Below are positions 1 to 64,000 of a stretch of DNA of 64,000 nucleotides, piece after piece. Below the pieces are notes generated by a model. It had not been told where the DNA came from and searched no databases. It saw only the letters and a list, made by a program, of their open reading frames with translations. The DNA is taken from contig NZ_FUWS01000001.1 in NCBI RefSeq assembly GCF_900167435.1, positions 435,295 through 499,294 of the forward strand. Direction: 5' to 3'. The DNA is from Marinactinospora thermotolerans DSM 45154. GTDB taxonomy: Bacteria; Actinomycetota; Actinomycetes; Streptosporangiales; Streptosporangiaceae. The translations under genes and the position numbers were made by a program. The stretch's first letter is position 1. Every line of letters starts with the position of its first letter.

Positions 1-378
1 GAGCTGCTGCGCTACATCCCTCTGTCCTCGATCGGTGGAAGCCCCTACGTCGCCAAGGAGGACATCGAGATGGGGGGCGTGGTGGTCCGCGCCGGTGAAG
101 CCGTCATCCCCTGCACGATCTCGGCCAACCGCGACGAGGAGGTCTTCGACTCCGCGGACCGGCTCCAGGTCACCCGGGAGCGCTGTCCGCACCTGACCTT
201 CAGCCTGGGCGCCCACCACTGCCTGGGAGCCGGACTCGCGCGGGTCGAGCTCCAAGAGGCGATGGGCGCTTTGATCGCCCGCTTCCCCCGGTTGAGGCTC
301 GCCGTGGACGTAGCCGAGTTGCGGACCAAGGAAGGATTGGTGATCCGCGGGTTCCGGGAGCTCCCCGTCGCCTGGTGA
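1..378 (+). CDS. Cytochrome P450, C-terminal part (cut by window edge)
   Basis: Frame 1 is open from the first base to the stop at 376-378, giving the last 125 residues of a bacterial class I P450. The heme-binding loop FSLGAHHCLGAGLAR carries the thiolate Cys, and the preceding PCTISANRDEEVF stretch is the usual region between the K helix and that loop. The N-terminal two thirds, including the ExxR and I-helix motifs, lie outside the window. It runs in the same direction as the FAD oxidase 66 bases downstream and is probably in the same transcript, so it is likely an oxidative tailoring enzyme of the NRPS cluster. The substrate cannot be read from this part. Confidence 0.9.
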   Translation, partial: ELLRYIPLSSIGGSPYVAKEDIEMGGVVVRAGEAVIPCTISANRDEEVFDSADRLQVTRERCPHLTFSLGAHHCLGAGLARVELQEAMGALIARFPRLRLAVDVAELRTKEGLVIRGFRELPVAW

Positions 379-444
379 GCCCGTGACGACACACACGCAG
401 CCCGATTCATCGCAGGTATCGAGCAGGTAGTTGAGGACGTGAGA

Positions 445-1914
445 ATGAATTCGATCCGAGCACGACACTCCCCCGCCTCGTCCGACGGCGCCCCCGACTG
501 GCGGAAGCTGGGTCAGGAGCTCACCGGTGATCTGGTGCTCCCCGAGGACCCGGAGTACCCGAACGCCCGTCACCTCCACCTCGGGCAGTTCGACGGAATC
601 GCTCCCCAGGCCGTGGCCTATCCGCAGAACTCCGCCGACGTCGGCGAGTGCCTGCGGTTCGCCGCCGCCCACGGGGTCGACGTCGCCGTCCGCGGCGGCG
701 GGCACTCCCTGGGCGGCTACTCGACCGGTCAGGGGCTGGTCATAGCCATGAGCCGGATGAACAGGGTGCACGTGGACCCCTCCGGGGAGCTGGTGACCCT
801 GGAGGCCGGCGTGCAGCAGGTGGACGCGGTGGACCAGGTCGCCAGGCGGGGCCTCGCGCTCGTCGGCGGGATCTGCCCGACCGTCGGCATCACCGGCTAC
901 CTCCTCGGTGGGGGAACCGGCTGGTTGACCAAGCAGGCCGGCATGGGCTGCGACCAGCTGGTGGCGGCCGAGGTCGTGTTGGCCAGCGGTGAGGTCGTGC
1001 GCTGTTCGGAGACCGAGGAAGCGGACCTGTTCTGGGCGCTGCGCGGGGCGGGTCCCGGCAACTTCGGGGTGGTCACCGAGCTGACGGTCCGTCCGACCCG
1101 TGTTCCACGCCTGGTCAACCACACCCTGACGTGGGAGTGGGACAGCGCCGCCGACCTCTTCGACGCCTGGCAGCGCTGGATCCAGCAGGTGCCCCGCGCC
1201 ATGGGCAGCACGGTCGCCGCGGCCCTGATGGACGCGGGTTCCGGGGCGGCTCCCCAGCTCATCCTCCAGGGCGCCTGGCAGGGGAGCGAGGCCGACGCGC
1301 GCAAGCACGTCAACGAGCTGGTGGAGGCCGTGGGAACCCGGCCCGGCAGCGAGGTCTTCGACGAGCTGCCCTACCAGCAGGCGATGATGGCCTGGTACCA
1401 GTGCGCGGACAAGACCGTTGAGCAGTGCCACCGGATCGGGACCACGCCCGAGGCGATGCTGCCCCGCCAGGACTACGCCGTCGAACGCAACCGGCTCTGC
1501 GGCCAGGCCATACCCGCCGACGGCATCGACGCGATCCTGAGCGCGTTCGACTCCCGCCGGCGCGAGGGCCAGTTCCGCGCGCTCAGCCTGTTCGGGCTCG
1601 GAGGGCGGGCCAACGAGGTGCCTCGGACCGCGACGGCCTATGTCCACCGCACGGCGGAGTTCCAGATCAGCGCCAGCGCCGGCCTGTTCAAGAAGCCGAC
1701 CGAGGAGGACCAGGCCGCCGCGCGGGCGTGGACGGACGCCTGTTTCGACGCCTTCGATCCGCACTCTCTGGGCGAGTCCTACCAGGGGTTCGTGGACCCC
1801 GCGCTCACCGACTGGCAGCGCTCCTACTACGCGGAGAACTTCGACCGCCTGGTGGAGCTGAAGCGCCGTTACGACCCGGACGGCCTGTTCCGGTTCGCGC
1901 AGGGCATCGGCTGA
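445..1914 (+). CDS. FAD-linked oxidoreductase, berberine-bridge-enzyme family
   Basis: A 489-residue oxidase of the BBE/glucooligosaccharide oxidase type. The N-terminal PCMH FAD-binding fold has RGGGHS (about residue 85), whose His normally binds FAD through the 8-alpha position, and GGICPTVG about 65 residues later, whose Cys is placed for a second, 6-S-cysteinyl bond. The C-terminus ends in a typical BBE motif, RYDPDGLFRFAQGIG. I chose ATG 445 over GTG 439 because the TTGAGG sequence is correctly spaced only for 445. Known BBE enzymes SfmCy2 (saframycin) and NapU (naphthyridinomycin) act late on the exported THIQ product, and this one may do the same. No signal peptide is visible, so export is not supported. 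Its stop faces the stop of the FAD monooxygenase 7 bases away. Confidence 0.9.
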   Translation: MNSIRARHSPASSDGAPDWRKLGQELTGDLVLPEDPEYPNARHLHLGQFDGIAPQAVAYPQNSADVGECLRFAAAHGVDVAVRGGGHSLGGYSTGQGLVIAMSRMNRVHVDPSGELVTLEAGVQQVDAVDQVARRGLALVGGICPTVGITGYLLGGGTGWLTKQAGMGCDQLVAAEVVLASGEVVRCSETEEADLFWALRGAGPGNFGVVTELTVRPTRVPRLVNHTLTWEWDSAADLFDAWQRWIQQVPRAMGSTVAAALMDAGSGAAPQLILQGAWQGSEADARKHVNELVEAVGTRPGSEVFDELPYQQAMMAWYQCADKTVEQCHRIGTTPEAMLPRQDYAVERNRLCGQAIPADGIDAILSAFDSRRREGQFRALSLFGLGGRANEVPRTATAYVHRTAEFQISASAGLFKKPTEEDQAAARAWTDACFDAFDPHSLGESYQGFVDPALTDWQRSYYAENFDRLVELKRRYDPDGLFRFAQGIG

Positions 1915-1921
1915 GGTCCGC

Positions 1922-3412
1922 TCAGCCGCCCGCATCGGCTGGGCCGCACCAACGGGTGACTTCGCGCAGGAGCCTCCGCGGGTCCCCGGGGCCGGCCCAG
2001 CCGATGTAGCCGTCCGGACGGATCAGCACGGTCTCGGCCAACCGGACTCCCCCCGAGGCCAGGGCGTTGACCGCCACGACGCGGCCGCCCCAGCCGGAGC
2101 GGACGCGCTCCGCGCAGCGGCCCGATGCGGTCTGGTCCAGTAGTACGAAGCGACGGCGGCGCAGCAGCTGGAAGACCGTGTGGGTGGCGCCGTCATAGTC
2201 TTGCAGCGTGAGGTCGGGGATGCGGGCCCCGGTGAGGCGGTGTTCCCCCTTGCCGCGCGGGTACCTTTGCGTCATCCCCGCGAACTGCTCGATGACCAGC
2301 GGCTGCAAAGCGCTGATCCCCATGAGCTGGGTGCCGAGCCAGCGCGCCCCGCGGGCCGCCGCGGAGCGCGACGTTTCGAACCGGAAGACCAGATCGGTCT
2401 TGCGGAGCGTCTCCTCGGCGATGGAACGGCGTTCCCGCTCATAGGATCCCAGAAGCCAGGGTTGCGCCCAGCCCGACAGCTCGGCGGCGAGCTTCCAGGC
2501 CAGGTTGGCGGCGTCGTGGATGCCCATCTGGAGCCCCTGCCCACCGGAGGGGATGTGGGTGTGCGCGGCGTCGCCCGCCAGGAACACCCTGCCGACCCGG
2601 TAGCGTGCGGACTGCCGTTGGTCGCTTCGGAAACGCGATGCCCACACAGGGTCGTGCAGGCCGAAGTCGACCCCGGCGATGGCCTCCAGGCTCTCCTCGA
2701 GTTCGGCGCGGGTGATCGGCACCTGGGGGGCGATCCCCATCCGCGCGTGGTCGAGGACGATGAGGCGGAAGACGCCGTTCCCGTAGGGGAAGATCGCCAC
2801 GCTGCCCCGGCGCCCGGCGCGCCCGTAGACCGGCGGGCGGGGAGGGCGGTCCATCCGCACGTCGGCGACGATCACCGATTCGCGGTAGGAGCGGCCGACG
2901 AAGCGCACTCCGAGCAGGTCCCGTACGGTGCTGCGCACCCCGTCGCACCCCACGAGGTAGTCGGCGCTTTCGGTGCGCTCGCCTTCATCCGTCTCGACCT
3001 GGATCTGCACGCCGTCCGCGTCCTGGGCGAGACCGGTGACCGCGGCGCCGCGCAGGATCTCGGCCCCGGCGGCGACGGCCCGCTTCTCCAGGATCTCCTC
3101 GATCTTGGACTGGGGCATGACCAGGATGTAGGGGTAGCCGCCGCGCAGCAGCCCGTAGTCGAGGCTGCGCTGGCGTCCATCCCCGAGCGGGGCGAAGCGG
3201 TAGGGCAGGCCCTCGGTGACGAACCTGTCGGCGCAGCCGCGCATGTCCATCAGTTCCAGGGTGCGCGGCATCAGGCTGAAGGCGCGGGAGAGGGAAGAGG
3301 GTTCGCGGCGCCGTTCGAGCACCCGGCAGCTGACGCCGAGCTCGGCGAGCTCGGCGGCGAGCGCCAGGCCGGTGGGCCCGGCTCCCACGATCAGTACGGA
3401 CGAGGTCGGCAT
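1922..3412 (-). CDS. FAD-dependent aromatic monooxygenase (PHBH/RdmE family)
   Basis: A 496-residue class A flavoprotein hydroxylase. The Rossmann motif GAGPTGL is at residues 10-16, the DG motif (CDGVRSTVR) near residue 155 and the GD motif (FLAGDAAHTHIPSGGQG) near residue 280. The last 100 residues form the thioredoxin-like tail seen in aromatic polyketide hydroxylases. It lies 22 bases downstream of the P450 start-to-stop unit on the same strand, so P450 and monooxygenase form a two-gene leftward operon. Such enzymes hydroxylate phenolic rings using NAD(P)H. A role in oxidising the aromatic ring of the THIQ scaffold toward a quinone, as proposed for SfmO2-type proteins, is inference from context. 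Confidence 0.88.
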   Translation of the reverse strand: MPTSSVLIVGAGPTGLALAAELAELGVSCRVLERRREPSSLSRAFSLMPRTLELMDMRGCADRFVTEGLPYRFAPLGDGRQRSLDYGLLRGGYPYILVMPQSKIEEILEKRAVAAGAEILRGAAVTGLAQDADGVQIQVETDEGERTESADYLVGCDGVRSTVRDLLGVRFVGRSYRESVIVADVRMDRPPRPPVYGRAGRRGSVAIFPYGNGVFRLIVLDHARMGIAPQVPITRAELEESLEAIAGVDFGLHDPVWASRFRSDQRQSARYRVGRVFLAGDAAHTHIPSGGQGLQMGIHDAANLAWKLAAELSGWAQPWLLGSYERERRSIAEETLRKTDLVFRFETSRSAAARGARWLGTQLMGISALQPLVIEQFAGMTQRYPRGKGEHRLTGARIPDLTLQDYDGATHTVFQLLRRRRFVLLDQTASGRCAERVRSGWGGRVVAVNALASGGVRLAETVLIRPDGYIGWAGPGDPRRLLREVTRWCGPADAGG

Positions 3413-3434
3413 GGTGCCTCCCGGGCTGTGGGGG

Positions 3435-4847
3435 TCAGGAGAGGTCGATCGAGGTTCGGATGTCGCCCCGCACCCACGGCGCGGGGGCCGCCGACGACGG
3501 CGGGAGGACCCTCATGGGCATCCCGTTCCTGGGCACCAGGGCCATGCGGTTGGCCCGGTCGATCCGGGTGCCGGGAACCAGGGACAAGCGGTGTCGCTGG
3601 AGCAGCATGCTCAGCACGATCGTGATCTCCAGCAGGGCGAAGTGCCGCCCGACGCAGTGGTGCGGCCCGGCCCCGAAAGGCAGGTACTCATAGACCGTGG
3701 GCCGCGCGGTCCGCCACCGCCCGGGGTCGAAGCGGGCCGCCCGGGGGAAGACCGCCGCGTTGCGGTGGGTCACATAGGGGCTGTAGAAGACCGTGGCGCC
3801 CGCCGGGATCCGGTAGCCCCCCAGCTCGCACTCCTCGGCCGCGTAGCGCATCGACAGCGGGGTGGGCGGCAGCAGGCGCAGGCTCTCCTTGAGGACCGCC
3901 TGGAGCAGTTCGAGCTTGGGCAGGTCCTCCTCATCCGGTGGCCGTCCACCGAGCACGCCGTCCAACTCGTCGCGCAGGTCGGCCAGCACCGTGGGGTGCT
4001 GGTCGAGCAGGAACAGGGTCCAGGTCACGGCGGAGGCGCTGCTCTCATGGCAGAACGCCGTGTAGGCCTCGCTGACGATCTCGTCGTCGGTGAGCGCGGG
4101 GGCGTGCTCATCGCGCGCGGTGAGCATCGCGGAAAGCAGGTCGGAGCCCTCCGCGCCCTGTCTGCGGCGCTCCGCCATGATCTCCCGGATGGTCGCCTCG
4201 ATCTCCTCGGCCAGGCGCATGGTCCGGCGGTAGGGGGTCCCGGGGAGGTCCCGCTGCAGGGCCAGGGTGGCCGGTGAGCCGGCCTGGGCGAGGAAGCGGC
4301 TCACCAACCGGCGCAGCCGGTCGGCGCGCCGCGGTGCTTCCACCCCGAACACGGTGCGCACCGCGATCTCGGTGATCAGCGCGGACATCCGCTGGTCGAG
4401 CCGGATCAGCGGCCGGTCCCGCCAGCGGCGCAGCTCGCGTTCGGTCAGTTCGATGACGGCCTCGCGGTGCCCGAGCACGCGCTGCTGGCGCAGCGGCGGC
4501 TGCATGATCTGGCGGTGCCGGCGGTGCTCGGCCCCGTTCAGCCTGGTCAGGCCGGCTCCGAGACGGTCGAAGGAGGAACCCGGCGGGGTTCGGAACTCCC
4601 GGAAGGAGTCGACCACGAACACGTCGGGCTGAGAGAAGACCTCCCGCAGGCGGTCAGGGGAGAACACGAAGACGTGGCGGGGGTCGCGCGGGTTCCATGC
4701 GCACAGGCCGCCGTGGCGCCGGGCCATCCTGGTCAGTGCCGCCGAGGGGTCGCGCAGCATGGACGCCGCCCGCAGCGGCCACGCTGCGGGCAGGAGCCCG
4801 GGGCCGGGAAGCCGGTCGGGTCCGTGCGCATCTCCACTCACCGCCAT
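3435..4847 (-). CDS. Cytochrome P450
   Basis: A 470-residue P450 with ExxR (ESLRLLPPTPLSMRYA) and the heme loop FGAGPHHCVGRHFAL. The I-helix reads FCHESSASAVTW, so the usual acid-Thr pair is Glu-Ser, and the position before it is His rather than Gly; this could affect oxygen activation. The start at 4847 has an ideal ribosome binding site (GAAGGAGAG); the reading frame stays open 35 codons further upstream, but without a site. It heads the leftward operon with the monooxygenase and is transcribed divergently from the NRPS genes. A tailoring role in the NRPS pathway is likely; the reaction is not predictable from sequence. Confidence 0.9.
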   Translation of the reverse strand: MAVSGDAHGPDRLPGPGLLPAAWPLRAASMLRDPSAALTRMARRHGGLCAWNPRDPRHVFVFSPDRLREVFSQPDVFVVDSFREFRTPPGSSFDRLGAGLTRLNGAEHRRHRQIMQPPLRQQRVLGHREAVIELTERELRRWRDRPLIRLDQRMSALITEIAVRTVFGVEAPRRADRLRRLVSRFLAQAGSPATLALQRDLPGTPYRRTMRLAEEIEATIREIMAERRRQGAEGSDLLSAMLTARDEHAPALTDDEIVSEAYTAFCHESSASAVTWTLFLLDQHPTVLADLRDELDGVLGGRPPDEEDLPKLELLQAVLKESLRLLPPTPLSMRYAAEECELGGYRIPAGATVFYSPYVTHRNAAVFPRAARFDPGRWRTARPTVYEYLPFGAGPHHCVGRHFALLEITIVLSMLLQRHRLSLVPGTRIDRANRMALVPRNGMPMRVLPPSSAAPAPWVRGDIRTSIDLS

Positions 4848-5210
4848 CAACGCCTCTCCTTCGTTCCGTGTCCAAACGGCCACCAGGTCGCGGCCTGCAT
4901 ATCGGCGATGCCGCACATATCCGCGCCTCCAGAAGACGTCCGCGCATTCCACTGATCGGCTCTGTTCTCAGAGAAGCAGGTGGCAGACGGATACAGGTGA
5001 AATCTTTCTCAAACCTGTCCATTCCCTGTCCAGAGAAAAACAGGTTCGGCCGTCTTGGACGATCGCGGTCGTAAGGTCTCGGTGGCTCGGACGGAACTCG
5101 CCTGTTGGCGCCGATGTCCGCGACCCGACACCACAAGGCCGTCCTGGAAGAGCTTCAGAGGGGCGTCGAGTTCGTTCTCTCTACTGCTCAGGCGTGTTAT
5201 CGGAGGTGAA
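4848..5210. promoter_or_regulatory. Divergent promoter region between P450 and NRPS operons
   Basis: This 363-base gap separates the leftward P450/monooxygenase operon from the rightward NRPS operon. It is less GC-rich than the genes. The hexamer ACAGGT occurs at 4993-4998 and 5040-5045, and its reverse complement ACCTGT at 5013-5018, so there is one inverted and one everted pair. These could be operator half-sites of a cluster regulator encoded outside the window. I do not see unambiguous -35/-10 boxes. Confidence 0.45.
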
Positions 5211-7010
5211 ATGGATCGGCGTGAATCACCGAAGAGAAAGCCACCGAAGCAGCCTTTCCCGGGCGCGGATAGCGGGGAGTGGAAGCGGGCGACCGCACGC
5301 CAGGCCGCCCTGTGTACGCTGCACCAACTCGATCCGTCCACTCCAGGGCTGATGCTCTCAGTGGCATTCCGACTGCCTTGCGAAACCGATGTCGACGCGC
5401 TCAGAACATCGGTTCTCCGCCTGCTTCTGCGCTATCCGGTCCTGCGCTCGGTGTTCCGTCGCGGTGAATCAGGGTGGGAGGTGTACATACCGTCTCGCAA
5501 CAGCGTTCCCGGTAATGGGCATTGGTCTGTGGAAACGTTTTCTCCCACCGCCCCGGAAAGCGAGGTGACGGAGGCGCTACGGCGATTCTGCCGTGTGGTT
5601 CCCTCCCTTGATTCCGGCGCGCTGTTCCGCGCTCACCTGGTCACCGGGGCTGGTGGTGTTTTCCTGGCGGTGGCGATCCACCATTGCGTGGTCGACCTGT
5701 GGTCCACGGGCCTCCTCGCATCTCTCCTCGGCCTGTTCTACGAGGAGGAGACCGGCGGGGAGCCGGCGCCGTTCCCCCTCTCCCGCCCGCAGGACGGCCA
5801 GGCCCGGGAGAGGGCGCGCCGTGGCCGCGAACGGTCGTTGCCCTACTGGACCGCGCTCTACGCCGACCCGACACCGCCGCTGCGGCTCACCTCCCCGCCG
5901 TTTCCGGGCTCCACCCCCGCCGACAGCCCCACGCTCGCCCGCGAAGCCGTCCACCTGCCCATCGACCTGGGCCCGGAGCGGACCAGCGCGCTGGCGGCCG
6001 CGGCCAAGGCGCATCACACCACCCGGCACACCCTGCTGTTCGCCGCCCAGGCCCTGGCCGCGGCCCGGGTGACCGGCGCGGAGCGCCTCCCCCTCACGAT
6101 GCCGCAGCACCGCCGGTCCGCCTCGACGATGACGGTGGTCGACTTCGTCTCGTCCAATTACGTTCTCCCGCTTGACCTGCGGGGCGCCACCCCGGCGGAG
6201 ATCATCCGCGCGGTCGGCGGCCGCATCCGCGAGGCCCGGGCCCATCAGTGGGTCGACTTCGACGAGTTGGCCCTGCACCACCGCGCGGACGTGGCGCACC
6301 TGCCGGAGCCGGAGCTCAGTCTGGTCGTCTACGAGCGGACCCCCGGCGCCCCGGACTCCACCGCCGGTGTGCTTCTGGGCACCGGGGCCCTGCGGTCCGG
6401 GCCGCTCACCCTCACCCCGGTGTTCGGGCTGCCCAGCGTGGGACCGCTCCCCATCGTCACCGCCCTCGCCGAACACGGAGGGCGCCTTGTGGGGCGCCTC
6501 GAATTCGACCCCCTCCGCTGCGCCCCGCACACCGCCGAGCGGCTGCGCGAGGAGCTGATCGAGGCCGTCGACGACCTCATCGGTCCCCCGCAGGCCACGA
6601 TCAGGCGGGCGCGCGCCGCGGCCACGCCGCGGACCGGAGCGGCCCCGGCCACCGCGACGCCCGTCGAAGCGCTGACCCAGCGCGTCGCCGAAACGTGGGC
6701 GCAGACGCTCTCCCTGCCCACGGTGGGCCCAGACGACGACTTCTACACGCTGGGCGGACACTCCCTGCTGGCGGCCACCCTGGCGCGCGCGCTCTCGGTG
6801 GAGTTCGGCGTCGACGTCCGGCCCGGCGACGTGACGAACCACCCCTCTGTCCGTGAGCAGGCCCGGTTCATCGCCGGATGTCTCAGCGCCCCCGGAACGC
6901 GAAACGGCCCGGCGCCCGCCTCCGAGGCGATCCGTCCCATCCCCCGCCGCCCCCTGCACACCTTCGCCTCAGACGCCTCCCTCAGCAGCGAGACGGGAGA
7001 CGCACGGTGA
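5211..7010 (+). CDS. NRPS condensation-carrier (C-T) didomain protein
   Basis: A 599-residue NRPS fragment with no adenylation domain. The condensation domain spans about residues 25-440 and has an intact HHxxxD core (HHCVVD, near residue 156). A carrier domain follows at about 500-575 with the phosphopantetheine site LGGHSLLA. The start at ATG 5211 is set by the strong site GGAGGTGAA; the frame is open upstream without one. Because it lacks an A-domain, its carrier must be loaded in trans, most simply by the stand-alone adenylation enzyme at 19580-21061. As the first NRPS gene of the operon it could be the acyl-accepting starter module, joining a fatty acyl group to the first amino acid as in saframycin-type leader assembly. 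That function is inference. Confidence 0.85.
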   Translation: MDRRESPKRKPPKQPFPGADSGEWKRATARQAALCTLHQLDPSTPGLMLSVAFRLPCETDVDALRTSVLRLLLRYPVLRSVFRRGESGWEVYIPSRNSVPGNGHWSVETFSPTAPESEVTEALRRFCRVVPSLDSGALFRAHLVTGAGGVFLAVAIHHCVVDLWSTGLLASLLGLFYEEETGGEPAPFPLSRPQDGQARERARRGRERSLPYWTALYADPTPPLRLTSPPFPGSTPADSPTLAREAVHLPIDLGPERTSALAAAAKAHHTTRHTLLFAAQALAAARVTGAERLPLTMPQHRRSASTMTVVDFVSSNYVLPLDLRGATPAEIIRAVGGRIREARAHQWVDFDELALHHRADVAHLPEPELSLVVYERTPGAPDSTAGVLLGTGALRSGPLTLTPVFGLPSVGPLPIVTALAEHGGRLVGRLEFDPLRCAPHTAERLREELIEAVDDLIGPPQATIRRARAAATPRTGAAPATATPVEALTQRVAETWAQTLSLPTVGPDDDFYTLGGHSLLAATLARALSVEFGVDVRPGDVTNHPSVREQARFIAGCLSAPGTRNGPAPASEAIRPIPRRPLHTFASDASLSSETGDAR

Positions 7011-7072
7011 CGGCCCCGCGCTCAGCGGACGCGCCCCGGCCGATCACCTCCCCACCGCGTAAGGAGACCCCT

Positions 7073-10000
7073 GTGACCGACCTTGTGAACAGCGGCCCGG
7101 TCGCCGTTCCGGCCTCGCCGGGGCAGCAGCGCCTGTGGTTCCTCGGCGAGCTCAACGCCGCCGCGACCCGCGCCTACAACGTCTGCGTCCGCATCGACCT
7201 GCGGGGAACGCTCGACCAGCGCGCCCTCCAGGCGGCGCTCAACACCGTCGTGGACCGGCACGAGGCGCTGCGCACCGGCCTGCGGACCGTCGAGGGCCGC
7301 CTGCTCCAAGTGATCGTCCCCAGCGCGGCGGTGACGTTGCGCAGTACCGACACCGACGCCGAAGACCTGCCCCGGCTGCTCGCCGGCGAGGCCCGCCGCG
7401 GATGGCACCTGGCCCGGCCGCCGCTGATGCGCGCCTTGCTCGCAAGGCTCGACCCCGCCCACCACGTGCTGGCGTTGTGCGTGCACCACGCGGTGTGCGA
7501 CGGCCTGTCGTTGCAGATCGTGGCGGATGAGCTGTTGGCGGCCTACCGCGCGCACGCCGCCGGGCAGCCCCCCGCTCTGGCCGAGGTCGAGCTGCACTTC
7601 GCCGACTTCGTCGGGCACGCCTACCCCGAGCCGGCCGACGGCGCGCCCCCGGCGCGTAAGGCCGCCGAGAAGTACTGGGAGGAGACCCTCGCGGGAGCAC
7701 CGCGGTCATTGGACCTGCCCACCGACAGGGCGCGTCCGGCCCAGCCCTCCTTCTCGGGCGGACAGGTCCCGGTGGCCGTTCCCGCCGGCCTCACCGCGGA
7801 CCTGCGCGCGTGGGCCGCGCGCAACCGGACCACCTTGGCCGGCGTCTTCCTGGCCGCCTACGCCGCTGTGCTGAGCCGCAACGGCGGAACCGACGACCTG
7901 CTGATCGGCCTACCCGTGGCCAACCGCGACCGCCCCGAACTGGCGGGCGTCGTCGGCTACCTGGCCAACACCTGCCCGGTCCGCGCCGACCTGCGCGACG
8001 ACCCGGATCTGGGCACCCTTGCCCGGCGGATGGGACGGGCCGTCACCGGCCTGCTCCCCCATGCCCATCTCCCCTTCTCCGACCTGGTGAAGTCGGTCGG
8101 AGCCGAACGGACGCTCGACCGCAACCCGCTGTTCCAGGTCATGCTGAGCCTTCAGCAGGAGGCCACGACCGAATACCGGCTCCCGGACCTCACCGCCGAG
8201 GTGTCCGAGGTCGCCTCCGGTACCGCTCGGCTGGACCTGGCCCTGTTCCTCGTCGAGAGCGCCTCCGGCGGGTGCCGCGGCGTTCTGGAGTACTCCGATG
8301 AGCTCTTCGAACGCTCCACCGCCGAACGGCTGGTCCGGCAGTTCCTGGTCCTGTTGGAGCGGCTGAGCGCCGAGGACCCCTCCCCGGTGTCGGTGCTGCC
8401 GCTGTCCCGGGCCGAGGAGGGACAGGAGTCCGCCCGCTCCGCCTCACCCCCGTCGGCCCCTGAGCGGGACCTGGAGCCCCATGCCGCCTACGCGCCCTGG
8501 CCGGCGGTGCTGCGCCGAGCCGAGAGCCGGCCCGACCTCACCGCGGTGGTGGCCGATGACGGGACGCTGACCTACCGCGAACTGGTGGCCGCCGTCCGCG
8601 AAACGGCCACCGCACTACAGGCCGCCGGCATCCGCCCGGGTGACCGGGTGGGGGTGCACTGCCACCGCGGACGCCGCACCGTGGTGGCCCTGCTGGCCTG
8701 CTGGTGCGCCTCGGCCGTCTACGTCCCGGTCGCCCCCGACCTGCCGGTGGCCCGCAGGACGGCCATGCTCACGCAGGCCGGAGTCCGTTCCGTCCTCTGC
8801 GACGCCCCGGACGAGGTCCCCCCGCCCTTCGCGAACGCGACCCTGCCCATCGCCCTGGCCGCCGACTCCGGCCCGGGACAGGACTTCCCCGGCGACCGGG
8901 CGCCGCAGGCCACAGCGCCCGCCTATGTGATGTTCACCTCGGGCACCACCGGGCGACCCAAACCGGTGCTGCTCTCACACGGCAACCTCGCCGTCTTCCT
9001 CGAGGGCCTGACCTCGCTGATCGGCCTGGCGGAGAAGGAGACGCTGCTCGCGCTCACCACCACGACCTTCGACATCTCCCTGCTGGAGCTCCTCGGCCCG
9101 CTCGTCACCGGCGGCACCGTGCACGTCGCGGGCGATGACGTGGCCGCCGACGGAGCCACCTTGGCCGCGCTGCTCTCCCGGCCGGGCGTGACCACGGCGC
9201 AGGCCACCCCCGCGGTCTGGCGGCTGGCCCTGGACGGCGGCTGGCGCCCGCCCGCCGGGTTTCGCATACTGTGCGGCGGCGAAGCCCTGCCCGCCGACCT
9301 CGCCGAGGAGCTGACGGCCACGGACGCCCAGGTGTGGAACCTGTACGGGCCCACCGAGACGACCATCTGGTCGTGCGCCGCTCGGCTGACCCCCGGCTCC
9401 CCCGTGACCATCGGCTCCCCCATCCCCGGCACGGCGGCGGTCGTGGTCGACACGGAGATGCGGCCGGTCCCCCCGGGAATCTGCGGGGAACTGCTGATCG
9501 GCGGCCGCGGGGTCGGTCTCGGCTACCCGGGCCACCCCGGCGCCACCGCCGAACGCTTCCTGCCCGACCCGTGGCGCCCGGGCCTTCTGTACCGCACCGG
9601 CGACATCGTGCGGCGGCGCCCCGACGGCCGGTTGGAGTTCGTCGGCCGCACCGACGACCAGGTCAAGGTCCGCGGCCACCGGTTGGAGCCGGCAGAGGTG
9701 GAGAGCGCCCTTCGCGGCGCCCCCGGAGTCGACGACTGCGCGGTCACCGTCGCCGGCCAGGGGGCCTCGGCGCGCGTCGTGGCCCACATCGTGCCGGCCC
9801 CGGGGGCCGCCGCCGACCAGGCGTGGGCGCGCACCGTCCGGGAGCACGCCGCGCAGACGCTGCCCGAGGCCGTCGTACCGGCCGAACTGTATGAGATCGA
9901 CCGCGTGCCCCTCACCCCGCACGGCAAGGTGGACCGCCGCGCGCTCGCGGGGCTGGGACGCCGCATGGACCTGGGCGCCGAGTACACCGAGCCGCGCACC

Positions 10001-13000
10001 GAACTGGAGCGCCGCGTCGCCGATATCTGGCGCGACCTCCTCGGCACCGAGCGGGTCGGCGTGCACGACGACTTCTTCCTGGTCGGCGGCCACTCCATGC
10101 TCGCCGCGCAGCTGGTCCAGAGGATCGACGCCGAACTGGGGGTCCGCCTCCCCGTCAAACAGCTGTACCTGGAACCCACGGTGGACCGGATCGCCGCGGC
10201 GGTGGCGCGCGGTCAGGGACGCCTGGACGGCACGGGGTCGCGGGCGCAGGCGCCCGTGGGCGACGCCTCCCCCGACTGGGATTTCGTCCCGGGCGCAACG
10301 CCGTGGTTCGACGCAGAGCTGCACCGCGCTGTCGCCGACTTCGGTGCGACGGCCGCCCATCCGCTCTCCGTCGAGCAGCGTCGGGCGTGGCTGCTGGAGG
10401 ATCTCGGGGGCGCCCAGGCCGGTGTGCGTGCCCGGTTCCGCCTGGAGGAGCCGCTGGACTTCGCCGAAGCGCAGCGGAACCTCGGGGCCCTGGTGGCCGC
10501 CGAGGAGGCGTTGCGCAGCGTCTTCACCGAGGTCGCCGGGGTTCCCGTGCGGCTGGTGCTGCCCACCGCCGACATCGCCCTGTTCCGGGGCGGCCCCGAC
10601 GCGGCGGCCTTCGCGCACATCGCCGAGGAGCCGTTCTCCACGTCCACGGGACCGCTCCTGCGGGCGGTCCTGAGCGAGGGCGGAACCGAGCTGCTGCTCG
10701 TGGGGCACCGGCTGCTCTTCGACGAGACCTCCCTGGAGCACATCGCGGCAGCGGTGTCCGGCGCCCCGCGGGCCGCCGCAGCGCGGCTCAGCACCGTGCT
10801 GGCCCAGCGGCGGGAGTGGTTGGCGGGCCACGAGGCGCGCGCGGAGGCGGCCGAGTGGGCCGCGCGGGAGCAGCGGCCCGCGGCGACCGAGATCCCGCCG
10901 CCCGTGGCGCGCCCCGCCGTCCGCGGAGCCCGCAGGTCCCACGCCGCCGTGGACCGTGCCGGCCTGCCGCTCCAGGCGGTCGACACCCGTCTGTTGACCG
11001 CCGCCGCCCTCGCCGCCTGGCACCTGGTCCTCATGCGGCACTGCGGGCTGCGCACCGCGCGCAGCGGGCTCTTCCGGCCGCGTCCCGACTCCTATGGTCC
11101 CCTGCTCGGGGCCCTGGACGAGATGCGTCCCGTGCAGACCTCGGCCGAGGGCGGCACGATCGCCGAGGTGCTGCGCGCCGCCCTGGCCGAGCTCGACCAC
11201 ACCGCCCCGCGTCCGCCGCTGGCCTACCTCCTCGAACGCCACCCGCCCAAGCGGGACCTGAGCCGGGCGCCGTCCTTCCAGACGCAGCTGCGCGTCGTCG
11301 ACGCCCGCCCCCGTCCGCAGGGCGCCGGCCGAGGGCCGCGGCCCCTGCCCGAGGTCCCCTCGGCCACCGACGCCGATGTGGCGCTGCTCGTGCACGCGGA
11401 CGCGGACGTGCTGCGCGTGCGGGCCGACTTCGACGCCGACCTGTACACCGAGGCGTTCGTCCGCGGGGTGCTGGACGCCTACCTGCTGGCCCTGGAGGCG
11501 GTGCTCCAGGGCCCGGCGCCGGAGGCGGGCGTGGAGGATCTGCCGCTGCTCGCCCCGCAGGAGCAAGAGCGGGTCCTGGCCGCCGGCCGGGGGCCGCGGC
11601 GGGAGCGGGGACCGGAGACGGTCGTCCACCTCATCGGCGAGCGGGCACGGACGACCCCCCAGGCGACGGCCGTCCGCTGCCGGGGCGCCGGCATCGACTA
11701 CGCCACGCTGTGGGACCGCGCCTCCGTCGTGGCGGCGATCCTGGCCGAGGCCGGCGTGGCCCCGGGCGACCGGGTCGCCGTGATGATGCGGCGCACCCCC
11801 GACGCGCTGGCGGCGGCGATCGGGACCATGCGCGCCGGGGCGGTCCACGTCCCGATCGATCCCGCGCACCCCCGGCAGCGCGTCGAATACCTGTTGGACG
11901 ACTGCGCCCCGCGCGTGGTGCTGACCGAGTCCGCGGCCACGGGGGGCTGGGAACCACCCGGCCGGGTGCTCCGGCTCGACCAGCTCACCGCGCGCCCCGC
12001 CGGCGGCGCCCCGTTCGAGGCCCGGCCGGAGGGCATCGCCTGCCTGATCTACACCTCGGGCAGCAGCGGCGCGCCCAAGGGGGTGGAGGTGCCCCACGCG
12101 GGCCTGCTGAACAACATCGCCTGGCGCCAGGAAACCTGGGGGCTCACCCGTGAGGACCGCGTCCTGCACAACCACGCCTTCACCTTCGACCCCTCGCTGT
12201 GGGCCCTGTTGTGGCCGCTGACCGCCGGCGCCGCCGTCGTCCTCGCCTCCGATGAGGAGATGGGCGACCCCGTGGGGCTGATCCGGCTGCTGCGCGACGA
12301 AGGCGTGTCCGTCCTGGGCGGGGTGCCGTCGCTGATCGGGGCCTTGGCGGAGCACCCGGCCGCCGGGGAGTGCAGCCGGATCCGCCTCGTGCTCACCGGG
12401 GGCGAGGCCCTTCCCGAGGCGCTCATCACCCGCGTCCGCGGGCGGTGGCTGGCCGAGGTCGCCCAGCTGTACGGGCCCACGGAGGCGACCATCGACGGTT
12501 CGGCCTACCGGATCCCCCTTGGAGCCGCCGAGGAACGGCTCCCCGCCCCCGTCCCCATCGGCGGGCCGCTGGCCAACACCCAGATCCACGTCGTCGACTC
12601 CGAGCTGAGGCCGGTCCCCGACGGGGTGGTCGGCGAGATCGTGCTCGGCGGTGCCGGGGTCGCCCGCGGCTACCACCGCCGCCCCGGCCTGACCGCGGAG
12701 CGGTTCCTGCCCGACCCGTTCGGCCCTATCCCGGGCGCGCGCCTCTACCGCACCGGCGACCTCGGCCGGAGACTGCCCGACGGCGCCGTCCAGTTCCTCG
12801 GCCGCGTCGACGACCAGGTCAAGGTCCGCGGGTACCGGGTGGAGCTGGGCGAGGTGGACGCGGCCCTGACCAGCCGCGCCGATATCCGGGAGGCGGCCTG
12901 CGTGGTGCTCGACGCGGGCAGCGCCTCGGCGCGGCTGGCCGCGGCCATCGTCGCCGAGGAGGAGGCGGGGCCGGCCGCGGAGGGCTTCCGCGCAGCGCTG

Positions 13001-14632
13001 CGCGCCTCCCTGCCCGCGCACATGGTGCCCGATGTGGTGGAAACCGTCTCGGAGCTGCCGCGGACCCCGCACGGAAAGGTGGACCGGGCGGCCATCGCCG
13101 CCCTGTTCTCGACGCCGACCACCTCGCCGGTGCGCACCGCACCGCGCGACGAGGTGGAGCGCGAGGTCGCCGACCTGTTCTGCGACGTCCTCGGCCTGGA
13201 CGAGATCGACGTGCACACCGGTTTCTTCGAGGCCGGCGGGACCTCGATCAGCATCGCCCGGCTCACCTCGGTGCTGGTCGAGCGCCTGGGGGTGGAGATC
13301 CCGCTGCACGAGTTCTTCAAGGTGCCCACTGTGGCCGGTGTGGCCGAGGTGATCGGCATCTACCGCAAGGAGGGGATGGACGGCGTCTTGGCCCGCAAGC
13401 ACTCGGCGACCCTGGAGGCCGACGGGCGGTTGGACGCCGGGGTGAGCCCCGACGGGCTCCCGCACGCGAACTGGACGGCGCCGAACCGGGTGCTCCTGAC
13501 CGGCGCCACCGGCTACCTCGGGCTGCATCTGCTCGAAGAGCTCCTGCTCCGCACGGACGCGGAAGTCGTGTGCCTGTGCCGGGCGCGAGACGACGAGGCC
13601 GCGCAGCAGCGCATCGTCGAGGGCCTGCGCGGCTATGGCATCGATGTCGGCAGGCGCATCGAGCGGGTCCGCTGCCTGGCCGGCGACCTGGGCGAGCCCC
13701 GGCTCGGACTGGCGGAACAGAAGTGGAACGAGCTGGCCGAGACGGTCGATGCGATCTACCACAACGGGGCGCTGGTCAACTTCGTCTACCCCTACTCCGC
13801 GCTGAAGGAGCCCAACGTCGTCGGGACCCACCGCATCATCGAGCTCGCCTGCACCCGCACCTTGAAGGCGGTGCACTACGTCTCGACGATCGACACGCTC
13901 CTGGCCACCCACAGCCCTCGGCCGTTCCTGGAGAACGACGCGCCACTGCACTCCGCCGTCGGTGTGCCGGCCGGCTACACCGGGAGCAAGTGGGCGGCGG
14001 AGAAGGTCGTGAACATGGCGCGGGAGCGCGGCATCCCGGTGACCATCTTCCGCCCCGGCCTGATCATGGGCCACACGCGCTCGGGCGTGACCCAGACCAC
14101 CGACTACCTGCTGGTGGCGCTGCGCGGCTATCTGGCCATGGGGGTCGTTCCCGACTTCCCGAGGATCCTCGACTCCGTGCCGGTGGACTACACCGCGCAG
14201 GCGATCGTGCACATCTCGCTGCAAAGCGATTCCCTGGGCGAGTTCTACCACGTGTTCAATCCGCGCCCCATTCCGACGCAGCAGTTCGCCGAGTGGGTCA
14301 GAACCTACGGCTATGAATTCGACACCGTCCCGTTCGAGGAAGGCCGACGGCGGGCCCTGGAAGTCGGCCCGGCCCACCCGCTCTACCCCATCGCCCCGCT
14401 GGTCCGAGACGCCTCCGTAGAGACCTACCGGGCCCTGGACCCCCGCTACATCCACGAGACCCGGCCCGAAGAGGAATGCGCGAACACCCTTCGCCAGCTG
14501 GCGGGGTCGGGAATCTCCTGCCCGCCCATCGACGAATCGATGGCGCATTCGATCCTTCGCTATCTGGAGGGGATCGGGTTCCTGCCGAGCCCCACCGGCG
14601 AGGGCTCCAGCGCGAACGGAAGGAGCCACTGA
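7073..14632 (+). CDS. Dimodular NRPS, C-A(Gly)-T-C*-A(Tyr-like)-T-reductase
   Basis: A 2519-residue synthetase. C1 (about 10-450) has HHAVCDG. A1 (490-960) gives the pocket code DILQLGLIWK, the glycine code. T1 has GGHSM near residue 1007. The second C-like domain (1085-1495) reads GHRLLFDETS where HHxxxDG is expected, so one His and the Gly are lost. A2 (1520-2010) gives DPWGLGLIDK, close to the code I recall for modified tyrosine in saframycin terminal modules. T2 has GGTSIS. The C-terminal thioester reductase has GATGYLG and catalytic YTGSK. By analogy with SfmB plus SfmC, it would add Gly, reduce the peptidyl thioester to an aldehyde, and use the degenerate C domain for Pictet-Spengler cyclisation with a tyrosine derivative. 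GTG 7073 is chosen for AAGGAG 6 bases upstream; GTG 7007, overlapping the previous stop, is an alternative. Confidence 0.93.
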   Translation: MTDLVNSGPVAVPASPGQQRLWFLGELNAAATRAYNVCVRIDLRGTLDQRALQAALNTVVDRHEALRTGLRTVEGRLLQVIVPSAAVTLRSTDTDAEDLPRLLAGEARRGWHLARPPLMRALLARLDPAHHVLALCVHHAVCDGLSLQIVADELLAAYRAHAAGQPPALAEVELHFADFVGHAYPEPADGAPPARKAAEKYWEETLAGAPRSLDLPTDRARPAQPSFSGGQVPVAVPAGLTADLRAWAARNRTTLAGVFLAAYAAVLSRNGGTDDLLIGLPVANRDRPELAGVVGYLANTCPVRADLRDDPDLGTLARRMGRAVTGLLPHAHLPFSDLVKSVGAERTLDRNPLFQVMLSLQQEATTEYRLPDLTAEVSEVASGTARLDLALFLVESASGGCRGVLEYSDELFERSTAERLVRQFLVLLERLSAEDPSPVSVLPLSRAEEGQESARSASPPSAPERDLEPHAAYAPWPAVLRRAESRPDLTAVVADDGTLTYRELVAAVRETATALQAAGIRPGDRVGVHCHRGRRTVVALLACWCASAVYVPVAPDLPVARRTAMLTQAGVRSVLCDAPDEVPPPFANATLPIALAADSGPGQDFPGDRAPQATAPAYVMFTSGTTGRPKPVLLSHGNLAVFLEGLTSLIGLAEKETLLALTTTTFDISLLELLGPLVTGGTVHVAGDDVAADGATLAALLSRPGVTTAQATPAVWRLALDGGWRPPAGFRILCGGEALPADLAEELTATDAQVWNLYGPTETTIWSCAARLTPGSPVTIGSPIPGTAAVVVDTEMRPVPPGICGELLIGGRGVGLGYPGHPGATAERFLPDPWRPGLLYRTGDIVRRRPDGRLEFVGRTDDQVKVRGHRLEPAEVESALRGAPGVDDCAVTVAGQGASARVVAHIVPAPGAAADQAWARTVREHAAQTLPEAVVPAELYEIDRVPLTPHGKVDRRALAGLGRRMDLGAEYTEPRTELERRVADIWRDLLGTERVGVHDDFFLVGGHSMLAAQLVQRIDAELGVRLPVKQLYLEPTVDRIAAAVARGQGRLDGTGSRAQAPVGDASPDWDFVPGATPWFDAELHRAVADFGATAAHPLSVEQRRAWLLEDLGGAQAGVRARFRLEEPLDFAEAQRNLGALVAAEEALRSVFTEVAGVPVRLVLPTADIALFRGGPDAAAFAHIAEEPFSTSTGPLLRAVLSEGGTELLLVGHRLLFDETSLEHIAAAVSGAPRAAAARLSTVLAQRREWLAGHEARAEAAEWAAREQRPAATEIPPPVARPAVRGARRSHAAVDRAGLPLQAVDTRLLTAAALAAWHLVLMRHCGLRTARSGLFRPRPDSYGPLLGALDEMRPVQTSAEGGTIAEVLRAALAELDHTAPRPPLAYLLERHPPKRDLSRAPSFQTQLRVVDARPRPQGAGRGPRPLPEVPSATDADVALLVHADADVLRVRADFDADLYTEAFVRGVLDAYLLALEAVLQGPAPEAGVEDLPLLAPQEQERVLAAGRGPRRERGPETVVHLIGERARTTPQATAVRCRGAGIDYATLWDRASVVAAILAEAGVAPGDRVAVMMRRTPDALAAAIGTMRAGAVHVPIDPAHPRQRVEYLLDDCAPRVVLTESAATGGWEPPGRVLRLDQLTARPAGGAPFEARPEGIACLIYTSGSSGAPKGVEVPHAGLLNNIAWRQETWGLTREDRVLHNHAFTFDPSLWALLWPLTAGAAVVLASDEEMGDPVGLIRLLRDEGVSVLGGVPSLIGALAEHPAAGECSRIRLVLTGGEALPEALITRVRGRWLAEVAQLYGPTEATIDGSAYRIPLGAAEERLPAPVPIGGPLANTQIHVVDSELRPVPDGVVGEIVLGGAGVARGYHRRPGLTAERFLPDPFGPIPGARLYRTGDLGRRLPDGAVQFLGRVDDQVKVRGYRVELGEVDAALTSRADIREAACVVLDAGSASARLAAAIVAEEEAGPAAEGFRAALRASLPAHMVPDVVETVSELPRTPHGKVDRAAIAALFSTPTTSPVRTAPRDEVEREVADLFCDVLGLDEIDVHTGFFEAGGTSISIARLTSVLVERLGVEIPLHEFFKVPTVAGVAEVIGIYRKEGMDGVLARKHSATLEADGRLDAGVSPDGLPHANWTAPNRVLLTGATGYLGLHLLEELLLRTDAEVVCLCRARDDEAAQQRIVEGLRGYGIDVGRRIERVRCLAGDLGEPRLGLAEQKWNELAETVDAIYHNGALVNFVYPYSALKEPNVVGTHRIIELACTRTLKAVHYVSTIDTLLATHSPRPFLENDAPLHSAVGVPAGYTGSKWAAEKVVNMARERGIPVTIFRPGLIMGHTRSGVTQTTDYLLVALRGYLAMGVVPDFPRILDSVPVDYTAQAIVHISLQSDSLGEFYHVFNPRPIPTQQFAEWVRTYGYEFDTVPFEEGRRRALEVGPAHPLYPIAPLVRDASVETYRALDPRYIHETRPEEECANTLRQLAGSGISCPPIDESMAHSILRYLEGIGFLPSPTGEGSSANGRSH

Positions 14633-15684
14633 TGGATTGGAGTCCGTCCCAGTCGGCCGACATCCCGTTCCATCTGGGAATCCCCGAAGAGCTGACCGCC
14701 CTGCCCCCGATCGGCCCGGTGCCAGACCTGGTCGCGCCGATCACCGAACGGACCGGCGCCATCGATGTCCGCGGTGATCTCTCCCTGTTCGCCGAGGCGA
14801 TGCGGGCCGCGCGCAAGACGCTGCCCCTCCCCGCCCCCGAACCGGTCGAGGCGGACCCGAGGGAGTCGCAGGCCAACCGGGACAACGACGAGGCGTTCGG
14901 CATCGTCCGGGTGGCCGGACCGCCGCTGCTGCTGATGCTCGACGGTCTGCTCAAGGCCGCCGCCGGGGTGGTCGAGGCGGCGGCGGACTACGGGACGCGC
15001 ATTCCCGCGGAGGAGTGGGCCGACCTGGTGCACGGCTTCGACACGGTGCTCGGCTGGCTCGGCGGGGACGACCGGCCGTCCTCTCCGCCGCCCCTGGCCT
15101 TCCCGCCCGAGGAGGGGCCGGAGTCCAACGCCGACGATGGCGTCCTCGTCCGGTGGGTGCGAGGCCACCACCTGTTCATGGCGATCTGCCAGGCGTGCGC
15201 GCTCGCCCTGGCCCACGCCCGCCAGGCGCAGCAGCGCGGAGCCCTGGCATCCGCCCGCACCGCCCTCGGGGTGGCCGCCGTGATGATGGGCAGCGGACGC
15301 GCCACGCTGCGCTTCGCCGCCGATGCCAGCCCGACCGACTACACCACGCGGATCCGTCCCACCCTCATGCCGCCCGTCGCCCCTCCGAGGATGAGCGGCC
15401 TGCACTGGCGGGACCACGAGGAGCTGATCCGTCAGATCCGAGCCGTGAGCCGTTCCTGGGCCCAGTTCGCCCGGCACGCCCCCGGGCAGGTGGAGGAGTT
15501 CGAGTCGGTCCTGGCGACCACCTACGACGCGCACCGCAACGTCTGCGCGCACTTCGTCGGCGAGGAGCCGAGCCTGCTCGCCTCCTCGGGGTCGCGCGGT
15601 CCGGCCTCCTTGTCGGGCCCCAGCGTGCTGGGCCGGCTGCGCCGCCAAAGGCTGTCGCTGCTGTCCTTGCCGCCGCGGGAGTGA
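14632..15684 (+). CDS. Heme-dependent tyrosine hydroxylase, SfmD/LmbB2-like
   Basis: A 350-residue mainly helical protein. I assign it to the SfmD/LmbB2 group of heme enzymes, relatives of tryptophan 2,3-dioxygenase that use peroxide to hydroxylate tyrosine at C3. This family has an unusual HxnHxxxC heme motif. Here His301-Arg-Asn-Val-Cys305 supplies the HxxxC part, and an upstream pair in RGHHLFMAIC (about residues 178-187) can supply the other His. The start overlaps the NRPS stop (TGATG), with AAGGAGCC inside the NRPS end. The position directly after the reductase-ended NRPS and before the M28 peptidase matches sfmC-sfmD-sfmE. Probable role: ring hydroxylation in making the tyrosine-derived building block, before or after O-/C-methylation. 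Confidence 0.78.
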   Translation: MDWSPSQSADIPFHLGIPEELTALPPIGPVPDLVAPITERTGAIDVRGDLSLFAEAMRAARKTLPLPAPEPVEADPRESQANRDNDEAFGIVRVAGPPLLLMLDGLLKAAAGVVEAAADYGTRIPAEEWADLVHGFDTVLGWLGGDDRPSSPPPLAFPPEEGPESNADDGVLVRWVRGHHLFMAICQACALALAHARQAQQRGALASARTALGVAAVMMGSGRATLRFAADASPTDYTTRIRPTLMPPVAPPRMSGLHWRDHEELIRQIRAVSRSWAQFARHAPGQVEEFESVLATTYDAHRNVCAHFVGEEPSLLASSGSRGPASLSGPSVLGRLRRQRLSLLSLPPRE

Positions 15685-15737
15685 CCTGTCGCCGAAACCC
15701 GCCAGACCACCGTCGGCTCCGAAGAAGGAGAACGTCC

Positions 15738-18047
15738 ATGCCCCCCATCGCCAAGGCACTGACCGGGGTCGGGCTGCCGCTGGCCCTTGTGGCCGGGGCG
15801 GCGGCGGCGATCCGGGCCATGCGCCCGCCCGCGCCGGTCACTGCCGAGGCTCCGCCCGACCACTTCTCGGCGGAGCGGGCGCAACGCCATCTGCACACGA
15901 TCGCGCGGGAGCCGCGGCCCACCGGCTCCCCCGCCGCGGAGAAGGCCCGAGCCTACCTGGTCGAGGAGTTGACGCGGGCGGGATTCGACGTCCACGTGCA
16001 GGAGACCGTGGCCGCCGAGGGGTACGGCCGCATGCCCTACGGCCCCGCCAACCTGGCCGCCGGCAAGATCCACAACATCGTGGCCCGCCTGCCGGGAACG
16101 TCCCCCGGAGGCAAGGCGGTGCTCCTGACCAGCCACTACGACTCGGTCGCCCAGGGGCCCGGGGCCAGCGACGCCGGCGTCCCGGCCGCGGCGCTGGTCG
16201 AGGTCGCCCGCGCGTTGCAGAGCCGCGGTCCGGGCCGCAACGATGTCGTCATCGCCCTCACCGACGGCGAGGAACTGGGGCTCTTGGGCGCCAAAGCGCT
16301 CTTCGAGGAGGAGCCGTTGGCCCGGCGGGTCGGCGCGATGCTGAACTTCGAGGCGCGCGGCACCTCCGGCCCCGTCCTGATGTTCGAGACCGGGTCCGGC
16401 GAAGCGGACCTGGTGGCGGCCTTGACCCGCAGCGGCCTTCCCCATTTCGTCGATTCCCTGTTCGGCGAGGTGTACCGGCGCATCCCCAACAGCACCGACT
16501 TCGCCGTCGCGCGCGCGTGGGGGATTCCCGGACTCAACTTCGCCCACATCGGCGACTTCGCCTACTACCACACGCGCCTGGACGACATCGAACATGTCGA
16601 TCCCGCCAGTCTGCAACACCACGGGGAGCTCGCACTCGCGCTCGCCGAGCGGCTGCGCAACACCGACCTGTCCGCTCTTGAGGAGCGGGAGTCGGCCTAC
16701 TTCACCGTCGCCAACGGCGTGACCCTCTCCTATCCCCGGTGGGCGGCCGGCCCGCTGGCCGCCGCCGCGGCCGCGCTCTGGGCGGGGGCCCTCGCGCGCT
16801 GGATGCGAAGGTCCGGCATCTCGCCGCGCGACCTGTTGCGCGGGCAGGCGGCGCTGTGGGGGCGGCTGGCGGGAGGAGCGTTGGCCGCCCAGGGGCTGGT
16901 GTCCCTGCTGGGCCGGGTCCGCCCGGAGTTCCGCCGCCACGGCGACTTCTACCGCTCCGAGGAGCTGTTCGCCACGCTGGGGCTGCTCTCGATGGCCGGT
17001 GCGGCCACCCGCCGACCGGGCTTGGACGAGCTCCGGATGGCCTCGGCCGCGGTCCCGCTGGCCGCCGCGGCCCTGGGCTGCGCCCGGTGGCTGCCCGGCG
17101 CCGCGCATCTTCCCGCCCTGCCCCTGGTGGGCAGCGGGATCGCCCTGCTCACGGCCACCTCCCCGAGGTCGAGCGTCCGCCTCCTCGGGCAGGTGGCGGC
17201 GGCCGTCCCCGCCGTGGCGCTGCTCGCCCCGCGCGCCGCGCTCACCTACCAGGGGCTGACCCCCCGGATCGCCGTACCGGCCATGGCGCTGCTACAGCTG
17301 GGCGGAGAGCTCGCCGGACCGCTCATGTGGCGCCAGACCGGGAAGCGGACGCGGCGCCTGCTGCTGGGGACCTGCCTGACGGCCGCCGGCGCGCTGGCCC
17401 TACGCCAGTTCCGGTTGGCGCGCCCGACGCCGGACCGCCCCCACCCCTATGCGCTGATGTACCTGGTCGACACCGACCGGCGGCGGGCGTTCTGGCTGAG
17501 CACCGACGACGCGCCGGGGGAGGCCACCCGGCCGTTCCTGGGTGACCGCCCCGGCAAAGGCCCCCTCGACGTCTACTTCCCGGGGTGGAACAGGGACCTC
17601 CTGCACGCGCCGGCAGCCCTGCTGGAGCTGCCACCCCCCGTGCTCGACGTGGTCTCGGAGAAAACGCACGAGCACGGGCGGCGCGTGGTGGTCGACGTGT
17701 CCTCCCCCCGAGGAGCCCGCCAGATCTCGCTGGCCGTGCGTTCCGGCGCGGTGCGCTCCTGGTCACTGGTCGGGGGGCCGGCTTCCGTCCCCACCTCCCC
17801 CGCCGACGACGGGCCGTGGGAGTTGTGGCTGCACGCCGTCCCCGCCGAAGGTTTCCGCCTGGTGCTGGAGCTGACGCGCGAACCGGTGCTGCTGCGCGTG
17901 GCCGACCGCTCCGACGGCCTCCCTAACCCGGCCGGGGACGACCGCTTCCCCACGCCCGCGGGGAACCCCGCCCACACCCCCGCGGCCTGCCTCGACGTCG
18001 AGGGATGGTCCAACGGGACCCTGGCCGTCACGGAGAAGACCCTGTGA
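15738..18047 (+). CDS. Membrane-bound M28 metallopeptidase (SfmE/NapG-like)
   Basis: A 769-residue protein. A short N-terminal hydrophobic segment (about residues 8-24) is followed by an M28 Zn-peptidase domain (40-320). Metal ligands are visible: SHYDSV, GASDAG, DGEELG with the catalytic Glu-Glu pair, and YYHTRLDDIEH. The next 250 residues hold several hydrophobic helices (roughly 330-560), and the last 200 form a soluble tail. This is the layout of ER-type/actinobacterial membrane M28 peptidases. In saframycin and naphthyridinomycin pathways, SfmE and NapG remove the N-terminal acyl or acyl-peptide leader at the membrane, turning an inactive prodrug into the active amine. The same role is inferred here from the gene order and from the need to remove the NRPS leader. 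Confidence 0.85.
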   Translation: MPPIAKALTGVGLPLALVAGAAAAIRAMRPPAPVTAEAPPDHFSAERAQRHLHTIAREPRPTGSPAAEKARAYLVEELTRAGFDVHVQETVAAEGYGRMPYGPANLAAGKIHNIVARLPGTSPGGKAVLLTSHYDSVAQGPGASDAGVPAAALVEVARALQSRGPGRNDVVIALTDGEELGLLGAKALFEEEPLARRVGAMLNFEARGTSGPVLMFETGSGEADLVAALTRSGLPHFVDSLFGEVYRRIPNSTDFAVARAWGIPGLNFAHIGDFAYYHTRLDDIEHVDPASLQHHGELALALAERLRNTDLSALEERESAYFTVANGVTLSYPRWAAGPLAAAAAALWAGALARWMRRSGISPRDLLRGQAALWGRLAGGALAAQGLVSLLGRVRPEFRRHGDFYRSEELFATLGLLSMAGAATRRPGLDELRMASAAVPLAAAALGCARWLPGAAHLPALPLVGSGIALLTATSPRSSVRLLGQVAAAVPAVALLAPRAALTYQGLTPRIAVPAMALLQLGGELAGPLMWRQTGKRTRRLLLGTCLTAAGALALRQFRLARPTPDRPHPYALMYLVDTDRRRAFWLSTDDAPGEATRPFLGDRPGKGPLDVYFPGWNRDLLHAPAALLELPPPVLDVVSEKTHEHGRRVVVDVSSPRGARQISLAVRSGAVRSWSLVGGPASVPTSPADDGPWELWLHAVPAEGFRLVLELTREPVLLRVADRSDGLPNPAGDDRFPTPAGNPAHTPAACLDVEGWSNGTLAVTEKTL

Positions 18048-18070
18048 ACCTCGCACGAAAGGAGCCCCCC

Positions 18071-18268
18071 ATGTCCGCCTTCCTGTCGGACGACCCGGAC
18101 TACCCCTGCACCGTGGTGGTGAACGAGGCCGGAGACCGCTCGCTGTGGCCGCGAAACCGCGACATCCCCCCGGGCTGGCGCGCCGCGGGTTTCTCCGGGA
18201 CCAGGGCGCACTGCCTCGCCCACATCGAAGGGCTCCACGCCTCCGCCTCCGAGGTCTCCCCCTCCTGA
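18071..18268 (+). CDS. MbtH-like protein, adenylation-domain partner
   Basis: A 65-residue protein with the family signature: NEAGDRSLWP, then PPGWRAAGFSGTRAHCLAHI. MbtH-like proteins bind NRPS adenylation domains and support their solubility and activity. It sits 23 bases after the M28 peptidase with an AAAGGAG site and is translated with the NRPS operon. Likely partners are the A-domains of the dimodular NRPS or the stand-alone A enzyme. The position after the peptidase corresponds to sfmF as I recall it. Confidence 0.96.
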   Translation: MSAFLSDDPDYPCTVVVNEAGDRSLWPRNRDIPPGWRAAGFSGTRAHCLAHIEGLHASASEVSPS

Positions 18269-18315
18269 CATCGAAGTCGTGGCGAGACGGACCGTTCAAG
18301 CAACCAGGAGGCGAA

Positions 18316-19542
18316 ATGCCGGACAGCACCGGCCGGGCCGACGATCGGCTGGTCGCACGCAGGCTCGACGCCGATGAGATCGCGGATTTCCACGACGTCG
18401 CCGCCGCCGTGTTCTTCAACCGCCCCGGCCCCCAGGAGCGCCGGCGCTACCTGGACCGGTTCGGCTCCGAGCGCTTCCACGGCGTCTTCCACCGTGAACG
18501 GCTGGTCGGCGGCGGGGGCGCGTTCGCTCGGACCATCACACTGCCCGGAGAGCGTCAGTGCCCGGCCGCGGCCATGACCGGCATGTCGATCACCGCCACC
18601 CACCGTCGCCGCGGCGGGCTCACCGCACTGGTACGCGCGCAGCTGGACGAGACCTACCGGCGCGGCGAGCAGCCCATCAGCATCCTGCTGGCCTCGGAAA
18701 GCGGCATCTACCGGCGGTTCGGTTATGGGATCGCCACGCGCCAGGCCCGGATCCGGGTGCCCGGCCGGGCGGCGTTTCGGCCGGGCCTGGACACCGACGG
18801 CCTGGTCGACGAGGTGGAGTGCGCGCCGGATGACCCCCGCCTGCTCCTGCCCTACACGGAGGTGTCCGCCCAGCGGACCGGGTGGCTGCAGCGCGACCAC
18901 CGGCACTGGGCGCAGATCCTCGGCGCCGACGCCCCCGACGACCCTCCCCGGTTCGCCGTGCACCCGCAGGGGTACGCGGTGTACCGGGTCGCCCCGGCGT
19001 TCAACGACCTCGGCGCCGCCTGCACGGTCACGGTGGTGGAACTGGTCGCGGCCACCCCGCAGGCCTACCGGTCCCTGTGGCGTCACCTCCTCGACCTGGA
19101 CCTGGTGGCCGAGATCGCGGTGGACTCGGTGGCGCCCGACGAACCCCTCCTCGACCTGCTCTCCGACCTGCGCGCGCCCCGGCCACAGCTCAGCGACAAC
19201 CTCTGGGTGCGCGTGGTCGACCTGGAGCGCGCGCTCGGCGCCCGACGCTACGCCCGCCCCGTCGAGGCGGTGCTGGAGGTCACCGACCGCCTCTGTCCAT
19301 GGAACCAGGGCCGGTGGCGCCTGAGGGTCGAATCGGACGGTACGGCGAACGCCCACCCCGTCACCGCCGCCCCCCACCTACGGATGGACATCGCCGACCT
19401 CGGCGCCCTCCTGTTGGGCGGCACCCGGCTGGGGACGCTGGCCGCGGCGGGCACGGTCGACATCGTCGATCGCGGCGTCGCCCGCGACCTGTCCGCCGCG
19501 TTCCTGGAGGACCGGGAACCGCACTGCCCGGAGATCTTCTAG
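18316..19542 (+). CDS. Eis-like GNAT acetyltransferase with SCP2-type tail
   Basis: A 408-residue protein of the Eis family. It has an N-terminal GNAT domain with the acetyl-CoA loop in ITATHRRRGGLTALVRAQ, a second GNAT-like region, and a sterol-carrier-like C-terminal domain. Two catalytic hallmarks are present: the Tyr in SGIYRRFGYG, and a chain ending in Phe408, whose carboxylate acts as base in Eis enzymes. Eis proteins acetylate amines of diverse substrates, including aminoglycosides. Inside this operon, between MbtH and the adenylation enzyme, it could acetylate a pathway amine or protect the producer by masking the freed N-terminal amine. Both are inference; I do not recall an Eis homologue from characterised THIQ clusters. 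Confidence 0.83.
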   Translation: MPDSTGRADDRLVARRLDADEIADFHDVAAAVFFNRPGPQERRRYLDRFGSERFHGVFHRERLVGGGGAFARTITLPGERQCPAAAMTGMSITATHRRRGGLTALVRAQLDETYRRGEQPISILLASESGIYRRFGYGIATRQARIRVPGRAAFRPGLDTDGLVDEVECAPDDPRLLLPYTEVSAQRTGWLQRDHRHWAQILGADAPDDPPRFAVHPQGYAVYRVAPAFNDLGAACTVTVVELVAATPQAYRSLWRHLLDLDLVAEIAVDSVAPDEPLLDLLSDLRAPRPQLSDNLWVRVVDLERALGARRYARPVEAVLEVTDRLCPWNQGRWRLRVESDGTANAHPVTAAPHLRMDIADLGALLLGGTRLGTLAAAGTVDIVDRGVARDLSAAFLEDREPHCPEIF

Positions 19543-19579
19543 CCCCGACGCCCCACGGCCCCTCTCCGAGGTGAGGAAC

Positions 19580-21061
19580 ATGCTTTTGGGACAGTCCTCG
19601 ACAAGCCTGCACGGCAGACTCTGGCAGGTCGTGCGTGAGCGTCCGGACGCGGTGGCGGTCCGCGACGACTCGCGGGCGCTGACCTACGCCCGGCTGAAGC
19701 AGCGGGCGTCGGCCCTGGCCCGCGCGTTGCACGACGCCGGTGTGCCCCCCGGCGGCCTGGTGGGTCTGCGCCTGCCCCGCGGGGTGGACATCGCGGTGGG
19801 GATCATCGGCATCCTGGCGCACGGATCCGCCTACGTCCCGATCGATCCGCACTACCCGGAAGAACGGCAGACCTATATCGAGGAGGACGCCCGGCTCTCG
19901 ACCATCGTGGAATGGGACGAGGACGGCGGTGCTCCCCGCGTGGCGCGCACCGGCCGGCCCCCCCACGCGAAGGAGGAGATCGCCGAGGGGGCCGCCTACG
20001 TCATCTACACCTCCGGGTCCACCGGACACCCCAAGGGGGTGGTCGTCGGTCACCGCCAGGTCCTGGCGATGCTCGACGCGGCGCGCCCCCTCATCGCCCC
20101 CACGCCCGGTGACGTGTGGACGCTCTTCCACTCCCCCTCCTTCGACTTCAGCGTCTGGGAGCTGTGGGGAGCCCTGTTGAGCGGGGGCCGGCTGATCGTG
20201 GTCTCCAAAGAGAGGACGCACGACCCGGTGCGCTTCCTCGACCTGCTGCGGGCCGAAGGCGTCAGCGTCCTCAACCAGGTCCCCACCGAATTCGGCTACC
20301 TCGTGTCCGCCCTGGAGGGCGACCCCGCTCCGCTGCCCGCGCTGCGCCGCGTCTTCCTCGGCGGGGAGGCCGTGAACCTGGAGACCGTCGCCCGCTGGAA
20401 GCGGACCGGTGCCGCGCCGCAGGCCCGGATGTACAACCTCTACGGCCTCACCGAGACCGCGGTCGTCGTCAGCAGCTGCCCGCTCGACCCGCCACCCCCG
20501 AGCGCCGATCCCGGGCACACCCCCATCGGGCGGCCGCTGCCGCATCTGCGGGTCCGCCTCGTCGACGACACGCTGAAAGAGGTCCCCGAAGGGGAACCGG
20601 GCGAGCTCCTGGTGTCGGGGGCGGGGCTGGCGTCGGGCTACCTGAACCGGCCCGAGACCACGGCGCGGCGGTTCGTGACGGTCGACGGAGAGGCGGCCTA
20701 CCGCACCGGCGACTGGGCGAGGCTGTACGGCGCCACGCTCTACTACCTCGGGCGCCGTGACCGCCAGGTCCAGCTGCGCGGCCACAGGATCGAGCTGGGG
20801 GAGATCGAGGCGGCCCTGCGCAGACATCCCGGGGTCGAGGAGTGCGCGGTGGTCGACGTCCTCAGCCCTCTGGGCGAGACCATGCTCGCGGCGCACTTCG
20901 TCGCGGCCGCGGAGAACGCACCCTCGGCGGGGGAACTCCGCGCCTTCCTCCAGGAACACCTCCCCCGGCAGATGGTCCCCGCGCTGTTCCGCCGGCAGCC
21001 GACCATGCCCATCAGCGGCACCGGGAAGACCGACCTGGAGGCACTGCGGAAAATGACCTGA
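19580..21061 (+). CDS. Stand-alone NRPS adenylation enzyme, threonine-like code
   Basis: A 493-residue amino-acid-activating enzyme with all A-domain cores: YIYTSGSTGHPKG-type A3 (VIYTSGSTGHPKGV), FDFSVWELWG (A4), YNLYGLTET (A5), YRTGDWARL (A7), and the catalytic Lys in SGTGKTD (A10). There is no carrier domain. The pocket residues I read are DFWNFGLVVK, closest to the threonine code DFWNIGMVHK (7 of 10). It probably adenylates threonine or a related amino acid and loads it in trans onto the C-T protein at 5211-7010. ATG 19580 is preferred over GTG 19571 because GAGGTGAGG is correctly spaced for it. Code-based prediction is uncertain at three positions. Confidence 0.87.
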   Translation: MLLGQSSTSLHGRLWQVVRERPDAVAVRDDSRALTYARLKQRASALARALHDAGVPPGGLVGLRLPRGVDIAVGIIGILAHGSAYVPIDPHYPEERQTYIEEDARLSTIVEWDEDGGAPRVARTGRPPHAKEEIAEGAAYVIYTSGSTGHPKGVVVGHRQVLAMLDAARPLIAPTPGDVWTLFHSPSFDFSVWELWGALLSGGRLIVVSKERTHDPVRFLDLLRAEGVSVLNQVPTEFGYLVSALEGDPAPLPALRRVFLGGEAVNLETVARWKRTGAAPQARMYNLYGLTETAVVVSSCPLDPPPPSADPGHTPIGRPLPHLRVRLVDDTLKEVPEGEPGELLVSGAGLASGYLNRPETTARRFVTVDGEAAYRTGDWARLYGATLYYLGRRDRQVQLRGHRIELGEIEAALRRHPGVEECAVVDVLSPLGETMLAAHFVAAAENAPSAGELRAFLQEHLPRQMVPALFRRQPTMPISGTGKTDLEALRKMT

Positions 21062-21121
21062 CCCCGTGCGCTCCACCAGAAGAGACGACCGTCCACTCGT
21101 CCGCGTCATGAAGGGAACCCG

Positions 21122-21781
21122 GTGATCACCTCCGAGATCTTCAGCCCGAAGCTCTACGAATACCTGGTCGAACACAGCACTCCGCCGGCCTCGGTGTTGC
21201 AGGAACTCGCCGCGGAGAACGAGCGCCGGCACCCGGACTCGGTCATCATGCAGATCAGTCCGGAGCAGGGCAGGTTCATGACGCTCCTCGCCCAGCTGTC
21301 CCACACCCGCGACATCATCGAGATCGGCACGTTCACGGGCTACTCGTCCCTGTGCCTGGCCCTTGGAATCCCGGACGACGGCACCATCTTGACCTGCGAC
21401 ATCAACGAAGAGTGGGCGTCGATGGCCCGCCGCTACTGGGAGAAGGCCGGCGTGGCGCACAAGATCACCTCGCGCATCGGCCCCGCGGTGGACACCCTGC
21501 GCGCGCTCCCCCGCGACCCGATGTTCGACATGGCCTTCATCGACGCCGACAAGCAGAGCTACATCGACTACTGGAACGAAATCGTCCCGCGCATCCGTCC
21601 CGGCGGCCTCATCCTGGCCGACAACACCCTTTACGCGGGCGAGGTCATCGACCCCACCAAGACCTCCGACGCCGTCCAGGGCATCCGCGGCTTCAACGAC
21701 CACGCCCTGGCCGACGAGCGGGTCGAACTGGTGCTGCTGTCCGTCGGCGACGGCCTCACCCTCGCCCGCAAGAAGAACTGA
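21122..21781 (+). CDS. SAM-dependent O-methyltransferase (CCoAOMT/SafC-like)
   Basis: A 219-residue class I methyltransferase of the caffeoyl-CoA/catechol O-methyltransferase type. The SAM loop is IIEIGTFTGYSSL, and the metal-binding and catalytic segment is FIDADKQSYIDYW with RPGGLILADNTLYAGEV. These enzymes use Mg2+ and two adjacent hydroxyls. SafC of saframycin Mx1 and SfmM3 belong to this type, so methylation of a 3,4-dihydroxyphenyl (DOPA-like) precursor made by the hydroxylase at 14632 is the natural prediction. The GTG start has GAAGGGAACCC just upstream. It follows the adenylation gene by 60 bases in the same direction. Confidence 0.9.
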   Translation: MITSEIFSPKLYEYLVEHSTPPASVLQELAAENERRHPDSVIMQISPEQGRFMTLLAQLSHTRDIIEIGTFTGYSSLCLALGIPDDGTILTCDINEEWASMARRYWEKAGVAHKITSRIGPAVDTLRALPRDPMFDMAFIDADKQSYIDYWNEIVPRIRPGGLILADNTLYAGEVIDPTKTSDAVQGIRGFNDHALADERVELVLLSVGDGLTLARKKN

Positions 21782-21857
21782 CCCCGAAGGCCCCGGCGAA
21801 GACGCACTCCCGCCCGCCCCTATGGAAAGCGACCACGTTGACACACCAGGAGGCCCA

Positions 21858-22685
21858 ATGACGCAGAACGCCCCGGACAGCTCCAAGGTCGCCGACGCCT
21901 ACGACGAGATCACCACCGTCGTGGCGAAGCTGTGGAACGGCAACCTCCACTACGGTTACTGGGACGACGAGAACGACCAGAGCACCTTCGGCCAGGCCCT
22001 GGACAGGATGACGGACGAGGTCATCTCGCGCCTCGACCCGCGCCCCGGGCAGCGCATCCTCGACATCGGCTGCGGGACCGGCTCCCCCGCCCTGCGCCTC
22101 GCCCGCCGCTACGAGGTCGAGATCGTCGGCATCTCGATCAGCCCACGCCAGATCGAGGTCGCCACCGAAGGCGCCCGTGCGGCCGGGCTGGACGACCGGG
22201 TGCGCTACGAGGTGGCCGACGCGATGTCACTGCCCTACCCGGACGATTCGTTCGACGGCGTGATGGCCCTGGAATCGATGGTCCACATGCCGGACAAGGT
22301 CCAGGTGCTGCGCGAGATCGCCCGCGTGCTGCGCCCCGGGGGCCGGGTCTCCATCGCGGACCTGACCGTGCACGAGGTCTCGGCGCAGGAACGCTACAAC
22401 TCCGCCGGCGCGTCCTCGACCGAGGAGACCTACGCCATGGCGAGGTTCGACGAGTACGGTGACCTCCTCGAAAAGGCCGGGCTGATCCCCACCGAGGTCA
22501 CCGACGCCATGCGGAACACGCGGCGCTCGATCCGCTACTTCATCGAAGGGGCGCTCTCCTGCCGCGACGAGTATGTGCGGGCGATCGGCGTCGAGGAGTT
22601 CGAGAAGCGGGTCGAAGAGGCGCGCAGGATCGAACACACCCCGGAGCTCGGCTACGCCCTGGTCTCCGCGCGTAACCCCGGCTAG
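21858..22685 (+). CDS. SAM-dependent methyltransferase (UbiE-like, putative C- or N-MT)
   Basis: A 275-residue class I methyltransferase with the SAM motif ILDIGCGTGSPALRLA (about residues 63-78) and motif II region FDGVMALESMVHMPDK. Start ATG 21858 follows the site CCAGGAGGC. It is the last gene of the rightward NRPS operon in the window. In saframycin-type pathways a C-methyltransferase (SfmM2) and an N-methyltransferase (SfmM1) act on the tyrosine unit and scaffold; this sequence cannot be assigned to one of these from motifs alone. The region to its right is decayed DNA, so this is probably the right edge of the cluster. Confidence 0.88.
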   Translation: MTQNAPDSSKVADAYDEITTVVAKLWNGNLHYGYWDDENDQSTFGQALDRMTDEVISRLDPRPGQRILDIGCGTGSPALRLARRYEVEIVGISISPRQIEVATEGARAAGLDDRVRYEVADAMSLPYPDDSFDGVMALESMVHMPDKVQVLREIARVLRPGGRVSIADLTVHEVSAQERYNSAGASSTEETYAMARFDEYGDLLEKAGLIPTEVTDAMRNTRRSIRYFIEGALSCRDEYVRAIGVEEFEKRVEEARRIEHTPELGYALVSARNPG

Positions 22686-22722
22686 CGGTTCGGCTCCGCC
22701 GCCGCGGGGCCTCCTCGGCGCA

Positions 22723-22787
22723 CCGACGGCCACCGCGTGAATCCCGGCCCCGGGAAGGGGCCCAGGGGCTCACCCGGTGGCCGTCGG
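22723..22787 (+). terminator. Long-loop inverted repeat after the NRPS operon
   Basis: CCGACGGCCACCG at 22723-22735 pairs exactly with CGGTGGCCGTCGG at 22775-22787, with about 39 bases between them that are themselves GC-rich and partly self-complementary. It lies 38 bases after the last gene of the cluster and could end the transcript. The long loop makes the call uncertain. Confidence 0.35.
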
Positions 22788-22879
22788 CGGCATGTCCCGT
22801 GCCGGGTCTCCGTCTCCCGGGTCACGGTGCCCGGCCGGTTCTTCTCGGACTCCTCGGGCGCCGGAACGGTCCGCCCACG

Positions 22880-23600
22880 GCAGGACCCACGCCGGCACCG
22901 GCGCCTTCGACCGGTTGCGCGCGGCGTCCAGGATCACCATCGAGCTCGCATGGACCAGACCGTCGACGGTCAACGGGATCATCCACGCCGCCATCCCGGT
23001 CTCGCCGTACCGGGTGACCACGGCATGGGCGTGCCGGCAGGACACCACCACGGCCACCGCCGCCACACCGCGGACCGCCGGCCTGGCCGGCTCACGGATC
23101 GACCGATCCGCACCGTTGCCGCCCCTCGCCGGTGGGCAGGCGGCAGGTTCCGCCGCAGGCCCACTGTTCCAGCCGGGCCAGGGCCGCTTCGGGCCGGTGC
23201 GTCCGGCCGCCTCAGGGGGCGGATGGGGCCCGGCGGCCAACTGGGCGGCGGTGATCCCGCCCGGGCCGGCGAGGATCTCCTCCGGTCCCCGGTAGGCGTC
23301 GCCGTCCGCAGGACCATGGCCCGGATCAGCGATGATCAGGGACCGTCCCAGTGCGCGGAGAGGACTTCGGCGAGCAGGGCGGGGATGGGGTCGCGCGGGC
23401 GTTGACCGCGCACGCGGAAGGCGTCGGGACAGGTATCGGCCTGTCCGCGCTCGCCCGCTCGATGACGGCGTCGGCCAGGCCCGACCGGGCGAACCAGTAC
23501 GTGAGCGCCGACGCAGACGCTGGGCCGCCCACCACCGCCTCCATGACCGTCGGCGAGAGGGCGCGCCCTTGCCAAGGCGATGGCGACAGGACGGATCCGT
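22880..23600 (-). pseudogene. Decayed gene with DUF2637-type membrane segment
   Basis: No intact gene fits this stretch, but the minus strand shows protein-like segments in changing frames. At about 22880-23075 the reading VVTRYGETGMAAWMIPLTVD, followed by GLVHASSMVILDAARNRS, is typical of DUF2637 proteins found on actinomycete plasmids and integrative elements. Upstream, in another frame, LARLEQWACGGTCRLPTGEG is readable near 23110-23190, and further up YWFARSGLADAVIERA near 23440-23500. The frame changes show a gene or two broken by several indels. It marks the boundary between the NRPS cluster and accessory DNA and suggests a former mobile element here. Confidence 0.5.
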
Positions 23601-23720
23601 CCCCACCCGGGTCCACATCAGTGCCTGGTACGCGCCCGGTCCGGCCGATGGGCCGGGCATGGGAGAACTCCGGGGGCGTTTCCGCTACCACCGCCGTTCC
23701 ACACCAGTAAGGTCTCCCGA

Positions 23721-24968
23721 GTGACGACTACTGTGAGTGATGCTTCCGCCGCCTCCGTCGACGAGCTGCGCGCCAAGCTCGTCGACGAGCTCGTCGAGAA
23801 CGGCACGGTCCGTACCCCCGCTGTGGAGACCGCCTTGCGGCAGGTGCCGCGGCACCTCTTCCTGCCCGGCGTCCCGCTTCCCACGGCATACGCCGACGAG
23901 CCGGTCTACACCAAATACGACGAGACCGGCGTTCATATCAGCGCGGCCTCCCAGCCGAGGATCGTCGCGTTGATGCTGGAGCAGCTCCAGATCCGCCCCG
24001 GTCACAGGATCCTCGAACTCGGCGCGGGCACCGGCTACAACGCCGCCCTCATGGCCACGATCACCGGCACGGCCGGTCACGTCACCACCATCGACATCGA
24101 CGACGACCTCGTCACGGGCGCCCGCGAGCACCTCGCCGCCGCCGGTATCCCACGTGTCGATGTCGTCGTCTCCGACGGCGCGCTCGGCCACGGCGAAACG
24201 GCACCGTTCGACCGCGTCATCGCCACCGTCGGCTGTTTCGAGATCCCCACCCCCTGGCTGGAGCAACTCACCCCTGGCGGCCGCCTGGTCGTTCCCGTCC
24301 GGCTGGCCGGCGCCGTCTCCCGCAGCATCATCTTCGAACGCGGTGAGGGCGGCTGGGTCGACCGCGGTAGTGAAATGTGCACGTTCATGCCGCTGCGCGG
24401 CATCGGCGACGACGCCCGCGGTGTCATCGACCTGACCGGAACCGCGGAGGTGCGGCTGCAGACCCACCGGGACAACGCTCATGCCACCGACCCCGACGCT
24501 CTTGCCGGGGTGTTCGCCACAGCCCGCCACGAAAGCTGGACCGGGGCGTGCTTCGCTCCGATGGAGTCCTTCGAATGGCTGTTCCTGTGGCTGGCCTGTC
24601 GGCTGCCCAACCCCCTCATGCGCATGGAAGTGGACCCCTCGGCCAGGGAGAGCGGCCTGGTCAAGCCGGCGTTTCCCACCGTGGCCATGGCCACCGCCGC
24701 CGCAGACGGCTTCGCCTACCTCACCATCCGCGCCGCCGCCCCCGGCCCCGACGGCGGTAAACGCTACGAGGTCGGCGTCATCGGACACGGCATCGCAGGA
24801 CAGCGGCTCGCCGAACAGGTCGCGCGCGAGATCGTCACCTGGGATCAGGGGTACCGCGACCGCACCGTCCGCTTCGGCATCCCGGACACCCGTCCCCGGC
24901 CCGACAGCGACGCCGGCCGCCTGGTGCTGGACCGCCCGAACAACCCGATGACCCTCACCTGGGAGTGA
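23721..24968 (+). CDS. Methyltransferase, FxLD-system type (PCMT-like)
   Basis: A 415-residue protein whose N-terminal 220 residues match protein-L-isoaspartate methyltransferases: YTKYDETGVHISAASQPRIV, then the SAM motif ILELGAGTGYNAALM and GGRLVVPVRLAG. The long C-terminal part (SIIFERGEG onward, with MPLRGIGDDARG and ESFEWLFLWLAC) is the extension seen in methyltransferases named for FxLD RiPP systems. Such enzymes modify Asp-containing class I lanthipeptide-like precursors. No lantibiotic dehydratase, cyclase or FxLD precursor is visible nearby, so it is orphaned in this window. GTG 23721 is chosen because homology begins just after it; the ribosome binding site is weak. Confidence 0.75.
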   Translation: MTTTVSDASAASVDELRAKLVDELVENGTVRTPAVETALRQVPRHLFLPGVPLPTAYADEPVYTKYDETGVHISAASQPRIVALMLEQLQIRPGHRILELGAGTGYNAALMATITGTAGHVTTIDIDDDLVTGAREHLAAAGIPRVDVVVSDGALGHGETAPFDRVIATVGCFEIPTPWLEQLTPGGRLVVPVRLAGAVSRSIIFERGEGGWVDRGSEMCTFMPLRGIGDDARGVIDLTGTAEVRLQTHRDNAHATDPDALAGVFATARHESWTGACFAPMESFEWLFLWLACRLPNPLMRMEVDPSARESGLVKPAFPTVAMATAAADGFAYLTIRAAAPGPDGGKRYEVGVIGHGIAGQRLAEQVAREIVTWDQGYRDRTVRFGIPDTRPRPDSDAGRLVLDRPNNPMTLTWE

Positions 24969-25208
24969 CGCGCTGGACGTCACCGGGCACTCCGCGCCCC
25001 GCCCCGCTCGGCCCCTCGCCCGGCGCGTGGCCGGCCTGTGGGAACACGCCCACCAGGCCGGACAGACCGCGACCGCACACGAGCATCCGCCGTGGTGCTC
25101 GCTCACCTTGACCGCCCGGAACCGGGGGTTCCGTGGGAGGCCCCGGCCGCTCCGGTCTGAAATGCGGGACCGAGGGGGTGTCCGAGGCGGGGAGGCCTCA
25201 CGTACGAA

Positions 25209-25238
25209 ACGGCCCCGCGCCGTGAAGCGCGGGGCCGT
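25209..25238 (-). terminator. Rho-independent-type hairpin
   Basis: ACGGCCCCGCGC (25209-25220) pairs perfectly with GCGCGGGGCCGT (25227-25238) around a 6-base loop. It lies 12 bases past the stop of the leftward gene at 25251-25772. It is also about 240 bases after the rightward methyltransferase, so it may serve both directions. There is no U-tract, as is common in actinomycetes. Confidence 0.7.
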
Positions 25239-25250
25239 CGCCATGCCGGG

Positions 25251-25772
25251 TCAGTCATCCGGGGGCTGCTCAGGCCGTCTTCGAGGTGCGGCCCCATACA
25301 GAGCCTCGGCGGCCGCGATCATGGCGTCGCGCTCGCGGGAGGGCCGGTGGCCGGCCGGGATGTCCAGCAGTCCCGCTCTGAAACGGCCGAAGAGCTGATC
25401 GCCGTCGTCGACTCCGTCGGGGAGTTCGACGAACCACCGGTACCCGCACGGCTGTGAGGGCACCCGCGCATCGGTGAGGTAGTCGTGGATCTGCGCGTCC
25501 ACGGCCGACCGATCCCCGCGGGTCCTCTCCTCGACCTGGACGGTACGCCGCCCTTTCCTTCCATAGACCACACGGACCGGTTCGGGGGGACGCAGGTCCA
25601 GGCAGCGGACCACGTGGTCGGGACCGATCGCCCACGTGACCAAAGCGTGCCATCCGGATTCGGGAACCTCGGCGAATCGCCGCTCCCGGTCCTCACCCGC
25701 GCCGGTTCCGATCGGTGGTTCCGGAACGATCGGATATGCGGACCACGAACGCGCCTCCACGAACACCTCCAA
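25251..25772 (-). CDS. Hypothetical protein, possibly DUF5956-like
   Basis: A 173-residue soluble protein that I cannot assign firmly. Segments such as FAEVPESGWHALVTWAIGP and PCGYRWFVELPDGVDDGDQL recall the actinobacterial DUF5956 family, but this is from memory. No catalytic motif or membrane helix is seen. The start is a weak TTG at 25772. The frame is open only eight codons further upstream, and another protein-like frame overlaps it at 25693-26064, so the true N-terminus may be displaced by a frameshift. A strong terminator follows it. Confidence 0.55.
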   Translation of the reverse strand: MEVFVEARSWSAYPIVPEPPIGTGAGEDRERRFAEVPESGWHALVTWAIGPDHVVRCLDLRPPEPVRVVYGRKGRRTVQVEERTRGDRSAVDAQIHDYLTDARVPSQPCGYRWFVELPDGVDDGDQLFGRFRAGLLDIPAGHRPSRERDAMIAAAEALYGAAPRRRPEQPPDD

Positions 25773-26064
25773 CCTTTCGAGCCGTTCGCCGCGTCACTCC
25801 AGAGGGAAAGAACAGGACTCGTCCCCAGCAACGATCGGCGGGCAGTAGAACACCCGTGTTCTCCCGGTGGTTAATCTCGCTGACCTCGAACTGGCCGAGC
25901 TCATTGTCCACCATGAACATTCCGCAGTTCATGCCGGGCCAGTTAGGTTCGACCGCACGACACCGCGCGTGGGCCTCGTCGAACAGCGACTCCGGACCCG
26001 ATTCCTCAATGGAGGCGGTCTCACACAAAGGGACTCGACCGTTCAGCCGGGTACGGATGACCAC
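25693..26064 (-). CDS. Possible small hypothetical protein, doubtful
   Basis: A 123-codon frame whose middle (CRAVEPNWPGMNCGMFMVDN, then GQFEVSEINHREN) has a natural protein-like composition, unlike the Arg/Pro-rich readings of non-coding frames around it. No family is recognised. Its 3' end overlaps the start of the hypothetical gene at 25251-25772 in another frame, so the two may be parts of one broken gene. The rest of the gap to 26232 shows nothing else. Confidence 0.3.
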   Translation of the reverse strand: MVIRTRLNGRVPLCETASIEESGPESLFDEAHARCRAVEPNWPGMNCGMFMVDNELGQFEVSEINHRENTGVLLPADRCWGRVLFFPSGVTRRTARKVGGVRGGAFVVRISDRSGTTDRNRRG

Positions 26065-26232
26065 GTCAAAGGATCCGACAGCGCTCTGGCATTTCCGTAG
26101 ACGGCGTTCCCCTTAGTCTCGTTGCGGCTTGATCAAGGCGCCCCAGGTGGGTGCTGCGCAGGGTGACCATGGACCTGTTCGGGGTCGAGGAAGGGGTGGG
26201 TCATCGGACACTCGCGTCTCCGATCCGTTCGG

Positions 26233-26751
26233 TCAGTCCGTGAGGCGGGTGATGATCCTTCGGGCCAATCGATCGGCGGCTCTGCGCGAGGTCGCGACGT
26301 GCACCTCGACGTGGGGAGCGTGCTCGGCGATCAAAGCCCGCACCCGAGGTCGCATCGTGGTGCGGTAGTTCCACACGTAGCGGATGAAATCCCAGGTGAT
26401 GCGGTTGTAGACCCCGGTCCGGCCGTCCTGTCCACCACCGTGACGCCATCTGCGCTGGGCGATGCCCCACAGGCACGGCAACGGCGGGAGATCGAGGAAG
26501 ACCACGGTGGTGGCGCGACGTAGCCGGATCGGCAGGGTCGAGGCGTAGTTGCCGTCGATCACCCATTCCGGATCGGCCACCAGCTCCTCTTGGACGGCGG
26601 CGAACTCTTCCTGTGGCAGCGGGTTCCACTCGTCGTCGTAGTAGACGGCGTCCAGGTGTGTCACCGGAATGCCGAAGCCCACGGCCAGACGGTTGGCCAG
26701 AGTGGTCTTGCCGGAACCCCCACAGCCGATGATCACGATCCGCTGGTCCAT
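26233..26751 (-). CDS. P-loop nucleoside/adenylate-kinase-like protein
   Basis: A 172-residue P-loop NTPase beginning MDQRIVIIGCGGSGKTTLA, with Walker A GCGGSGKT at residues 9-16. Other features are an LDAVYYDDEWNPLP segment, WVIDGNYAST, and a likely Walker-B/LID region around VVFLDLPPLP. The length and these signatures match the family annotated as topology-modulation/FlaR-like or small-molecule kinases in actinobacteria, which likely phosphorylate a small substrate; the substrate is unknown. ATG 26751 is chosen because the P-loop normally begins within ten residues of the start. It stands alone between decayed regions. Confidence 0.78.
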   Translation of the reverse strand: MDQRIVIIGCGGSGKTTLANRLAVGFGIPVTHLDAVYYDDEWNPLPQEEFAAVQEELVADPEWVIDGNYASTLPIRLRRATTVVFLDLPPLPCLWGIAQRRWRHGGGQDGRTGVYNRITWDFIRYVWNYRTTMRPRVRALIAEHAPHVEVHVATSRRAADRLARRIITRLTD

Positions 26752-26858
26752 GGACCCGACGCTACCCAAGCCGAGGGAGAAGAGGAGTGAAATAGGCGCA
26801 TACACTGCGCCTCGGCTTCAGCTAAGGAAAACCGGACTTTGAGCGGAGAGGGTTTTAG

Positions 26859-27320
26859 GGGCAAAGCGACCCAGCAGAGGAAGATGACACGCATTCCGCG
26901 TTCCCTGTTGAGGTTTCGACCCGACCAACGCACGGAATTGTCGACATCCACGGCGACCAGTTTTCTGCGCAGAAATCGCATCTCCCAGTCACCGGAGAGA
27001 CGACGAGTCAAATTCCTCTTGACACCGCCAAAGAATCATTGAAGAGTCGCTTCACCCTTGAACACTGGGATACCTCTCCACCACCCCAAGGGGGCGACGC
27101 GGAGGCGGCAACTGGGTTTTTCCTGTCTCCAACAGGAGTAGTTACAGTCACGCCTCTCCTTGACGAACCGGCAGGGAAGGTGGCTCTGCCCGGACCCGGC
27201 ACTTACCCTTATTCCCTTTTCAGGGAAGGCGCCGACAAGGCCGTTGAAAGCAGCATGAGGGTCTGGCAACGAGAAATCCCTTGCCTCCCAACACGACCAG
27301 GGGTTCGCCCTCTTCGGTGA
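26859..27320 (+). pseudogene. Protein-like frame lacking a start codon
   Basis: One frame is open from 26859 to a stop at 27318-27320 and reads like real protein: VSTRPTHGIVDIHGDQFSAQ, LEHWDTSPPPQGGDAEAATG, VVTVTPLLDEPAGKVALPGP. There is no ATG, GTG or usable TTG before TTG 27039, which would remove the first third. The DNA is less GC-rich than its neighbours. It is probably a beta-rich protein gene that lost its 5' end, or one fused by frameshift to an earlier exon-like segment. I do not recognise the family. The remaining bases to 27524 hold nothing I can call. Confidence 0.4.
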
Positions 27321-27524
27321 ACCTGTGATGACAGAAGAGAGGGGAGGGGGATAACGACCGAGGCCGCACACCACCCGGATCGACGTTCGTAACGGCGGTG
27401 GCCGTCCGGCCAGCCAATCCGGAAACACTCCCACTTCGGATCTTTCCAGGACGCCATGCTCCTGACACGCCCCCGAGAACCCCGCCCGCCGCGCTGCTCG
27501 CGCGTGGCCGCGCCGCCCGGTTTC

Positions 27525-28163
27525 CTAGCGGACTTGTCCCGCGTACAGGAAGACGCCGAGAGGCTCCGTCTCGCCGTCCAGCCGGATCTGCATCTCCTCG
27601 GCCGCGGCGCGGGTCATGCCCCTGCTCTCGTAGAACCCGTACGAGCAGAGCGAGTCCGTGTACAGGTAGAAGTCCGTCCGGCCTTGGTCCCGCAGATGCC
27701 GGAGGTAGTCCTGGTACAGGACCTTTCCGACACCGGTTCCCCGGGTGGACGCGTCGACGGCGAAGAGGGTGAGTTCGTCGGTCAACGGCGCGGACGTGCT
27801 GTGGCGCAGCCTCCGGTAAACGCCGTCGAACTTGAAGTACTGCGCCAGTGACGGCAGGTCGGACAAGCCCGTGACAGCGATCCGGCCCATGTGGAACCAG
27901 GTCAGCAGCCTGTTCCGGCCGGCATGGGGAACCCGGGGACGGCCGGGCACCCGCCCCATGATCACTCCGACCGCCCGCCCGTCCTTGACGGCGACCCGCG
28001 TGTAGGTGCTGGCCAGCAGGCGTTCACGCAGGTAGACCTCCAGGGCGCTGTTGAGCAGGTGCTTCTTCTTCATGTAGCGGTGGATGTGGAACGCCTCGTT
28101 GATCATCGACTTGACGTCCGCGGCATCGCGCTCGTGGTAGGGGCGGTAGACAATGTCGGCCAT
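27525..28163 (-). CDS. GNAT family N-acetyltransferase
   Basis: A 212-residue GNAT enzyme. The acetyl-CoA site is in ELTLFAVDASTRGTGVGKVL (Q/RxxGxG/A type, here RGTGVG), and the following C-terminal strand and helix end in YGFYESRGM, as usual for the fold. The substrate is not predictable. It lies 54 bases downstream of the TetR-type gene on the same strand, so the two form an operon, probably repressed by that regulator and induced by its ligand. ATG 28163 has GAAGGAC upstream. Confidence 0.85.
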   Translation of the reverse strand: MADIVYRPYHERDAADVKSMINEAFHIHRYMKKKHLLNSALEVYLRERLLASTYTRVAVKDGRAVGVIMGRVPGRPRVPHAGRNRLLTWFHMGRIAVTGLSDLPSLAQYFKFDGVYRRLRHSTSAPLTDELTLFAVDASTRGTGVGKVLYQDYLRHLRDQGRTDFYLYTDSLCSYGFYESRGMTRAAAEEMQIRLDGETEPLGVFLYAGQVR

Positions 28164-28217
28164 GGTTGTCCGTCCTTCGTCTGTGGAGAGGAGTTCTGCT
28201 CGGTCCGCCGGTAGCGG

Positions 28218-28856
28218 TCACATCGAGCGGTCGGTCTTGTTCCTGGCGAGACCCGCGACGAGTTCCGCGAACCTCTCGAGGCTCGCCCGGGCCGCCACGC
28301 CATCACGGTGGGCGAGCCACGACCACGCGACGCCGTTGAGCGTGGTGACCACGAGTTCAGCGATCGCGCGCTCCTCACACAGATAGGTGAGGCCGGCCTC
28401 CTCTCCCAGACGGACGATGTAGCCCGTGACCTTTTCGAGGGACGCCGCGTACTCCCCCCTGGGCAGTTCCCGGAGCTCCGGGTCGCGCAGCACGAAGCTT
28501 CCAAGGTCGAAAAGGACCAGTTGCGCGTCGGGATCGGCTTCGACCTGGGACCAGTACGCCAGCAGCAGCGTGCGGATGTTCTCCCGCGGACTCGCCGCCG
28601 GGGAGATCTCCGGCCAGACGGGGGCCAGGTCGATCTCGATGTCGCTTGCGAGCAGGGCCCCGTAGAGCTCTCTTTTGGACCGGAAGCAGTAGTGGAAGGC
28701 CCCGTGTGGCATGCCCGCCTCCGCGCAGATCGCGCGGGTGGTCGCCGCCGCGATCCCCTCGCGCTTCATCACGCGCAGCGCTGCCGCGAGAAGCCGCCGG
28801 CGGCGCTCGTCCGCGCTGATCTGCTTGCGGGGCGCCGCGTCCTCCTGGTGACTCAT
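28218..28856 (-). CDS. TetR-family transcriptional regulator
   Basis: A 212-residue repressor. The N-terminal HTH shows RRRRLLAAALRVMKREGIAA and TTRAICAEAGMPHGAFHYCF, the usual TetR DNA-binding segment, followed by SKRELYGALL. The C-terminal helical ligand domain belongs to the TetR_C group with a broad pocket. ATG 28856 is chosen because the frame upstream (to 29003) is Arg-rich and unlike TetR proteins. A perfect 20-base palindrome lies 27 bases upstream and is the likely autoregulatory operator. It is cotranscribed with the GNAT gene. Confidence 0.9.
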   Translation of the reverse strand: MSHQEDAAPRKQISADERRRRLLAAALRVMKREGIAAATTRAICAEAGMPHGAFHYCFRSKRELYGALLASDIEIDLAPVWPEISPAASPRENIRTLLLAYWSQVEADPDAQLVLFDLGSFVLRDPELRELPRGEYAASLEKVTGYIVRLGEEAGLTYLCEERAIAELVVTTLNGVAWSWLAHRDGVAARASLERFAELVAGLARNKTDRSM

Positions 28857-28883
28857 GCGCCCAAGGTAACAGTTGGCCATACG

Positions 28884-28903
28884 ACTTGGCCAGTTGGCCA
28901 AGT
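28884..28903. promoter_or_regulatory. Palindromic operator of the TetR-GNAT operon
   Basis: ACTTGGCC at 28884-28891 and GGCCAAGT at 28896-28903 are exact inverted copies around AGTT. Outer GTTGG/CCAAC copies extend the symmetry. The site sits just before the TetR start, where an autoregulatory operator is expected. Confidence 0.7.
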
Positions 28904-29684
28904 CACATGACCAACGAAGCCATCGCCGACAACGGATGAGCAGCGGCCGGAAAGACGCGCCCGACCGGGAAGATCCACGAAGTCCGCGGCCGCGGCCGCC
29001 CACGTGCCCCGGAAAGCCTTAACGCCCCTGCCGGAAGGTCTGGGCGGGAACCCGCAGGAGGACACCCGGTGCCCACTGCATCCCGACGCCGCCCTCGCCA
29101 CAACAGCGCCCCGGGGCATCAGGTCCAGCCGCAGTGCCGTCGGGTCCACGACCCCGACCTGCGCGCCGGCCACCGGCGCCCCCCTCCAACCGCGGGAAGC
29201 ACACCCGCCCCCGGTCACCGGGGACGGTCGCGGAGGGGAGGACATGCTCGCACGTCACCATCAGCCTGTCGGCGGCCACGAATCCCGCCCCGAGCACTTT
29301 CCCGTCCGGGGCCAGGACCTGCACCACTGAGGCTGACCCCCACGAATGCCAGGGGATGTCCGCGCCCAGAGCTTGATCATCCGCGCTGTGGGCGGCGTGC
29401 AGGGCAGACTGGAAAAGGCGATCGTCACACAGGCCGTGTGTGTCGAACAGCGCCCGGGCGCGCGTCCTCTCCAGAGCAGCGGCGGCGAAGAGCCGCTGCC
29501 CGTGGGCCAGGGAGTGACTACGGTTACCGAGGGGAACGGACACGGGCGGCGCCGTCCCGATGGCGGATTCCGCCCCGCTATCGGCTTCGCGCTCCAGTGA
29601 GGCAGCGGGTCTCTCTCCCCTCCGCCTGGGACGACAGCCGCGGGCGGTCTCGACTGGCGTGGTGGTGCAACGGGATCCGCGTGT
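28904..29684 (-). pseudogene. Gene-poor gap with trypsin-like peptidase fragment
   Basis: There is no intact gene between the TetR operator and the CPBP protease gene. On the minus strand, at about 29184-29354, SASVVQVLAPDGKVLGAGFV followed by AADRLMVTCEHVLPSATVPG matches the N-terminal strands of trypsin-like peptidases, with the catalytic-His position in CEHV. The Asp and Ser parts are missing: the reading continues only in another frame (GAQVGVVDPTALRLDLMP, near 29110-29160) and then fades. It is a truncated, frameshifted remnant of a protease of the kind linked to actinobacterial conflict systems. Confidence 0.45.
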
Positions 29685-30515
29685 TCAGTCCGTCCCGCCC
29701 GGGGTGGCCGCCACGCTTCGGGGCACGCCGGCCGCGGTGACCAGGACGGCGGCGACACTGAAGGGGACGGCCCCGAGGGCGAGCATGGCCGCGCCGGTCC
29801 CACCGGCGAACTCCACGGCGTCGTGGGCGAGGATGAGCTGCGCCCCGGTCTGGAACGCGGCGTGGAACCCGATGGGCATCCAGACGGAGCCGGTGAGCAT
29901 GCGAAGGTAGCCGAAGCCGATCCCCATCGTGACGAAGAGCGAGAGGTCCAGCGGGTTCCAGTTCTGCCGCAGAAGACCCGCGAACAGCGTGAACAGCAGC
30001 GCCTGGACGACGATGATCCACCAGCCGCGCGTGACTCGGCCGAGCACGGTGGTGACGTAGCCGCGGAAGACCACCTCCTCGGGAACGGCCTCGACCACCA
30101 GGACGGCGAAGAGCAGCAGCAGCCCTGTCCGCGCGAGTTCCGCGGCGGAGACGGTGACCGTCAACGGCGCTCCCAGGAGGGCGAGGACACCGAAGGCGGC
30201 AGCGGCGGGAACGGTCCAGACCGCGGCGCCCCACAGCGCGAGCCGCCAGTCCACCCGATTGGTCGTGACCCCGATGCCGCGCAGGGTCTCCCGGTCGGCC
30301 CGGCGGGCGAGGACGGCGATGAGCCCGACCATCAGGGCGCTGATCGCGACGCCGAAGGCGATCCTGGCCATCAGGACCGCCGTGTCGGACGGGTCGCCCG
30401 CGGGCAGGACGGCGGCGCCGGCGGCGACGCATGTTCCCAGGGCGGTGGTGGCGAGCGCGATCCGCCAGGCCGCGGACGCGAGGCCACGCCGTCTCGGAGT
30501 GGGGGGTGTGGTCAT
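29685..30515 (-). CDS. CPBP-family intramembrane metalloprotease
   Basis: A 276-residue membrane protein with about seven hydrophobic segments. The CPBP/Abi motifs are intact: EEVVFRGY (EExxxR) near residue 145, FTLFAGLL, and GSVWMPIGFHAAFQ with the conserved His. These proteases cleave within membranes (CAAX-type processing or bacteriocin self-immunity roles in other bacteria). Its ATG overlaps the stop of the upstream glycosidase-like gene (ATGA), so it is the third gene of a TetR-controlled operon. The substrate is unknown. Confidence 0.9.
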   Translation of the reverse strand: MTTPPTPRRRGLASAAWRIALATTALGTCVAAGAAVLPAGDPSDTAVLMARIAFGVAISALMVGLIAVLARRADRETLRGIGVTTNRVDWRLALWGAAVWTVPAAAAFGVLALLGAPLTVTVSAAELARTGLLLLFAVLVVEAVPEEVVFRGYVTTVLGRVTRGWWIIVVQALLFTLFAGLLRQNWNPLDLSLFVTMGIGFGYLRMLTGSVWMPIGFHAAFQTGAQLILAHDAVEFAGGTGAAMLALGAVPFSVAAVLVTAAGVPRSVAATPGGTD

Positions 30516-31513
30516 GCGGGGCTTCCTCCATAGCGGTGCGCGAGGGCGTGATAGGCCTGTTTGGGGGTCCAGGTGCCGTCGGCGTGCGCGGCGACGACGC
30601 CGTAACTGGCGAGGTCGAGATCACGGCCGGGCTCATCGGACCTGGTCAGCGCGGGCTCACTGAACCCCCACACGAAGGTGCCGTCGACGCCCACCCGGTC
30701 GAAGACGTCCAGCAGCTCGACGAGGTAGTCGGCCTGCTCGCGCTCGTCGCGCACGAGTCGGCGGGGCACGGTCGGCTCGCCGCGTCCGCCGAGGACCCCG
30801 GCGGCCGTGGAGGCCCTCTGCGCCGCGCCACGGTAGGCGCACGTGCCGAACTCGAAGACGTACACGGGCCTGCCGCGCGCGTGCTGGCGGTCGACGAGAG
30901 CGCGGAGGTCGTCCTCGAACCGCCACGCGTTGCGGGCGTCACGGTAGCGGTCCACGCCGACGACGTCGAAGAGCTCCCAGTCGGGCCGTTCCCAGGAGCC
31001 GGCGCCGTAGGAGACCGGGCCCGCGAACCGCTCCCGGGCATCGCGCACGAGAGCGCCGAGCAGCCGCCGCAATCGCGCGTTCGCCAGGGGCAGCAGCGGA
31101 AACGTCACCGTCAGCAGCGTCCCCCTGGTCCAAAACGTCGGTCCCGGAAGCATGCCGGGCGTGGACAAGGTCAGCTCGCAGCCGACGACCAGCCCCACCT
31201 CGGCGCCCTCCGCGCGCAGCCGCTCGGCCGTGTCCGCCGCGGCCCGGACGGCCGCGCGCAGCACGGGGACGGGCCTGTCGAACGGGCGCGGCTGCAGCCA
31301 CACCCCCAGGCCCTCCTCCGCCGCGCAGCGCGCGGCGACCGCGAGCCGGCCGGGGTCGCCGGCCATGACGAGCACGGCGTCGCAGCCGAGTTCGGCGCGG
31401 ATGGCGCGGTAGTCGCGTCGCGCGGACCGCTCGGAGAAAACCGGGTTGCTGTCGAAGTTCTTCTCGTACACGACCCCGGCGTCATATCCGATCCCCCGAA
31501 CCGGGTCACGCAT
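30512..31513 (-). CDS. TIM-barrel glycosidase-like protein
   Basis: A 333-residue protein beginning MRDPVRGIGYDAGVVYEKNF. It shows a clan GH-A-like barrel: ELTLSTPG (strand 4 Glu position), FDVVGVDRYRDARNAW, VYVFEFGTCAYRGAA with a likely nucleophile Glu on strand 7, and FVWGFSEPAL. Relatives are sometimes labelled abortive infection proteins or endo-galactanases; neither is proven for this family. There is no signal peptide, so it would act in the cytoplasm. The ATG overlaps the TetR stop by eight bases and its own stop overlaps the CPBP start, so expression is coupled. Confidence 0.75.
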   Translation of the reverse strand: MRDPVRGIGYDAGVVYEKNFDSNPVFSERSARRDYRAIRAELGCDAVLVMAGDPGRLAVAARCAAEEGLGVWLQPRPFDRPVPVLRAAVRAAADTAERLRAEGAEVGLVVGCELTLSTPGMLPGPTFWTRGTLLTVTFPLLPLANARLRRLLGALVRDARERFAGPVSYGAGSWERPDWELFDVVGVDRYRDARNAWRFEDDLRALVDRQHARGRPVYVFEFGTCAYRGAAQRASTAAGVLGGRGEPTVPRRLVRDEREQADYLVELLDVFDRVGVDGTFVWGFSEPALTRSDEPGRDLDLASYGVVAAHADGTWTPKQAYHALAHRYGGSPA

Positions 31514-32129
31514 CCGCCGCCCCCAGGGCGCGGAACAGGAACGGCACGGCGTGCCCGCGCAACTCGCCCAGATCGGCGTGGGGGTCGCGCTGGACGACGG
31601 TGATCGACCGGTCCAGGACGCTCTCGGCGAGTCCGACCGCGACATCGAGCGGCATCGGGCGGAACGTGCCGTCGTCGATGCCACGGGCCAGGATGTCGCG
31701 CAGCAGCGCCGTGTCCTCGTCGTTCTCGACGAGGTACAGCGGCCGGCCATCGGCGGTGCGATGGGAGACCGCGATCTCCACCGCCGCGGCGATCGCGGCG
31801 CGGTGGGCGTCGACATGGCCCAGGTAGGCGTCCGCGTACGCGCGCAGCCGCGCGGCCGTGCCGTCCGCGTCCCGCACCGCGGCCAGGACCTCCTCCCCCA
31901 GCGCCGCGAACGCCGACCGGACCACCTCGAGCAGCAGCGTCTCCTTCGAGGAGAAGTAGTACACCACCGCGCTCTTGGCGATGTCCGCCCGCTTCGCGAT
32001 CTCCGCCAGCGAGGCCCGGTGGTAGCCGAGCTCGTTGACCGTCCTCACCGCGGCCCAGGTCAGCTGCTCGCGCCGAGCCGTCTCGGTGAATGACCTGGAT
32101 CCCGCTCGCCCTACCGGTTCAGACCGCAT
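31506..32129 (-). CDS. TetR-family transcriptional regulator
   Basis: A 207-residue regulator with HTH segment ASLAEIAKRADIAKSAVVYY followed by FSSKETLLLEVV. The C-terminal domain resembles TetR_C_6-like repressors (BetI-type). It leads the operon TetR/glycosidase-like/CPBP protease, with overlapping reading frames. A near-perfect 40-base palindrome covers its start codon (ATG at 32129-32127), which strongly suggests tight autorepression at both transcription and translation initiation. Confidence 0.9.
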   Translation of the reverse strand: MRSEPVGRAGSRSFTETARREQLTWAAVRTVNELGYHRASLAEIAKRADIAKSAVVYYFSSKETLLLEVVRSAFAALGEEVLAAVRDADGTAARLRAYADAYLGHVDAHRAAIAAAVEIAVSHRTADGRPLYLVENDEDTALLRDILARGIDDGTFRPMPLDVAVGLAESVLDRSITVVQRDPHADLGELRGHAVPFLFRALGAADA

Positions 32130-32157
32130 GTTCTGATATTAGAACAATCGGTCTGAA
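32118..32157. promoter_or_regulatory. 40-base palindromic operator over the tetR start
   Basis: The two 20-base halves (starting TTCAGACCGCATGTTCTGAT on the plus strand) match as inverted copies at 17 of 20 positions. Inner arms are TGTTCT/AGAACA and outer arms TTCAGACCG/CGGTCTGAA. The site includes the start codon of the TetR gene at 32129. Confidence 0.78.
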
Positions 32158-32931
32158 GTCGACTCCGACCGGTCCCCCATCGCGGAGGATCGTGACGCGG
32201 CGGTCGTGGAGGTGGCCGTATCCCGTGGCGGAGGAGGGTCCACATCCTCGGGCCGCGAATCCGCCGCCATGGCGTTCGGGGCCATCCGCCCGGTGCCCTG
32301 ACGAGCCCGCGGGCAGGGGGACAGCGTGTGGGAAGCGCCCGCGCTGGACGTCCACCTGGCGAGCGGTGTGACTCGACCATCGGGGACGGCTCCGGAGCGC
32401 GGCGCCGACGGCCGACGCGCGGACCTTCCCAGCCCGCGAGCGGCCTGTTCCAGAGCGGGCGGAGGACACTCCGGCGGATTCCGCGGTCCCTTCGGAGGCT
32501 CACCGGGGTGCCGGAGGCCGGACCGGCCGCGATGGCCCGGGCGGTGTGACGGCCCGCCCCGCCCCTTGGCCGGCCCCGGGCAGGGGGCGGGCCGTCTCCC
32601 GGCGGTTCCGAGACGCCGGACCGGGGGCGACGGTGAGGTGGGCGCGCGCTGCCGAACAGTGGCTGGCTCCGCGTGTTCCGGTCGGCGGACACTCCCTTCA
32701 CCCACGGGCGCGAGGCGTCGGCCTCGCGCGAGGTGGGTGGGCAGCCGCCGAGGCCCGTCACCGTGTCCGGACGCGGAAGCCGCCGGTGAGGATGCGTTGG
32801 GCCAGGAGAGGAAGGACGTCACCGCGCCCGCGCGCGGAAGCCGCGGGCGCCGGCGGCAAGCGCCGGGGATTCACGGGACCCGCGTGTGACGGGTGCGCGA
32901 CCAGATCGGGGGACGCCCCGGGGGTGGTCGC
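32158..32931. other. 774-base gap without a convincing gene
   Basis: All six frames give Arg-, Pro- and Gly-rich readings without conserved motifs or ribosome binding sites. Some short GC-rich repeats are present near 32820-32870. I see nothing callable. Confidence 0.6.
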
Positions 32932-33594
32932 TCAGGCGTCGACGGCCTCGCCGGTCGGGTCGTTCTCCCGCAGGGCGGTGAGGTGGACGCCGCCGACCGG
33001 GCCGCTGGTCCAGTCGAGCAGCCGCCAGCCCGATGCCGGGTCCCCCTCGATCTCGACCATGCCGGTGTTCGCCAACGGTGTGCGCTCGACCTCGGCGACG
33101 TCGACGCCGGCGACGCGGGCGCTGGCCCATGAACGGATCGCGGCGCCGTGGGAGACCACGACGACCTCGTCCCAGCCGTGCGCGGCGATCTGCTCCATGG
33201 CGTGGTCGAACCGGCCCAGGAACGCCCGCCCGTCAAAGCCCCCCGGCATGCGACGTTCGACGTGGCCGCGCGCCCAGGCGAACACCGTGTCCAGATAGGT
33301 CTGGTGCGCCGCCGGGTCGCCCGCCATCTCCAGGTCGCCGGCCTCGACCTCGCGCACCCCTTCCAGGACCACGGGCTCCAACCCGAGCTCGCCGGCCAGG
33401 GGAGCCGCGGTGAGCCGCGTCCGCACCAGGGACGACACCACGATCGCGTCGATCCGGCGGTCCCGGAGCACGGCCGGTACCGCTTCGGCCTGGCGTTCGC
33501 CGAGGGGGGTCAGCCCGGGTCCCGGGGCGGCGGTGTCGAGCAGGCCGATCACGTTCGAGGGGGTCTGGCCGTGGCGGAGTATCGAGAGGCGCAC
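32932..33594 (-). CDS. Histidine phosphatase (phosphoglycerate-mutase-like)
   Basis: A 220-residue member of the histidine phosphatase superfamily. It starts VRLSILRHGQTPSN, with the phospho-accepting His in RHG at residues 7-9, and has the second catalytic His in VVVVSHGAAIRSW near residue 145. The family removes phosphate from sugars, nucleotides or proteins; the substrate is unknown. GTG 33594 is chosen because the RHG motif lies within ten residues of the N-terminus in this family. The frame continues upstream but becomes Arg-rich. It borders the AT-richer operon to its right. Confidence 0.88.
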   Translation of the reverse strand: MRLSILRHGQTPSNVIGLLDTAAPGPGLTPLGERQAEAVPAVLRDRRIDAIVVSSLVRTRLTAAPLAGELGLEPVVLEGVREVEAGDLEMAGDPAAHQTYLDTVFAWARGHVERRMPGGFDGRAFLGRFDHAMEQIAAHGWDEVVVVSHGAAIRSWASARVAGVDVAEVERTPLANTGMVEIEGDPASGWRLLDWTSGPVGGVHLTALRENDPTGEAVDA

Positions 33595-33777
33595 GTCTTC
33601 ATCGTGCCGTATCGACGCTCCCGGGGCAGGGGATGGGGGAGGTGCGTTTCGTCTCAGGTGGGCACGTGGGCGGCTGCGACTCACCGCCTCCTGCCTCCGG
33701 AGGGCGCCGGCGCTCCCCGGAAGGGCGCGCCCGCGGGGTTCCCGACCTTCTGTTTCGGTTAACGTCAGCTCCACCGT

Positions 33778-35775
33778 TCAGACCACAGGAGCTGCATCTA
33801 AACGAACATCAACAGAAGCAAACTTCCCCTCGGAGCTCGGTACCGAGTATCGGACGAACCATTTTTCTCCCTCAGCCGCAATACCCTCCAGAATACGCAA
33901 CGTGTGAGCAAACCCACTCGCGTCTAGGTTCACCTTGAAGAGTTCGTCGGAGTCTTCAGAGGGCTCCAGCCCACCCGTTTCTGGCTCCGTTACGGAAATT
34001 CTCTTAACCGGCCCATTCATCAGAGTTAAGTTCAACACATACCCCGCCGCTCTCCCTTCTTCCACATGGACAGAGGACACCGCGTCAAAGCGGAAATTAT
34101 CCCGCTCTCGACTGCTAACTTCAATTCTTTCAAAATCTAGATCGGCGACAACCTCACGAACCCCTTCCCGGGTAATCAAAAACACTCGGATTTCATACTT
34201 AGAATAGCGCCAAGGACCAACCCCTGCCCGAGCCCGCTTGTAGGGCCGCTTCGGCGTCTGCAGGAAAGCGTGAGCAATGATGTCATTCCAGGTCAGCCGA
34301 TAGTGACGAAGCGCACCGTCGAGAATTAGCATCTTGTCAGAGTTCAACCAGGACTCCATCTCGTCCTCCCGGGGGCGAGTGTCATCCAATTTCTTTCTCC
34401 AACGCTCATATTCAGCCTTCCGCTCTTTCTTGATCTGATGGTATTCCTGGTAATCCTCCTCAATCCGTCGACGCTCTCCGGCAATGCCTATCCATAGCGG
34501 CACGGCAAACCTTCCACTCAGCACTATGGCGAGCCCAGCGATCACCGCGGTAACCGCAGACTCCTGGAAGGCCCCGACAATGACGTTGCCAGCAGCTACA
34601 ACCAGGACGACACATGAGAGGATGCACCATGCCTTCGTAGAGGTTTCGACCTTGTAGCGTTCGCGGTGCTCCAACAGCGTTCCGTTTCTCCAGCGACTCC
34701 TGACGTCGCGCACCATGTACCGGATCAACCAATCGACTTTTCTAGCACCGATACGACTCTCTCGATATATCTCAACAATTTCATCACGTAGCGTTTTGCG
34801 TATTCCCGCCGTATCAGCGAGCCACTCATTCAAATCCACGCCTTCAGGCGCATACTTGTTGAAGTAGTAATTGAACGAGTGGTCTACCTGGTTAGCGAAA
34901 CCCTTCTCAGGTGCAGGAACACTCCGCGACGGAGCGATGTAATCACGTTCCTTGGCACGCATCCGCTCTATCTTGTAGTGCCATTGGAATCCATTGCGAG
35001 CTCCGACGCATCCGGCGGCAAGAGCCAGAAGATATACCACTATCAGAGATAGCCTGGCATGCTCCAGCACCAACCAACCAAGGCAGCCAACCGCGCACGT
35101 GAGCAGAGCCGACCAGAAGACAGCTTGGGTGTAATCACCAAGAGTAATGGAGTAACCGGCAGGTTCACGGACTCGTGGATAGGCCGGAAGGGGTTCAAAG
35201 TACGCCCACACACGGCCGATTCGATTGTTGCTGTCCCTGGCGGCTTGTGCCGCTTGGCGGGTCTCGACCCACAAGCTTTCTTTCACCTTTCCAGTTAAAA
35301 CCAGGTCGAGGTGACGAGCGATTTTATCTCGCTGCTGCGCTGTCAGGGAACGCAACTCCCTGATCGTCCCATTGACGTCGGCTTCGGCACCGTCCAGGCA
35401 GCCCAGCAGTTTGAAGATCACCTCCAAAGCACGTTTCCACTCATCGTTGGGATACTTGTGCAGCTCTGCCGAGATCTGGTTCAGTCCCTCACGCTCCTCG
35501 GGCGTAAGATCTCGGTGAGAACGTTTACTGAGAACTGCGAGAACCCAATGGAAACGCACTTCTCCGCCATCGTACCCATGGGCGATGGCCTCAGCGATCA
35601 GCTCACGAGAACGAATGGGAATGCCGTTCTCCAGATACCTCAAGCCGACCTGGTATTTGCAGTTCGGCGGGGAGTCTGGGAGCACCATGTACACAGTCGA
35701 GTCGTGCACCTGTTCGGCCTGGATACCGACATAGGAGTTACTCTCGGCGGTGTTGTTCGTTCCTGGGGTGGTCAT
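33778..35775 (-). CDS. Four-helix membrane protein with VGIQA-type N-terminal tag
   Basis: A 665-residue protein I do not recognise as a named family. It begins with a low-complexity tag, SNSYVGIQAEQVHDSTVYMV (residues 12-31), nearly the same as the tag in the upstream nucleosidase. A helical soluble region (40-200) is followed by two membrane hairpins (about 213-260 and 393-445). Between them is a cytoplasmic-type region, after the second a basic coiled segment (EEDYQEYHQIKKERKAEYER), and at the end a beta-rich domain (530-665). Base composition is clearly more AT-rich than the neighbourhood. Its ATG overlaps the nucleosidase stop. It may be the membrane-acting effector or anchor of a conflict system; that is inference. 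Confidence 0.72.
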   Translation of the reverse strand: MTTPGTNNTAESNSYVGIQAEQVHDSTVYMVLPDSPPNCKYQVGLRYLENGIPIRSRELIAEAIAHGYDGGEVRFHWVLAVLSKRSHRDLTPEEREGLNQISAELHKYPNDEWKRALEVIFKLLGCLDGAEADVNGTIRELRSLTAQQRDKIARHLDLVLTGKVKESLWVETRQAAQAARDSNNRIGRVWAYFEPLPAYPRVREPAGYSITLGDYTQAVFWSALLTCAVGCLGWLVLEHARLSLIVVYLLALAAGCVGARNGFQWHYKIERMRAKERDYIAPSRSVPAPEKGFANQVDHSFNYYFNKYAPEGVDLNEWLADTAGIRKTLRDEIVEIYRESRIGARKVDWLIRYMVRDVRSRWRNGTLLEHRERYKVETSTKAWCILSCVVLVVAAGNVIVGAFQESAVTAVIAGLAIVLSGRFAVPLWIGIAGERRRIEEDYQEYHQIKKERKAEYERWRKKLDDTRPREDEMESWLNSDKMLILDGALRHYRLTWNDIIAHAFLQTPKRPYKRARAGVGPWRYSKYEIRVFLITREGVREVVADLDFERIEVSSRERDNFRFDAVSSVHVEEGRAAGYVLNLTLMNGPVKRISVTEPETGGLEPSEDSDELFKVNLDASGFAHTLRILEGIAAEGEKWFVRYSVPSSEGKFASVDVRLDAAPVV

Positions 35776-36920
35776 GAGATCCCTTGCGCAGCAGTGATGA
35801 ACGTTGCGACCTTCACGGCCAGCTCTGCCACATCGCCGATCAGTCCATGAAGCCGTTTGAGCGCGAGGACAAACGCGCTCTTACTTTCCGGGCTCTCTTC
35901 CTCCAATGCTTTGCTCGCGATGTCAATCTCGGCTTCTGCCGCTTTATAGGTGAGTTCGTCGATTCTTCCTGCAGAGTGCTCACGCATCAGATCTTCACGG
36001 AATGTGCTGAGTTTGGTGATGAGACCTGCCCTGCCCAGCTCTTGGGATTTCCCACTCAGGTAGACGGTGCTGCCGGTGACATGCGCCGCTTGTATTCCCA
36101 CCTGTCCTGAGGAGGTGTTGTTGACGGTGTAGCCTTGCTTGGGGGTGGTGTGGTCGCGCATCGCTTTATGCTCCCGGTCATTGATGAGCTCTTTAGCAAG
36201 TCGAACGGCGAAAGCTGCGGCGTTCGCCGCAGCAACTGGCTGCCAGTTGCTGTCCTCGCTGCTGGTCTTGGTGCCATCGGCACGGTCGCTGATACCACGG
36301 ACAATCGCTACGGGAGAGCCGCTAAGGTGGCCAGCCTGAGCAACCCCCGCGGCTTCCATCTCAATCGCGAGCGCATCGTTGTACGTCGCCCGAATCCACT
36401 CCGCTTCATAGGAAATCCGGGAGTTCTGCACGACCTCCCCAGCAGCGATAGCCCCGAAGTGCACTTTGGGCCTACGATGGCCCGGCGGTGCGGGATCAGC
36501 CCAGTCGCCGGTCCGGCCGAGGTGGTTCCCGATCTGGCTGATCTCATGAGCGGATTCCCAGACCCTCGGACGGGCTTTGAGGCCGTCGTCCTCACTGGTC
36601 CCGCCGTGGTAGGCGTAGACGTGCGTTGCCATCACCACGTCACCTAGTTGCGTGGTATCCCACAGCGCTCCCGCAACTCCGACAAACATGATCGCCATCG
36701 GTGAAAACTCTTGGATGGCTCGTTCGGCCAAGACCGCGGCAGGATGGTTTCCCTTGCCGGTGAGACCGAGCGCCACTTGGTGATCAGTCCCTGGAAGGGC
36801 GCCGACTTCGAACCGTGTCCCCCTCTCATGGCGATGCAGGCAGGGATTGGACAGTCGTTGACGGACGGCCTCGTACTCAAGGTTGAGAGCGGTGAGGATC
36901 ACTATCAGGTTGTCGGTCAT
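35772..36920 (-). CDS. MTAN/PNP-like nucleosidase with VGIQA tag and helical tail
   Basis: A 382-residue protein. Residues 1-250 form a nucleoside phosphorylase/nucleosidase domain: MFVGVAGALWDTTQLGDVVM, LAIEMEAAGVAQ (the EMEAAG ribose-binding and catalytic loop) and IVRGISDRADG, with the Asp general acid. Next comes the tag NNTSSGQVGIQAAHVTGSTV (about 277-296), then a helical C-terminal domain (305-382). Stand-alone PNP-like domains coupled to such modules occur in nucleotide-centred conflict systems, where they are thought to degrade nucleotides or signals. ATG 36920 overlaps the Nudix stop by one base (TGATG) and has GCGAGG upstream; the stop overlaps the membrane gene. Substrate and partner are unknown. 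Confidence 0.85.
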   Translation of the reverse strand: MTDNLIVILTALNLEYEAVRQRLSNPCLHRHERGTRFEVGALPGTDHQVALGLTGKGNHPAAVLAERAIQEFSPMAIMFVGVAGALWDTTQLGDVVMATHVYAYHGGTSEDDGLKARPRVWESAHEISQIGNHLGRTGDWADPAPPGHRRPKVHFGAIAAGEVVQNSRISYEAEWIRATYNDALAIEMEAAGVAQAGHLSGSPVAIVRGISDRADGTKTSSEDSNWQPVAAANAAAFAVRLAKELINDREHKAMRDHTTPKQGYTVNNTSSGQVGIQAAHVTGSTVYLSGKSQELGRAGLITKLSTFREDLMREHSAGRIDELTYKAAEAEIDIASKALEEESPESKSAFVLALKRLHGLIGDVAELAVKVATFITAAQGIS

Positions 36921-37648
36921 CAGTTCGCCTCGCTTGTTGTCAAAGGATTCGGCCGGGACAACGGGGGATGCAGCACGGTCTGCTGTCCGCGCCGGAATAA
37001 CCGAGCGGGGCGCCCCTTCGTAGTCCGCCGCTCCGCCCCAACCGGGATAATGAATCCAGGGACCCCCTGGACTTTCCGATAGAAATTTCGCGGGTCGAGT
37101 TCGACGCCCCATACAGCCTCATAGACCTGTTGAAGCTCCGCGATAGTAAAGGGCTCGTTACAGAATGCTGTAGCTAGCGAAGAACGCTCAAGTTTCGTTC
37201 GAGCACGCTCTATACCATCCGCGAGAATCCAACGATGGTCGAAAGCGAGCTCCAATCGGCCTGAGTCGATCTCTTCAACCGGTTTCCAGGAAGCACCTGC
37301 CGCATCGGCACCCGCCTCCGGCTCGGGCAGACCGGGCGCGATGGCGAGATAGGCCACGGAGACGATTCGCCCTCGTGGATCTCGACCGGGATCCCCATAA
37401 GCACCCAGTTGTTCCAGATGGAGCTGTGACGCATCGAGGTTCGCTTCCTCGCGCAGCTCCCGCTGGGCCGCAGCCAAGATGCCCTCGTCGACATTGTTGA
37501 GGAAGCCGCCGGGTAGAGCGTGTTCACCTTTGTAAGGTTCAATGCCACGCTCGACAAGCAGAACATGAAGTTTCGATGATCGCAGTGTCAAAATGACCAG
37601 ATCAACCGCGAGCAGGATGGACGGAGGTTGCCAGAAAGCATCAGGCAT
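36920..37648 (-). CDS. NrtR-like Nudix-wHTH transcriptional regulator
   Basis: A 242-residue protein combining a Nudix domain (about 12-140) and the NrtR-type winged helix (150-215; FTIAELQQVYEAVWGVELDP, RNFYRKVQGVPG). The Nudix box is off-consensus: GGFLNNVDEGILAAAQRELR followed by EEANL has one extra residue between the Gly and the first Glu, and Asn replaces the later Gly. This suits a ligand sensor rather than an enzyme. NrtR proteins bind NAD-related metabolites such as ADP-ribose and repress nearby genes. It is the first gene of the operon, and a palindrome lies 15 bases before its start, so autoregulation is likely. It could switch the nucleosidase/membrane pair on when nucleotide metabolites change. 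Confidence 0.85.
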   Translation of the reverse strand: MPDAFWQPPSILLAVDLVILTLRSSKLHVLLVERGIEPYKGEHALPGGFLNNVDEGILAAAQRELREEANLDASQLHLEQLGAYGDPGRDPRGRIVSVAYLAIAPGLPEPEAGADAAGASWKPVEEIDSGRLELAFDHRWILADGIERARTKLERSSLATAFCNEPFTIAELQQVYEAVWGVELDPRNFYRKVQGVPGFIIPVGAERRTTKGRPARLFRRGQQTVLHPPLSRPNPLTTSEAN

Positions 37649-37662
37649 GACGGCAACTATAG

Positions 37663-37685
37663 CTTCTTGTCACAGTGACATGAAG
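37663..37685. promoter_or_regulatory. Palindromic operator before the Nudix-nucleosidase operon
   Basis: CTTCTTGTCAC (37663-37673), one central A, and GTGACATGAAG (37675-37685) form a 23-base palindrome with 10 of 11 pairs matched. It lies 15 bases upstream of the NrtR-like gene start, the right place for an autoregulatory site. Confidence 0.7.
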
Positions 37686-37863
37686 AGATTCCCGTATTTT
37701 CTCCTTGCAGGGAACGACATTCGCCAGCTCACAGCCGTGAACCCACTCAGCCACAGAGCCATGAACCCGGAATACATCTCCAAAAACGTCTAAACGGGTA
37801 CATAACTCGCTAACTTATGACTCTGGGCAGGGAGAACAACCGTTCTCACAAGCGGGATCCCGC

Positions 37864-37980
37864 GCCGAGCACACCTTCACCCGGATCAAGCGCCGGAAGA
37901 TCCTGCGCGATCGCCGCCCCCGCGTTCGCGGTCGGCCGGGGCGCGCTCAACGGTGGCCACAGCCGGCCGAATACGCCTGA
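37864..37980 (+). mobile_element. IS5-family transposase C-terminal remnant
   Basis: The frame reads AEHTFTRIKRRKILRDRRPR and ends at the TGA at 37980. This resembles the end of IS5-type transposases, where a VEHxFxRMKxxKILRDxR segment contains the third catalytic Glu. No upstream transposase part or intact terminal repeats are seen, so this is a scar. It lies on the upstream side of the AT-richer conflict-type operon. Confidence 0.5.
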
Positions 37981-38583
37981 CGATGGCGTCTCCCCTTTCC
38001 CAGGCGTCACTCTGGGCCGGGCACCGGCCTGCGCGGCGAAGACCCGGCCCGGCCGATCACGACGCACAGGGCCCCAAGGGAGCCTTCAGGTGATCGCCGA
38101 AGACCGGTCGCCCCCTCCCGACGACGACCGTGGTCCCGTCGTGGAGCGACATGTTCCGGCGCAGCGGGTTCCACGATGTGGCCGCAGCCCCCCCGAACAC
38201 CCGGCGCCTATTTCCGCCGGTTCGCGGGCGGGACGCAGGATGGTGAGCCCCACGTAGTGATCATCCGGTCGGGCCACCCCGCGAACCAGGGCAAGACCCT
38301 CTGGACATCCGCGAACTTAAACCAATCACTCTTGGTGATCTAACAGTTGCAAATTCGCTAAAACGACACCATAGTGTTCCCACGGCCGTAGGGATCCGTA
38401 CTCTCGGTTCCCGTACCGTGCCTTTCTGTCACCGAAAGGCCGGGCGGTCCGCCGTCGGCCCCGCGCACCCCCGACCCCCTACCCCCCACCGCGCGAAGCC
38501 GTCGGCCTTCCCCCACGGGAGTCCCCGGTCCGCGTCCAACGCGAGGCACGCGGATCCCCACTGCACGAGAAAAGGAACATGTC
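37981..38583. other. Gap upstream of the cutinase gene, no gene seen
   Basis: No frame looks coding. Bases 38310-38375 are distinctly AT-rich and may hold promoter elements for the secreted hydrolase. Directly before its start is the ribosome binding site AAAGGA. Confidence 0.5.
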
Positions 38584-39519
38584 GTGCTAACGCATTCCAT
38601 TTCCCCCGAAGAGACCGACGGCGGTCGCCGCACCCCCCTGTCCCGGATGTCACGGCTCGCCGCGCGCGTGGGCGTGACCCTGTCCCTCGCCGCCGGCCTG
38701 ACCGCGGGCGTCACCGCCCCGGCCCACGCGTCCAACCCCTACGAGCGTGGCCCCGCGCCGACCGAGTCCAGCGTCACCGCCGTGCGCGGCTACTTCGACA
38801 CCGACACCGATACCGTGTCGTCCCTGGTGAGCGGGTTCGGCGGCGGAACGATCTACTACCCCACCGACACCAGCGAGGGCACCTTCGGCGGCGTGGTCAT
38901 CGCCCCGGGCTACACGGCCAGCCAGTCCTCGATGGCGTGGATGGGTCACCGCATCGCCTCACAGGGCTTCGTGGTGTTCACCATCGACACCATCACCCGC
39001 TACGACCAGCCCGACAGCCGGGGTCGCCAGATCGAGGCGGCCCTGGACTACCTGGTCGAGGACAGCGACGTGGCCGACCGGGTGGACGGCAACCGCCTGG
39101 CGGTGATGGGCCACTCGATGGGCGGCGGGGGCACGCTCGCGGCCGCCGAGAACCGGCCCGAGCTGCGCGCGGCGATCCCGTTGACGCCTTGGCACCTCCA
39201 GAAGAACTGGTCGGACGTCGAGGTGCCCACGATGATCATCGGCGCGGAGAACGACACCGTCGCCTCGGTGAGGACGCACTCCATCCCGTTCTACGAGAGC
39301 CTGGACGAGGACCTGGAACGCGCCTACCTGGAGCTGGACGGCGCGAGCCACTTCGCGCCCAACATCTCCAACACGGTCATCGCCAAGTACAGCATCTCCT
39401 GGCTGAAGCGCTTCGTCGACGAGGACGAGCGCTACGAGCAGTTCCTGTGCCCGCCGCCCGACACCGGGCTCTTCTCGGACTTCTCCGACTACCGGGACTC
39501 CTGCCCCCACACCACCTGA
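38584..39519 (+). CDS. Secreted cutinase / polyester hydrolase (TfCut2-like)
   Basis: A 311-residue alpha/beta hydrolase of the actinobacterial type I cutinase family, whose members cleave cutin, tributyrin and polyesters including PET. A signal peptide ends near [10 protein letters not shown]. The mature part matches Thermobifida TfCut2 in order: [42 protein letters not shown], the nucleophile in [13 protein letters not shown] with the aromatic-clamp Trp, the Asp in IGAENDT, the His in DGASHFAPN, and two C-terminal Cys (FLCPPP, DSCPH) for the usual disulfide. GTG 38584 follows AAAGGA; ATG 38647 is a shorter option. It is a single gene followed by a strong terminator. The natural substrate is probably plant cutin or similar esters. 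Confidence 0.95.
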
Positions 39520-39571
39520 GTCGGCGCCGGCACGCGGGGTCGCCCGCCCCCGCCGCCGGCGACAGCGGCAC

Positions 39572-39609
39572 GGCGGTGGCCCGGAGATCGCCCTCTCCGG
39601 GCCACCGCC
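39572..39609 (+). terminator. Transcription terminator after the cutinase gene
   Basis: GGCGGTGGCCCGGAGA (39572-39587) pairs perfectly with TCTCCGGGCCACCGCC (39594-39609) around a 6-base loop. The 16-base GC-rich stem lies 53 bases past the cutinase stop. The remaining bases up to 39865 show no gene. Confidence 0.85.
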
Positions 39610-39865
39610 CCGCGCGTCCACTCATCGGCGGAACCTGGCCGTGAAGGACGCGAAGCGGGAGAACCGCCCCGGGCGCGGCGGGTTCCCCGGCGCTCCCGCG
39701 TCCGCGCGCCGAACGCTCGAACACCGCGCCCCGCCGACACCGCTCGCGCGCCCGGGTTCTCCGGGCGGGGAGGCGGTGCCGGCCGATGGCGCCGTTGTCC
39801 TCGCCGCCCTGGGCGCCACCCCGGGCCGGCGTTCCGTCCTCGGGGCGCGCCCCGGCCGAGCGGGG

Positions 39866-40741
39866 CTATTCGGCGGGGAGCCGTTCCTGACTGGCGACCC
39901 ACGAGGCCAGCAGTTTGAGACCGTCGGCCGTCGGGGTGTCGGCGGGAGCGGTGTAGATGTTCAGGTACAGCCCGGGTTCGGAGGGCAGCTCCAGCGTCTC
40001 GAAGTCCAGGTCGAGCTGGCCGACGACCGGATGGCGCAGCCGCTTGCGCCCGGAGCGGTGGAAGCGGACGTCCTGGGAGGCCCATCGCTGCCGGAACAGC
40101 TCGCTTCGGGTCGACAGCTCGCCGACCAGTTCGACGAGCGAATGGTCGTGCGGGTTACGGCCCGCCTCCAGGTGCAGCATCGCGGCGGCGTCCCTGGCGA
40201 TCTGGTCGTAGTCGACGAAGAACTCCTTGGCCGCCTCGGGGTCGAGGTAGACGAACCGGGTGGTGTTCACCGGGCGTCGCGGGTCGGCGAACAACGGCGA
40301 GTACAGGGCCCGGGCGAGCCGGTTCATCGCCAGTACGTCGTGGCGGCCGTTGCGGATCCAGGCCGGCGCCTCGGTGATCGCGTCGAGGACCTGCTGTAGT
40401 ACCGGCCGGACGGTCGCCGGGGCGCTGCGCCTGCGGCGGCGGCTCCGCGCCCCCGACTCCCGCGCGAGCGCGAACAGGTGGTCGCGTTCGGCCTCGTCCA
40501 GGCGCAACGCCGAGGCCAGCGCGTCGAGCACGCTCTCGGAGGCTCCGGCCAGGCTGCCGCGCTCCATGCGCACGTAGTAGTCCACCGAGACGCCCGCGAG
40601 CATCGCCACCTCTTCGCGGCGCAACCCCTTGACGCGGCGGTTGCCGCCGTACGCGGGAAGCTCCGCCTCCGCCGGAGTGATGCGCGCCCTCCGCGAGCTC
40701 AGGAACTCACGGATCTCACTGCGCAGGTCCATCGTGCCCAT
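39866..40741 (-). CDS. MmyB-like helix-turn-helix regulator
   Basis: A 291-residue regulator. The N-terminal XRE-type HTH (about 30-80) contains VKGLRREEVAMLAGVSVDYY and the typical RMERGSLAGASESVLDALAS. The C-terminal MmyB-like ligand-binding domain (about 110-280) includes MNRLARALYSPLFAD and ending VGQLDLDFETLELPSEPGLY. These proteins commonly sit divergent from, and regulate, a short-chain or aldo/keto reductase gene and sense small hydrophobic ligands. Here it is divergent from an alcohol dehydrogenase followed by two aldo/keto reductases, 276 bases away, which are its likely targets. Confidence 0.92.
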   Translation of the reverse strand: MGTMDLRSEIREFLSSRRARITPAEAELPAYGGNRRVKGLRREEVAMLAGVSVDYYVRMERGSLAGASESVLDALASALRLDEAERDHLFALARESGARSRRRRRSAPATVRPVLQQVLDAITEAPAWIRNGRHDVLAMNRLARALYSPLFADPRRPVNTTRFVYLDPEAAKEFFVDYDQIARDAAAMLHLEAGRNPHDHSLVELVGELSTRSELFRQRWASQDVRFHRSGRKRLRHPVVGQLDLDFETLELPSEPGLYLNIYTAPADTPTADGLKLLASWVASQERLPAE

Positions 40742-41017
40742 GTCTCCACGGTAGGCGGGCCCCGCACGGCGAGGGAGGTACTGTCATGCCCTGCGTCGGC
40801 CGGGGCGGGTCCCGCCGGTCCGCCACCTGCGACACGGGTGGCCTGTCGCGGTGGCTCGGAGCGCGGCCGTGGTGGCCCGGCGGCGGGGCGCGTGTGCCCC
40901 GCCGCGCCGCGGCCCTTCGGCCGCCCCGTTCTCGTGGCGCCTCGCTCTGGGAGGTACTGCCGGTACTCGGAACGAGCGGGACTCCCCCGGGCCGCGGAAC
41001 CGGTGTGGACTGGGTCC

Positions 41018-42064
41018 ATGCGAGCGACCTACATGTACGGGGCCGGTGACGTCCGAGTCGTCGACGCCGCCGACCCGAAGATCGAGCAGCCCACCGACGC
41101 GCTGGTGCGCGTGGTCCGGGCCTGCGTGTGCGGCAGCGACCTGCACCCCTACCACTCCATGCCGCCCTCCGCCGAGGGGACGCCGATGGGGCACGAGTTC
41201 GTCGGCGTGGTCGAGGAGGTCGGCGCGGAGGTCACCTCGGTGCGCGCGGGCGACTTCGTGATCGCGCCGTTCGCCGTCTCCTGCGGCGCGTGCGAGTTCT
41301 GCCGGGCCGGCCTGCAGACCTCCTGCGTGCGCGGCGGCTTCTGGAGCGATCCGGGCATCGGCACCGCCGGCGGCCAGGCCGAGGCGGTCCGCGTCCCCCT
41401 CGCCGACGGCACCCTGGTGAGGGTGCCGGTCGACGAGGGCGCCGATGACGCGCTGCTGGCCTCGCTGCTGACCCTCTCCGACGTCTACGGCACCGGTTGG
41501 CACGCCGCCGTCACGGGCGGCGTGACCGAGGGCAGCACGGTCACGGTCATCGGCGACGGCGCCGTCGGCCTGCTCGCGGTGCTCTCCGCCCGGCAGCTGG
41601 GCGCCGAACGGATCGTGCTGATGGGACGGCACCGGGCGCGTACCGACCTCGGCCGCGAGTTCGGGGCCACCGACGTCGTCGCCGAACGCGGTGCCGAGGG
41701 GATCGAGCGGGTCCGCGACCTCACCGCCGGCGGTAGCGCGATCGTCTTGGAGGCGGTCGGCCACATGCCCGCCTACGAGCAGGCGGTCGGCGTGGTCCGT
41801 CCCGGAGGGGTCATCAGCCGCGTCGGCGTTCCCCAGTACGAGGAGGCCCCGGTCGGTTTCGCCAGCCTGTTCGGCCCCAACGTCACCCTCACCGGCGGCC
41901 CCGCCCCGGTACGCGCCTACATCGACCGGCTCCTGCCCGCGGTCCTGGACGGGACGGTCCGGCCCGGCAGGGTCTTCGACCGGACGGTGAGCCTGGAGGA
42001 GACCCCGAAGGGCTACGCCGCCATGGACGCCCGCGAGGCGCTCAAGGCGATGATCCGCCCCTGA
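41018..42064 (+). CDS. Zinc-dependent alcohol dehydrogenase (MDR family)
   Basis: A 348-residue medium-chain dehydrogenase. The catalytic zinc site is CGSDLHPYH and GHEFVG. The structural zinc lobe keeps CGACEFCRAGLQTSC. The nucleotide motif GDGAVGLLAVL follows near residue 180. It oxidises an alcohol or reduces an aldehyde with NAD(P); the substrate is unknown. ATG 41018 is where homology begins; the frame upstream is Arg-rich. It is the first of three oxidoreductase genes divergent from the MmyB-like regulator. Confidence 0.93.
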   Translation: MRATYMYGAGDVRVVDAADPKIEQPTDALVRVVRACVCGSDLHPYHSMPPSAEGTPMGHEFVGVVEEVGAEVTSVRAGDFVIAPFAVSCGACEFCRAGLQTSCVRGGFWSDPGIGTAGGQAEAVRVPLADGTLVRVPVDEGADDALLASLLTLSDVYGTGWHAAVTGGVTEGSTVTVIGDGAVGLLAVLSARQLGAERIVLMGRHRARTDLGREFGATDVVAERGAEGIERVRDLTAGGSAIVLEAVGHMPAYEQAVGVVRPGGVISRVGVPQYEEAPVGFASLFGPNVTLTGGPAPVRAYIDRLLPAVLDGTVRPGRVFDRTVSLEETPKGYAAMDAREALKAMIRP

Positions 42065-42339
42065 CCTCCTGGTCCGGCCATCGGCGCCGGGGGCGCGCCG
42101 CCCGGCCATCCGCCGTCTTTACCGACAGCCTCCCCTCCGGGGAACCGGAGGAGAGCGTTGACGCCCCGTTTCGGGTAGCGGCCGATCGTGCACCGGGCCG
42201 CCGCGCCGAGGGGTGGGCGCCCAAGCCCGCACCGCCCCTTTTCTTTGGAGCGCGGTCCGATCCGGCGCGGGGACAGCGCGAGTATCCGGTACGTCGGACG
42301 CTTCCGGGCGAGCCGCAACCGACTTAACGTGAGGAAAAC

Positions 42340-43224
42340 ATGAGCATCCCGAACTTCACCCTGAACAACGATGTACGGATACCGGTCCTCGGGTTCGGCG
42401 TCTACCAGACACCGCCGGAGGAGACCATCGCGGCCGTCACGACGGCCCTGGAGACCGGCTACCGGCACATCGACACCGCCGCGGCCTACGGCAACGAGCG
42501 CGAGGTCGGGGAGGCCCTCCGCCGCTCCGGCCTGGCCCGCGACGAGGTGTTCGTCGAGACCAAGGTCTGGATCAGCGACTACGGCTACGACGACACGCTG
42601 CACGCCTTCGACAAGTCCGCGGGCAAACTCGGGATCGACCAGATCGACCTGCTGATCCTGCACCAGCCGCTGCCCGGGGAGTTCGAGCGGACCGTGCAGG
42701 CCTACAAGGCGCTGGAGAGGCTGTACGCCGACGGCAGGGTACGCGCGATCGGCGTCTCCAACTTCATGCCCGACCACCTCGACCGGCTGCTCGCCGAGAC
42801 CGAGGTCGTGCCCGCGGTCAACCAGATCGAGGTGCACCCCTACTTCCGGCAGTCCGAGCTGCTCGCCTACGACACCGAGCACGGGATCCTCAACCAGGCG
42901 TGGTCGCCGATCGGCGGCATCACCTTCTACCGCGACGGGTCGAAGGGCTCCACGCTGGAGGACCCGGTGGTCGGCGAGATCGCGGCCGCGCACGGCAGGA
43001 CGCCCGCCCAGGTGATGCTGCGCTGGCACCTCCAGCAGGACCGGCAGGTGATCCCCAAGTCGGTGACGCCGTCGCGGATCGCGGAGAACTTCGACGTCTT
43101 CGACTTCGAGCTCACCGCCGACCAGCTCGCCGCCATCGACGCGCTGGACACCGGTGTCCGCGGTGGCCCCGAGCCCGCCGACATCACCCGCGAGAACTTC
43201 TGGATCGACATCCCCGAAGCCTGA
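42340..43224 (+). CDS. Aldo/keto reductase (2,5-diketogluconate-reductase type)
   Basis: A 294-residue AKR barrel with the full catalytic tetrad: Asp in HIDTAAAYGNE, Tyr in the same segment, Lys in FVETKVW and His in LILHQP. The C-terminal NADPH-binding part has IPKSVTPSRIAENFDVFDFE. It reduces carbonyls with NADPH; the substrate is not predictable. ATG 42340 follows GTGAGGAAAA. The next AKR gene begins 9 bases after its stop, and the pair probably answers to the MmyB-like regulator. Confidence 0.95.
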   Translation: MSIPNFTLNNDVRIPVLGFGVYQTPPEETIAAVTTALETGYRHIDTAAAYGNEREVGEALRRSGLARDEVFVETKVWISDYGYDDTLHAFDKSAGKLGIDQIDLLILHQPLPGEFERTVQAYKALERLYADGRVRAIGVSNFMPDHLDRLLAETEVVPAVNQIEVHPYFRQSELLAYDTEHGILNQAWSPIGGITFYRDGSKGSTLEDPVVGEIAAAHGRTPAQVMLRWHLQQDRQVIPKSVTPSRIAENFDVFDFELTADQLAAIDALDTGVRGGPEPADITRENFWIDIPEA

Positions 43225-44185
<961 letters not shown>

Positions 44186-44194
44186 GGACGGTGC

Positions 44195-44227
44195 GGGGCC
44201 GGACACGCGCGATGTGTGTCCGGCCCC
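44195..44227 (+). terminator. Transcription terminator after the AKR genes
   Basis: GGGGCCGGACAC (44195-44206) pairs perfectly with GTGTCCGGCCCC (44216-44227) across a 9-base loop, 10 bases after the second AKR stop. Confidence 0.85.
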
Positions 44228-44750
44228 GTTCGCGTCGCGGGGACGTTCCCGCCCGGGACGGCCCCGACGTGGACGAGGACCGCGGCCGGCGGCGCGCGGG
44301 CCGATCCGGGCGTCGCGGGGGCGCCGGCCGGCGGCGTGTCCACGCGGTCGCGGACCCCGCGCCCCGTCCAGCGCGCGGGCGGTCGCCGGCGGGACGCCCG
44401 GGCCGGGCACGAAGTGCCCGCGCCGTCGTCCCGACCGGTGCGACCGGCCCGATTCCCGGCCGTGCACGCCGAGGACGTCGCCGGCACGGCCCTTCGGCAA
44501 CGCGGTGGGCGCCGTGCTCCTCGCCCCCGGCGCGCGCCATCGGCCGGGTGCCCGTCGCCCGGCGGATCCGCGCGGGGCGCGCCCGCCGAAGGTCGGCCTC
44601 ACGGTGTGGCGCGGCGCGGCCCCCTCCCCGCGCCCGTCCTCGCCGGAGTGCCATGGGCGTCGGCGGGCGCTGGTAGAACACCAGCGCACAGGCCGGGATC
44701 GGCACGCCCGCCGCCCGTGGCCGTCGTCCGCCCCCGAAGGGAACCGCCGC
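44228..44750. other. Gap of about 520 bases, no gene seen
   Basis: All frames give Arg/Ala/Pro-rich readings without motifs. The last bases hold the GAAGGGA ribosome binding site of the next gene. Confidence 0.55.
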
Positions 44751-45701
44751 ATGACCCTCGAGCACCTCAGCGAGCTGTACGGGCTCCCCGTCTATGAGTT
44801 CCCCGAGCCGGGCGCCCCGGCGGCCCCACTGCCGGCGGCCGACGCGGTCGCCTGGAAACTGGCCACGGGCGAACGAGAGCACGATGAGAAGTTCGAGGGG
44901 TGCTGGGAACGCTTCCTCGACACGGTGGACGCAGGCCGGGTACGGGCCCTGGTCCTGGGCGCGGGCGCCTACGGGAACGAGATCGACTTCGACGAGCCCG
45001 GTGAGACGGTCGAGCTGCTCGCCGCCGCCGCCGACCGGCTCACCGGGCTCAAGGCCGTCTACCTCGCCGACCTCGACTCCGAGGAGTCGGAGCTGTCCTG
45101 GATCGCCCAGAGCGACGTGTCCCCCGTCCTGTCCGCCTACCCCCACCTGGAGGAACTCGGTGTGCGCGGGGCCAGCGAGGACCTGTTGTCGCCGGTGCGG
45201 CACGAGCACCTGCGTGTCCTGCGCCTGGAGAACGGCGGCCTGCCCGTTCAGGTGGTGCGCGGTCTCGTCGAATGCGACCTGCCCGCGTTGAGCCACCTGG
45301 ACCTGTGGCTTGGTGAGTGGTACTACGGCCGCACCATCACCGTCGCCGACCTGGCCCCCATCCTCGACGGTGGCCTCCTGCCCGCGCTGGAACACCTGGG
45401 CCTCCAGGACAGCGACATACAGGACGATGTCGCCGCCGCCGTCGCCCACGCCCCCGTCGTCGCCCGGCTCGTCTCCCTGCACCTGGGGCGGGGGACCCTC
45501 GGGGACGCCGGCGCCGATGCCCTCCTCCGCGGGCAGCCGCTCACCCACCTCAGGCTGCTCGACCTCGAACACCACTTCCTGTCGGAGGAGATGATGCGGC
45601 GCCTGCGCGCGGCCCTGGAACCCTCGGGGGTGCGGGTCAACCTCGCCGGGAGGCAGCAGGCCGGCCGGGTGGGGGGAAGGTACGTGGCGGCGGGCGAGTG
45701 A
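44751..45701 (+). CDS. STM4015-family leucine-rich-repeat protein
   Basis: A 316-residue protein made largely of degenerate leucine-rich repeats: HLEELGVRGAS, HLRVLRLENGGLP, LSHLDLWLGEWYYG, LEHLGLQDSDIQD, LVSLHLGRGTLGD, LRLLDLEHHFLSEEM. Overall order and wording match the actinobacterial relatives of Salmonella STM4015. Its function is unknown; in Salmonella the gene sits in a small cluster (STM4012-4015) that is not seen here. It ends a single-gene unit. ATG 44751 follows GAAGGGA. Confidence 0.85.
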   Translation: MTLEHLSELYGLPVYEFPEPGAPAAPLPAADAVAWKLATGEREHDEKFEGCWERFLDTVDAGRVRALVLGAGAYGNEIDFDEPGETVELLAAAADRLTGLKAVYLADLDSEESELSWIAQSDVSPVLSAYPHLEELGVRGASEDLLSPVRHEHLRVLRLENGGLPVQVVRGLVECDLPALSHLDLWLGEWYYGRTITVADLAPILDGGLLPALEHLGLQDSDIQDDVAAAVAHAPVVARLVSLHLGRGTLGDAGADALLRGQPLTHLRLLDLEHHFLSEEMMRRLRAALEPSGVRVNLAGRQQAGRVGGRYVAAGE

Positions 45702-45810
45702 GCGTCGCGACCGTCGGGAGCGTCACGAATGTCGCCATCGGCCGGACGCGGGGCGGTGGGGTGGCGTTTACTGGACGGGCTCTCTCCCAGATCCACCACC
45801 GGGGGTCGTG

Positions 45811-46611
45811 ATGACGGTTCGCGCTGAGTCGATCGAATCGATGGAACAGCTCGCCGTGGCCTGGCGCGCCATGGTGCTCGACCGCGACGCGGACGCCGAT
45901 GTGCGGAACCTTCCGGGCATCGCGGTCCGCTGGGCCGACTGCCGGTTCGCGTTTTGGAACTGCGTCACGTTGACCGAGGTCGGCGCGGACGGCGCGCTCC
46001 TCGAACAGCGCCTAGGTCAAGCGGCCGACATCATGCGCGCCAAGGGGCACGCCGGGTTCCTGTGGCTCTTCGAGGACCTCCTCGACGAGGAGGCGCGCGC
46101 GGGGATGCGGGCGGCCGCCGAGAGGGCCGGCCTGCGGTACGCCTTCTCCGGCGCCGGCATGGCCGGGGACCTCCTTCCCATCCCCGAACCGTTCCACCCC
46201 GACCTGACGTTCGAGCGGGTGGGCACCGACGAACAGCTACGGGCCTACGCGGACCTGAACTCGCGCGCCTACGGGTTCCCGCTGGAGGACGGCCGCGACG
46301 GGCTCCTCGGGTCGGCGTTGTGGAAGGAGCGCGCGCACGCCTACCTGGGGCTACGCGACGGTGTCGCGGTGTCGTGCGCCGCGACGGTGGAGGCGGACGG
46401 TCGTCTCTTCGTCGCGCTCGTCGCCACGGCCCCGGAGTGGCAGCGCCGGGGGTACGCGGAGGCGGTGACGCGAAAGGCCCTGTACGAGGGCGCCCGGGCC
46501 ACCGGCCTGACCCGGGCCACCCTGCACGCGACCGCGGCGGGAGCGCCCGTCTACCCCCGCATCGGTTTCGAGCCGAACTCGCCGCTGCACTTCTACGGCC
46601 TGAGGAACTGA
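45811..46611 (+). CDS. GNAT family N-acetyltransferase
   Basis: A 266-residue protein with an N-terminal divergent half and a C-terminal GNAT domain. The acetyl-CoA binding motif is LVATAPEWQRRGYAEAVTRK (QRRGYA), and the end is APVYPRIGFEPNSPLHFY, typical of the fold. The substrate is unknown. ATG 45811 is directly preceded by GTG 45808; the GGGGG ribosome binding site fits either. It is a single gene with a hairpin after it. Confidence 0.88.
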   Translation: MTVRAESIESMEQLAVAWRAMVLDRDADADVRNLPGIAVRWADCRFAFWNCVTLTEVGADGALLEQRLGQAADIMRAKGHAGFLWLFEDLLDEEARAGMRAAAERAGLRYAFSGAGMAGDLLPIPEPFHPDLTFERVGTDEQLRAYADLNSRAYGFPLEDGRDGLLGSALWKERAHAYLGLRDGVAVSCAATVEADGRLFVALVATAPEWQRRGYAEAVTRKALYEGARATGLTRATLHATAAGAPVYPRIGFEPNSPLHFYGLRN

Positions 46612-46622
46612 CCCGCCGCCTC

Positions 46623-46648
46623 GGGGCGCCCGGCCGTGTGGGCGCCCC
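46623..46648 (+). terminator. Hairpin terminator after the GNAT gene
   Basis: GGGGCGCCC (46623-46631) and GGGCGCCCC (46640-46648) form a perfect stem around an 8-base loop, 12 bases past the stop. It may also serve the leftward membrane gene ending at 46799. Confidence 0.65.
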
Positions 46649-46798
46649 ACAGCCTCGGAGCGCGTTCGCGACGCCGGAAGCGGGGAACCCGGGGACGATG
46701 CCGGCGGGCCTCGCGGGCGTGCCGTGTCCGCCCGGCCCGGTCCGCCGCGTGGGCATCCCCGAGGAGGGACGGGGAGGTCCGAGGCGCGCGTGGGACGG

Positions 46799-47791
46799 TC
46801 AGCGCGGCGCGGCGGCGTGGGTCGCGGATCTGCGGACGGCGCCCGCCACGACGGCCAGGCCCACCACGACCACCGCGGTGTGCACGGCCAGTCCGGCGAA
46901 GGCGGTCCCGAAGTGGGACAGGTGGATGACGTATCCGCCCCAGCAGTAGACCAGCGCGGTCCCCGCGGCCAGCGCGCAGCGGTGCCGGTCCGTCCAGGCG
47001 CGGCGGGCCGAGCGCCGGACCGCCCACACCACCACCGCGACGACCGTGGCCGCCTGGATCGCCAGGGCGAGGGCCGGCGGGAGAAGGGGCTCCTGGGCGT
47101 AGGCGAGGAAGAACACCGCCCCGCCCCCGAACCCCACCGCGGCGGGCACCCACAGCGGGCCCGCCGCCGCGGCGTCGTCCGCCTCGGGTCCGGGCACCCG
47201 GCGGGTCAGGACGAAGGCCGCCGTCACCAGCGCGAGCACGATGCCGCCCACCACCACCCACTGCGCGGTCGAGGCGAACCTCCCGTTCCCGTACATCAGG
47301 CCGGCGGTGAGCGCGGCGGCGGCGAGGAGGTAGCCGACCGCGACGATGACCAGCCCCGGCAGGCGCAGCCACGGCGCGCGGCCGGGGAACAGCGCCTCGG
47401 TCAGCGCGATGGGCACGGCGATGCTCCATACGGTGTGGATGCCGATCACATACACCGCCCACGGCAGTCCCGTGCCCAGCGCCGGGACGTAGCCGTAGTC
47501 GAGCAGCCGGTATCCCATGAAGTCGGGGTTGAACAGCGACTGGGTCACCACGCCCTCCTCGACCAGCCCGTAGGCCGCGCCGAGCAGCAGGATCGTCGGC
47601 CACCCCCGGCCCGCGCGCCGGGTCGTCTCCCGGATGAGGAGCGCCCCGCCGCCGTAGAGCAGGGCGAGCGGGAGGGAGGACATGAGGGTCGTGGGGTCGG
47701 TGAGGGACAGGTTGCCCAACAGGTACTCGGCGACGAACGGGGACAGGACGAACAGCACCAGGGCGGGCAGCACACGGGACATGCGGATCAC
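46799..47791 (-). CDS. Polytopic membrane protein of unknown function
   Basis: A 330-residue protein with about nine hydrophobic segments from residue 8 onward (VLPALVLFVLSPFVAEYLLG, then ALLYGGGALLIRE). GLVEEGVVTQSLF and GIHTVWSIAVPIALTEALF are the most distinctive parts. The paired Glu followed later by a His recalls intramembrane CPBP proteases, but the Arg of EExxxR is absent. I recognise similar actinobacterial hypothetical proteins but no function. It stands alone, convergent with the GNAT gene. Confidence 0.8.
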   Translation of the reverse strand: MIRMSRVLPALVLFVLSPFVAEYLLGNLSLTDPTTLMSSLPLALLYGGGALLIRETTRRAGRGWPTILLLGAAYGLVEEGVVTQSLFNPDFMGYRLLDYGYVPALGTGLPWAVYVIGIHTVWSIAVPIALTEALFPGRAPWLRLPGLVIVAVGYLLAAAALTAGLMYGNGRFASTAQWVVVGGIVLALVTAAFVLTRRVPGPEADDAAAAGPLWVPAAVGFGGGAVFFLAYAQEPLLPPALALAIQAATVVAVVVWAVRRSARRAWTDRHRCALAAGTALVYCWGGYVIHLSHFGTAFAGLAVHTAVVVVGLAVVAGAVRRSATHAAAPR

Positions 47792-48208
47792 GGGCCTTCG
47801 AACGGCGGGCCACCGCGTCCGGCGGTGTCCGGATGCGGGAGGGCGGGGTCGCCCGTCACGGCGATGTTCTCGTCACGCCTCACCACCCGACACCCTCCTA
47901 AAAGCCACTTATCTGACATTTCCGGTTGCCCCTGGTTGACCGGTCGGACAGGCGGAGCACACCTCGCGCCCGCGCAGACGGCGCGGCCGACCCGCGACAC
48001 GCCCCGCGGTGGCCGAGCACGGTCCGGGCCCGCCGCCGCCCGGACCGGACGGCGCTTCACCGAGCCCGGCGGCGGACCGGATTCCGGCCGGCGCCGCGCG
48101 GCCACCGCACAGGGCCTCGGGAAGGCGACCCCGGCTCCCCGCCCGGCCGTGACCAGCGAGCCGGCCCGTCACGTAGGGGTTGTCACCGGCCCCTGCCATG
48201 ATCCGGCC
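47792..48208. other. Divergent gap, no gene seen
   Basis: This 417-base region lies between the leftward membrane gene and the rightward 868-residue gene. No coding frame is convincing. Bases 47895-47925 are locally AT-rich (AAAAGCCACTTATCTGAC) and may carry the promoter of one of the two genes. Confidence 0.5.
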
Positions 48209-50815
48209 ATGTCCCTCACCACCCCCGCGCCCCTCGACGATGTTCGCCTGTTGACGGACTGGACGCGCCGAAACCGTCCCGAATCCCTCCCCCTGGCAGA
48301 AGCGGCCATGGAGCGGGTACGCAGGGAACTGCCCAGCGTGCACCGCAAGGCCGACCGCTTCCTGCGCTTCATGGACTACCAGGCCGAGGAACTGCCCCCC
48401 GAACTCCGGCCCTGGTTCTGGGACAGCGTGGCGCGGGCGTTGCTCCTGACGGGCGGGGCCAAGTGCCTGTGGGCCGCGCCCCGCGCCCACGCCCGGGCCC
48501 GCAAGGCCGAGGCCGAACACGGCCTCGCGGTCGATGTGGACCACCACGCCGCACAGACCCTCCTCATGGCCCGGCACGGCGTCCTGCCCGCCAAGGAGGT
48601 GAGCGCCTTCCAGAAGTGGATCACCCAGACCCTCCCCCCGGAACGGGCCTATCCGGCCCTCGCCGAACTGGTCACCGCCCGCGCCGCCGCGGGCAGCGCC
48701 CCGGCGGCGAGCACCCACAGCCTGCTGGCCAAGAGCGCCAAGGCCGCCGGCGTGGGGAAGGAGGAGCAGTCCCGCGCGCTCGCCGGGGTGCTCGCCGCCT
48801 CCCGGGGCACCGCCGTGCCACCGGCCCTGTTCACGGGGGCGGCCAAGGTGTTCGCCGCGACCCCGCCGCCCGAGGAGCACCTGGCCGCGTTCTGGGAGTT
48901 GTTCCCGCCCGACCGCTGGTCCAAGAACGACGGCGGCGCGTGGCTGCGCATGCTCGACGCCTCCGGGGCGGTCGACGCCCTGGCCCGCGGCGATATCACC
49001 CCTCGGGGAGGGGTGGCGGGCTGGCTCCAGCGCTTCAGCCGCCTGCACAAGTTCATCGGCACCCAGCAGGGGGTCATGGTGCAGAGGATGCCGTCCGGGC
49101 TGTACGGGATCCTCCCGCGGCTGGCCCCACGGCTGAGGGCGGAGGACCGCCCCATCGACACCTGGTCATCGGAGGTGGGACACGTCAGGCTCGACGCCGC
49201 GCTGCTCGCCGCCTGTCTGGCCGAGGACATCCCGGTCCAGATCCCTCCGCGCGGCCTGGAGTTCTTCTTCCTGGAAGGCCCCCACCTGCGCCACCTGTTC
49301 GGCCACCCCGTGCTGGGGCCGCGCGTGGAGCGGCAGGTCTCGCGGTACCACCGTGACCCGCACCGCACGGTGCGCCCCGGCGCGCGCAGCGCCATCGGGC
49401 TCTTCCCGGAGGTGGCGGAGGTGGTCCCCCTGGTGCGTTCCCGGGTCGAACGCCTCATGGCCGAGATCGGCGGGGCCGGGCTTCCTCGCGCCGCCTCCAG
49501 CCTGCGCGCCCTGGACAGCCTGTTGGACCCCGCCGCGATCGCGGCGTTTGAAGGGGTCGAGGACGACCTGGCCGCCATCGACCCGGTCGGCCCCCTGCTG
49601 CGCGCCCTGCGCTGCGGCCTGCCCGAGGAACTGGGCTGGCCGGCCTTTGACGCGGCCGTCGCCGAGCTCGGAGGCCCCGACGCGGTGCTGCGCGTGTGCT
49701 CCTCCTGGCCGACCCTCACCCTGGTGGGGCGGGACCGCGCGATCGCCGTGGACCACACAGGACGGGTCGCCGACCTCGACCTGCCCGCGCGTGAGGGCAG
49801 ACCCCCGGTGGTGCGCCGTCTGGACGGCCGCTTCCTCGTCGCCGACCTCGACGGGCACCCCAAGACCGCGTACTGGTCCGACCGGCCCGACACTCCCGTG
49901 CCGGACTGGGCACAGGACGAGGAGACGGCGAGCTGGGCCAAGGAGTACTCCTCCTTCTCCAAGAGCGAGTGGTCGGGATACCGCTTCCTGCCGACCCCGC
50001 CGCAGCACCGGTGGTCGGGGCAGATGACCGACGGCACCACCGTGTGGTTCGGTGACGACCGGGGAGAGCCCCCGGGCTGGCACGCCTGGACCGGCGACGG
50101 CGTCGCCTCGGATCCGTCCCTGCCCGACTTCTTCTCCCGCGATCCGGGCGAGGGCCTGCGCTGGGACTACGAGAACCTGTCTCTGGTCCGCCTTCCCGAC
50201 GGGGTCGACTCGCCTCTCGGCCACGCCGACGGGCTCTCCGGGTTCCGGATCGCCGCCGCCACCGAACGCCCCGGCGCCTACTCCGACGACTACGTCATCG
50301 AGGGGGCCGACGGCCGGCGGGCCCGGCACCACCGCCCCCGCGCCATGGGGGACCCCTACGCGATCCTGCGCTTCCCCGGCACCGACGTCGACCTCGTCGT
50401 CACCCAGGGGCGCGACATCACTCACCGGGAGGAGGTCTGCTGCTACTCGGCGGACGACGACACCCTCCAGTGGGAGGTGCTCATCGCGCCCGTGGAGCTT
50501 CGCGAGCGGACCAAGGGCGGTCTGCCGTTCTACCCGCCCGTCGGCTTCTGGCACTTCCTCGAACTCCGCGACCCCGGCTCGTCCCGCGCCCTGCGCGGTG
50601 TCGGCCCCGACCAGGCCCGGGCCCTGCTCGACGCCCACCTGGCCGAGGGAGAGGAGGGGGTGCTTCGCGTCCTGGCCGAGCGGCTGCCCGAGGTGACGCA
50701 CGGCGCGACCCGTGCGGGCGTGGTCCGGGTGGTGACCGCCGCCGCCGAGCTCCTGCGCCGCCGCGAGGCGCTGGTGGAGCGGGTCCGCGCCGACCGCGCC
50801 GGCCTCGCCGATTGA
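48209..50815 (+). CDS. Large hypothetical protein
   Basis: An 868-residue soluble protein with no family I can name. It has a helical N-terminal half (1-400; RLLTDWTRRNRPESLPLAEA, WLQRFSRLHKFIG, then HVRLDAALLAACLAEDIPVQ) and a beta-rich C-terminal half (470-860). The latter has repeated WS/WF-type strands (YWSDRPDTPVPDW, HRWSGQMTDGTTVWFGDDRG) that suggest a propeller-like or sandwich fold. There are no membrane helices, signal peptide or P-loop. The frame is open far upstream, but ATG 48209 begins the conserved-looking sequence. Similar large proteins occur in other actinomycetes. A strong terminator follows it. Confidence 0.75.
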   Translation: MSLTTPAPLDDVRLLTDWTRRNRPESLPLAEAAMERVRRELPSVHRKADRFLRFMDYQAEELPPELRPWFWDSVARALLLTGGAKCLWAAPRAHARARKAEAEHGLAVDVDHHAAQTLLMARHGVLPAKEVSAFQKWITQTLPPERAYPALAELVTARAAAGSAPAASTHSLLAKSAKAAGVGKEEQSRALAGVLAASRGTAVPPALFTGAAKVFAATPPPEEHLAAFWELFPPDRWSKNDGGAWLRMLDASGAVDALARGDITPRGGVAGWLQRFSRLHKFIGTQQGVMVQRMPSGLYGILPRLAPRLRAEDRPIDTWSSEVGHVRLDAALLAACLAEDIPVQIPPRGLEFFFLEGPHLRHLFGHPVLGPRVERQVSRYHRDPHRTVRPGARSAIGLFPEVAEVVPLVRSRVERLMAEIGGAGLPRAASSLRALDSLLDPAAIAAFEGVEDDLAAIDPVGPLLRALRCGLPEELGWPAFDAAVAELGGPDAVLRVCSSWPTLTLVGRDRAIAVDHTGRVADLDLPAREGRPPVVRRLDGRFLVADLDGHPKTAYWSDRPDTPVPDWAQDEETASWAKEYSSFSKSEWSGYRFLPTPPQHRWSGQMTDGTTVWFGDDRGEPPGWHAWTGDGVASDPSLPDFFSRDPGEGLRWDYENLSLVRLPDGVDSPLGHADGLSGFRIAAATERPGAYSDDYVIEGADGRRARHHRPRAMGDPYAILRFPGTDVDLVVTQGRDITHREEVCCYSADDDTLQWEVLIAPVELRERTKGGLPFYPPVGFWHFLELRDPGSSRALRGVGPDQARALLDAHLAEGEEGVLRVLAERLPEVTHGATRAGVVRVVTAAAELLRRREALVERVRADRAGLAD

Positions 50816-50842
50816 GCCTTCCTCGGCCGAGCCGGCCGTCCC

Positions 50843-50877
50843 GGACGGGAGGGCGCCCGAGGGGCGCCCTCCCGTCC
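50843..50877 (+). terminator. Strong hairpin terminator
   Basis: GGACGGGAGGGCGCCC (50843-50858) pairs perfectly with GGGCGCCCTCCCGTCC (50862-50877) around a 3-base loop, 28 bases past the stop of the 868-residue gene and also downstream of the leftward TetR gene. Confidence 0.9.
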
Positions 50878-50985
50878 CGTCTCCTGGCGGCCCGCCGAGG
50901 ACCCGTGGTCAGGCGTCGGAGCCTCCCGGCGCATCCTCCCCGGACCCCTGGCCGGTCTGCCGGCACGATTCCGCCGAACGCCTGA

Positions 50986-51594
50986 TCAGTCCTCGGTGGT
51001 CGATTGCCCCGGCGGGCCGGGGGCCAGGACCCTGGCGGTGTAGTCCGCCAGTCGCGCCCGCAGCCTCTCGCGCGGCACGCGCTGTTGGCCGGCCAGGTGT
51101 TCGACGAGGTCGGCGCGGACCGCGGCCAGCAGGGCGTGGGCGGTGAAGTCACTGTCGGTCAGGTCCGGGATCTGCCCCAGCGCGGCCCGGAGCAGGCCGT
51201 GCCAGCGCTCGTAGTGCTCCACCTGGTAGGGGCTGGCGCTCCCGCTCTCCTCCAGGGCCACCGCGAGGTGCCGGTTGTCGAGCTTGAAGCACAGGAGGGC
51301 GTCGAGCAGGGCGGGGACGCGCTGCCGCGGCGGGGTGGCGGGCCCCAGGGGCGGCGGGCCGGTTTCGACGGCCTCCCTGAGCGGTTCGAGCCGCGCCTCG
51401 TAGAGCGCGCGCAGCAGCCCGACGCGGTCGCCGAAGGCCCGAAAGAGCGTCCCCTTGCCGACTCCGGCCGCCGCCGCGATATCGGCCATGGTGACCTCCT
51501 CGGGACTCTCGCAGCGGGAGAAGAGGGTGTCGGCAGCCGTGAGAACGGCCTCGCGGTTGCGGACGGCGTCCTTGCGGGACCTGTGCTCGGGCAT
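50986..51594 (-). CDS. TetR-family transcriptional regulator
   Basis: A 202-residue repressor beginning MPEHRSRKDAVRNREAVLTA, with HTH segment VTMADIAAAAGVGKGTLFRA. The C-terminal domain is of the SACE_7040/TetR_C type. ATG 51594 has the ribosome binding site GGAGGAG. It is divergent from a SnoaL-like/NmrA-like gene pair, and two matching 15-base operators lie between them. It likely represses both itself and the pair. Confidence 0.92.
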   Translation of the reverse strand: MPEHRSRKDAVRNREAVLTAADTLFSRCESPEEVTMADIAAAAGVGKGTLFRAFGDRVGLLRALYEARLEPLREAVETGPPPLGPATPPRQRVPALLDALLCFKLDNRHLAVALEESGSASPYQVEHYERWHGLLRAALGQIPDLTDSDFTAHALLAAVRADLVEHLAGQQRVPRERLRARLADYTARVLAPGPPGQSTTED

Positions 51595-51615
51595 GCGGCT
51601 CCTCCGGTTGCAAAA

Positions 51616-51657
51616 CGGACCACAGGTCCGTATTTTTGAAAGCGGACTCAAGGTCCG
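51616..51657. promoter_or_regulatory. Twin TetR operators in the divergent promoter
   Basis: CGGACCACAGGTCCG at 51616-51630 is a perfect palindrome with a 3-base centre. CGGACTCAAGGTCCG at 51643-51657 is the same site with one mismatch, 27 bases further on. They lie between the TetR gene and the SnoaL-like gene, with an AT-rich stretch (TATTTTTGAAAG) between them. Confidence 0.78.
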
Positions 51658-51681
51658 GATTCTACGAGACGGAGGACGCCC

Positions 51682-52107
51682 ATGTCCGCACCGACCTCCC
51701 CGGCAGAGCTGTACCGCCACAGCCTGCGACTGCTACTGGACAAGGACATTCCCGCCTGGGTCGGCCTATGGGCCGAGGACGGCGTCATGGAGTTCCCCTT
51801 CGCCCCTGACGGCTGGCCCCGGCGCCTGGAGGGCAGGGACGCCATCGCCGCCTACATGCGCGCCTACCCCGACCACATCGACCTGCACGACTTCCCCGCA
51901 CTGCGCATCCACCAGACCACCGATCCGCAGACCATCGTGGTCGAGATGCGCGGCGTCGGCCGCGTGGTGGAGACCGACAGCCCCTTCGACATGACCTACA
52001 TCGCCGTCGTGACCGTTCAGGACGGTCACATCACCTCCTATCGCGACTACTGGAACCCCCTCGCCGTCCTCGAACCCGGCATCGACTTCACCGGAGGCAG
52101 GCGATGA
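51682..52107 (+). CDS. SnoaL/NTF2-like family protein
   Basis: A 141-residue cone-shaped NTF2-fold protein with ELYRHSLRLLLDKDIPAWVG, WAEDGVMEFPFAPDGWP, EGRDAIAAYM and DGHITSYRDYWNP, as in the phzA/B-like SnoaL_4 group. Members bind or isomerise small ligands. Its stop overlaps the next gene's start (ATGA), and divergent TetR control is indicated by the twin operators. It may detoxify or modify a small molecule sensed by the TetR protein. Confidence 0.88.
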   Translation: MSAPTSPAELYRHSLRLLLDKDIPAWVGLWAEDGVMEFPFAPDGWPRRLEGRDAIAAYMRAYPDHIDLHDFPALRIHQTTDPQTIVVEMRGVGRVVETDSPFDMTYIAVVTVQDGHITSYRDYWNPLAVLEPGIDFTGGRR

Positions 52108-52949
52108 GCGCCCCCACCACCCTGGTCATCGGCGCCACCGGCACCACCGGCAGCCGCACCGCCGCGCGCTTGACGGCCGCCGGTCACCGGGTCAAAGCCG
52201 CCAGCCGCCACGCCACCCCGGTCCCCGGCGCGGAGCCGGTCGCCTTCGACTGGTACGCCTCCTCGACCCACAGCGCGGCCCTCGACGGGGTCGACCGCGT
52301 CTACCTCGTACCGCCCGTGGGCGACCTCGACCCGGCGGCGACCATGCTGCCCTTCCTCCACAAGGCCCGTGCCGCCGGCATACACCGCGCGGTGCTGCTG
52401 AGCTCCTCCGCCATCCCCGCTGGCGGCCCCGCGGTGGGAGCGGTGCACCAGGCCCTGCCCGACCTGTTCGCGGAGTGGGCGGTGTTGCGGCCCTCGTGGT
52501 TCATGCAGAACTTCACCGGCACCCATATACACGCCCACGGCATCCGTGAGCACGGCGCCCTCCTGACCGCCACCGGGAACGGCCGGGTCGGCTTCGTCGA
52601 CGCCGGGGACATCGCTGCCGTCGCCGTCCACGCCCTGACCGACGAGCATGCCCCCAACACCGATCTCGTCCTCACCGGACCGGAGGCGCTCAGCTACGAC
52701 GACATCGCCACGATCATCACCGAGGTCACCGGCCGGCCGGTGGTCCACCGCCGCCTGTCCCGCGAGCAGATGCGCGACCACCTCACGGCACAGGTTCCGG
52801 CGCGGTTCGCCGCCCTGCTCGCGGACATGGACCATGCCATCGCCGAGGGGGCCGAGGAGCGTGTCACCGACACCGTCCAGCGCGTCACCGGCCGACCCGC
52901 GCGGTCCTTCCGCGCCCTCCTCGAACAGGAGACGCGGCCCGGCGATTGA
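52104..52949 (+). CDS. NmrA-like NAD(P)-binding protein
   Basis: A 281-residue atypical short-chain dehydrogenase. The N-terminal Rossmann motif is LVIGATGTTGSRTAARLTAA, followed by AVLLSSSAIPAG and LRPSWFMQNF, typical of NmrA/QOR2-like proteins. There is no clear YxxxK pair, as in many NmrA-like members, so it may be a redox sensor or an azoreductase/quinone-reductase-like enzyme. It is translationally coupled to the SnoaL-like gene under the same TetR-type regulator. Confidence 0.9.
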   Translation: MSAPTTLVIGATGTTGSRTAARLTAAGHRVKAASRHATPVPGAEPVAFDWYASSTHSAALDGVDRVYLVPPVGDLDPAATMLPFLHKARAAGIHRAVLLSSSAIPAGGPAVGAVHQALPDLFAEWAVLRPSWFMQNFTGTHIHAHGIREHGALLTATGNGRVGFVDAGDIAAVAVHALTDEHAPNTDLVLTGPEALSYDDIATIITEVTGRPVVHRRLSREQMRDHLTAQVPARFAALLADMDHAIAEGAEERVTDTVQRVTGRPARSFRALLEQETRPGD

Positions 52950-53493
52950 CGTTCCGGGGCGGTCGAGGGGCCCGGTCTACGCCGCGGGGTCTCGGCCCGG
53001 CCGTCGTGGCCGCGGCGCCGGGCACGTGGCGACCGCCCCGTCGCCTCCCGCGCTCCGATGGCCGGCACGGCCTCTGACCCACCGCCGAGCGCCCGGTCAG
53101 GGCCGCCCCGAGCCCTCGGTCGCCGCTCACGAGGGGACGCCACCGTCCGCCCCCACTCGCGCCCCGCCCTCCCGTGTCCGGCTTCGGACGCGGGAGGGCG
53201 GAACACCGGATGGCACGGAGACGTGTTCGCACGGCGTCGAACGGGGACGCGGGACCTCGGCCGGGGACGCCGAACCGGCGGTCGTGGCGCAGGGCGCCCG
53301 CGCCCCTGTTCCGGCCGACACCGACAACCGCTCCCCCTCCGCTCGGGTCCACGACGTCTCGGGACGGGTCAGGCCGGCACCGCGTCCCCCCGGAGGCGGT
53401 CGAGGCGCCGACCGGCCGGCGCCCCACCGGCCCCACGCTCCCCCGTCCGGGAGCACCGCGCCCCCGAGCCCGCCCGGCTCCCCGCGGCCACGC
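52950..53493. other. Gap of 544 bases, no gene seen
   Basis: Very GC-rich DNA with overlapping Arg/Pro-rich frames on both strands and no motif or ribosome binding site. Nothing callable. Confidence 0.55.
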
Positions 53494-53973
53494 TCAACCG
53501 CGTTCCGTCCCTCCGTGGCCGGCCTGCCCTTCGGACACGTCACGACCGGCCCGGGGGCCGCGCCGCTCGGCGTGCTCACCGCCGTAGGTGGTGGTGCGCA
53601 CGCCGCCATGGATCGTGCCGGCCTGGATGGCGGTGCCGTACACGTCACCGGTGATCGTGTTGACCACCCGCCCCCGCTCACCGGGGGCGAACTCGGCCAG
53701 GACGGCGCGCAGCTCCTCCACCGATTCGGGATGGGCGGCCAGATGGCGGCGCAACCGGCTGCGCCACTCCGCGGCCGCGTCGGCGGCCAGGGCGTCATCG
53801 GCCACGACCTCGGCACGGGCCTGTTCCAGTTCCCCGGCCACCTGCTCGCGGCCCGCCCCGAACAGGCCCGCGATCCGGTCGCGCACCATGATCCAGGCGT
53901 CGGTGGCCATGGCCTGCACCACCACATCGGCCCCGCTCGCCGCCAGCCCCGCCAGAACCGAGGGATCCACCAC
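53494..53973 (-). CDS. Small tagged hypothetical protein (VQAGxIxGGV motif)
   Basis: A 159-residue protein. Residues 10-110 form a helical domain (VVVQAMATDAWIMVRDRIAG, LEQARAEVVADDALAADAAA, HPESVEELRAVLAEF). Near residue 120 follows the tag NTITGDVYGTAIQAGTIHGG, then a polar, disordered tail. Many actinobacterial proteins combine this helical domain with a G-V-x-G-x-x-IQAGxIxGGV tag next to conflict-type NTPases or repeat proteins; none is intact here. The tag resembles those in the operon at 33778-36920. GTG 53973 (or GTG 53970) follows GGAAGGA. Function unknown. Confidence 0.68.
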   Translation of the reverse strand: MVDPSVLAGLAASGADVVVQAMATDAWIMVRDRIAGLFGAGREQVAGELEQARAEVVADDALAADAAAEWRSRLRRHLAAHPESVEELRAVLAEFAPGERGRVVNTITGDVYGTAIQAGTIHGGVRTTTYGGEHAERRGPRAGRDVSEGQAGHGGTERG

Positions 53974-54377
53974 GCCACCGTCCTTCCGCACCGGCCCGCA
54001 GACCGCGATCGCCCGACTCGGGTAAGACACGCTAACCGCCGGATCGGTTCCCGCCCCGCCCTGCAAGGGGATCCGGTCCCCGCGGTGTCGGAACGCACCG
54101 GGATCGGGCGGCCGGACCCTCACCCCGGGCGGACCGGCCGCCACGTCCAGCGGGGCGTGAACGTTCGCGCGTCCCCACCCCGCCAACCGTGTCCGCGCGG
54201 TGGCGAAGCGACCGCCGGCGAAACGTGTCAGCCGACACCGCGGCCCTGGACCGTCCCAACGGCCATCCCGGCCACGTGGTCGCCGCGACGTCGGCGAGAT
54301 CGGCCGCGAGGTCCGGCTCATACGCCCTGTGCGCGGCTGCTCGAACGGACGGGGTGGCGTCCGCGCGTCCGGACCGG
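53974..54377. other. Gap of 404 bases, no gene seen
   Basis: No intact frame. The minus strand at about 54235-54340 reads EPDLAADLADVAATTWPGWP, weakly like a tetratricopeptide-repeat fragment, which would fit a decayed partner of the tagged protein, but this is too short to call. Confidence 0.45.
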
Positions 54378-55007
54378 CTACTCGGCGAGGATGACGGCGG
54401 TCTTGCTCGACTCGTAGGAGGTGATCTCCAGTACGGAGAACTCGGTCCCCTCGGGGACGTCGAAGGTCACGGTGTACTCGGTGGAGTTGCCGGGATTGGT
54501 GGAGTCGGCGAAGGAGCAGATGTCGATGAACGTCGAGTAGCTGTTGCCCTCGGCGGACCACGCGGTGACCTCGCCCGGGTCGACCGCGGGGATCGCCGCG
54601 GCGTTGCCGATGTTCGTCGCGCCCAGTGTCACGGTCACGAACTCGCCCGCCGCCTGGTACTGGTTACCGCACTCCGTGTCGTCGTAGGAGGCGGCCCGGT
54701 CGATGGAGACGACCTCGTACTCGAACAGGCCGTCCGAGGTGGTGCCCAGGGGCGGGGGTCCCTCGGGGGCCTCCCCGGCCTGATCGACGGCCTGCGCCGG
54801 CTCCCCGCCGCCCCCGGCGAGCGCCCCTTCGATGGTGGTGACCCCGAAGGTCTGATGGCCGAACCAGCCCGCGGCGATTCCGACACCGAAGGCGACCGCC
54901 GCGGCGGCGACCAGGACGATCCAGCGGGGCGCGCCGTTCCGGGATTTCGGGGAGGACGACGGCGCGGGCGACGAGGACGGAACGGGCTGTTGAGGGTGCT
55001 GATCCAT
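54378..55007 (-). CDS. Membrane-anchored DUF4352-like protein
   Basis: A 209-residue protein with a Pro/Ser-rich cytoplasmic start, one transmembrane helix (IVLVAAAAVAFGVGIAAGWF, about residues 30-50), an acidic linker and an extracellular immunoglobulin-like domain. The latter contains GLFEYEVVSID, two Cys in the mature part (TECGNQ and DICSF) and VTVTLGATNIGN, as in DUF4352 (telokin-like) proteins. These are surface proteins of unknown role. ATG 55007 follows GAGGAG. It lies 159 bases downstream of the response regulator on the same strand and might be in its regulon. Confidence 0.8.
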   Translation of the reverse strand: MDQHPQQPVPSSSPAPSSSPKSRNGAPRWIVLVAAAAVAFGVGIAAGWFGHQTFGVTTIEGALAGGGGEPAQAVDQAGEAPEGPPPLGTTSDGLFEYEVVSIDRAASYDDTECGNQYQAAGEFVTVTLGATNIGNAAAIPAVDPGEVTAWSAEGNSYSTFIDICSFADSTNPGNSTEYTVTFDVPEGTEFSVLEITSYESSKTAVILAE

Positions 55008-55166
55008 GCGGGGGCTCCTCGACATACTGGGGGATCCCGACCATACGGACAACACGAACCACGTAATTCGCAAATCGGACACGGTGGCCGACCTCGGCCA
55101 CCGTGTCAACCGAACGCGCCGTCGCGCGTCGCGTCCTTGCGCCCGTGGAGCGCCGGGACACGCCCC

Positions 55167-55847
55167 CTAGTCCCGCCCGTCGTCCCCCAGCCGGGCGTCG
55201 CGCACCGTGTTGGCGACGAGCACCCGGTTCGGCGCGTCCAGCTTCGCCATCACCCGGCCGACGACCGCCTTGACGTTGCTGACGCTCATGAAGAGGCTGT
55301 CGGCGATCTCGGTGTTGGACAGGCCCCGGCTGACGGCGAGGGCCACCTCGCGCTCGCGATCGGAGAGCGTGGCGACGCGCTCGCGGGCGCGGCGCCGCGT
55401 GTCGTCGTCCCCGCCGCCGACGGCCAGGCCGATGAGCCGGCGCGTGACCGAATCGGCCAGGTGCGTGCGCCTCCGGTGGACCGCGAGGATGCCCTCGACG
55501 AGTTCGTCCGGGGGCGCGTCCTTGAGGAGGAACCCGCTCGCGCCGGCGCGCAGGGCGCGGACTAGCGCGCGGTCCGAGTCCAGGGTGGTGAGGACGAGCA
55601 CGGGCGGCGCCCCGGGGGCGCTTCGGATGCGCTCGGTCGCGGTCACCCCGTCGGTTCCGGGCATCCGCAGGTCCATGAGGACCACATCAGGCGCGTGCTC
55701 GGCGACGACCCGCACCGCCTCCTCCCCGTCACCGGCCTCGGCGACCACCTCGATCGCCCCGCCTCCGATGAGCAGGCGCAGGCCACGCCGGACCATCGGG
55801 TCGTCGTCGACGACCACCACTCGCACCGGCTCGTTCACGGCGACCAT
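55167..55847 (-). CDS. NarL/LuxR-family response regulator
   Basis: A 226-residue two-component regulator. The receiver domain has acidic DDDP (about residue 14), phospho-acceptor Asp in VVLMDLRMPGTDG and Lys in FLLKDAP. The C-terminal LuxR HTH reads LSDREREVALAVSRGLSNTE and IADSLFMSVSNVKAVVGRVM. Its start overlaps the histidine kinase stop by 13 bases. It likely controls the divergent small membrane protein/ABC transporter operon at 57285-58845. Confidence 0.95.
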   Translation of the reverse strand: MVAVNEPVRVVVVDDDPMVRRGLRLLIGGGAIEVVAEAGDGEEAVRVVAEHAPDVVLMDLRMPGTDGVTATERIRSAPGAPPVLVLTTLDSDRALVRALRAGASGFLLKDAPPDELVEGILAVHRRRTHLADSVTRRLIGLAVGGGDDDTRRRARERVATLSDREREVALAVSRGLSNTEIADSLFMSVSNVKAVVGRVMAKLDAPNRVLVANTVRDARLGDDGRD

Positions 55848-57016
55848 GGTAGGCGCACCCGCAGTTCAAAGTGGTCCGCGCTGTCGGACCAGGACAGGGA
55901 CCCGCCGCAGATGGCGGCGCGTTCGGCCAGGCCCACGAGTCCCACACCGGAGTCCGATGCCCCGGTGTGCGCGCCCTCGCGGCCCCCGCCCGCCGCATCC
56001 GCTCCCCCGGCGCCGGAACGGTTGCGGACGGGGTTGCGCACCTCGATGAGGACCGCCTCCGCCCCGTCGGGCGTGATGCGCACCTCCACCCGGCCGGGGG
56101 CACCGTGCTTGCGGGCGTTGGTGAGGGCCTCCTGGACGATGCGGTAGGCGTGGCGGCCGGTGTTCGCGGGCGCCGGGAGCCGTCCGCTCACCTCGTCACG
56201 CACCTCCAGCCGGACGCCCGCCCTGCGGTTCTCCTCGAAGAGCCGGCCCAGTTCGTCGAAGGTCGGCTGCGGACGATCGGCCTCCTCGGCCTCCCCCTCG
56301 CGCGAACGCAGGTCGGAGAGGATGCCGCGCACCTCCGCGAGCGACTGGCGGGTGTTGGTGAGGATCTCCTCGGCCAGGGCGTCACGGTCGGCGGCGTCGA
56401 GGTCGGGACGGTAGGTGAGCGCGGAGGCGTTCAGCGAGATGAGCGTGAGCCGGTGCGCGAGGACGTCGTGCATCTCCCGGGCGATGCGGTTGCGCTCCTC
56501 CATCCTGGCGTTCTCCACGCGGAAGCGCTGCTCCCGTTCGGCGTCCAGCGCCCGTTCCCGCAGCACGCGGACCAGGTCGGCGCGGGCACCCCGGTAGGCC
56601 GAGGCCGCGGCCAGCGCCGCGACGGCCACGGCCACGAGGAGCAGTTCCACCCACAGCGGTTCGATCGGCTCCAGCGGGGTCCAGGGGGCGTGCAGGCCGA
56701 GGGCCAGGGCCACGGCGAAGAGGCCGCACAGGGGAAGCGCCTGCCGCCACCGCCGCCCCGAGGCGGACCGCGCGACCACGAGCCCGGCCAGACCGATGGA
56801 GGCGGTCGAGACGGCCGGCGCCGCGGCGACGACCCACCGGGCCCAGGGGCGGGACCCGAACCCGCGGCCCCCCACGACGAGCCCGGCCCCCAGGGCCGCG
56901 TCGGCAGCCAGGAGGGGCCAGGGGACGGTGATCCTGTTGCCGAGGTAGGAGTCGATGACCGCGAGGACGACGAACACCACGGTTGACCAGGGGACGAGAC
57001 GGCCGGTGATCCTCAC
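55835..57016 (-). CDS. Sensor histidine kinase (NarX/DesK-like)
   Basis: A 393-residue kinase with four to five N-terminal transmembrane helices and hardly any extracellular loop, an architecture common in intramembrane-sensing kinases. A coiled linker leads to the HisKA_3 box REMHDVLAHRLTLISL (phospho-His in MHD). The ATPase domain has YRIVQEALTNARKH (N box) and SGVGLVGLAERA (G box). GTG 57016 is chosen because the upstream frame is Arg/Pro-rich; the ribosome binding site is modest. It pairs with the overlapping response regulator and is divergent from the ABC transporter, so it probably senses the compound that transporter handles. Confidence 0.93.
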   Translation of the reverse strand: MRITGRLVPWSTVVFVVLAVIDSYLGNRITVPWPLLAADAALGAGLVVGGRGFGSRPWARWVVAAAPAVSTASIGLAGLVVARSASGRRWRQALPLCGLFAVALALGLHAPWTPLEPIEPLWVELLLVAVAVAALAAASAYRGARADLVRVLRERALDAEREQRFRVENARMEERNRIAREMHDVLAHRLTLISLNASALTYRPDLDAADRDALAEEILTNTRQSLAEVRGILSDLRSREGEAEEADRPQPTFDELGRLFEENRRAGVRLEVRDEVSGRLPAPANTGRHAYRIVQEALTNARKHGAPGRVEVRITPDGAEAVLIEVRNPVRNRSGAGGADAAGGGREGAHTGASDSGVGLVGLAERAAICGGSLSWSDSADHFELRVRLPWSP

Positions 57017-57284
57017 GGCCCCACCGTATAGCCGCTGCTCACCGCGCTCTCCCCCGACAGGGGTCCACGGCACCGAACGGGCACCCCGGTCCAGCGGGCA
57101 CGGTACCCGCGGCCATCCCGCCGGTACCCGGGTCCAGGCTCGCCGGCCGCCGGACAACGCCCCGGGGCCGCGCGACGGCGCTCCCGGCACCGGGGACACT
57201 GCCGCCGGCGCGGGTGCCCTCCTAGCGTGGTCGGCACCGCCCCGGCACACCTCCGGGGAACCGTTTCCGACAGCAAGGAGTTCC

Positions 57285-57449
57285 ATGTCAGCGGCGCTCT
57301 TGGTCGCGTCGATGGTCGCGTTCGCGGGTGCGATCACCATCGGGGCGCTCCGTTTCCTCTCACCGCGCGAGGAGAGGGGTTACGTCCTTCCCGGTGTCCT
57401 CCTCCTCGCCTACGCCGTCCTCTTCGGCCTGTGGATCGTGGTCGCGTGA
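57285..57449 (+). CDS. 54-residue membrane protein
   Basis: A small protein with two hydrophobic helices: residues 4-23 (ALLVASMVAFAGAITIGALR) and 34-52 (VLPGVLLLAYAVLFGLWIVV), separated by SPREERGY. The ribosome binding site AAGGAG is correctly spaced, and the stop overlaps the GTG start of the ABC ATPase, so translation is coupled. It could be a transporter subunit or an immunity/sensor peptide. No family recognised. Confidence 0.75.
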   Translation: MSAALLVASMVAFAGAITIGALRFLSPREERGYVLPGVLLLAYAVLFGLWIVVA

Positions 57450-58117
57450 GCCTGCTCGACATCCGCGACGTCTCCATGGCGCACGGCCGCACCCGGGTGC
57501 TCCGCAACATCGACCTGCGGATCGAACCGGGACACGTCTACGGACTGCTCGGCCCCAATGGCTCGGGGAAGACGACCCTGCTCAAGTCGATCCTCGGGGC
57601 CAACGACCACACCGGTGTCATCGAGCGCGCGCCGGGCCTGCGGGTCGGCCGCCTGATCGAGTACCCCGCGTTCTACGGCGGCCTGACCCTCCGGGAGAAC
57701 CTGGAGCTGCACGCCCGCTACCTGCGGACCCCCTTGGGGGAGATCCCCGGCCTGCTGGCGGAGGTCGGTCTGGGCGATCGGGCGGACCTGCGCTTCTCAC
57801 GCACCTCCCTGGGGATGCGCCAACGGCTCGGCATCGCCCGGGCGCTCCTCGGCGAGCCCGGACTGGTGCTGCTGGACGAGCCGACGAACGGCCTCGACCC
57901 CATCGGCATCCGCGACATCAGGGAGCTGATCCGCGCCGTCCAGCGCGAGCGGGGGACGAGCATGATCGTCTCCAGCCACAACCTGACCGAGATCGCCTCC
58001 CTCGCCGACCACCTGCTGTTCATGAAGGCCGGCCGGATCATCCGGCGCATGGCCGCCCGCGAGGTCCACGGCGATCTGGAGGACCTGTACGCGACGATCC
58101 TGGGGGACGGGGCATGA
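57446..58117 (+). CDS. ABC transporter ATP-binding protein
   Basis: A 223-residue ATPase with Walker A GPNGSGKT (about residues 38-45), a signature region TSLGMRQRLGIARAL (standard LSGGQ replaced by TSLGM, common in BcrA/LanF-type subfamilies), Walker B LVLLDEPTNGLDP and the switch His in VSSHNL. It groups by motifs with bacitracin/lantibiotic-type export ATPases. The GTG overlaps the small membrane gene, and its stop overlaps the permease start. Its permease partner is directly downstream. Confidence 0.95.
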   Translation: MSLLDIRDVSMAHGRTRVLRNIDLRIEPGHVYGLLGPNGSGKTTLLKSILGANDHTGVIERAPGLRVGRLIEYPAFYGGLTLRENLELHARYLRTPLGEIPGLLAEVGLGDRADLRFSRTSLGMRQRLGIARALLGEPGLVLLDEPTNGLDPIGIRDIRELIRAVQRERGTSMIVSSHNLTEIASLADHLLFMKAGRIIRRMAAREVHGDLEDLYATILGDGA

Positions 58118-58845
58118 GGACGCTGATCGCCAACGAGCTTCGCAAGATCCGGCGGGAGCGGTTCGTCTGGGCCGTCCTCGTGCTGAACGTGGTCCCCTTC
58201 GCGATGGTGGTCGTCAACCACGTGGTGAACGGAGGGGATCCCACCCTGGAGGGGTTCTACTTCACCTTCCACAACCAGTACACGATGGTCCTGCCCCTGG
58301 TGGTGTGCGCGACCGTCGCGGCCTGCTTCCACACCGAGTTCCGGAACGGGACCTACTTCGAGTGGCTCACCTGCGGCCGGTCCAGGCCGGCGCTGTGGGC
58401 GGCGAAGCTGACCGTCGCCTGCTGCCTGGTGGTGGTGCTGGCCGCGGTCAACCACGTCGGTCTCGTGCTGTTCTTCCTGGCCGAGAACCCCGATGCGGGG
58501 CTCCTGCGGATGAGCGCCGCCTACTGGCTCCTCGTCGGCGTGTCGATCGCCTCCGTCGCGCTCTTGTGCGCCCTGCTGACGCTGCTGACCCGCAACGTCG
58601 TCATCGTGAACGTCTTCGGGATCGGCCTGACCGTGGCCACGCTCGTGTTCATGGCCGCCGACTTCTCGTACCTGATCCCCACCTGCTTCGCCTACCGGCT
58701 CAGCGTGGGCATGATCGTCCCCGACGCGGCCTATCCGGATCTCGGGCTCGCGCTCGCGGTGGGCTGGTCGGTCACGGCGCTGTTCCTGCTGCTGCCGCTC
58801 CTGGCCAACCTCCTCGTCATCACCCGCCGCCGCTACCTGCGCTGA
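58114..58845 (+). CDS. ABC transporter permease (ABC-2/LanE-G-like)
   Basis: A 243-residue integral membrane protein with about six helices, starting MRTLIANELRKIRRERFVWA, the usual amphipathic lead of ABC-2 permeases for peptide export or immunity. Later segments include FRNGTYFEWLTCGRSRPALW, a cytoplasmic coupling loop. It overlaps the ATPase gene (ATGA). With the small membrane protein and the divergent two-component system it resembles antimicrobial-peptide detoxification modules. Confidence 0.9.
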   Translation: MRTLIANELRKIRRERFVWAVLVLNVVPFAMVVVNHVVNGGDPTLEGFYFTFHNQYTMVLPLVVCATVAACFHTEFRNGTYFEWLTCGRSRPALWAAKLTVACCLVVVLAAVNHVGLVLFFLAENPDAGLLRMSAAYWLLVGVSIASVALLCALLTLLTRNVVIVNVFGIGLTVATLVFMAADFSYLIPTCFAYRLSVGMIVPDAAYPDLGLALAVGWSVTALFLLLPLLANLLVITRRRYLR

Positions 58846-58895
58846 CCGGACGGCAGGCGCCTGGAGCCACAGGCAATGCCCATAGTGTCCGCATC

Positions 58896-59054
58896 ATGGA
58901 TCCCACTCCGAGGTCCCCCAACGGTCACGTCCGGTTCCACACCGCTCACGGCCAACCCGTGGACCTGAGCGGGAAGCCGGGGTCGACGGCCGACACCTCC
59001 ATCCCCCTCAACCCCGACGGCGCGTTCCCACGACCACAGGGCCGGCGGCAATGA
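58896..59054 (+). CDS. Small hypothetical protein
   Basis: A 52-residue hydrophilic frame, MDPTPRSPNGHVRFHTAHGQ onward, ending with a stop that overlaps the ATG of the next gene (ATGA). The overlap supports translation, but there is no clear ribosome binding site and no known family. Confidence 0.45.
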   Translation: MDPTPRSPNGHVRFHTAHGQPVDLSGKPGSTADTSIPLNPDGAFPRPQGRRQ

Positions 59055-59456
59055 GATCGGGTATCGAAGGGCTGACCGTCATCCGGGTCTGTTTCGACGC
59101 CGTGTTCTGCCGGTTGATCGAGGACGGGCAGGGGCTGCGCGTGGAGACGCGGGCGCGTCTGGACTCCGCGGAGGGGATCGTCTTCTTCCCCGGAGGAACC
59201 CGGTGCCGCCGCCGTGCGGCTGGTGGGTCTCTTCGGCAGGAGGATCGTCCAGGCCACGGCCGCCAAGGCCGGATCGTTGAGGCTGGTCTTCGACAACGGC
59301 GTCCGGCTCATGGTGCCGCCCGGCCCCGGATACGAGGCGTGGAGTCTCGTCGGTCCCCGGGGCGAACTGCTCGTGTGCTTTCCGGGTGGCGGGCTGGGAA
59401 GCTGGGGACGGCGTTGCGGGGAAGGAGGCGAGTCCGCTGCCGGGCCGGTCCCCTGA
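59051..59456 (+). pseudogene. DUF6188-like gene with a one-base frameshift
   Basis: The first frame encodes VIRVCFDAVFCRLIEDGQGL and RVETRARLDSAEGIVFFP. From about 59188-59193 the family-like reading moves one frame: EEPGAAAVRLVGLFGRRIVQ, then FDNGVRLMVPPGPGYEAWSL and GELLVCFPGGGL. One extra base in CCCCGGAGG explains the shift. Joined, it would be a protein of about 130 residues like the actinobacterial DUF6188 family, whose function is unknown. It is either inactive or affected by a sequencing error. Confidence 0.65.
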
Positions 59457-59979
59457 CCCGTTCCCCGGGGCCGGGAAGCCCGGGAAGGTCCGAGATCGAC
59501 GACGTCGGAGGGGTCCACCGCCGCCTCGGCGCCTACGCAGGAGCGGAACCCCGGTACGGCAGCGTCGGAGGCGAGCCACGGCTTCGTCCGCGACGGCCCG
59601 TCGCGGGGCACCGACAGGCCATCGCCGACATCACCAACAGCGGAGCCTCAAAGTCCCGTCTCCGCCAGGTCTACCGGTACGGCGTGGGCGGACCGGCCGA
59701 GGAGTCCGGCCCTCCACGCCGGCACAGCGCCTTCCCGTGGCTAGGCGACCGCCTCACGGCGGAACTCCTCCAGCGACCACGAGACGGCGGACGGGGTCAC
59801 CACTTCACGTGCGGACCCCGCCGGCACCGCCCCTCGCGGGGCCGCCGTCCGCGCGATGGCGCGGTGTCAGCCCCCGCTTTCAAGCCGCGACCGCCGGTGA
59901 CGGGGGCTCCCCGTCCCATGCGCCCACGCCGAACAGGTCCCCGGCCCGCTCCTGCGGTGGACCGGCCCCGCCGCCCCGG
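59457..59979. other. Gap of 523 bases, no gene seen
   Basis: No motif-bearing frame on either strand. It lies between the DUF6188-like gene and the convergent end of tctA. A terminator is expected here, but I could not identify a clean stem-loop. Confidence 0.5.
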
Positions 59980-61509
59980 TCACCCCGATCCCACCTCCGC
60001 CTTGCGCGACGGTGACCGCTCGGCGCGCTCCCGGATCCTCTTGACCGCGAACGCCGCGGCGACAACGGCCAGGATGGCGTAGATGCCGACCGCGATACCG
60101 CTGTCGACGAGGACCGTGAGGTCCCCCTGGCCGGCGGCCATCGCGCGGCGAAGCTCGCCTTCGGCGAGCGGCCCCAGGATGACGCCGATCAGCACCGGCG
60201 CGACGGGGACGTCGTAGCGGCGCATGAACAGTCCCAGGGCTCCGACCGCGTAGAGCAGCCCCACGTCGAAGATCGACCCCTTGGTCGAGTAGACGCCGAC
60301 CGTGGCGAAGACCAGGAGGCCGGCGTAGAGGTGCCTGCGGGGCAGGCGCAGCAGGCGCGCCCACAGCGGCGCGAAGGGAAGGTTGATCAGCAGCAGCAGG
60401 ACGGTGCCCAGGAACATGCTCGCCAGCAGCGCCCAGACGAGGTCGCCCTCGTTCTCGAACAACAGGGGACCGGGCTGCATCCCGTACTGCTGGAACGCCG
60501 CGAGCATGACGGCCGCGGTGGCCGACGTGGGCAGGCCGAGTCCCAGGAGCGGGATCATCGCGGTCGCCGTCGTGGCGTTGTTCGCCGCCTCGGGGCCGGC
60601 GACCCCCTCGATCGCGCCGCGGCCGAACTCGCTGTTGCCGCGTCGGCGGGCCAGCGCCTTCTCGACGCCGTAGGACAGGAAGGTGGGGATCTCGGCCCCG
60701 CCGGCCGGGATGACGCCGAACGGAAGTCCCAGGGCGGTGCCGCGCATCCACGGCAGCCAGGACCGGCGCAGGTCGCCGCGGCTGAGCCAGGGCGTCCCGG
60801 TGGCGATCGCCTGGACGGGGGCGCCACCGTCGGGACGGAACCCCTGGTACAGCACCTCGCCGACCGCCAACAGGCCGACGGTCACCACGACGATGCCGAT
60901 GCCGTCGAGGAGGTGGGAGACCCCCAGGGTCATGCGCACCGCGCCGCTCTGGTCGTCGATGCCGACGACGCTGATGGCGATGCCGATGCCCAGGGCCACG
61001 ATCCCGCGCAGAGGGGAGGCGGTGACCACGGCCGCCGTCGAGACGAAGGCGAGCATCGCCAGCGCGAAGTACTCCGCGGGGCCGAAGCCGAGCGCGAAGG
61101 CCACCATGCGCTGGGCGAAGAAGGCGACGACGGTGGTGGCGACGATCCCGCCGACGAACGAGCCGACCACGGCGGCGGCCAGGGCCTGCGAGGCGCGTCC
61201 GCTGCGCGCCATGGCGTGCCCCTCGAAGGCGGTGACGATCGACGAGCTCTGCCCCGGCGTGTTGAGCAGGATCGACGTCGTGGCACCGCCGAACTGTCCG
61301 CCGTAGTAGATGCCGGCGAACATGATGAAGGCCGCGGTGGGCTCCAGCAGGAAGGTGAGCGGCAGCAGCAGGGCGACCGCCATGGAGGAGCCGAGCCCGG
61401 GCAGGACGCCCACGGCCGTGCCGAGCACGACACCGGCCAGGCACCACATGAGGTTGGCGGGGGTGAGGGCGTCGGCGAACCCCGACAGCAGCAGGGAGAG
61501 CGAGTCCAT
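59980..61509 (-). CDS. tctA: Tripartite tricarboxylate transporter, large permease TctA
   Basis: A 509-residue protein with about twelve hydrophobic segments and the family hallmarks: [20 protein letters not shown] near residue 30, [20 protein letters not shown], and [20 protein letters not shown], with the repeated GG-rich loops of TctA. It forms the membrane complex with TctB and uses the binding protein TctC to import citrate or other tricarboxylates, driven by an ion gradient. It starts 3 bases after the tctB stop in the order tctC-tctB-tctA. Confidence 0.95.
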
Positions 61510-61512
61510 GGG

Positions 61513-62091
61513 CTAGAGGACCTTTCCGAGAAGTCCCGCGGGCAGTGCGACCTCCAGCAGGCCGGAGAAGACGAGCTGCACCACCCCGGCCAGGGCCGCG
61601 GCGACGCACAGGTCGAACAGGGGGCGCCGCCGGTCGAGGGCGTAGCTGATCCCCCAGAACAGCAGCGTTCCCGACAGGAGCCAGCCCAAGGGCTGCAGCA
61701 AGGCGAGGTGCGCCAGGAGGGTCGCGGCCATCGTCGTCAGGGTGCGCCAGTCGCCGCGCGGCGAGGGGGTTTCGGCGGTGTCTCGCCCGCCGCCCGCCCC
61801 TCCTCGGCCAATCCGCGCCGATCCCCGTCGCAGGGCCCATGTGGCCGAGACCAGCGCGGTGAGCATCAGCAGCGCGCCGACGGTCAGGGGGAAGAACTGC
61901 GGGCCGAGGAACCCCGACGCCTTGGGGACCCGCATCAGCGCGCCACCCGAGAGGAGGAGCAGGGCGACGACGGCCGTCACAGCGGGGACGGCCAGCGCGG
62001 AGCGGATCCGGCGTGGGCCGGGCCCGGTGGGGTCCGACGGCGCCCGTTCTCCCGGGGCCTGTTCCCTTCGCAGAGGTTCCGCCGTGGTCAT
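61513..62091 (-). CDS. tctB: Tripartite tricarboxylate transporter, small subunit TctB
   Basis: A 192-residue membrane protein with four hydrophobic helices after a Pro/Arg-rich cytoplasmic start. PKASGFLGPQFFPLTVGALL is the conserved part of TctB proteins. ATG 62091 overlaps the tctC stop (ATGA). It is the small permease of the transporter and pairs with TctA. Confidence 0.9.
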   Translation of the reverse strand: MTTAEPLRREQAPGERAPSDPTGPGPRRIRSALAVPAVTAVVALLLLSGGALMRVPKASGFLGPQFFPLTVGALLMLTALVSATWALRRGSARIGRGGAGGGRDTAETPSPRGDWRTLTTMAATLLAHLALLQPLGWLLSGTLLFWGISYALDRRRPLFDLCVAAALAGVVQLVFSGLLEVALPAGLLGKVL

Positions 62092-63083
62092 GACAGCCCC
62101 AATCCCTTGATGATCCCGGCGAGCCGCCGGTCCTCCTCGGCGAGAAAGTCCGCGAACTCCGCGCCGGTCGAGAAGGTGTCCTTCCAGCCGAACCGCCGCA
62201 GGCTGTGACCCCACTCCGGGGTCTCCACGAGGTCGCGCACCAGGTCTTCGAGTGTTCGCCGCTGCCCGTCGGTGAGGCCGGGGGCCGCGGCGAGACCGCG
62301 CCAGTTGGCCAGGTCGAGATCCAGACCCGACTCCCGGATGGTGGGAACGTCGACGCCGGGCAGGCGGTGCGCCGAGGAGACGGCCAGCGCGCGGACCTCG
62401 CCGACCTCGATCTGGGCCGCGAATCCGTTGAGGCTGGAGACGGCGACGTCGGCGGTGTGGGAGAGCAGCGCGGTCAGCACCTCCCCGTCGCCGGAGTAGA
62501 CGATGTAGTTCAGGTCCGCGGGATCGGCGCCCAGGCGTTGGAGCGCCAGCGCGGCCGTCAGGTGGTCGGCGGTCCCCACGGCGCCCCCGGCGACGGTGAT
62601 CCGGCGGGGGTCGGACCGCCAGCGGTCGGCGAGCTGGTCGAACGAGCGGACCGGGGAGTCGGCGCGCACGGCCACGACGACGTAGTCCTCGGCCAGCTTC
62701 GCCAGGGGCGTGATGTCGGCCAGGGTGGTCGGGGAGCCGGTGATCCGGATTCCCCCCAGGATCGACGTGCCCATGATCATCAGCACGTCGGAGCGTCCGT
62801 GCTGGCGGGACATGTGGGACAACCCGACCGTCCCCCCGCCACCGGGCAGGTTGACGACTTCGACCGTGCGCACCAGGCCGTTCTCCCCCAGCGCGTGCTG
62901 GGCCTGGCGGGCCACGCTGTCGAAGCCGCCGCCGGCGGCCGCGGGAACGACCATTTCGATGCGGGAGCCGGCGTGCTCCCGTGTCGTCTCGCTGTTGCGG
63001 ACCTCCAGTACGCCGCCGCCGAGCGCGGCCACGCCGGCCACCCCGGCGAGCATCTCGCGGCGGTTCAGGGTCGACCTCTTCAT
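62088..63083 (-). CDS. tctC: Tripartite tricarboxylate transporter binding protein TctC
   Basis: A 331-residue extracytoplasmic solute-binding protein. The N-terminus, MKRSTLNRREMLAGVAGVAA, has a twin Arg before a hydrophobic stretch, suggesting Tat export; no lipobox Cys is seen. The mature part shows MVVPAAAGGGFDSVARQAQH, VVNLPGGGGTVGL, and AGGAVGTADHLTAALALQRL, typical of the TctC/Bug family. ATG 63083 follows GGGAGAG. It leads the operon and is divergent from the aconitase gene, so tricarboxylate uptake and conversion are probably regulated together. Confidence 0.93.
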   Translation of the reverse strand: MKRSTLNRREMLAGVAGVAALGGGVLEVRNSETTREHAGSRIEMVVPAAAGGGFDSVARQAQHALGENGLVRTVEVVNLPGGGGTVGLSHMSRQHGRSDVLMIMGTSILGGIRITGSPTTLADITPLAKLAEDYVVVAVRADSPVRSFDQLADRWRSDPRRITVAGGAVGTADHLTAALALQRLGADPADLNYIVYSGDGEVLTALLSHTADVAVSSLNGFAAQIEVGEVRALAVSSAHRLPGVDVPTIRESGLDLDLANWRGLAAAPGLTDGQRRTLEDLVRDLVETPEWGHSLRRFGWKDTFSTGAEFADFLAEEDRRLAGIIKGLGLS

Positions 63084-63187
63084 CGCTCTCCCGGTTGTCG
63101 TGCGAGCAGGTGTCGCTGGGTTCTCGGGCTCCGCTCCGGGGGCGTGTACTCGTGACCCACGGCTCGCTGCACTGTGACGGGAGCCAT

Positions 63188-63215
63188 ATTGTACGAATCC
63201 GCTCTTAAGTGCAAT
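63188..63215. promoter_or_regulatory. Inverted repeat ATTGTAC-N14-GTGCAAT
   Basis: ATTGTAC (63188-63194) and GTGCAAT (63209-63215) are inverted copies with one mismatch and 14 bases between. It lies about 105 bases upstream of tctC, in the tctC/aconitase divergent region (63084-63407). The same layout recurs at 63348-63375. Confidence 0.55.
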
Positions 63216-63347
63216 CTTCGGGCGGCGTACGAGGTCGGTCAACAACCCGGACGACCCCGCAGCCACCCGAGCATCCAGGACGAAAAGCGCCGAGCAGGCG
63301 AGAAGCCGATCGCCTCCGAGACAGATCCAGCGGGAGGCGTAGCATGG

Positions 63348-63375
63348 ATTGTACTTAGTAGCGTTTTAGAACAAT
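63348..63375. promoter_or_regulatory. Second inverted repeat ATTGTAC-N14-GAACAAT
   Basis: ATTGTAC (63348-63354) and GAACAAT (63369-63375) repeat the same arms with the same 14-base spacing as the site at 63188-63215, 33 bases before the aconitase start. Two identically spaced copies in one divergent promoter suggest one regulator controlling both operons. Confidence 0.6.
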
Positions 63376-63407
63376 CGATGTCGGCGTGAAGGAGAAGCGA
63401 GGCAACG

Positions 63408-64000
63408 ATGATCGAGACCGAGGAAGCGCGACCAAGGACGTCAACGCTGGACATCGCCGGACGCGACTACCGCTACGTCCCGCTTGAGGGGGTGATGACG
63501 CGGCGGGAGCTACAGACGGTCCCCTACGCGATCCGGATCCTGCTGGAAAACGTCGCCCGCACGGCCCCCGGGGAACTGCCCGCGGTCCTGGACCGCGTCC
63601 ACACGGGCGCGGGCACCTGCGAGGTGCCGTTCCACCCCAACCGGATCATGCTGCACGACACGACCTGCCTGCCGACGCTGGCCGACTTCGCCGCCCTGCG
63701 CGACATGGTCGCCGAGCTGGGGGGCGACCCCGCCGCCGTCAACCCGGTGATCGACGCCGACCTCACCGTGGACCATTCGGTGATCGCCGAGGCACACGGC
63801 TCGCCCGCGGCCCTGGAACACAACCTCCGCGTCGACTTCCACCGCAACGGCGAACGCTACCGGTTCATCAAATGGGCCGAGCAGAGCCTGCGGGGCTTTC
63901 GGGTCGTCCCCCCGGGCAAGGGGATCATCCACCAGGTCAACATGGAGACGCTGGCCCGCGTGGTCTGGCAGGACCGCGGCGGCCACCCCCCGCTGCTGCA
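63408..64000 (+). CDS. Aconitate hydratase, N-terminal part (cut by window edge)
   Basis: The first 197 codons of an AcnA/IRP-type aconitase, open to the window end. Family landmarks are YVPLEGVMTRRELQTVPYAI and RILLENVAR near the start, LPTLADFAALRDMVAELGGD, NPVIDADLTVDHSV, RFIKWAEQSLRGFRVVPPGK and GIIHQVNMETLARVVW. The Fe-S cysteines lie beyond the window. Aconitase interconverts citrate and isocitrate. The unusual LEGVMTRRELQTVPYAIRI start also occurs in AcnD-like proteins, so 2-methylcitrate specificity cannot be excluded. ATG 63408 follows a GAAGGAG site somewhat upstream. It is divergent from the tricarboxylate transporter. Confidence 0.92.
   Translation, partial: MIETEEARPRTSTLDIAGRDYRYVPLEGVMTRRELQTVPYAIRILLENVARTAPGELPAVLDRVHTGAGTCEVPFHPNRIMLHDTTCLPTLADFAALRDMVAELGGDPAAVNPVIDADLTVDHSVIAEAHGSPAALEHNLRVDFHRNGERYRFIKWAEQSLRGFRVVPPGKGIIHQVNMETLARVVWQDRGGHPPLL

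Follow-up and report, generated by a model that had tools for sequence, protein, structure and literature searches.

Which product does the biosynthetic locus at the left edge of this stretch encode, and how does its assembly line start when the acyl ligase of related pathways is missing? The window, a stretch of 64,000 nucleotides from Marinactinospora thermotolerans DSM 45154, had been proposed to carry, at 5211–22685, a saframycin-type tetrahydroisoquinoline (THIQ) cluster with a new architecture. Judging from its genes and their phylogeny, the cluster very probably makes a saframycin/renieramycin-like bis-THIQ. An unusual start and a missing ring-methylating enzyme point to a product that is probably new within the medically important saframycin-like family.

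An intact cluster shared by two genera

The cluster, of the saframycin/renieramycin THIQ type, is intact and comprises 16 genes, 13 of them on one strand, covering window positions 1–22685 and about 7 kb further left (gene starts are approximate, the genes having been called by script). The stretch that the source genome (G000) has in common with a genome of another genus (G127) runs from window position −7014 to 22788, 29.8 kb with a DNA identity of 91.7%. The proposed span stands as far as it goes, but the cluster is larger: a P450 gene begins left of the window, and genes for a TetR regulator, an MFS exporter and a UvrA-like protein lie there as well. The enzyme classes named in the original prediction were all found where it had placed them, by Pfam or, for the SfmD-type hydroxylase, by a solved-structure match; its list of operon genes had left out an Eis-like GNAT/SCP2 gene and a stand-alone adenylation (A) domain. 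A methyltransferase gene at 23580–24968 was rejected as a cluster member, being an FxLD-system enzyme (TIGR04364, 437.8 bits against a cut-off of 320) and lying outside the shared stretch.

Every one of the 16 genes has a full or near-full counterpart in G127 free of internal stops, and dN/dS between the two genera (0.106–0.367) indicates purifying selection on all of them; with such conservation in a second genus, chance is excluded. The cluster thus occurs as one unit in two genera. The same data weigh on the idea of a decaying cluster that has lost its acyl ligase, its module-1 A domain and its C-methyltransferase. All three are indeed missing, but with 16 uninterrupted genes under purifying selection, and an A domain present that would act in trans, we regard decay as very improbable.

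For comparison, 39 loci were collected from 74 matches to a single short peptide pattern, a scan that may miss relatives beyond the pattern. The order reductase-ended NRPS, SfmD, M28 peptidase, MbtH, presumably that of the sfm genes, recurs exactly in Streptomyces sp. TBY4, S. albus chlorinus, Streptoalloteichus tenebrarius and S. sennicomposti.

Glycine and Pictet-Spengler modules

NRPS 2 (7073–14632, plus strand; 2519 aa) joins the glycine and Pictet-Spengler modules in one protein, as if the equivalents of SfmB and SfmC had been fused. Pfam (read from 6878), a domain map with models built from the window's own domains, A codes and trees give the arrangement C-A(Gly)-T-C(Pictet-Spengler type)-A(modified Tyr)-T-R. 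Both A codes, DILQLGLIW, which we take to denote glycine, and DPWGLGLID for the modified tyrosine, are identical in the window, G127, Nonomuraea typhae, Kibdelosporangium banguiense and TBY4. The former also occurs in S. albus chlorinus (S. nanshensis has DILQLGLVW), and the latter was read by eye in RenF. For S. albus chlorinus and S. nanshensis A3 the automated code reading went wrong at positions 299/301, and it did not pick up module 1 of K. banguiense or TBY4, whose alanine-type code DLFNNALTY was read by eye.

The original prediction had asked whether the last module groups with THIQ pathways or with pyrrolobenzodiazepine (PBD) and unrelated clusters. Each of the three C domains of the assembly line, the one in the Pictet-Spengler position included, sits at 100/100 in a position-specific clade together with G127 and five named THIQ loci (in this C tree one G127 row is duplicated and shortened, and a long-branch warning applies where the starter clade meets L055/L053). 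The glycine-type and tyrosine-type A domains likewise join THIQ loci (100/99 each), and the R domain groups with the five named loci (100/99). In the third C domain the HHxxxDG motif is altered, its first His and final Gly being lost in all eight sequences. By sequence, the cluster therefore has the Pictet-Spengler-type terminal C-A-T-R, the predicted modified-tyrosine A domain and the preceding predicted glycine module of a bis-THIQ line.

Hydroxylase and leader peptidase

The protein encoded at 14632–15684 (plus strand) has no match in Pfam or NCBIfam, yet its residues 6–347 match the solved SfmD (6vdp, 3-methyl-L-tyrosine peroxygenase) with an E value of 5.2e-71; H301 and C305 are invariant in an alignment of seven sequences. 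Of three proteins scored against 6vdp, TBY4 SfmD was highest (550 bits versus 344 and 243). The hydroxylase tree has 38 rows, namely G000, G127 and 36 of the 39 loci (no usable gene was called for L061, L064 and L070, which were left out), and places the window protein in a 17-row clade (100/98). Apart from it, 12 rows, most of them shorter proteins, form a second clade, presumed LmbB2-like in a tree built without an LmbB2 sequence. The enzyme thus groups with SfmD relatives and outside the presumed LmbB2-like clade, and would supply the SfmD-type haem peroxygenase of a bis-THIQ line; its clade is mixed, however, with 10 of 17 rows belonging to non-THIQ or undecided loci, so that the hydroxylase alone is no proof of a THIQ pathway.

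Haem tyrosine hydroxylases are also used in PBD pathways. A PBD, lincosamide or other reductase-ended pathway could further appeal, in the excerpts of the cited sources, to PBD lines terminating in C-A-PCP-RE (PMC9570651) and to LmbB2 in lincosamide biosynthesis (PMC3851162). A PBD or LmbB2-type pathway was rejected on the C, A, R, hydroxylase and M28 trees, and the M28/MbtH/UvrA context also speaks against it, leaving this class of product extremely improbable.

The M28 peptidase (SfmE-like; 15738–18047, plus strand; Pfam M28) belongs to a clade of 10 THIQ peptidases (100/100) set apart from four generic M28s; L109 was left out of the outgroup, and L118 yielded no usable gene. All seven metal-site and catalytic columns checked are identical in 14 of 14 rows. 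Hydrophobic segments at residues 4–28 and 479–498 suggest a membrane location, as for the membrane leader peptidase of bis-THIQ lines, and the enzyme presumably removes the acyl leader. Together, the C, A, R and M28 trees place the cluster with THIQ loci, the outcome fixed beforehand as support for the assignment. Downstream follow an MbtH-like protein (18071–18268, plus strand; Pfam MbtH) and the Eis-like GNAT/SCP2 protein (18316–19542, plus strand; Pfam Acetyltransf_9/SCP2_2). Among the compared loci only G127 has a homologue of the latter, which appears to be an addition relative to them.

An assembly line without an acyl ligase in its cluster

Characterised THIQ systems begin with an acyl ligase, according to the excerpts of PMC6274189 and PMC7570522. 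NRPS 1 (5211–7010, plus strand) consists of a C domain in starter position and a carrier (Pfam Condensation 29–465, PP-binding 490–554; domain map; C tree). This first module is C-T only, and the cluster has neither the ligase-ACP nor the alanine-activating module-1 A domain of saframycin. The suggestion that a ligase lies left of the window was not borne out: with the TBY4 acyl ligase as query none was detected in the 30 kb to the left at E ≤ 1e-30. Of 17 genes on that side of the cluster, 10 were run against Pfam and show no AMP-binding domain, and the other seven measure at most 241 aa. Among specific families, the TBY4 ligase itself scores best with fatty-acyl-AMP-ligase models, although it stays under the cut-offs of these.

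In the C tree, the C domain of NRPS 1 is an orthologue (100/100) of the one that follows the acyl ligase in TBY4. Solved structures match the NRPS 1 domain weakly, with 46 bits at best, the best being an epimerisation-type domain of PvdL and the next a C domain of CDA synthetase I. The matched PvdL domain has EGHGRE-like and VGWFTSAYP stretches, which we take to be epimerisation-domain motifs, so that solved structures were set aside as proof of an acyl-accepting starter role.

A ligase-free start is not unique to this cluster, and the proposed novelty of the domain arrangement holds only in part. In S. albus subsp. chlorinus, S. nanshensis, K. banguiense and N. typhae the first NRPS also begins directly with the orthologous C domain, as C-A-T with no ligase nearby in the stretches read; RenK, for its part, includes a C-T module lacking an A domain. 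These four loci keep their module-1 A domain in cis, and their glycine and Pictet-Spengler proteins are separate. Since the C domain is orthologous to the post-ligase C domain of TBY4 and the G127 genome (100% complete) holds no such ligase at E ≤ 1e-30, we lean towards acyl-CoA or acyl-ACP as the donor of the leader to NRPS 1. Alternatively, an acyl-AMP ligase encoded elsewhere would activate the leader and pass it on a separate carrier protein. This would agree with the way known THIQ systems begin and with three acyl-ligase-like genes outside the cluster in G000, of which one sits about 71 kb further right on the contig of the cluster; genomes of the C-starting loci have 2, 4 and 1 such genes, S. 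nanshensis none. Set against the ligase-free G127, with its intact copy of the same cluster, and the four C-A-T starts, a remote ligase seems rather unlikely, and direct use of acyl-CoA or acyl-ACP remains our preferred reading.

The amino acid for NRPS 1 would come from the stand-alone A domain (19571–21061, plus strand; Pfam AMP-binding; code DFWNFGLVV), which with good confidence can be expected to load the carrier in trans. In the A tree it groups at 100/99 with an A domain from A. madurae and falls outside the module-1 A clade, and on this placement a displaced ancestral module-1 A domain was rejected. That the first residue is threonine-like is a tentative reading, at somewhat less than even odds. 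Titles and abstract openings, mostly from outside subscription journals, yielded no THIQ line without an acyl ligase or with threonine.

Methylation and oxidative tailoring

Besides the acyl ligase, the only absence foreseen originally, an SfmM2-type C-methyltransferase is missing: neither G000 nor G127 has a close copy of SfmM2/RenB (best 29% over part of the protein). The ligase and the C-methyltransferase are both known from saframycin in the excerpts of PMC6274189 and PMC13109631, and their absence counts against a saframycin-like pathway. The SfmM2-type enzyme is present in all eight comparable loci, in three of three C-starting loci whose contig extends far enough, and in 16 of 38 loci counting the query's own (the other 15 at 59–78%).

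The cluster has two methyltransferases of its own. One is of catechol O-methyltransferase type (COMT, RenC-like; 21122–21781, plus strand; Pfam Methyltransf_3; 40% identity to RenC and 44% over 178 aa to Kibdelosporangium). The other, a class-I methyltransferase (21858–22685, plus strand), has 6uv6 (D-glucose O-methyltransferase), 3bus and MitM as closest solved relatives and is possibly an N-methyltransferase. We give even odds that the product lacks ring C-methylation. Alternatively, in the same THIQ pathway, the class-I enzyme could substitute for SfmM2 and give a ring-methylated saframycin analogue, with the N-methyl absent or added elsewhere. The tyrosine-type code DPWGLGLID is identical in loci carrying SfmM2, and the acceptor of a class-I methyltransferase is unreadable from such matches. 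Yet the match to SfmM2 is short and weak (29% over 117 of 362 positions; none at 1e-8), and relatives at 38–41% coexist with an SfmM2-type enzyme in seven loci and so probably have another job there; N. zeae (L050) combines a COMT, this class-I type and an SfmD homologue with no SfmM2. This substitution is a serious possibility, though somewhat short of even.

The oxidative genes resemble those of THIQ loci. P450a, whose 3′ end occupies 1–378 (plus strand; gene start at −824; Pfam p450), is 51% identical to TBY4, 52% to Kibdelosporangium and 96% to G127. The BBE-type FAD oxidase (445–1914, plus strand; Pfam FAD_binding_4 and BBE) shares 48–49% with four THIQ loci and 42–44% with two more; its frame shows no twin-arginine signal up to the preceding stop codon, a signal present in six of eight BBEs of other loci when N-terminal extensions are compared. 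The RenA-like FAD aromatic monooxygenase (1922–3412, minus strand; Pfam FAD_binding_3) is 52–57% identical to the copies from six THIQ loci, 44% to that of N. typhae and 45% to RenA; the RenG-like P450b (3435–4847, minus strand; Pfam p450) shares 43% with RenG and 40–51% with its counterparts in five THIQ loci. None of the 16 genes encodes a short-chain dehydrogenase (SDR) like NapW/SfmO1, the type that reduces the hemiaminal; one SDR gene lies 24 kb to the left, outside the shared stretch, and SfmO1/NapW homologues can be encoded outside the cluster according to the excerpt of PMC8648761.

Proposed pathway and relation to known systems

Mechanistically, the SfmD homologue would hydroxylate tyrosine and the COMT would O-methylate it. 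The C domain of NRPS 1 would transfer a fatty acyl group from acyl-CoA or acyl-ACP to the amino acid loaded in trans, NRPS 2 would append glycine, and the R domain would free the acyl-dipeptide aldehyde. The Pictet-Spengler-type C domain would then condense the aldehyde twice with the tyrosine-derived unit into a pentacyclic core with a DNA-alkylating hemiaminal. Finishing the rings would fall to the oxidative enzymes (both P450s, the FAD monooxygenase and the BBE oxidase) together with the second methyltransferase; the MFS protein would export the acylated prodrug, from which the M28 peptidase would strip the leader, and the UvrA-like protein would guard the producer. Every chemical step of this scheme is modelled on saframycin and dnacin work. 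The full combination, a natural split-module line with acyl-CoA priming and a trans A domain that builds a bis-THIQ from 3-hydroxy-O-methyl-tyrosine with a threonine-like residue replacing alanine beside glycine, is doubtful as a whole. The broader claim of a new bis-THIQ, possibly ring-unmethylated and with a different side-chain residue, is likely.

Anticancer agents of the trabectedin class belong to the THIQ antibiotics. The saframycin Pictet-Spengler module needs a cryptic fatty-acyl leader (PMC6274189, in excerpt), so the way this leader is attached matters in practice for engineering, and this cluster, like its four relatives, points to a line that begins with no acyl ligase fused to it. 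If the A domain does act in trans with a specificity of its own, it would be a natural handle for side-chain residue swaps, and a missing ring C-methyl, if real, would leave one position of the ring open in the scaffold. Compact, largely one-stranded and seemingly intact, the 29.8 kb are convenient for heterologous expression.

Relative to the loci examined, the architecture appears new in its C-T first module, presumably served by a stand-alone A domain, its fused glycine/Pictet-Spengler protein, the lack of SfmM2/RenB and the added GNAT. The saframycin A cluster (sfm, Streptomyces lavendulae) shares the glycine module, Pictet-Spengler C-A-T-R, SfmD, M28 and MbtH, but has an acyl-ligase-ACP, an alanine A domain, SfmM2 and separate SfmB and SfmC; of sfm, solved SfmD was compared by sequence and SfmA/B/C by function from the excerpt of PMC6274189. 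TBY4 (L036) shares the NRPS modules, SfmD, M28 and MbtH and has homologues of UvrA, MFS, BBE, FAD monooxygenase, both P450s and TetR; its own are a first protein AL-C-A(Ala code)-T, in which a carrier presumably follows AL, separate glycine and Pictet-Spengler proteins, an SfmM2-type enzyme and a twin-arginine start on both BBEs. Naphthyridinomycin and dnacin (nap, din; PMC7570522, in excerpt) have in common the leader peptidase, FAD-linked oxidase, UvrA resistance and N-acyl leader logic; their AL-PCP loading protein, three-module NRPS and hydroxyethyl (transketolase) genes have no equivalent among the 16 genes here. The renieramycin cluster (ren, plasmid MK748462) matches through RenC, RenG and RenA, through RenD (34%) and through the A-less C-T stretch of RenK, but has an acyl-ligase-type domain at the RenK N-terminus and the C-methyltransferase RenB, and a domain scan of RenA–RenL found no stand-alone A domain. 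In a class-wide sample of 394 genomes, matches at E ≤ 1e-20 came only from G000 and G023. When plasmids were searched with the hydroxylase, 7 records matched, and query coverage above 70% was reached only in four ren plasmids.

Gene content and borders of the cluster

Gene calls, Pfam and NCBIfam were combined into a roster for the cluster, which lies in a 5.66 Mb genome of 37 contigs (window at G000:C33:435295-499294, G000 being the source genome). From the left, where negative coordinates precede the window, it encodes a TetR protein (-6987 to -6409, minus strand), an MFS protein (-6092 to -4638), a UvrA-like protein (-3170 to -828), P450a (-824 to 378), a BBE oxidase (445-1914), an FAD monooxygenase (1922-3412, minus) and P450b (3435-4847, minus). 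These are followed by NRPS 1 (C-T, 5211-7010), NRPS 2 (C-A-T-C-A-T-R, 7073-14632), an SfmD homologue (14632-15684), an M28 peptidase (15738-18047), MbtH (18071-18268), a GNAT/SCP2 protein (18316-19542), a stand-alone A domain (19571-21061), a COMT (21122-21781) and a class-I methyltransferase (21858-22685). The SfmD homologue, the presumed hydroxylase, was assigned no family by Pfam or NCBIfam and matches solved SfmD with E 5.2e-71. The window contains no tRNA genes.

Hydroxylase matches (E<=1e-3) occur in 18 of the 345 genomes of the order, G000 included, and one other of the 345, G127 from another genus, carries this hydroxylase at 91% together with the entire cluster in identical gene order. 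A single blastn alignment to G127 (29,848 bp, 91.7%) spans -7014 to 22788; the stretches compared hold no further long G127 match, the G127 contig extending only 1.76 kb past the TetR side. All 16 genes align over full or near-full length with no internal stops, and their dN/dS values range from 0.106 to 0.367. Between the two genomes, the rpoB region (4,267 columns compared) shows 90.2% identity; the cluster being at least as similar as this very conserved housekeeping region, the comparison suggests horizontal transfer.

The core assembly line groups with tetrahydroisoquinoline loci

The original prediction of a saframycin-type tetrahydroisoquinoline (THIQ) cluster stands by the test proposed with it, as the NRPS and the M28 peptidase group with THIQ loci. 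Eight THIQ-like loci were compared (Streptomyces sp. TBY4, S. albus chlorinus, S. nanshensis, K. banguiense, N. typhae, Streptoalloteichus hindustanus, Streptoalloteichus tenebrarius and S. sennicomposti), besides the annotated renieramycin plasmid, and the first five of these served for same-position domain trees. The C domains of the window cluster with their counterparts from these five loci (starter, glycine and Pictet-Spengler, each 100/100), and same-position clades were likewise recovered for the Gly A, Tyr-type A and R domains (each 100/99). Both A codes are identical to those of N. typhae, K. banguiense and TBY4. The HHxxxDG motif of the third C domain is altered: all eight sequences aligned lack its first His and its closing Gly but retain Asp133, and seven (all but K. 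banguiense) retain the second His. This fits the Pictet-Spengler chemistry ascribed to the SfmC C domain in PMC6274189.

There is a strong case that the cluster works like saframycin assembly. What is new is its rearranged start, its fused core synthetase and its changed methyltransferase set. A reading as the saframycin A cluster itself fails, since the acyl ligase, the alanine module and the C-methyltransferase of that cluster are missing here.

The hydroxylase alone does not assign the product

With the hydroxylase alignment as query, contigs from 84,980 species yielded 39 loci. Scores to solved SfmD were 550 bits for TBY4, 344 for S. nanshensis and 243 for the window. In the hydroxylase tree, the clade that includes the window has 17 rows (100/98). 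Seven of them belong to the window, G127 and five THIQ-like loci and 10 to loci of another or an undecided kind, and for this reason the hydroxylase alone cannot decide the product class. From the sequences, that class is decided by the NRPS and the peptidase. The Streptoalloteichus and S. sennicomposti hydroxylases were placed just outside the clade.

In Streptomyces sp. HM190 (L038, 2-8977), an NRPS whose three A domains show no differences over the stretch compared adjoins an SfmD homologue and SfmM2-type and SfmM3-type methyltransferases; its product is probably a non-THIQ peptide containing a modified tyrosine. The hydroxylase and both methyltransferase types recur in seven further loci (L039-L041 and L043-L046). 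In Nonomuraea zeae (L050, 9878-18209), an SfmD homologue lies with a COMT, a class-I methyltransferase, a BBE, and P450 and FAD monooxygenases; the 20.8 kb covered gave neither an NRPS domain nor a match to SfmM2.

A rearranged start and the acyl donor

An acyl-ligase-type domain is fused to the front of the assembly line in TBY4 and in the two Streptoalloteichus species (for TBY4, the best fit among specific NCBIfam families is to fatty-acyl-AMP-ligase models). In N. typhae, K. banguiense, S. albus chlorinus and S. nanshensis, the line opens directly with C-A-T. NRPS 1 consists of a C domain (Pfam 29-465) and a T domain (490-554), with no space for an A domain. Such a first module has precedent, since a domain scan of RenK from the renieramycin plasmid (L105, 27122-30967) gave an acyl-ligase-type domain, C and T, with no further A.

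The only spare A domain in the cluster is the stand-alone one, which the A-domain tree places as unrelated to module-1 A domains. The module-1 code is DLFNNALTY in K. banguiense and TBY4 (both read by eye) and S. hindustanus, and DLWSTGMTY in N. typhae, S. albus chlorinus and S. nanshensis. The stand-alone code, DFWNFGLVV, agrees at six of nine positions with the threonine code DFWNIGMVH, and the best match among presumed single-A-domain chains is 5n9w, which we take to be the threonine enzyme Thr1. Code and match are no more than suggestive of a threonine-like domain.

In the C tree, the NRPS 1 C domain is orthologous to the one behind the TBY4 acyl ligase, and on this basis should accept an acyl donor. 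TBY4-type acyl ligases (E<=1e-30) number three in G000, all outside the cluster, two in S. albus chlorinus, four in K. banguiense and one in N. typhae, with none in G127 or the draft genome of S. nanshensis. Priming straight from acyl-CoA or acyl-ACP is preferred here, though not proved. Solved structures are of no help on this question: the NRPS 1 C domain matches them weakly (best, an epimerisation-type domain of PvdL; second, a C domain of CDA synthetase I), and the glycine C domain, taken as a control, strongly matches ordinary C domains.

A changed methyltransferase set

The SfmM2/RenB-type C-methyltransferase is found in 16 of 38 hydroxylase loci (the query's own and 15 at 59-78%), including all seven THIQ loci on contigs that extend sufficiently far. 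The renieramycin plasmid has RenB, 57% to the Streptoalloteichus copy. The window cluster lacks this enzyme type, and a close copy is absent from both G000 and G127, where the best matches reach 29% and 26%, respectively, over parts. The COMT is 40% to RenC and 44% to K. banguiense; the class-I methyltransferase resembles 6uv6, 3bus and MitM. Either this second enzyme took over C-methylation, which the unchanged Tyr A code mildly supports, or the product carries no ring methyls, as the distribution of methyltransferase relatives favours.

Maturation and self-protection

The M28 peptidase falls in a clade with THIQ peptidases (100/100) and keeps all seven site columns checked. In saframycin biosynthesis, according to PMC9570651, both late steps are extracellular: the membrane protein SfmE cleaves off the fatty chain, and SfmCy2 carries out a deamination. 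A twin-arginine signal is present on six of eight BBEs of other loci (two each in TBY4 and S. albus chlorinus, one each in S. nanshensis and N. typhae) and was not found on the two Streptoalloteichus BBEs, nor in frame on those of the window and G127; late oxidation by the BBE may hence be intracellular or act on a different substrate. The N. typhae locus (L037, 5294-8371, minus) joins an FAD monooxygenase and a BBE oxidase in a single 1025-aa reading frame, and has a second BBE.

The UvrA-like and MFS genes fit the self-protection described for THIQ systems (UvrA proteins NapR1/DinR8, PMC7570522; PMC8648761). The GNAT protein, found only in G000 and G127 among the compared loci, could at a guess N-acetylate the freed side-chain amine.

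Neighbouring regions

Directly right of the cluster, and outside the stretch shared with G127, lies an FxLD-system methyltransferase gene (23580-24968; TIGR04364, 437.8 bits, cut-off 320), probably a separate RiPP locus. Further on, an AT-rich run (33778-37648, minus; GC about 0.55-0.60 vs about 0.70-0.75 for most of the window) is possibly an acquired island. Its three gene products are a 665-aa protein with no Pfam match, a 446-aa protein with a PNP_UDP_1 domain (PADLOC effector model PDLC00759, E 5.4e-20, partial profile) and a 242-aa protein with NUDIX and NrtR winged-helix domains. A PET-hydrolase-like protein (PF12740, 447 bits) is encoded at 38647-39519.
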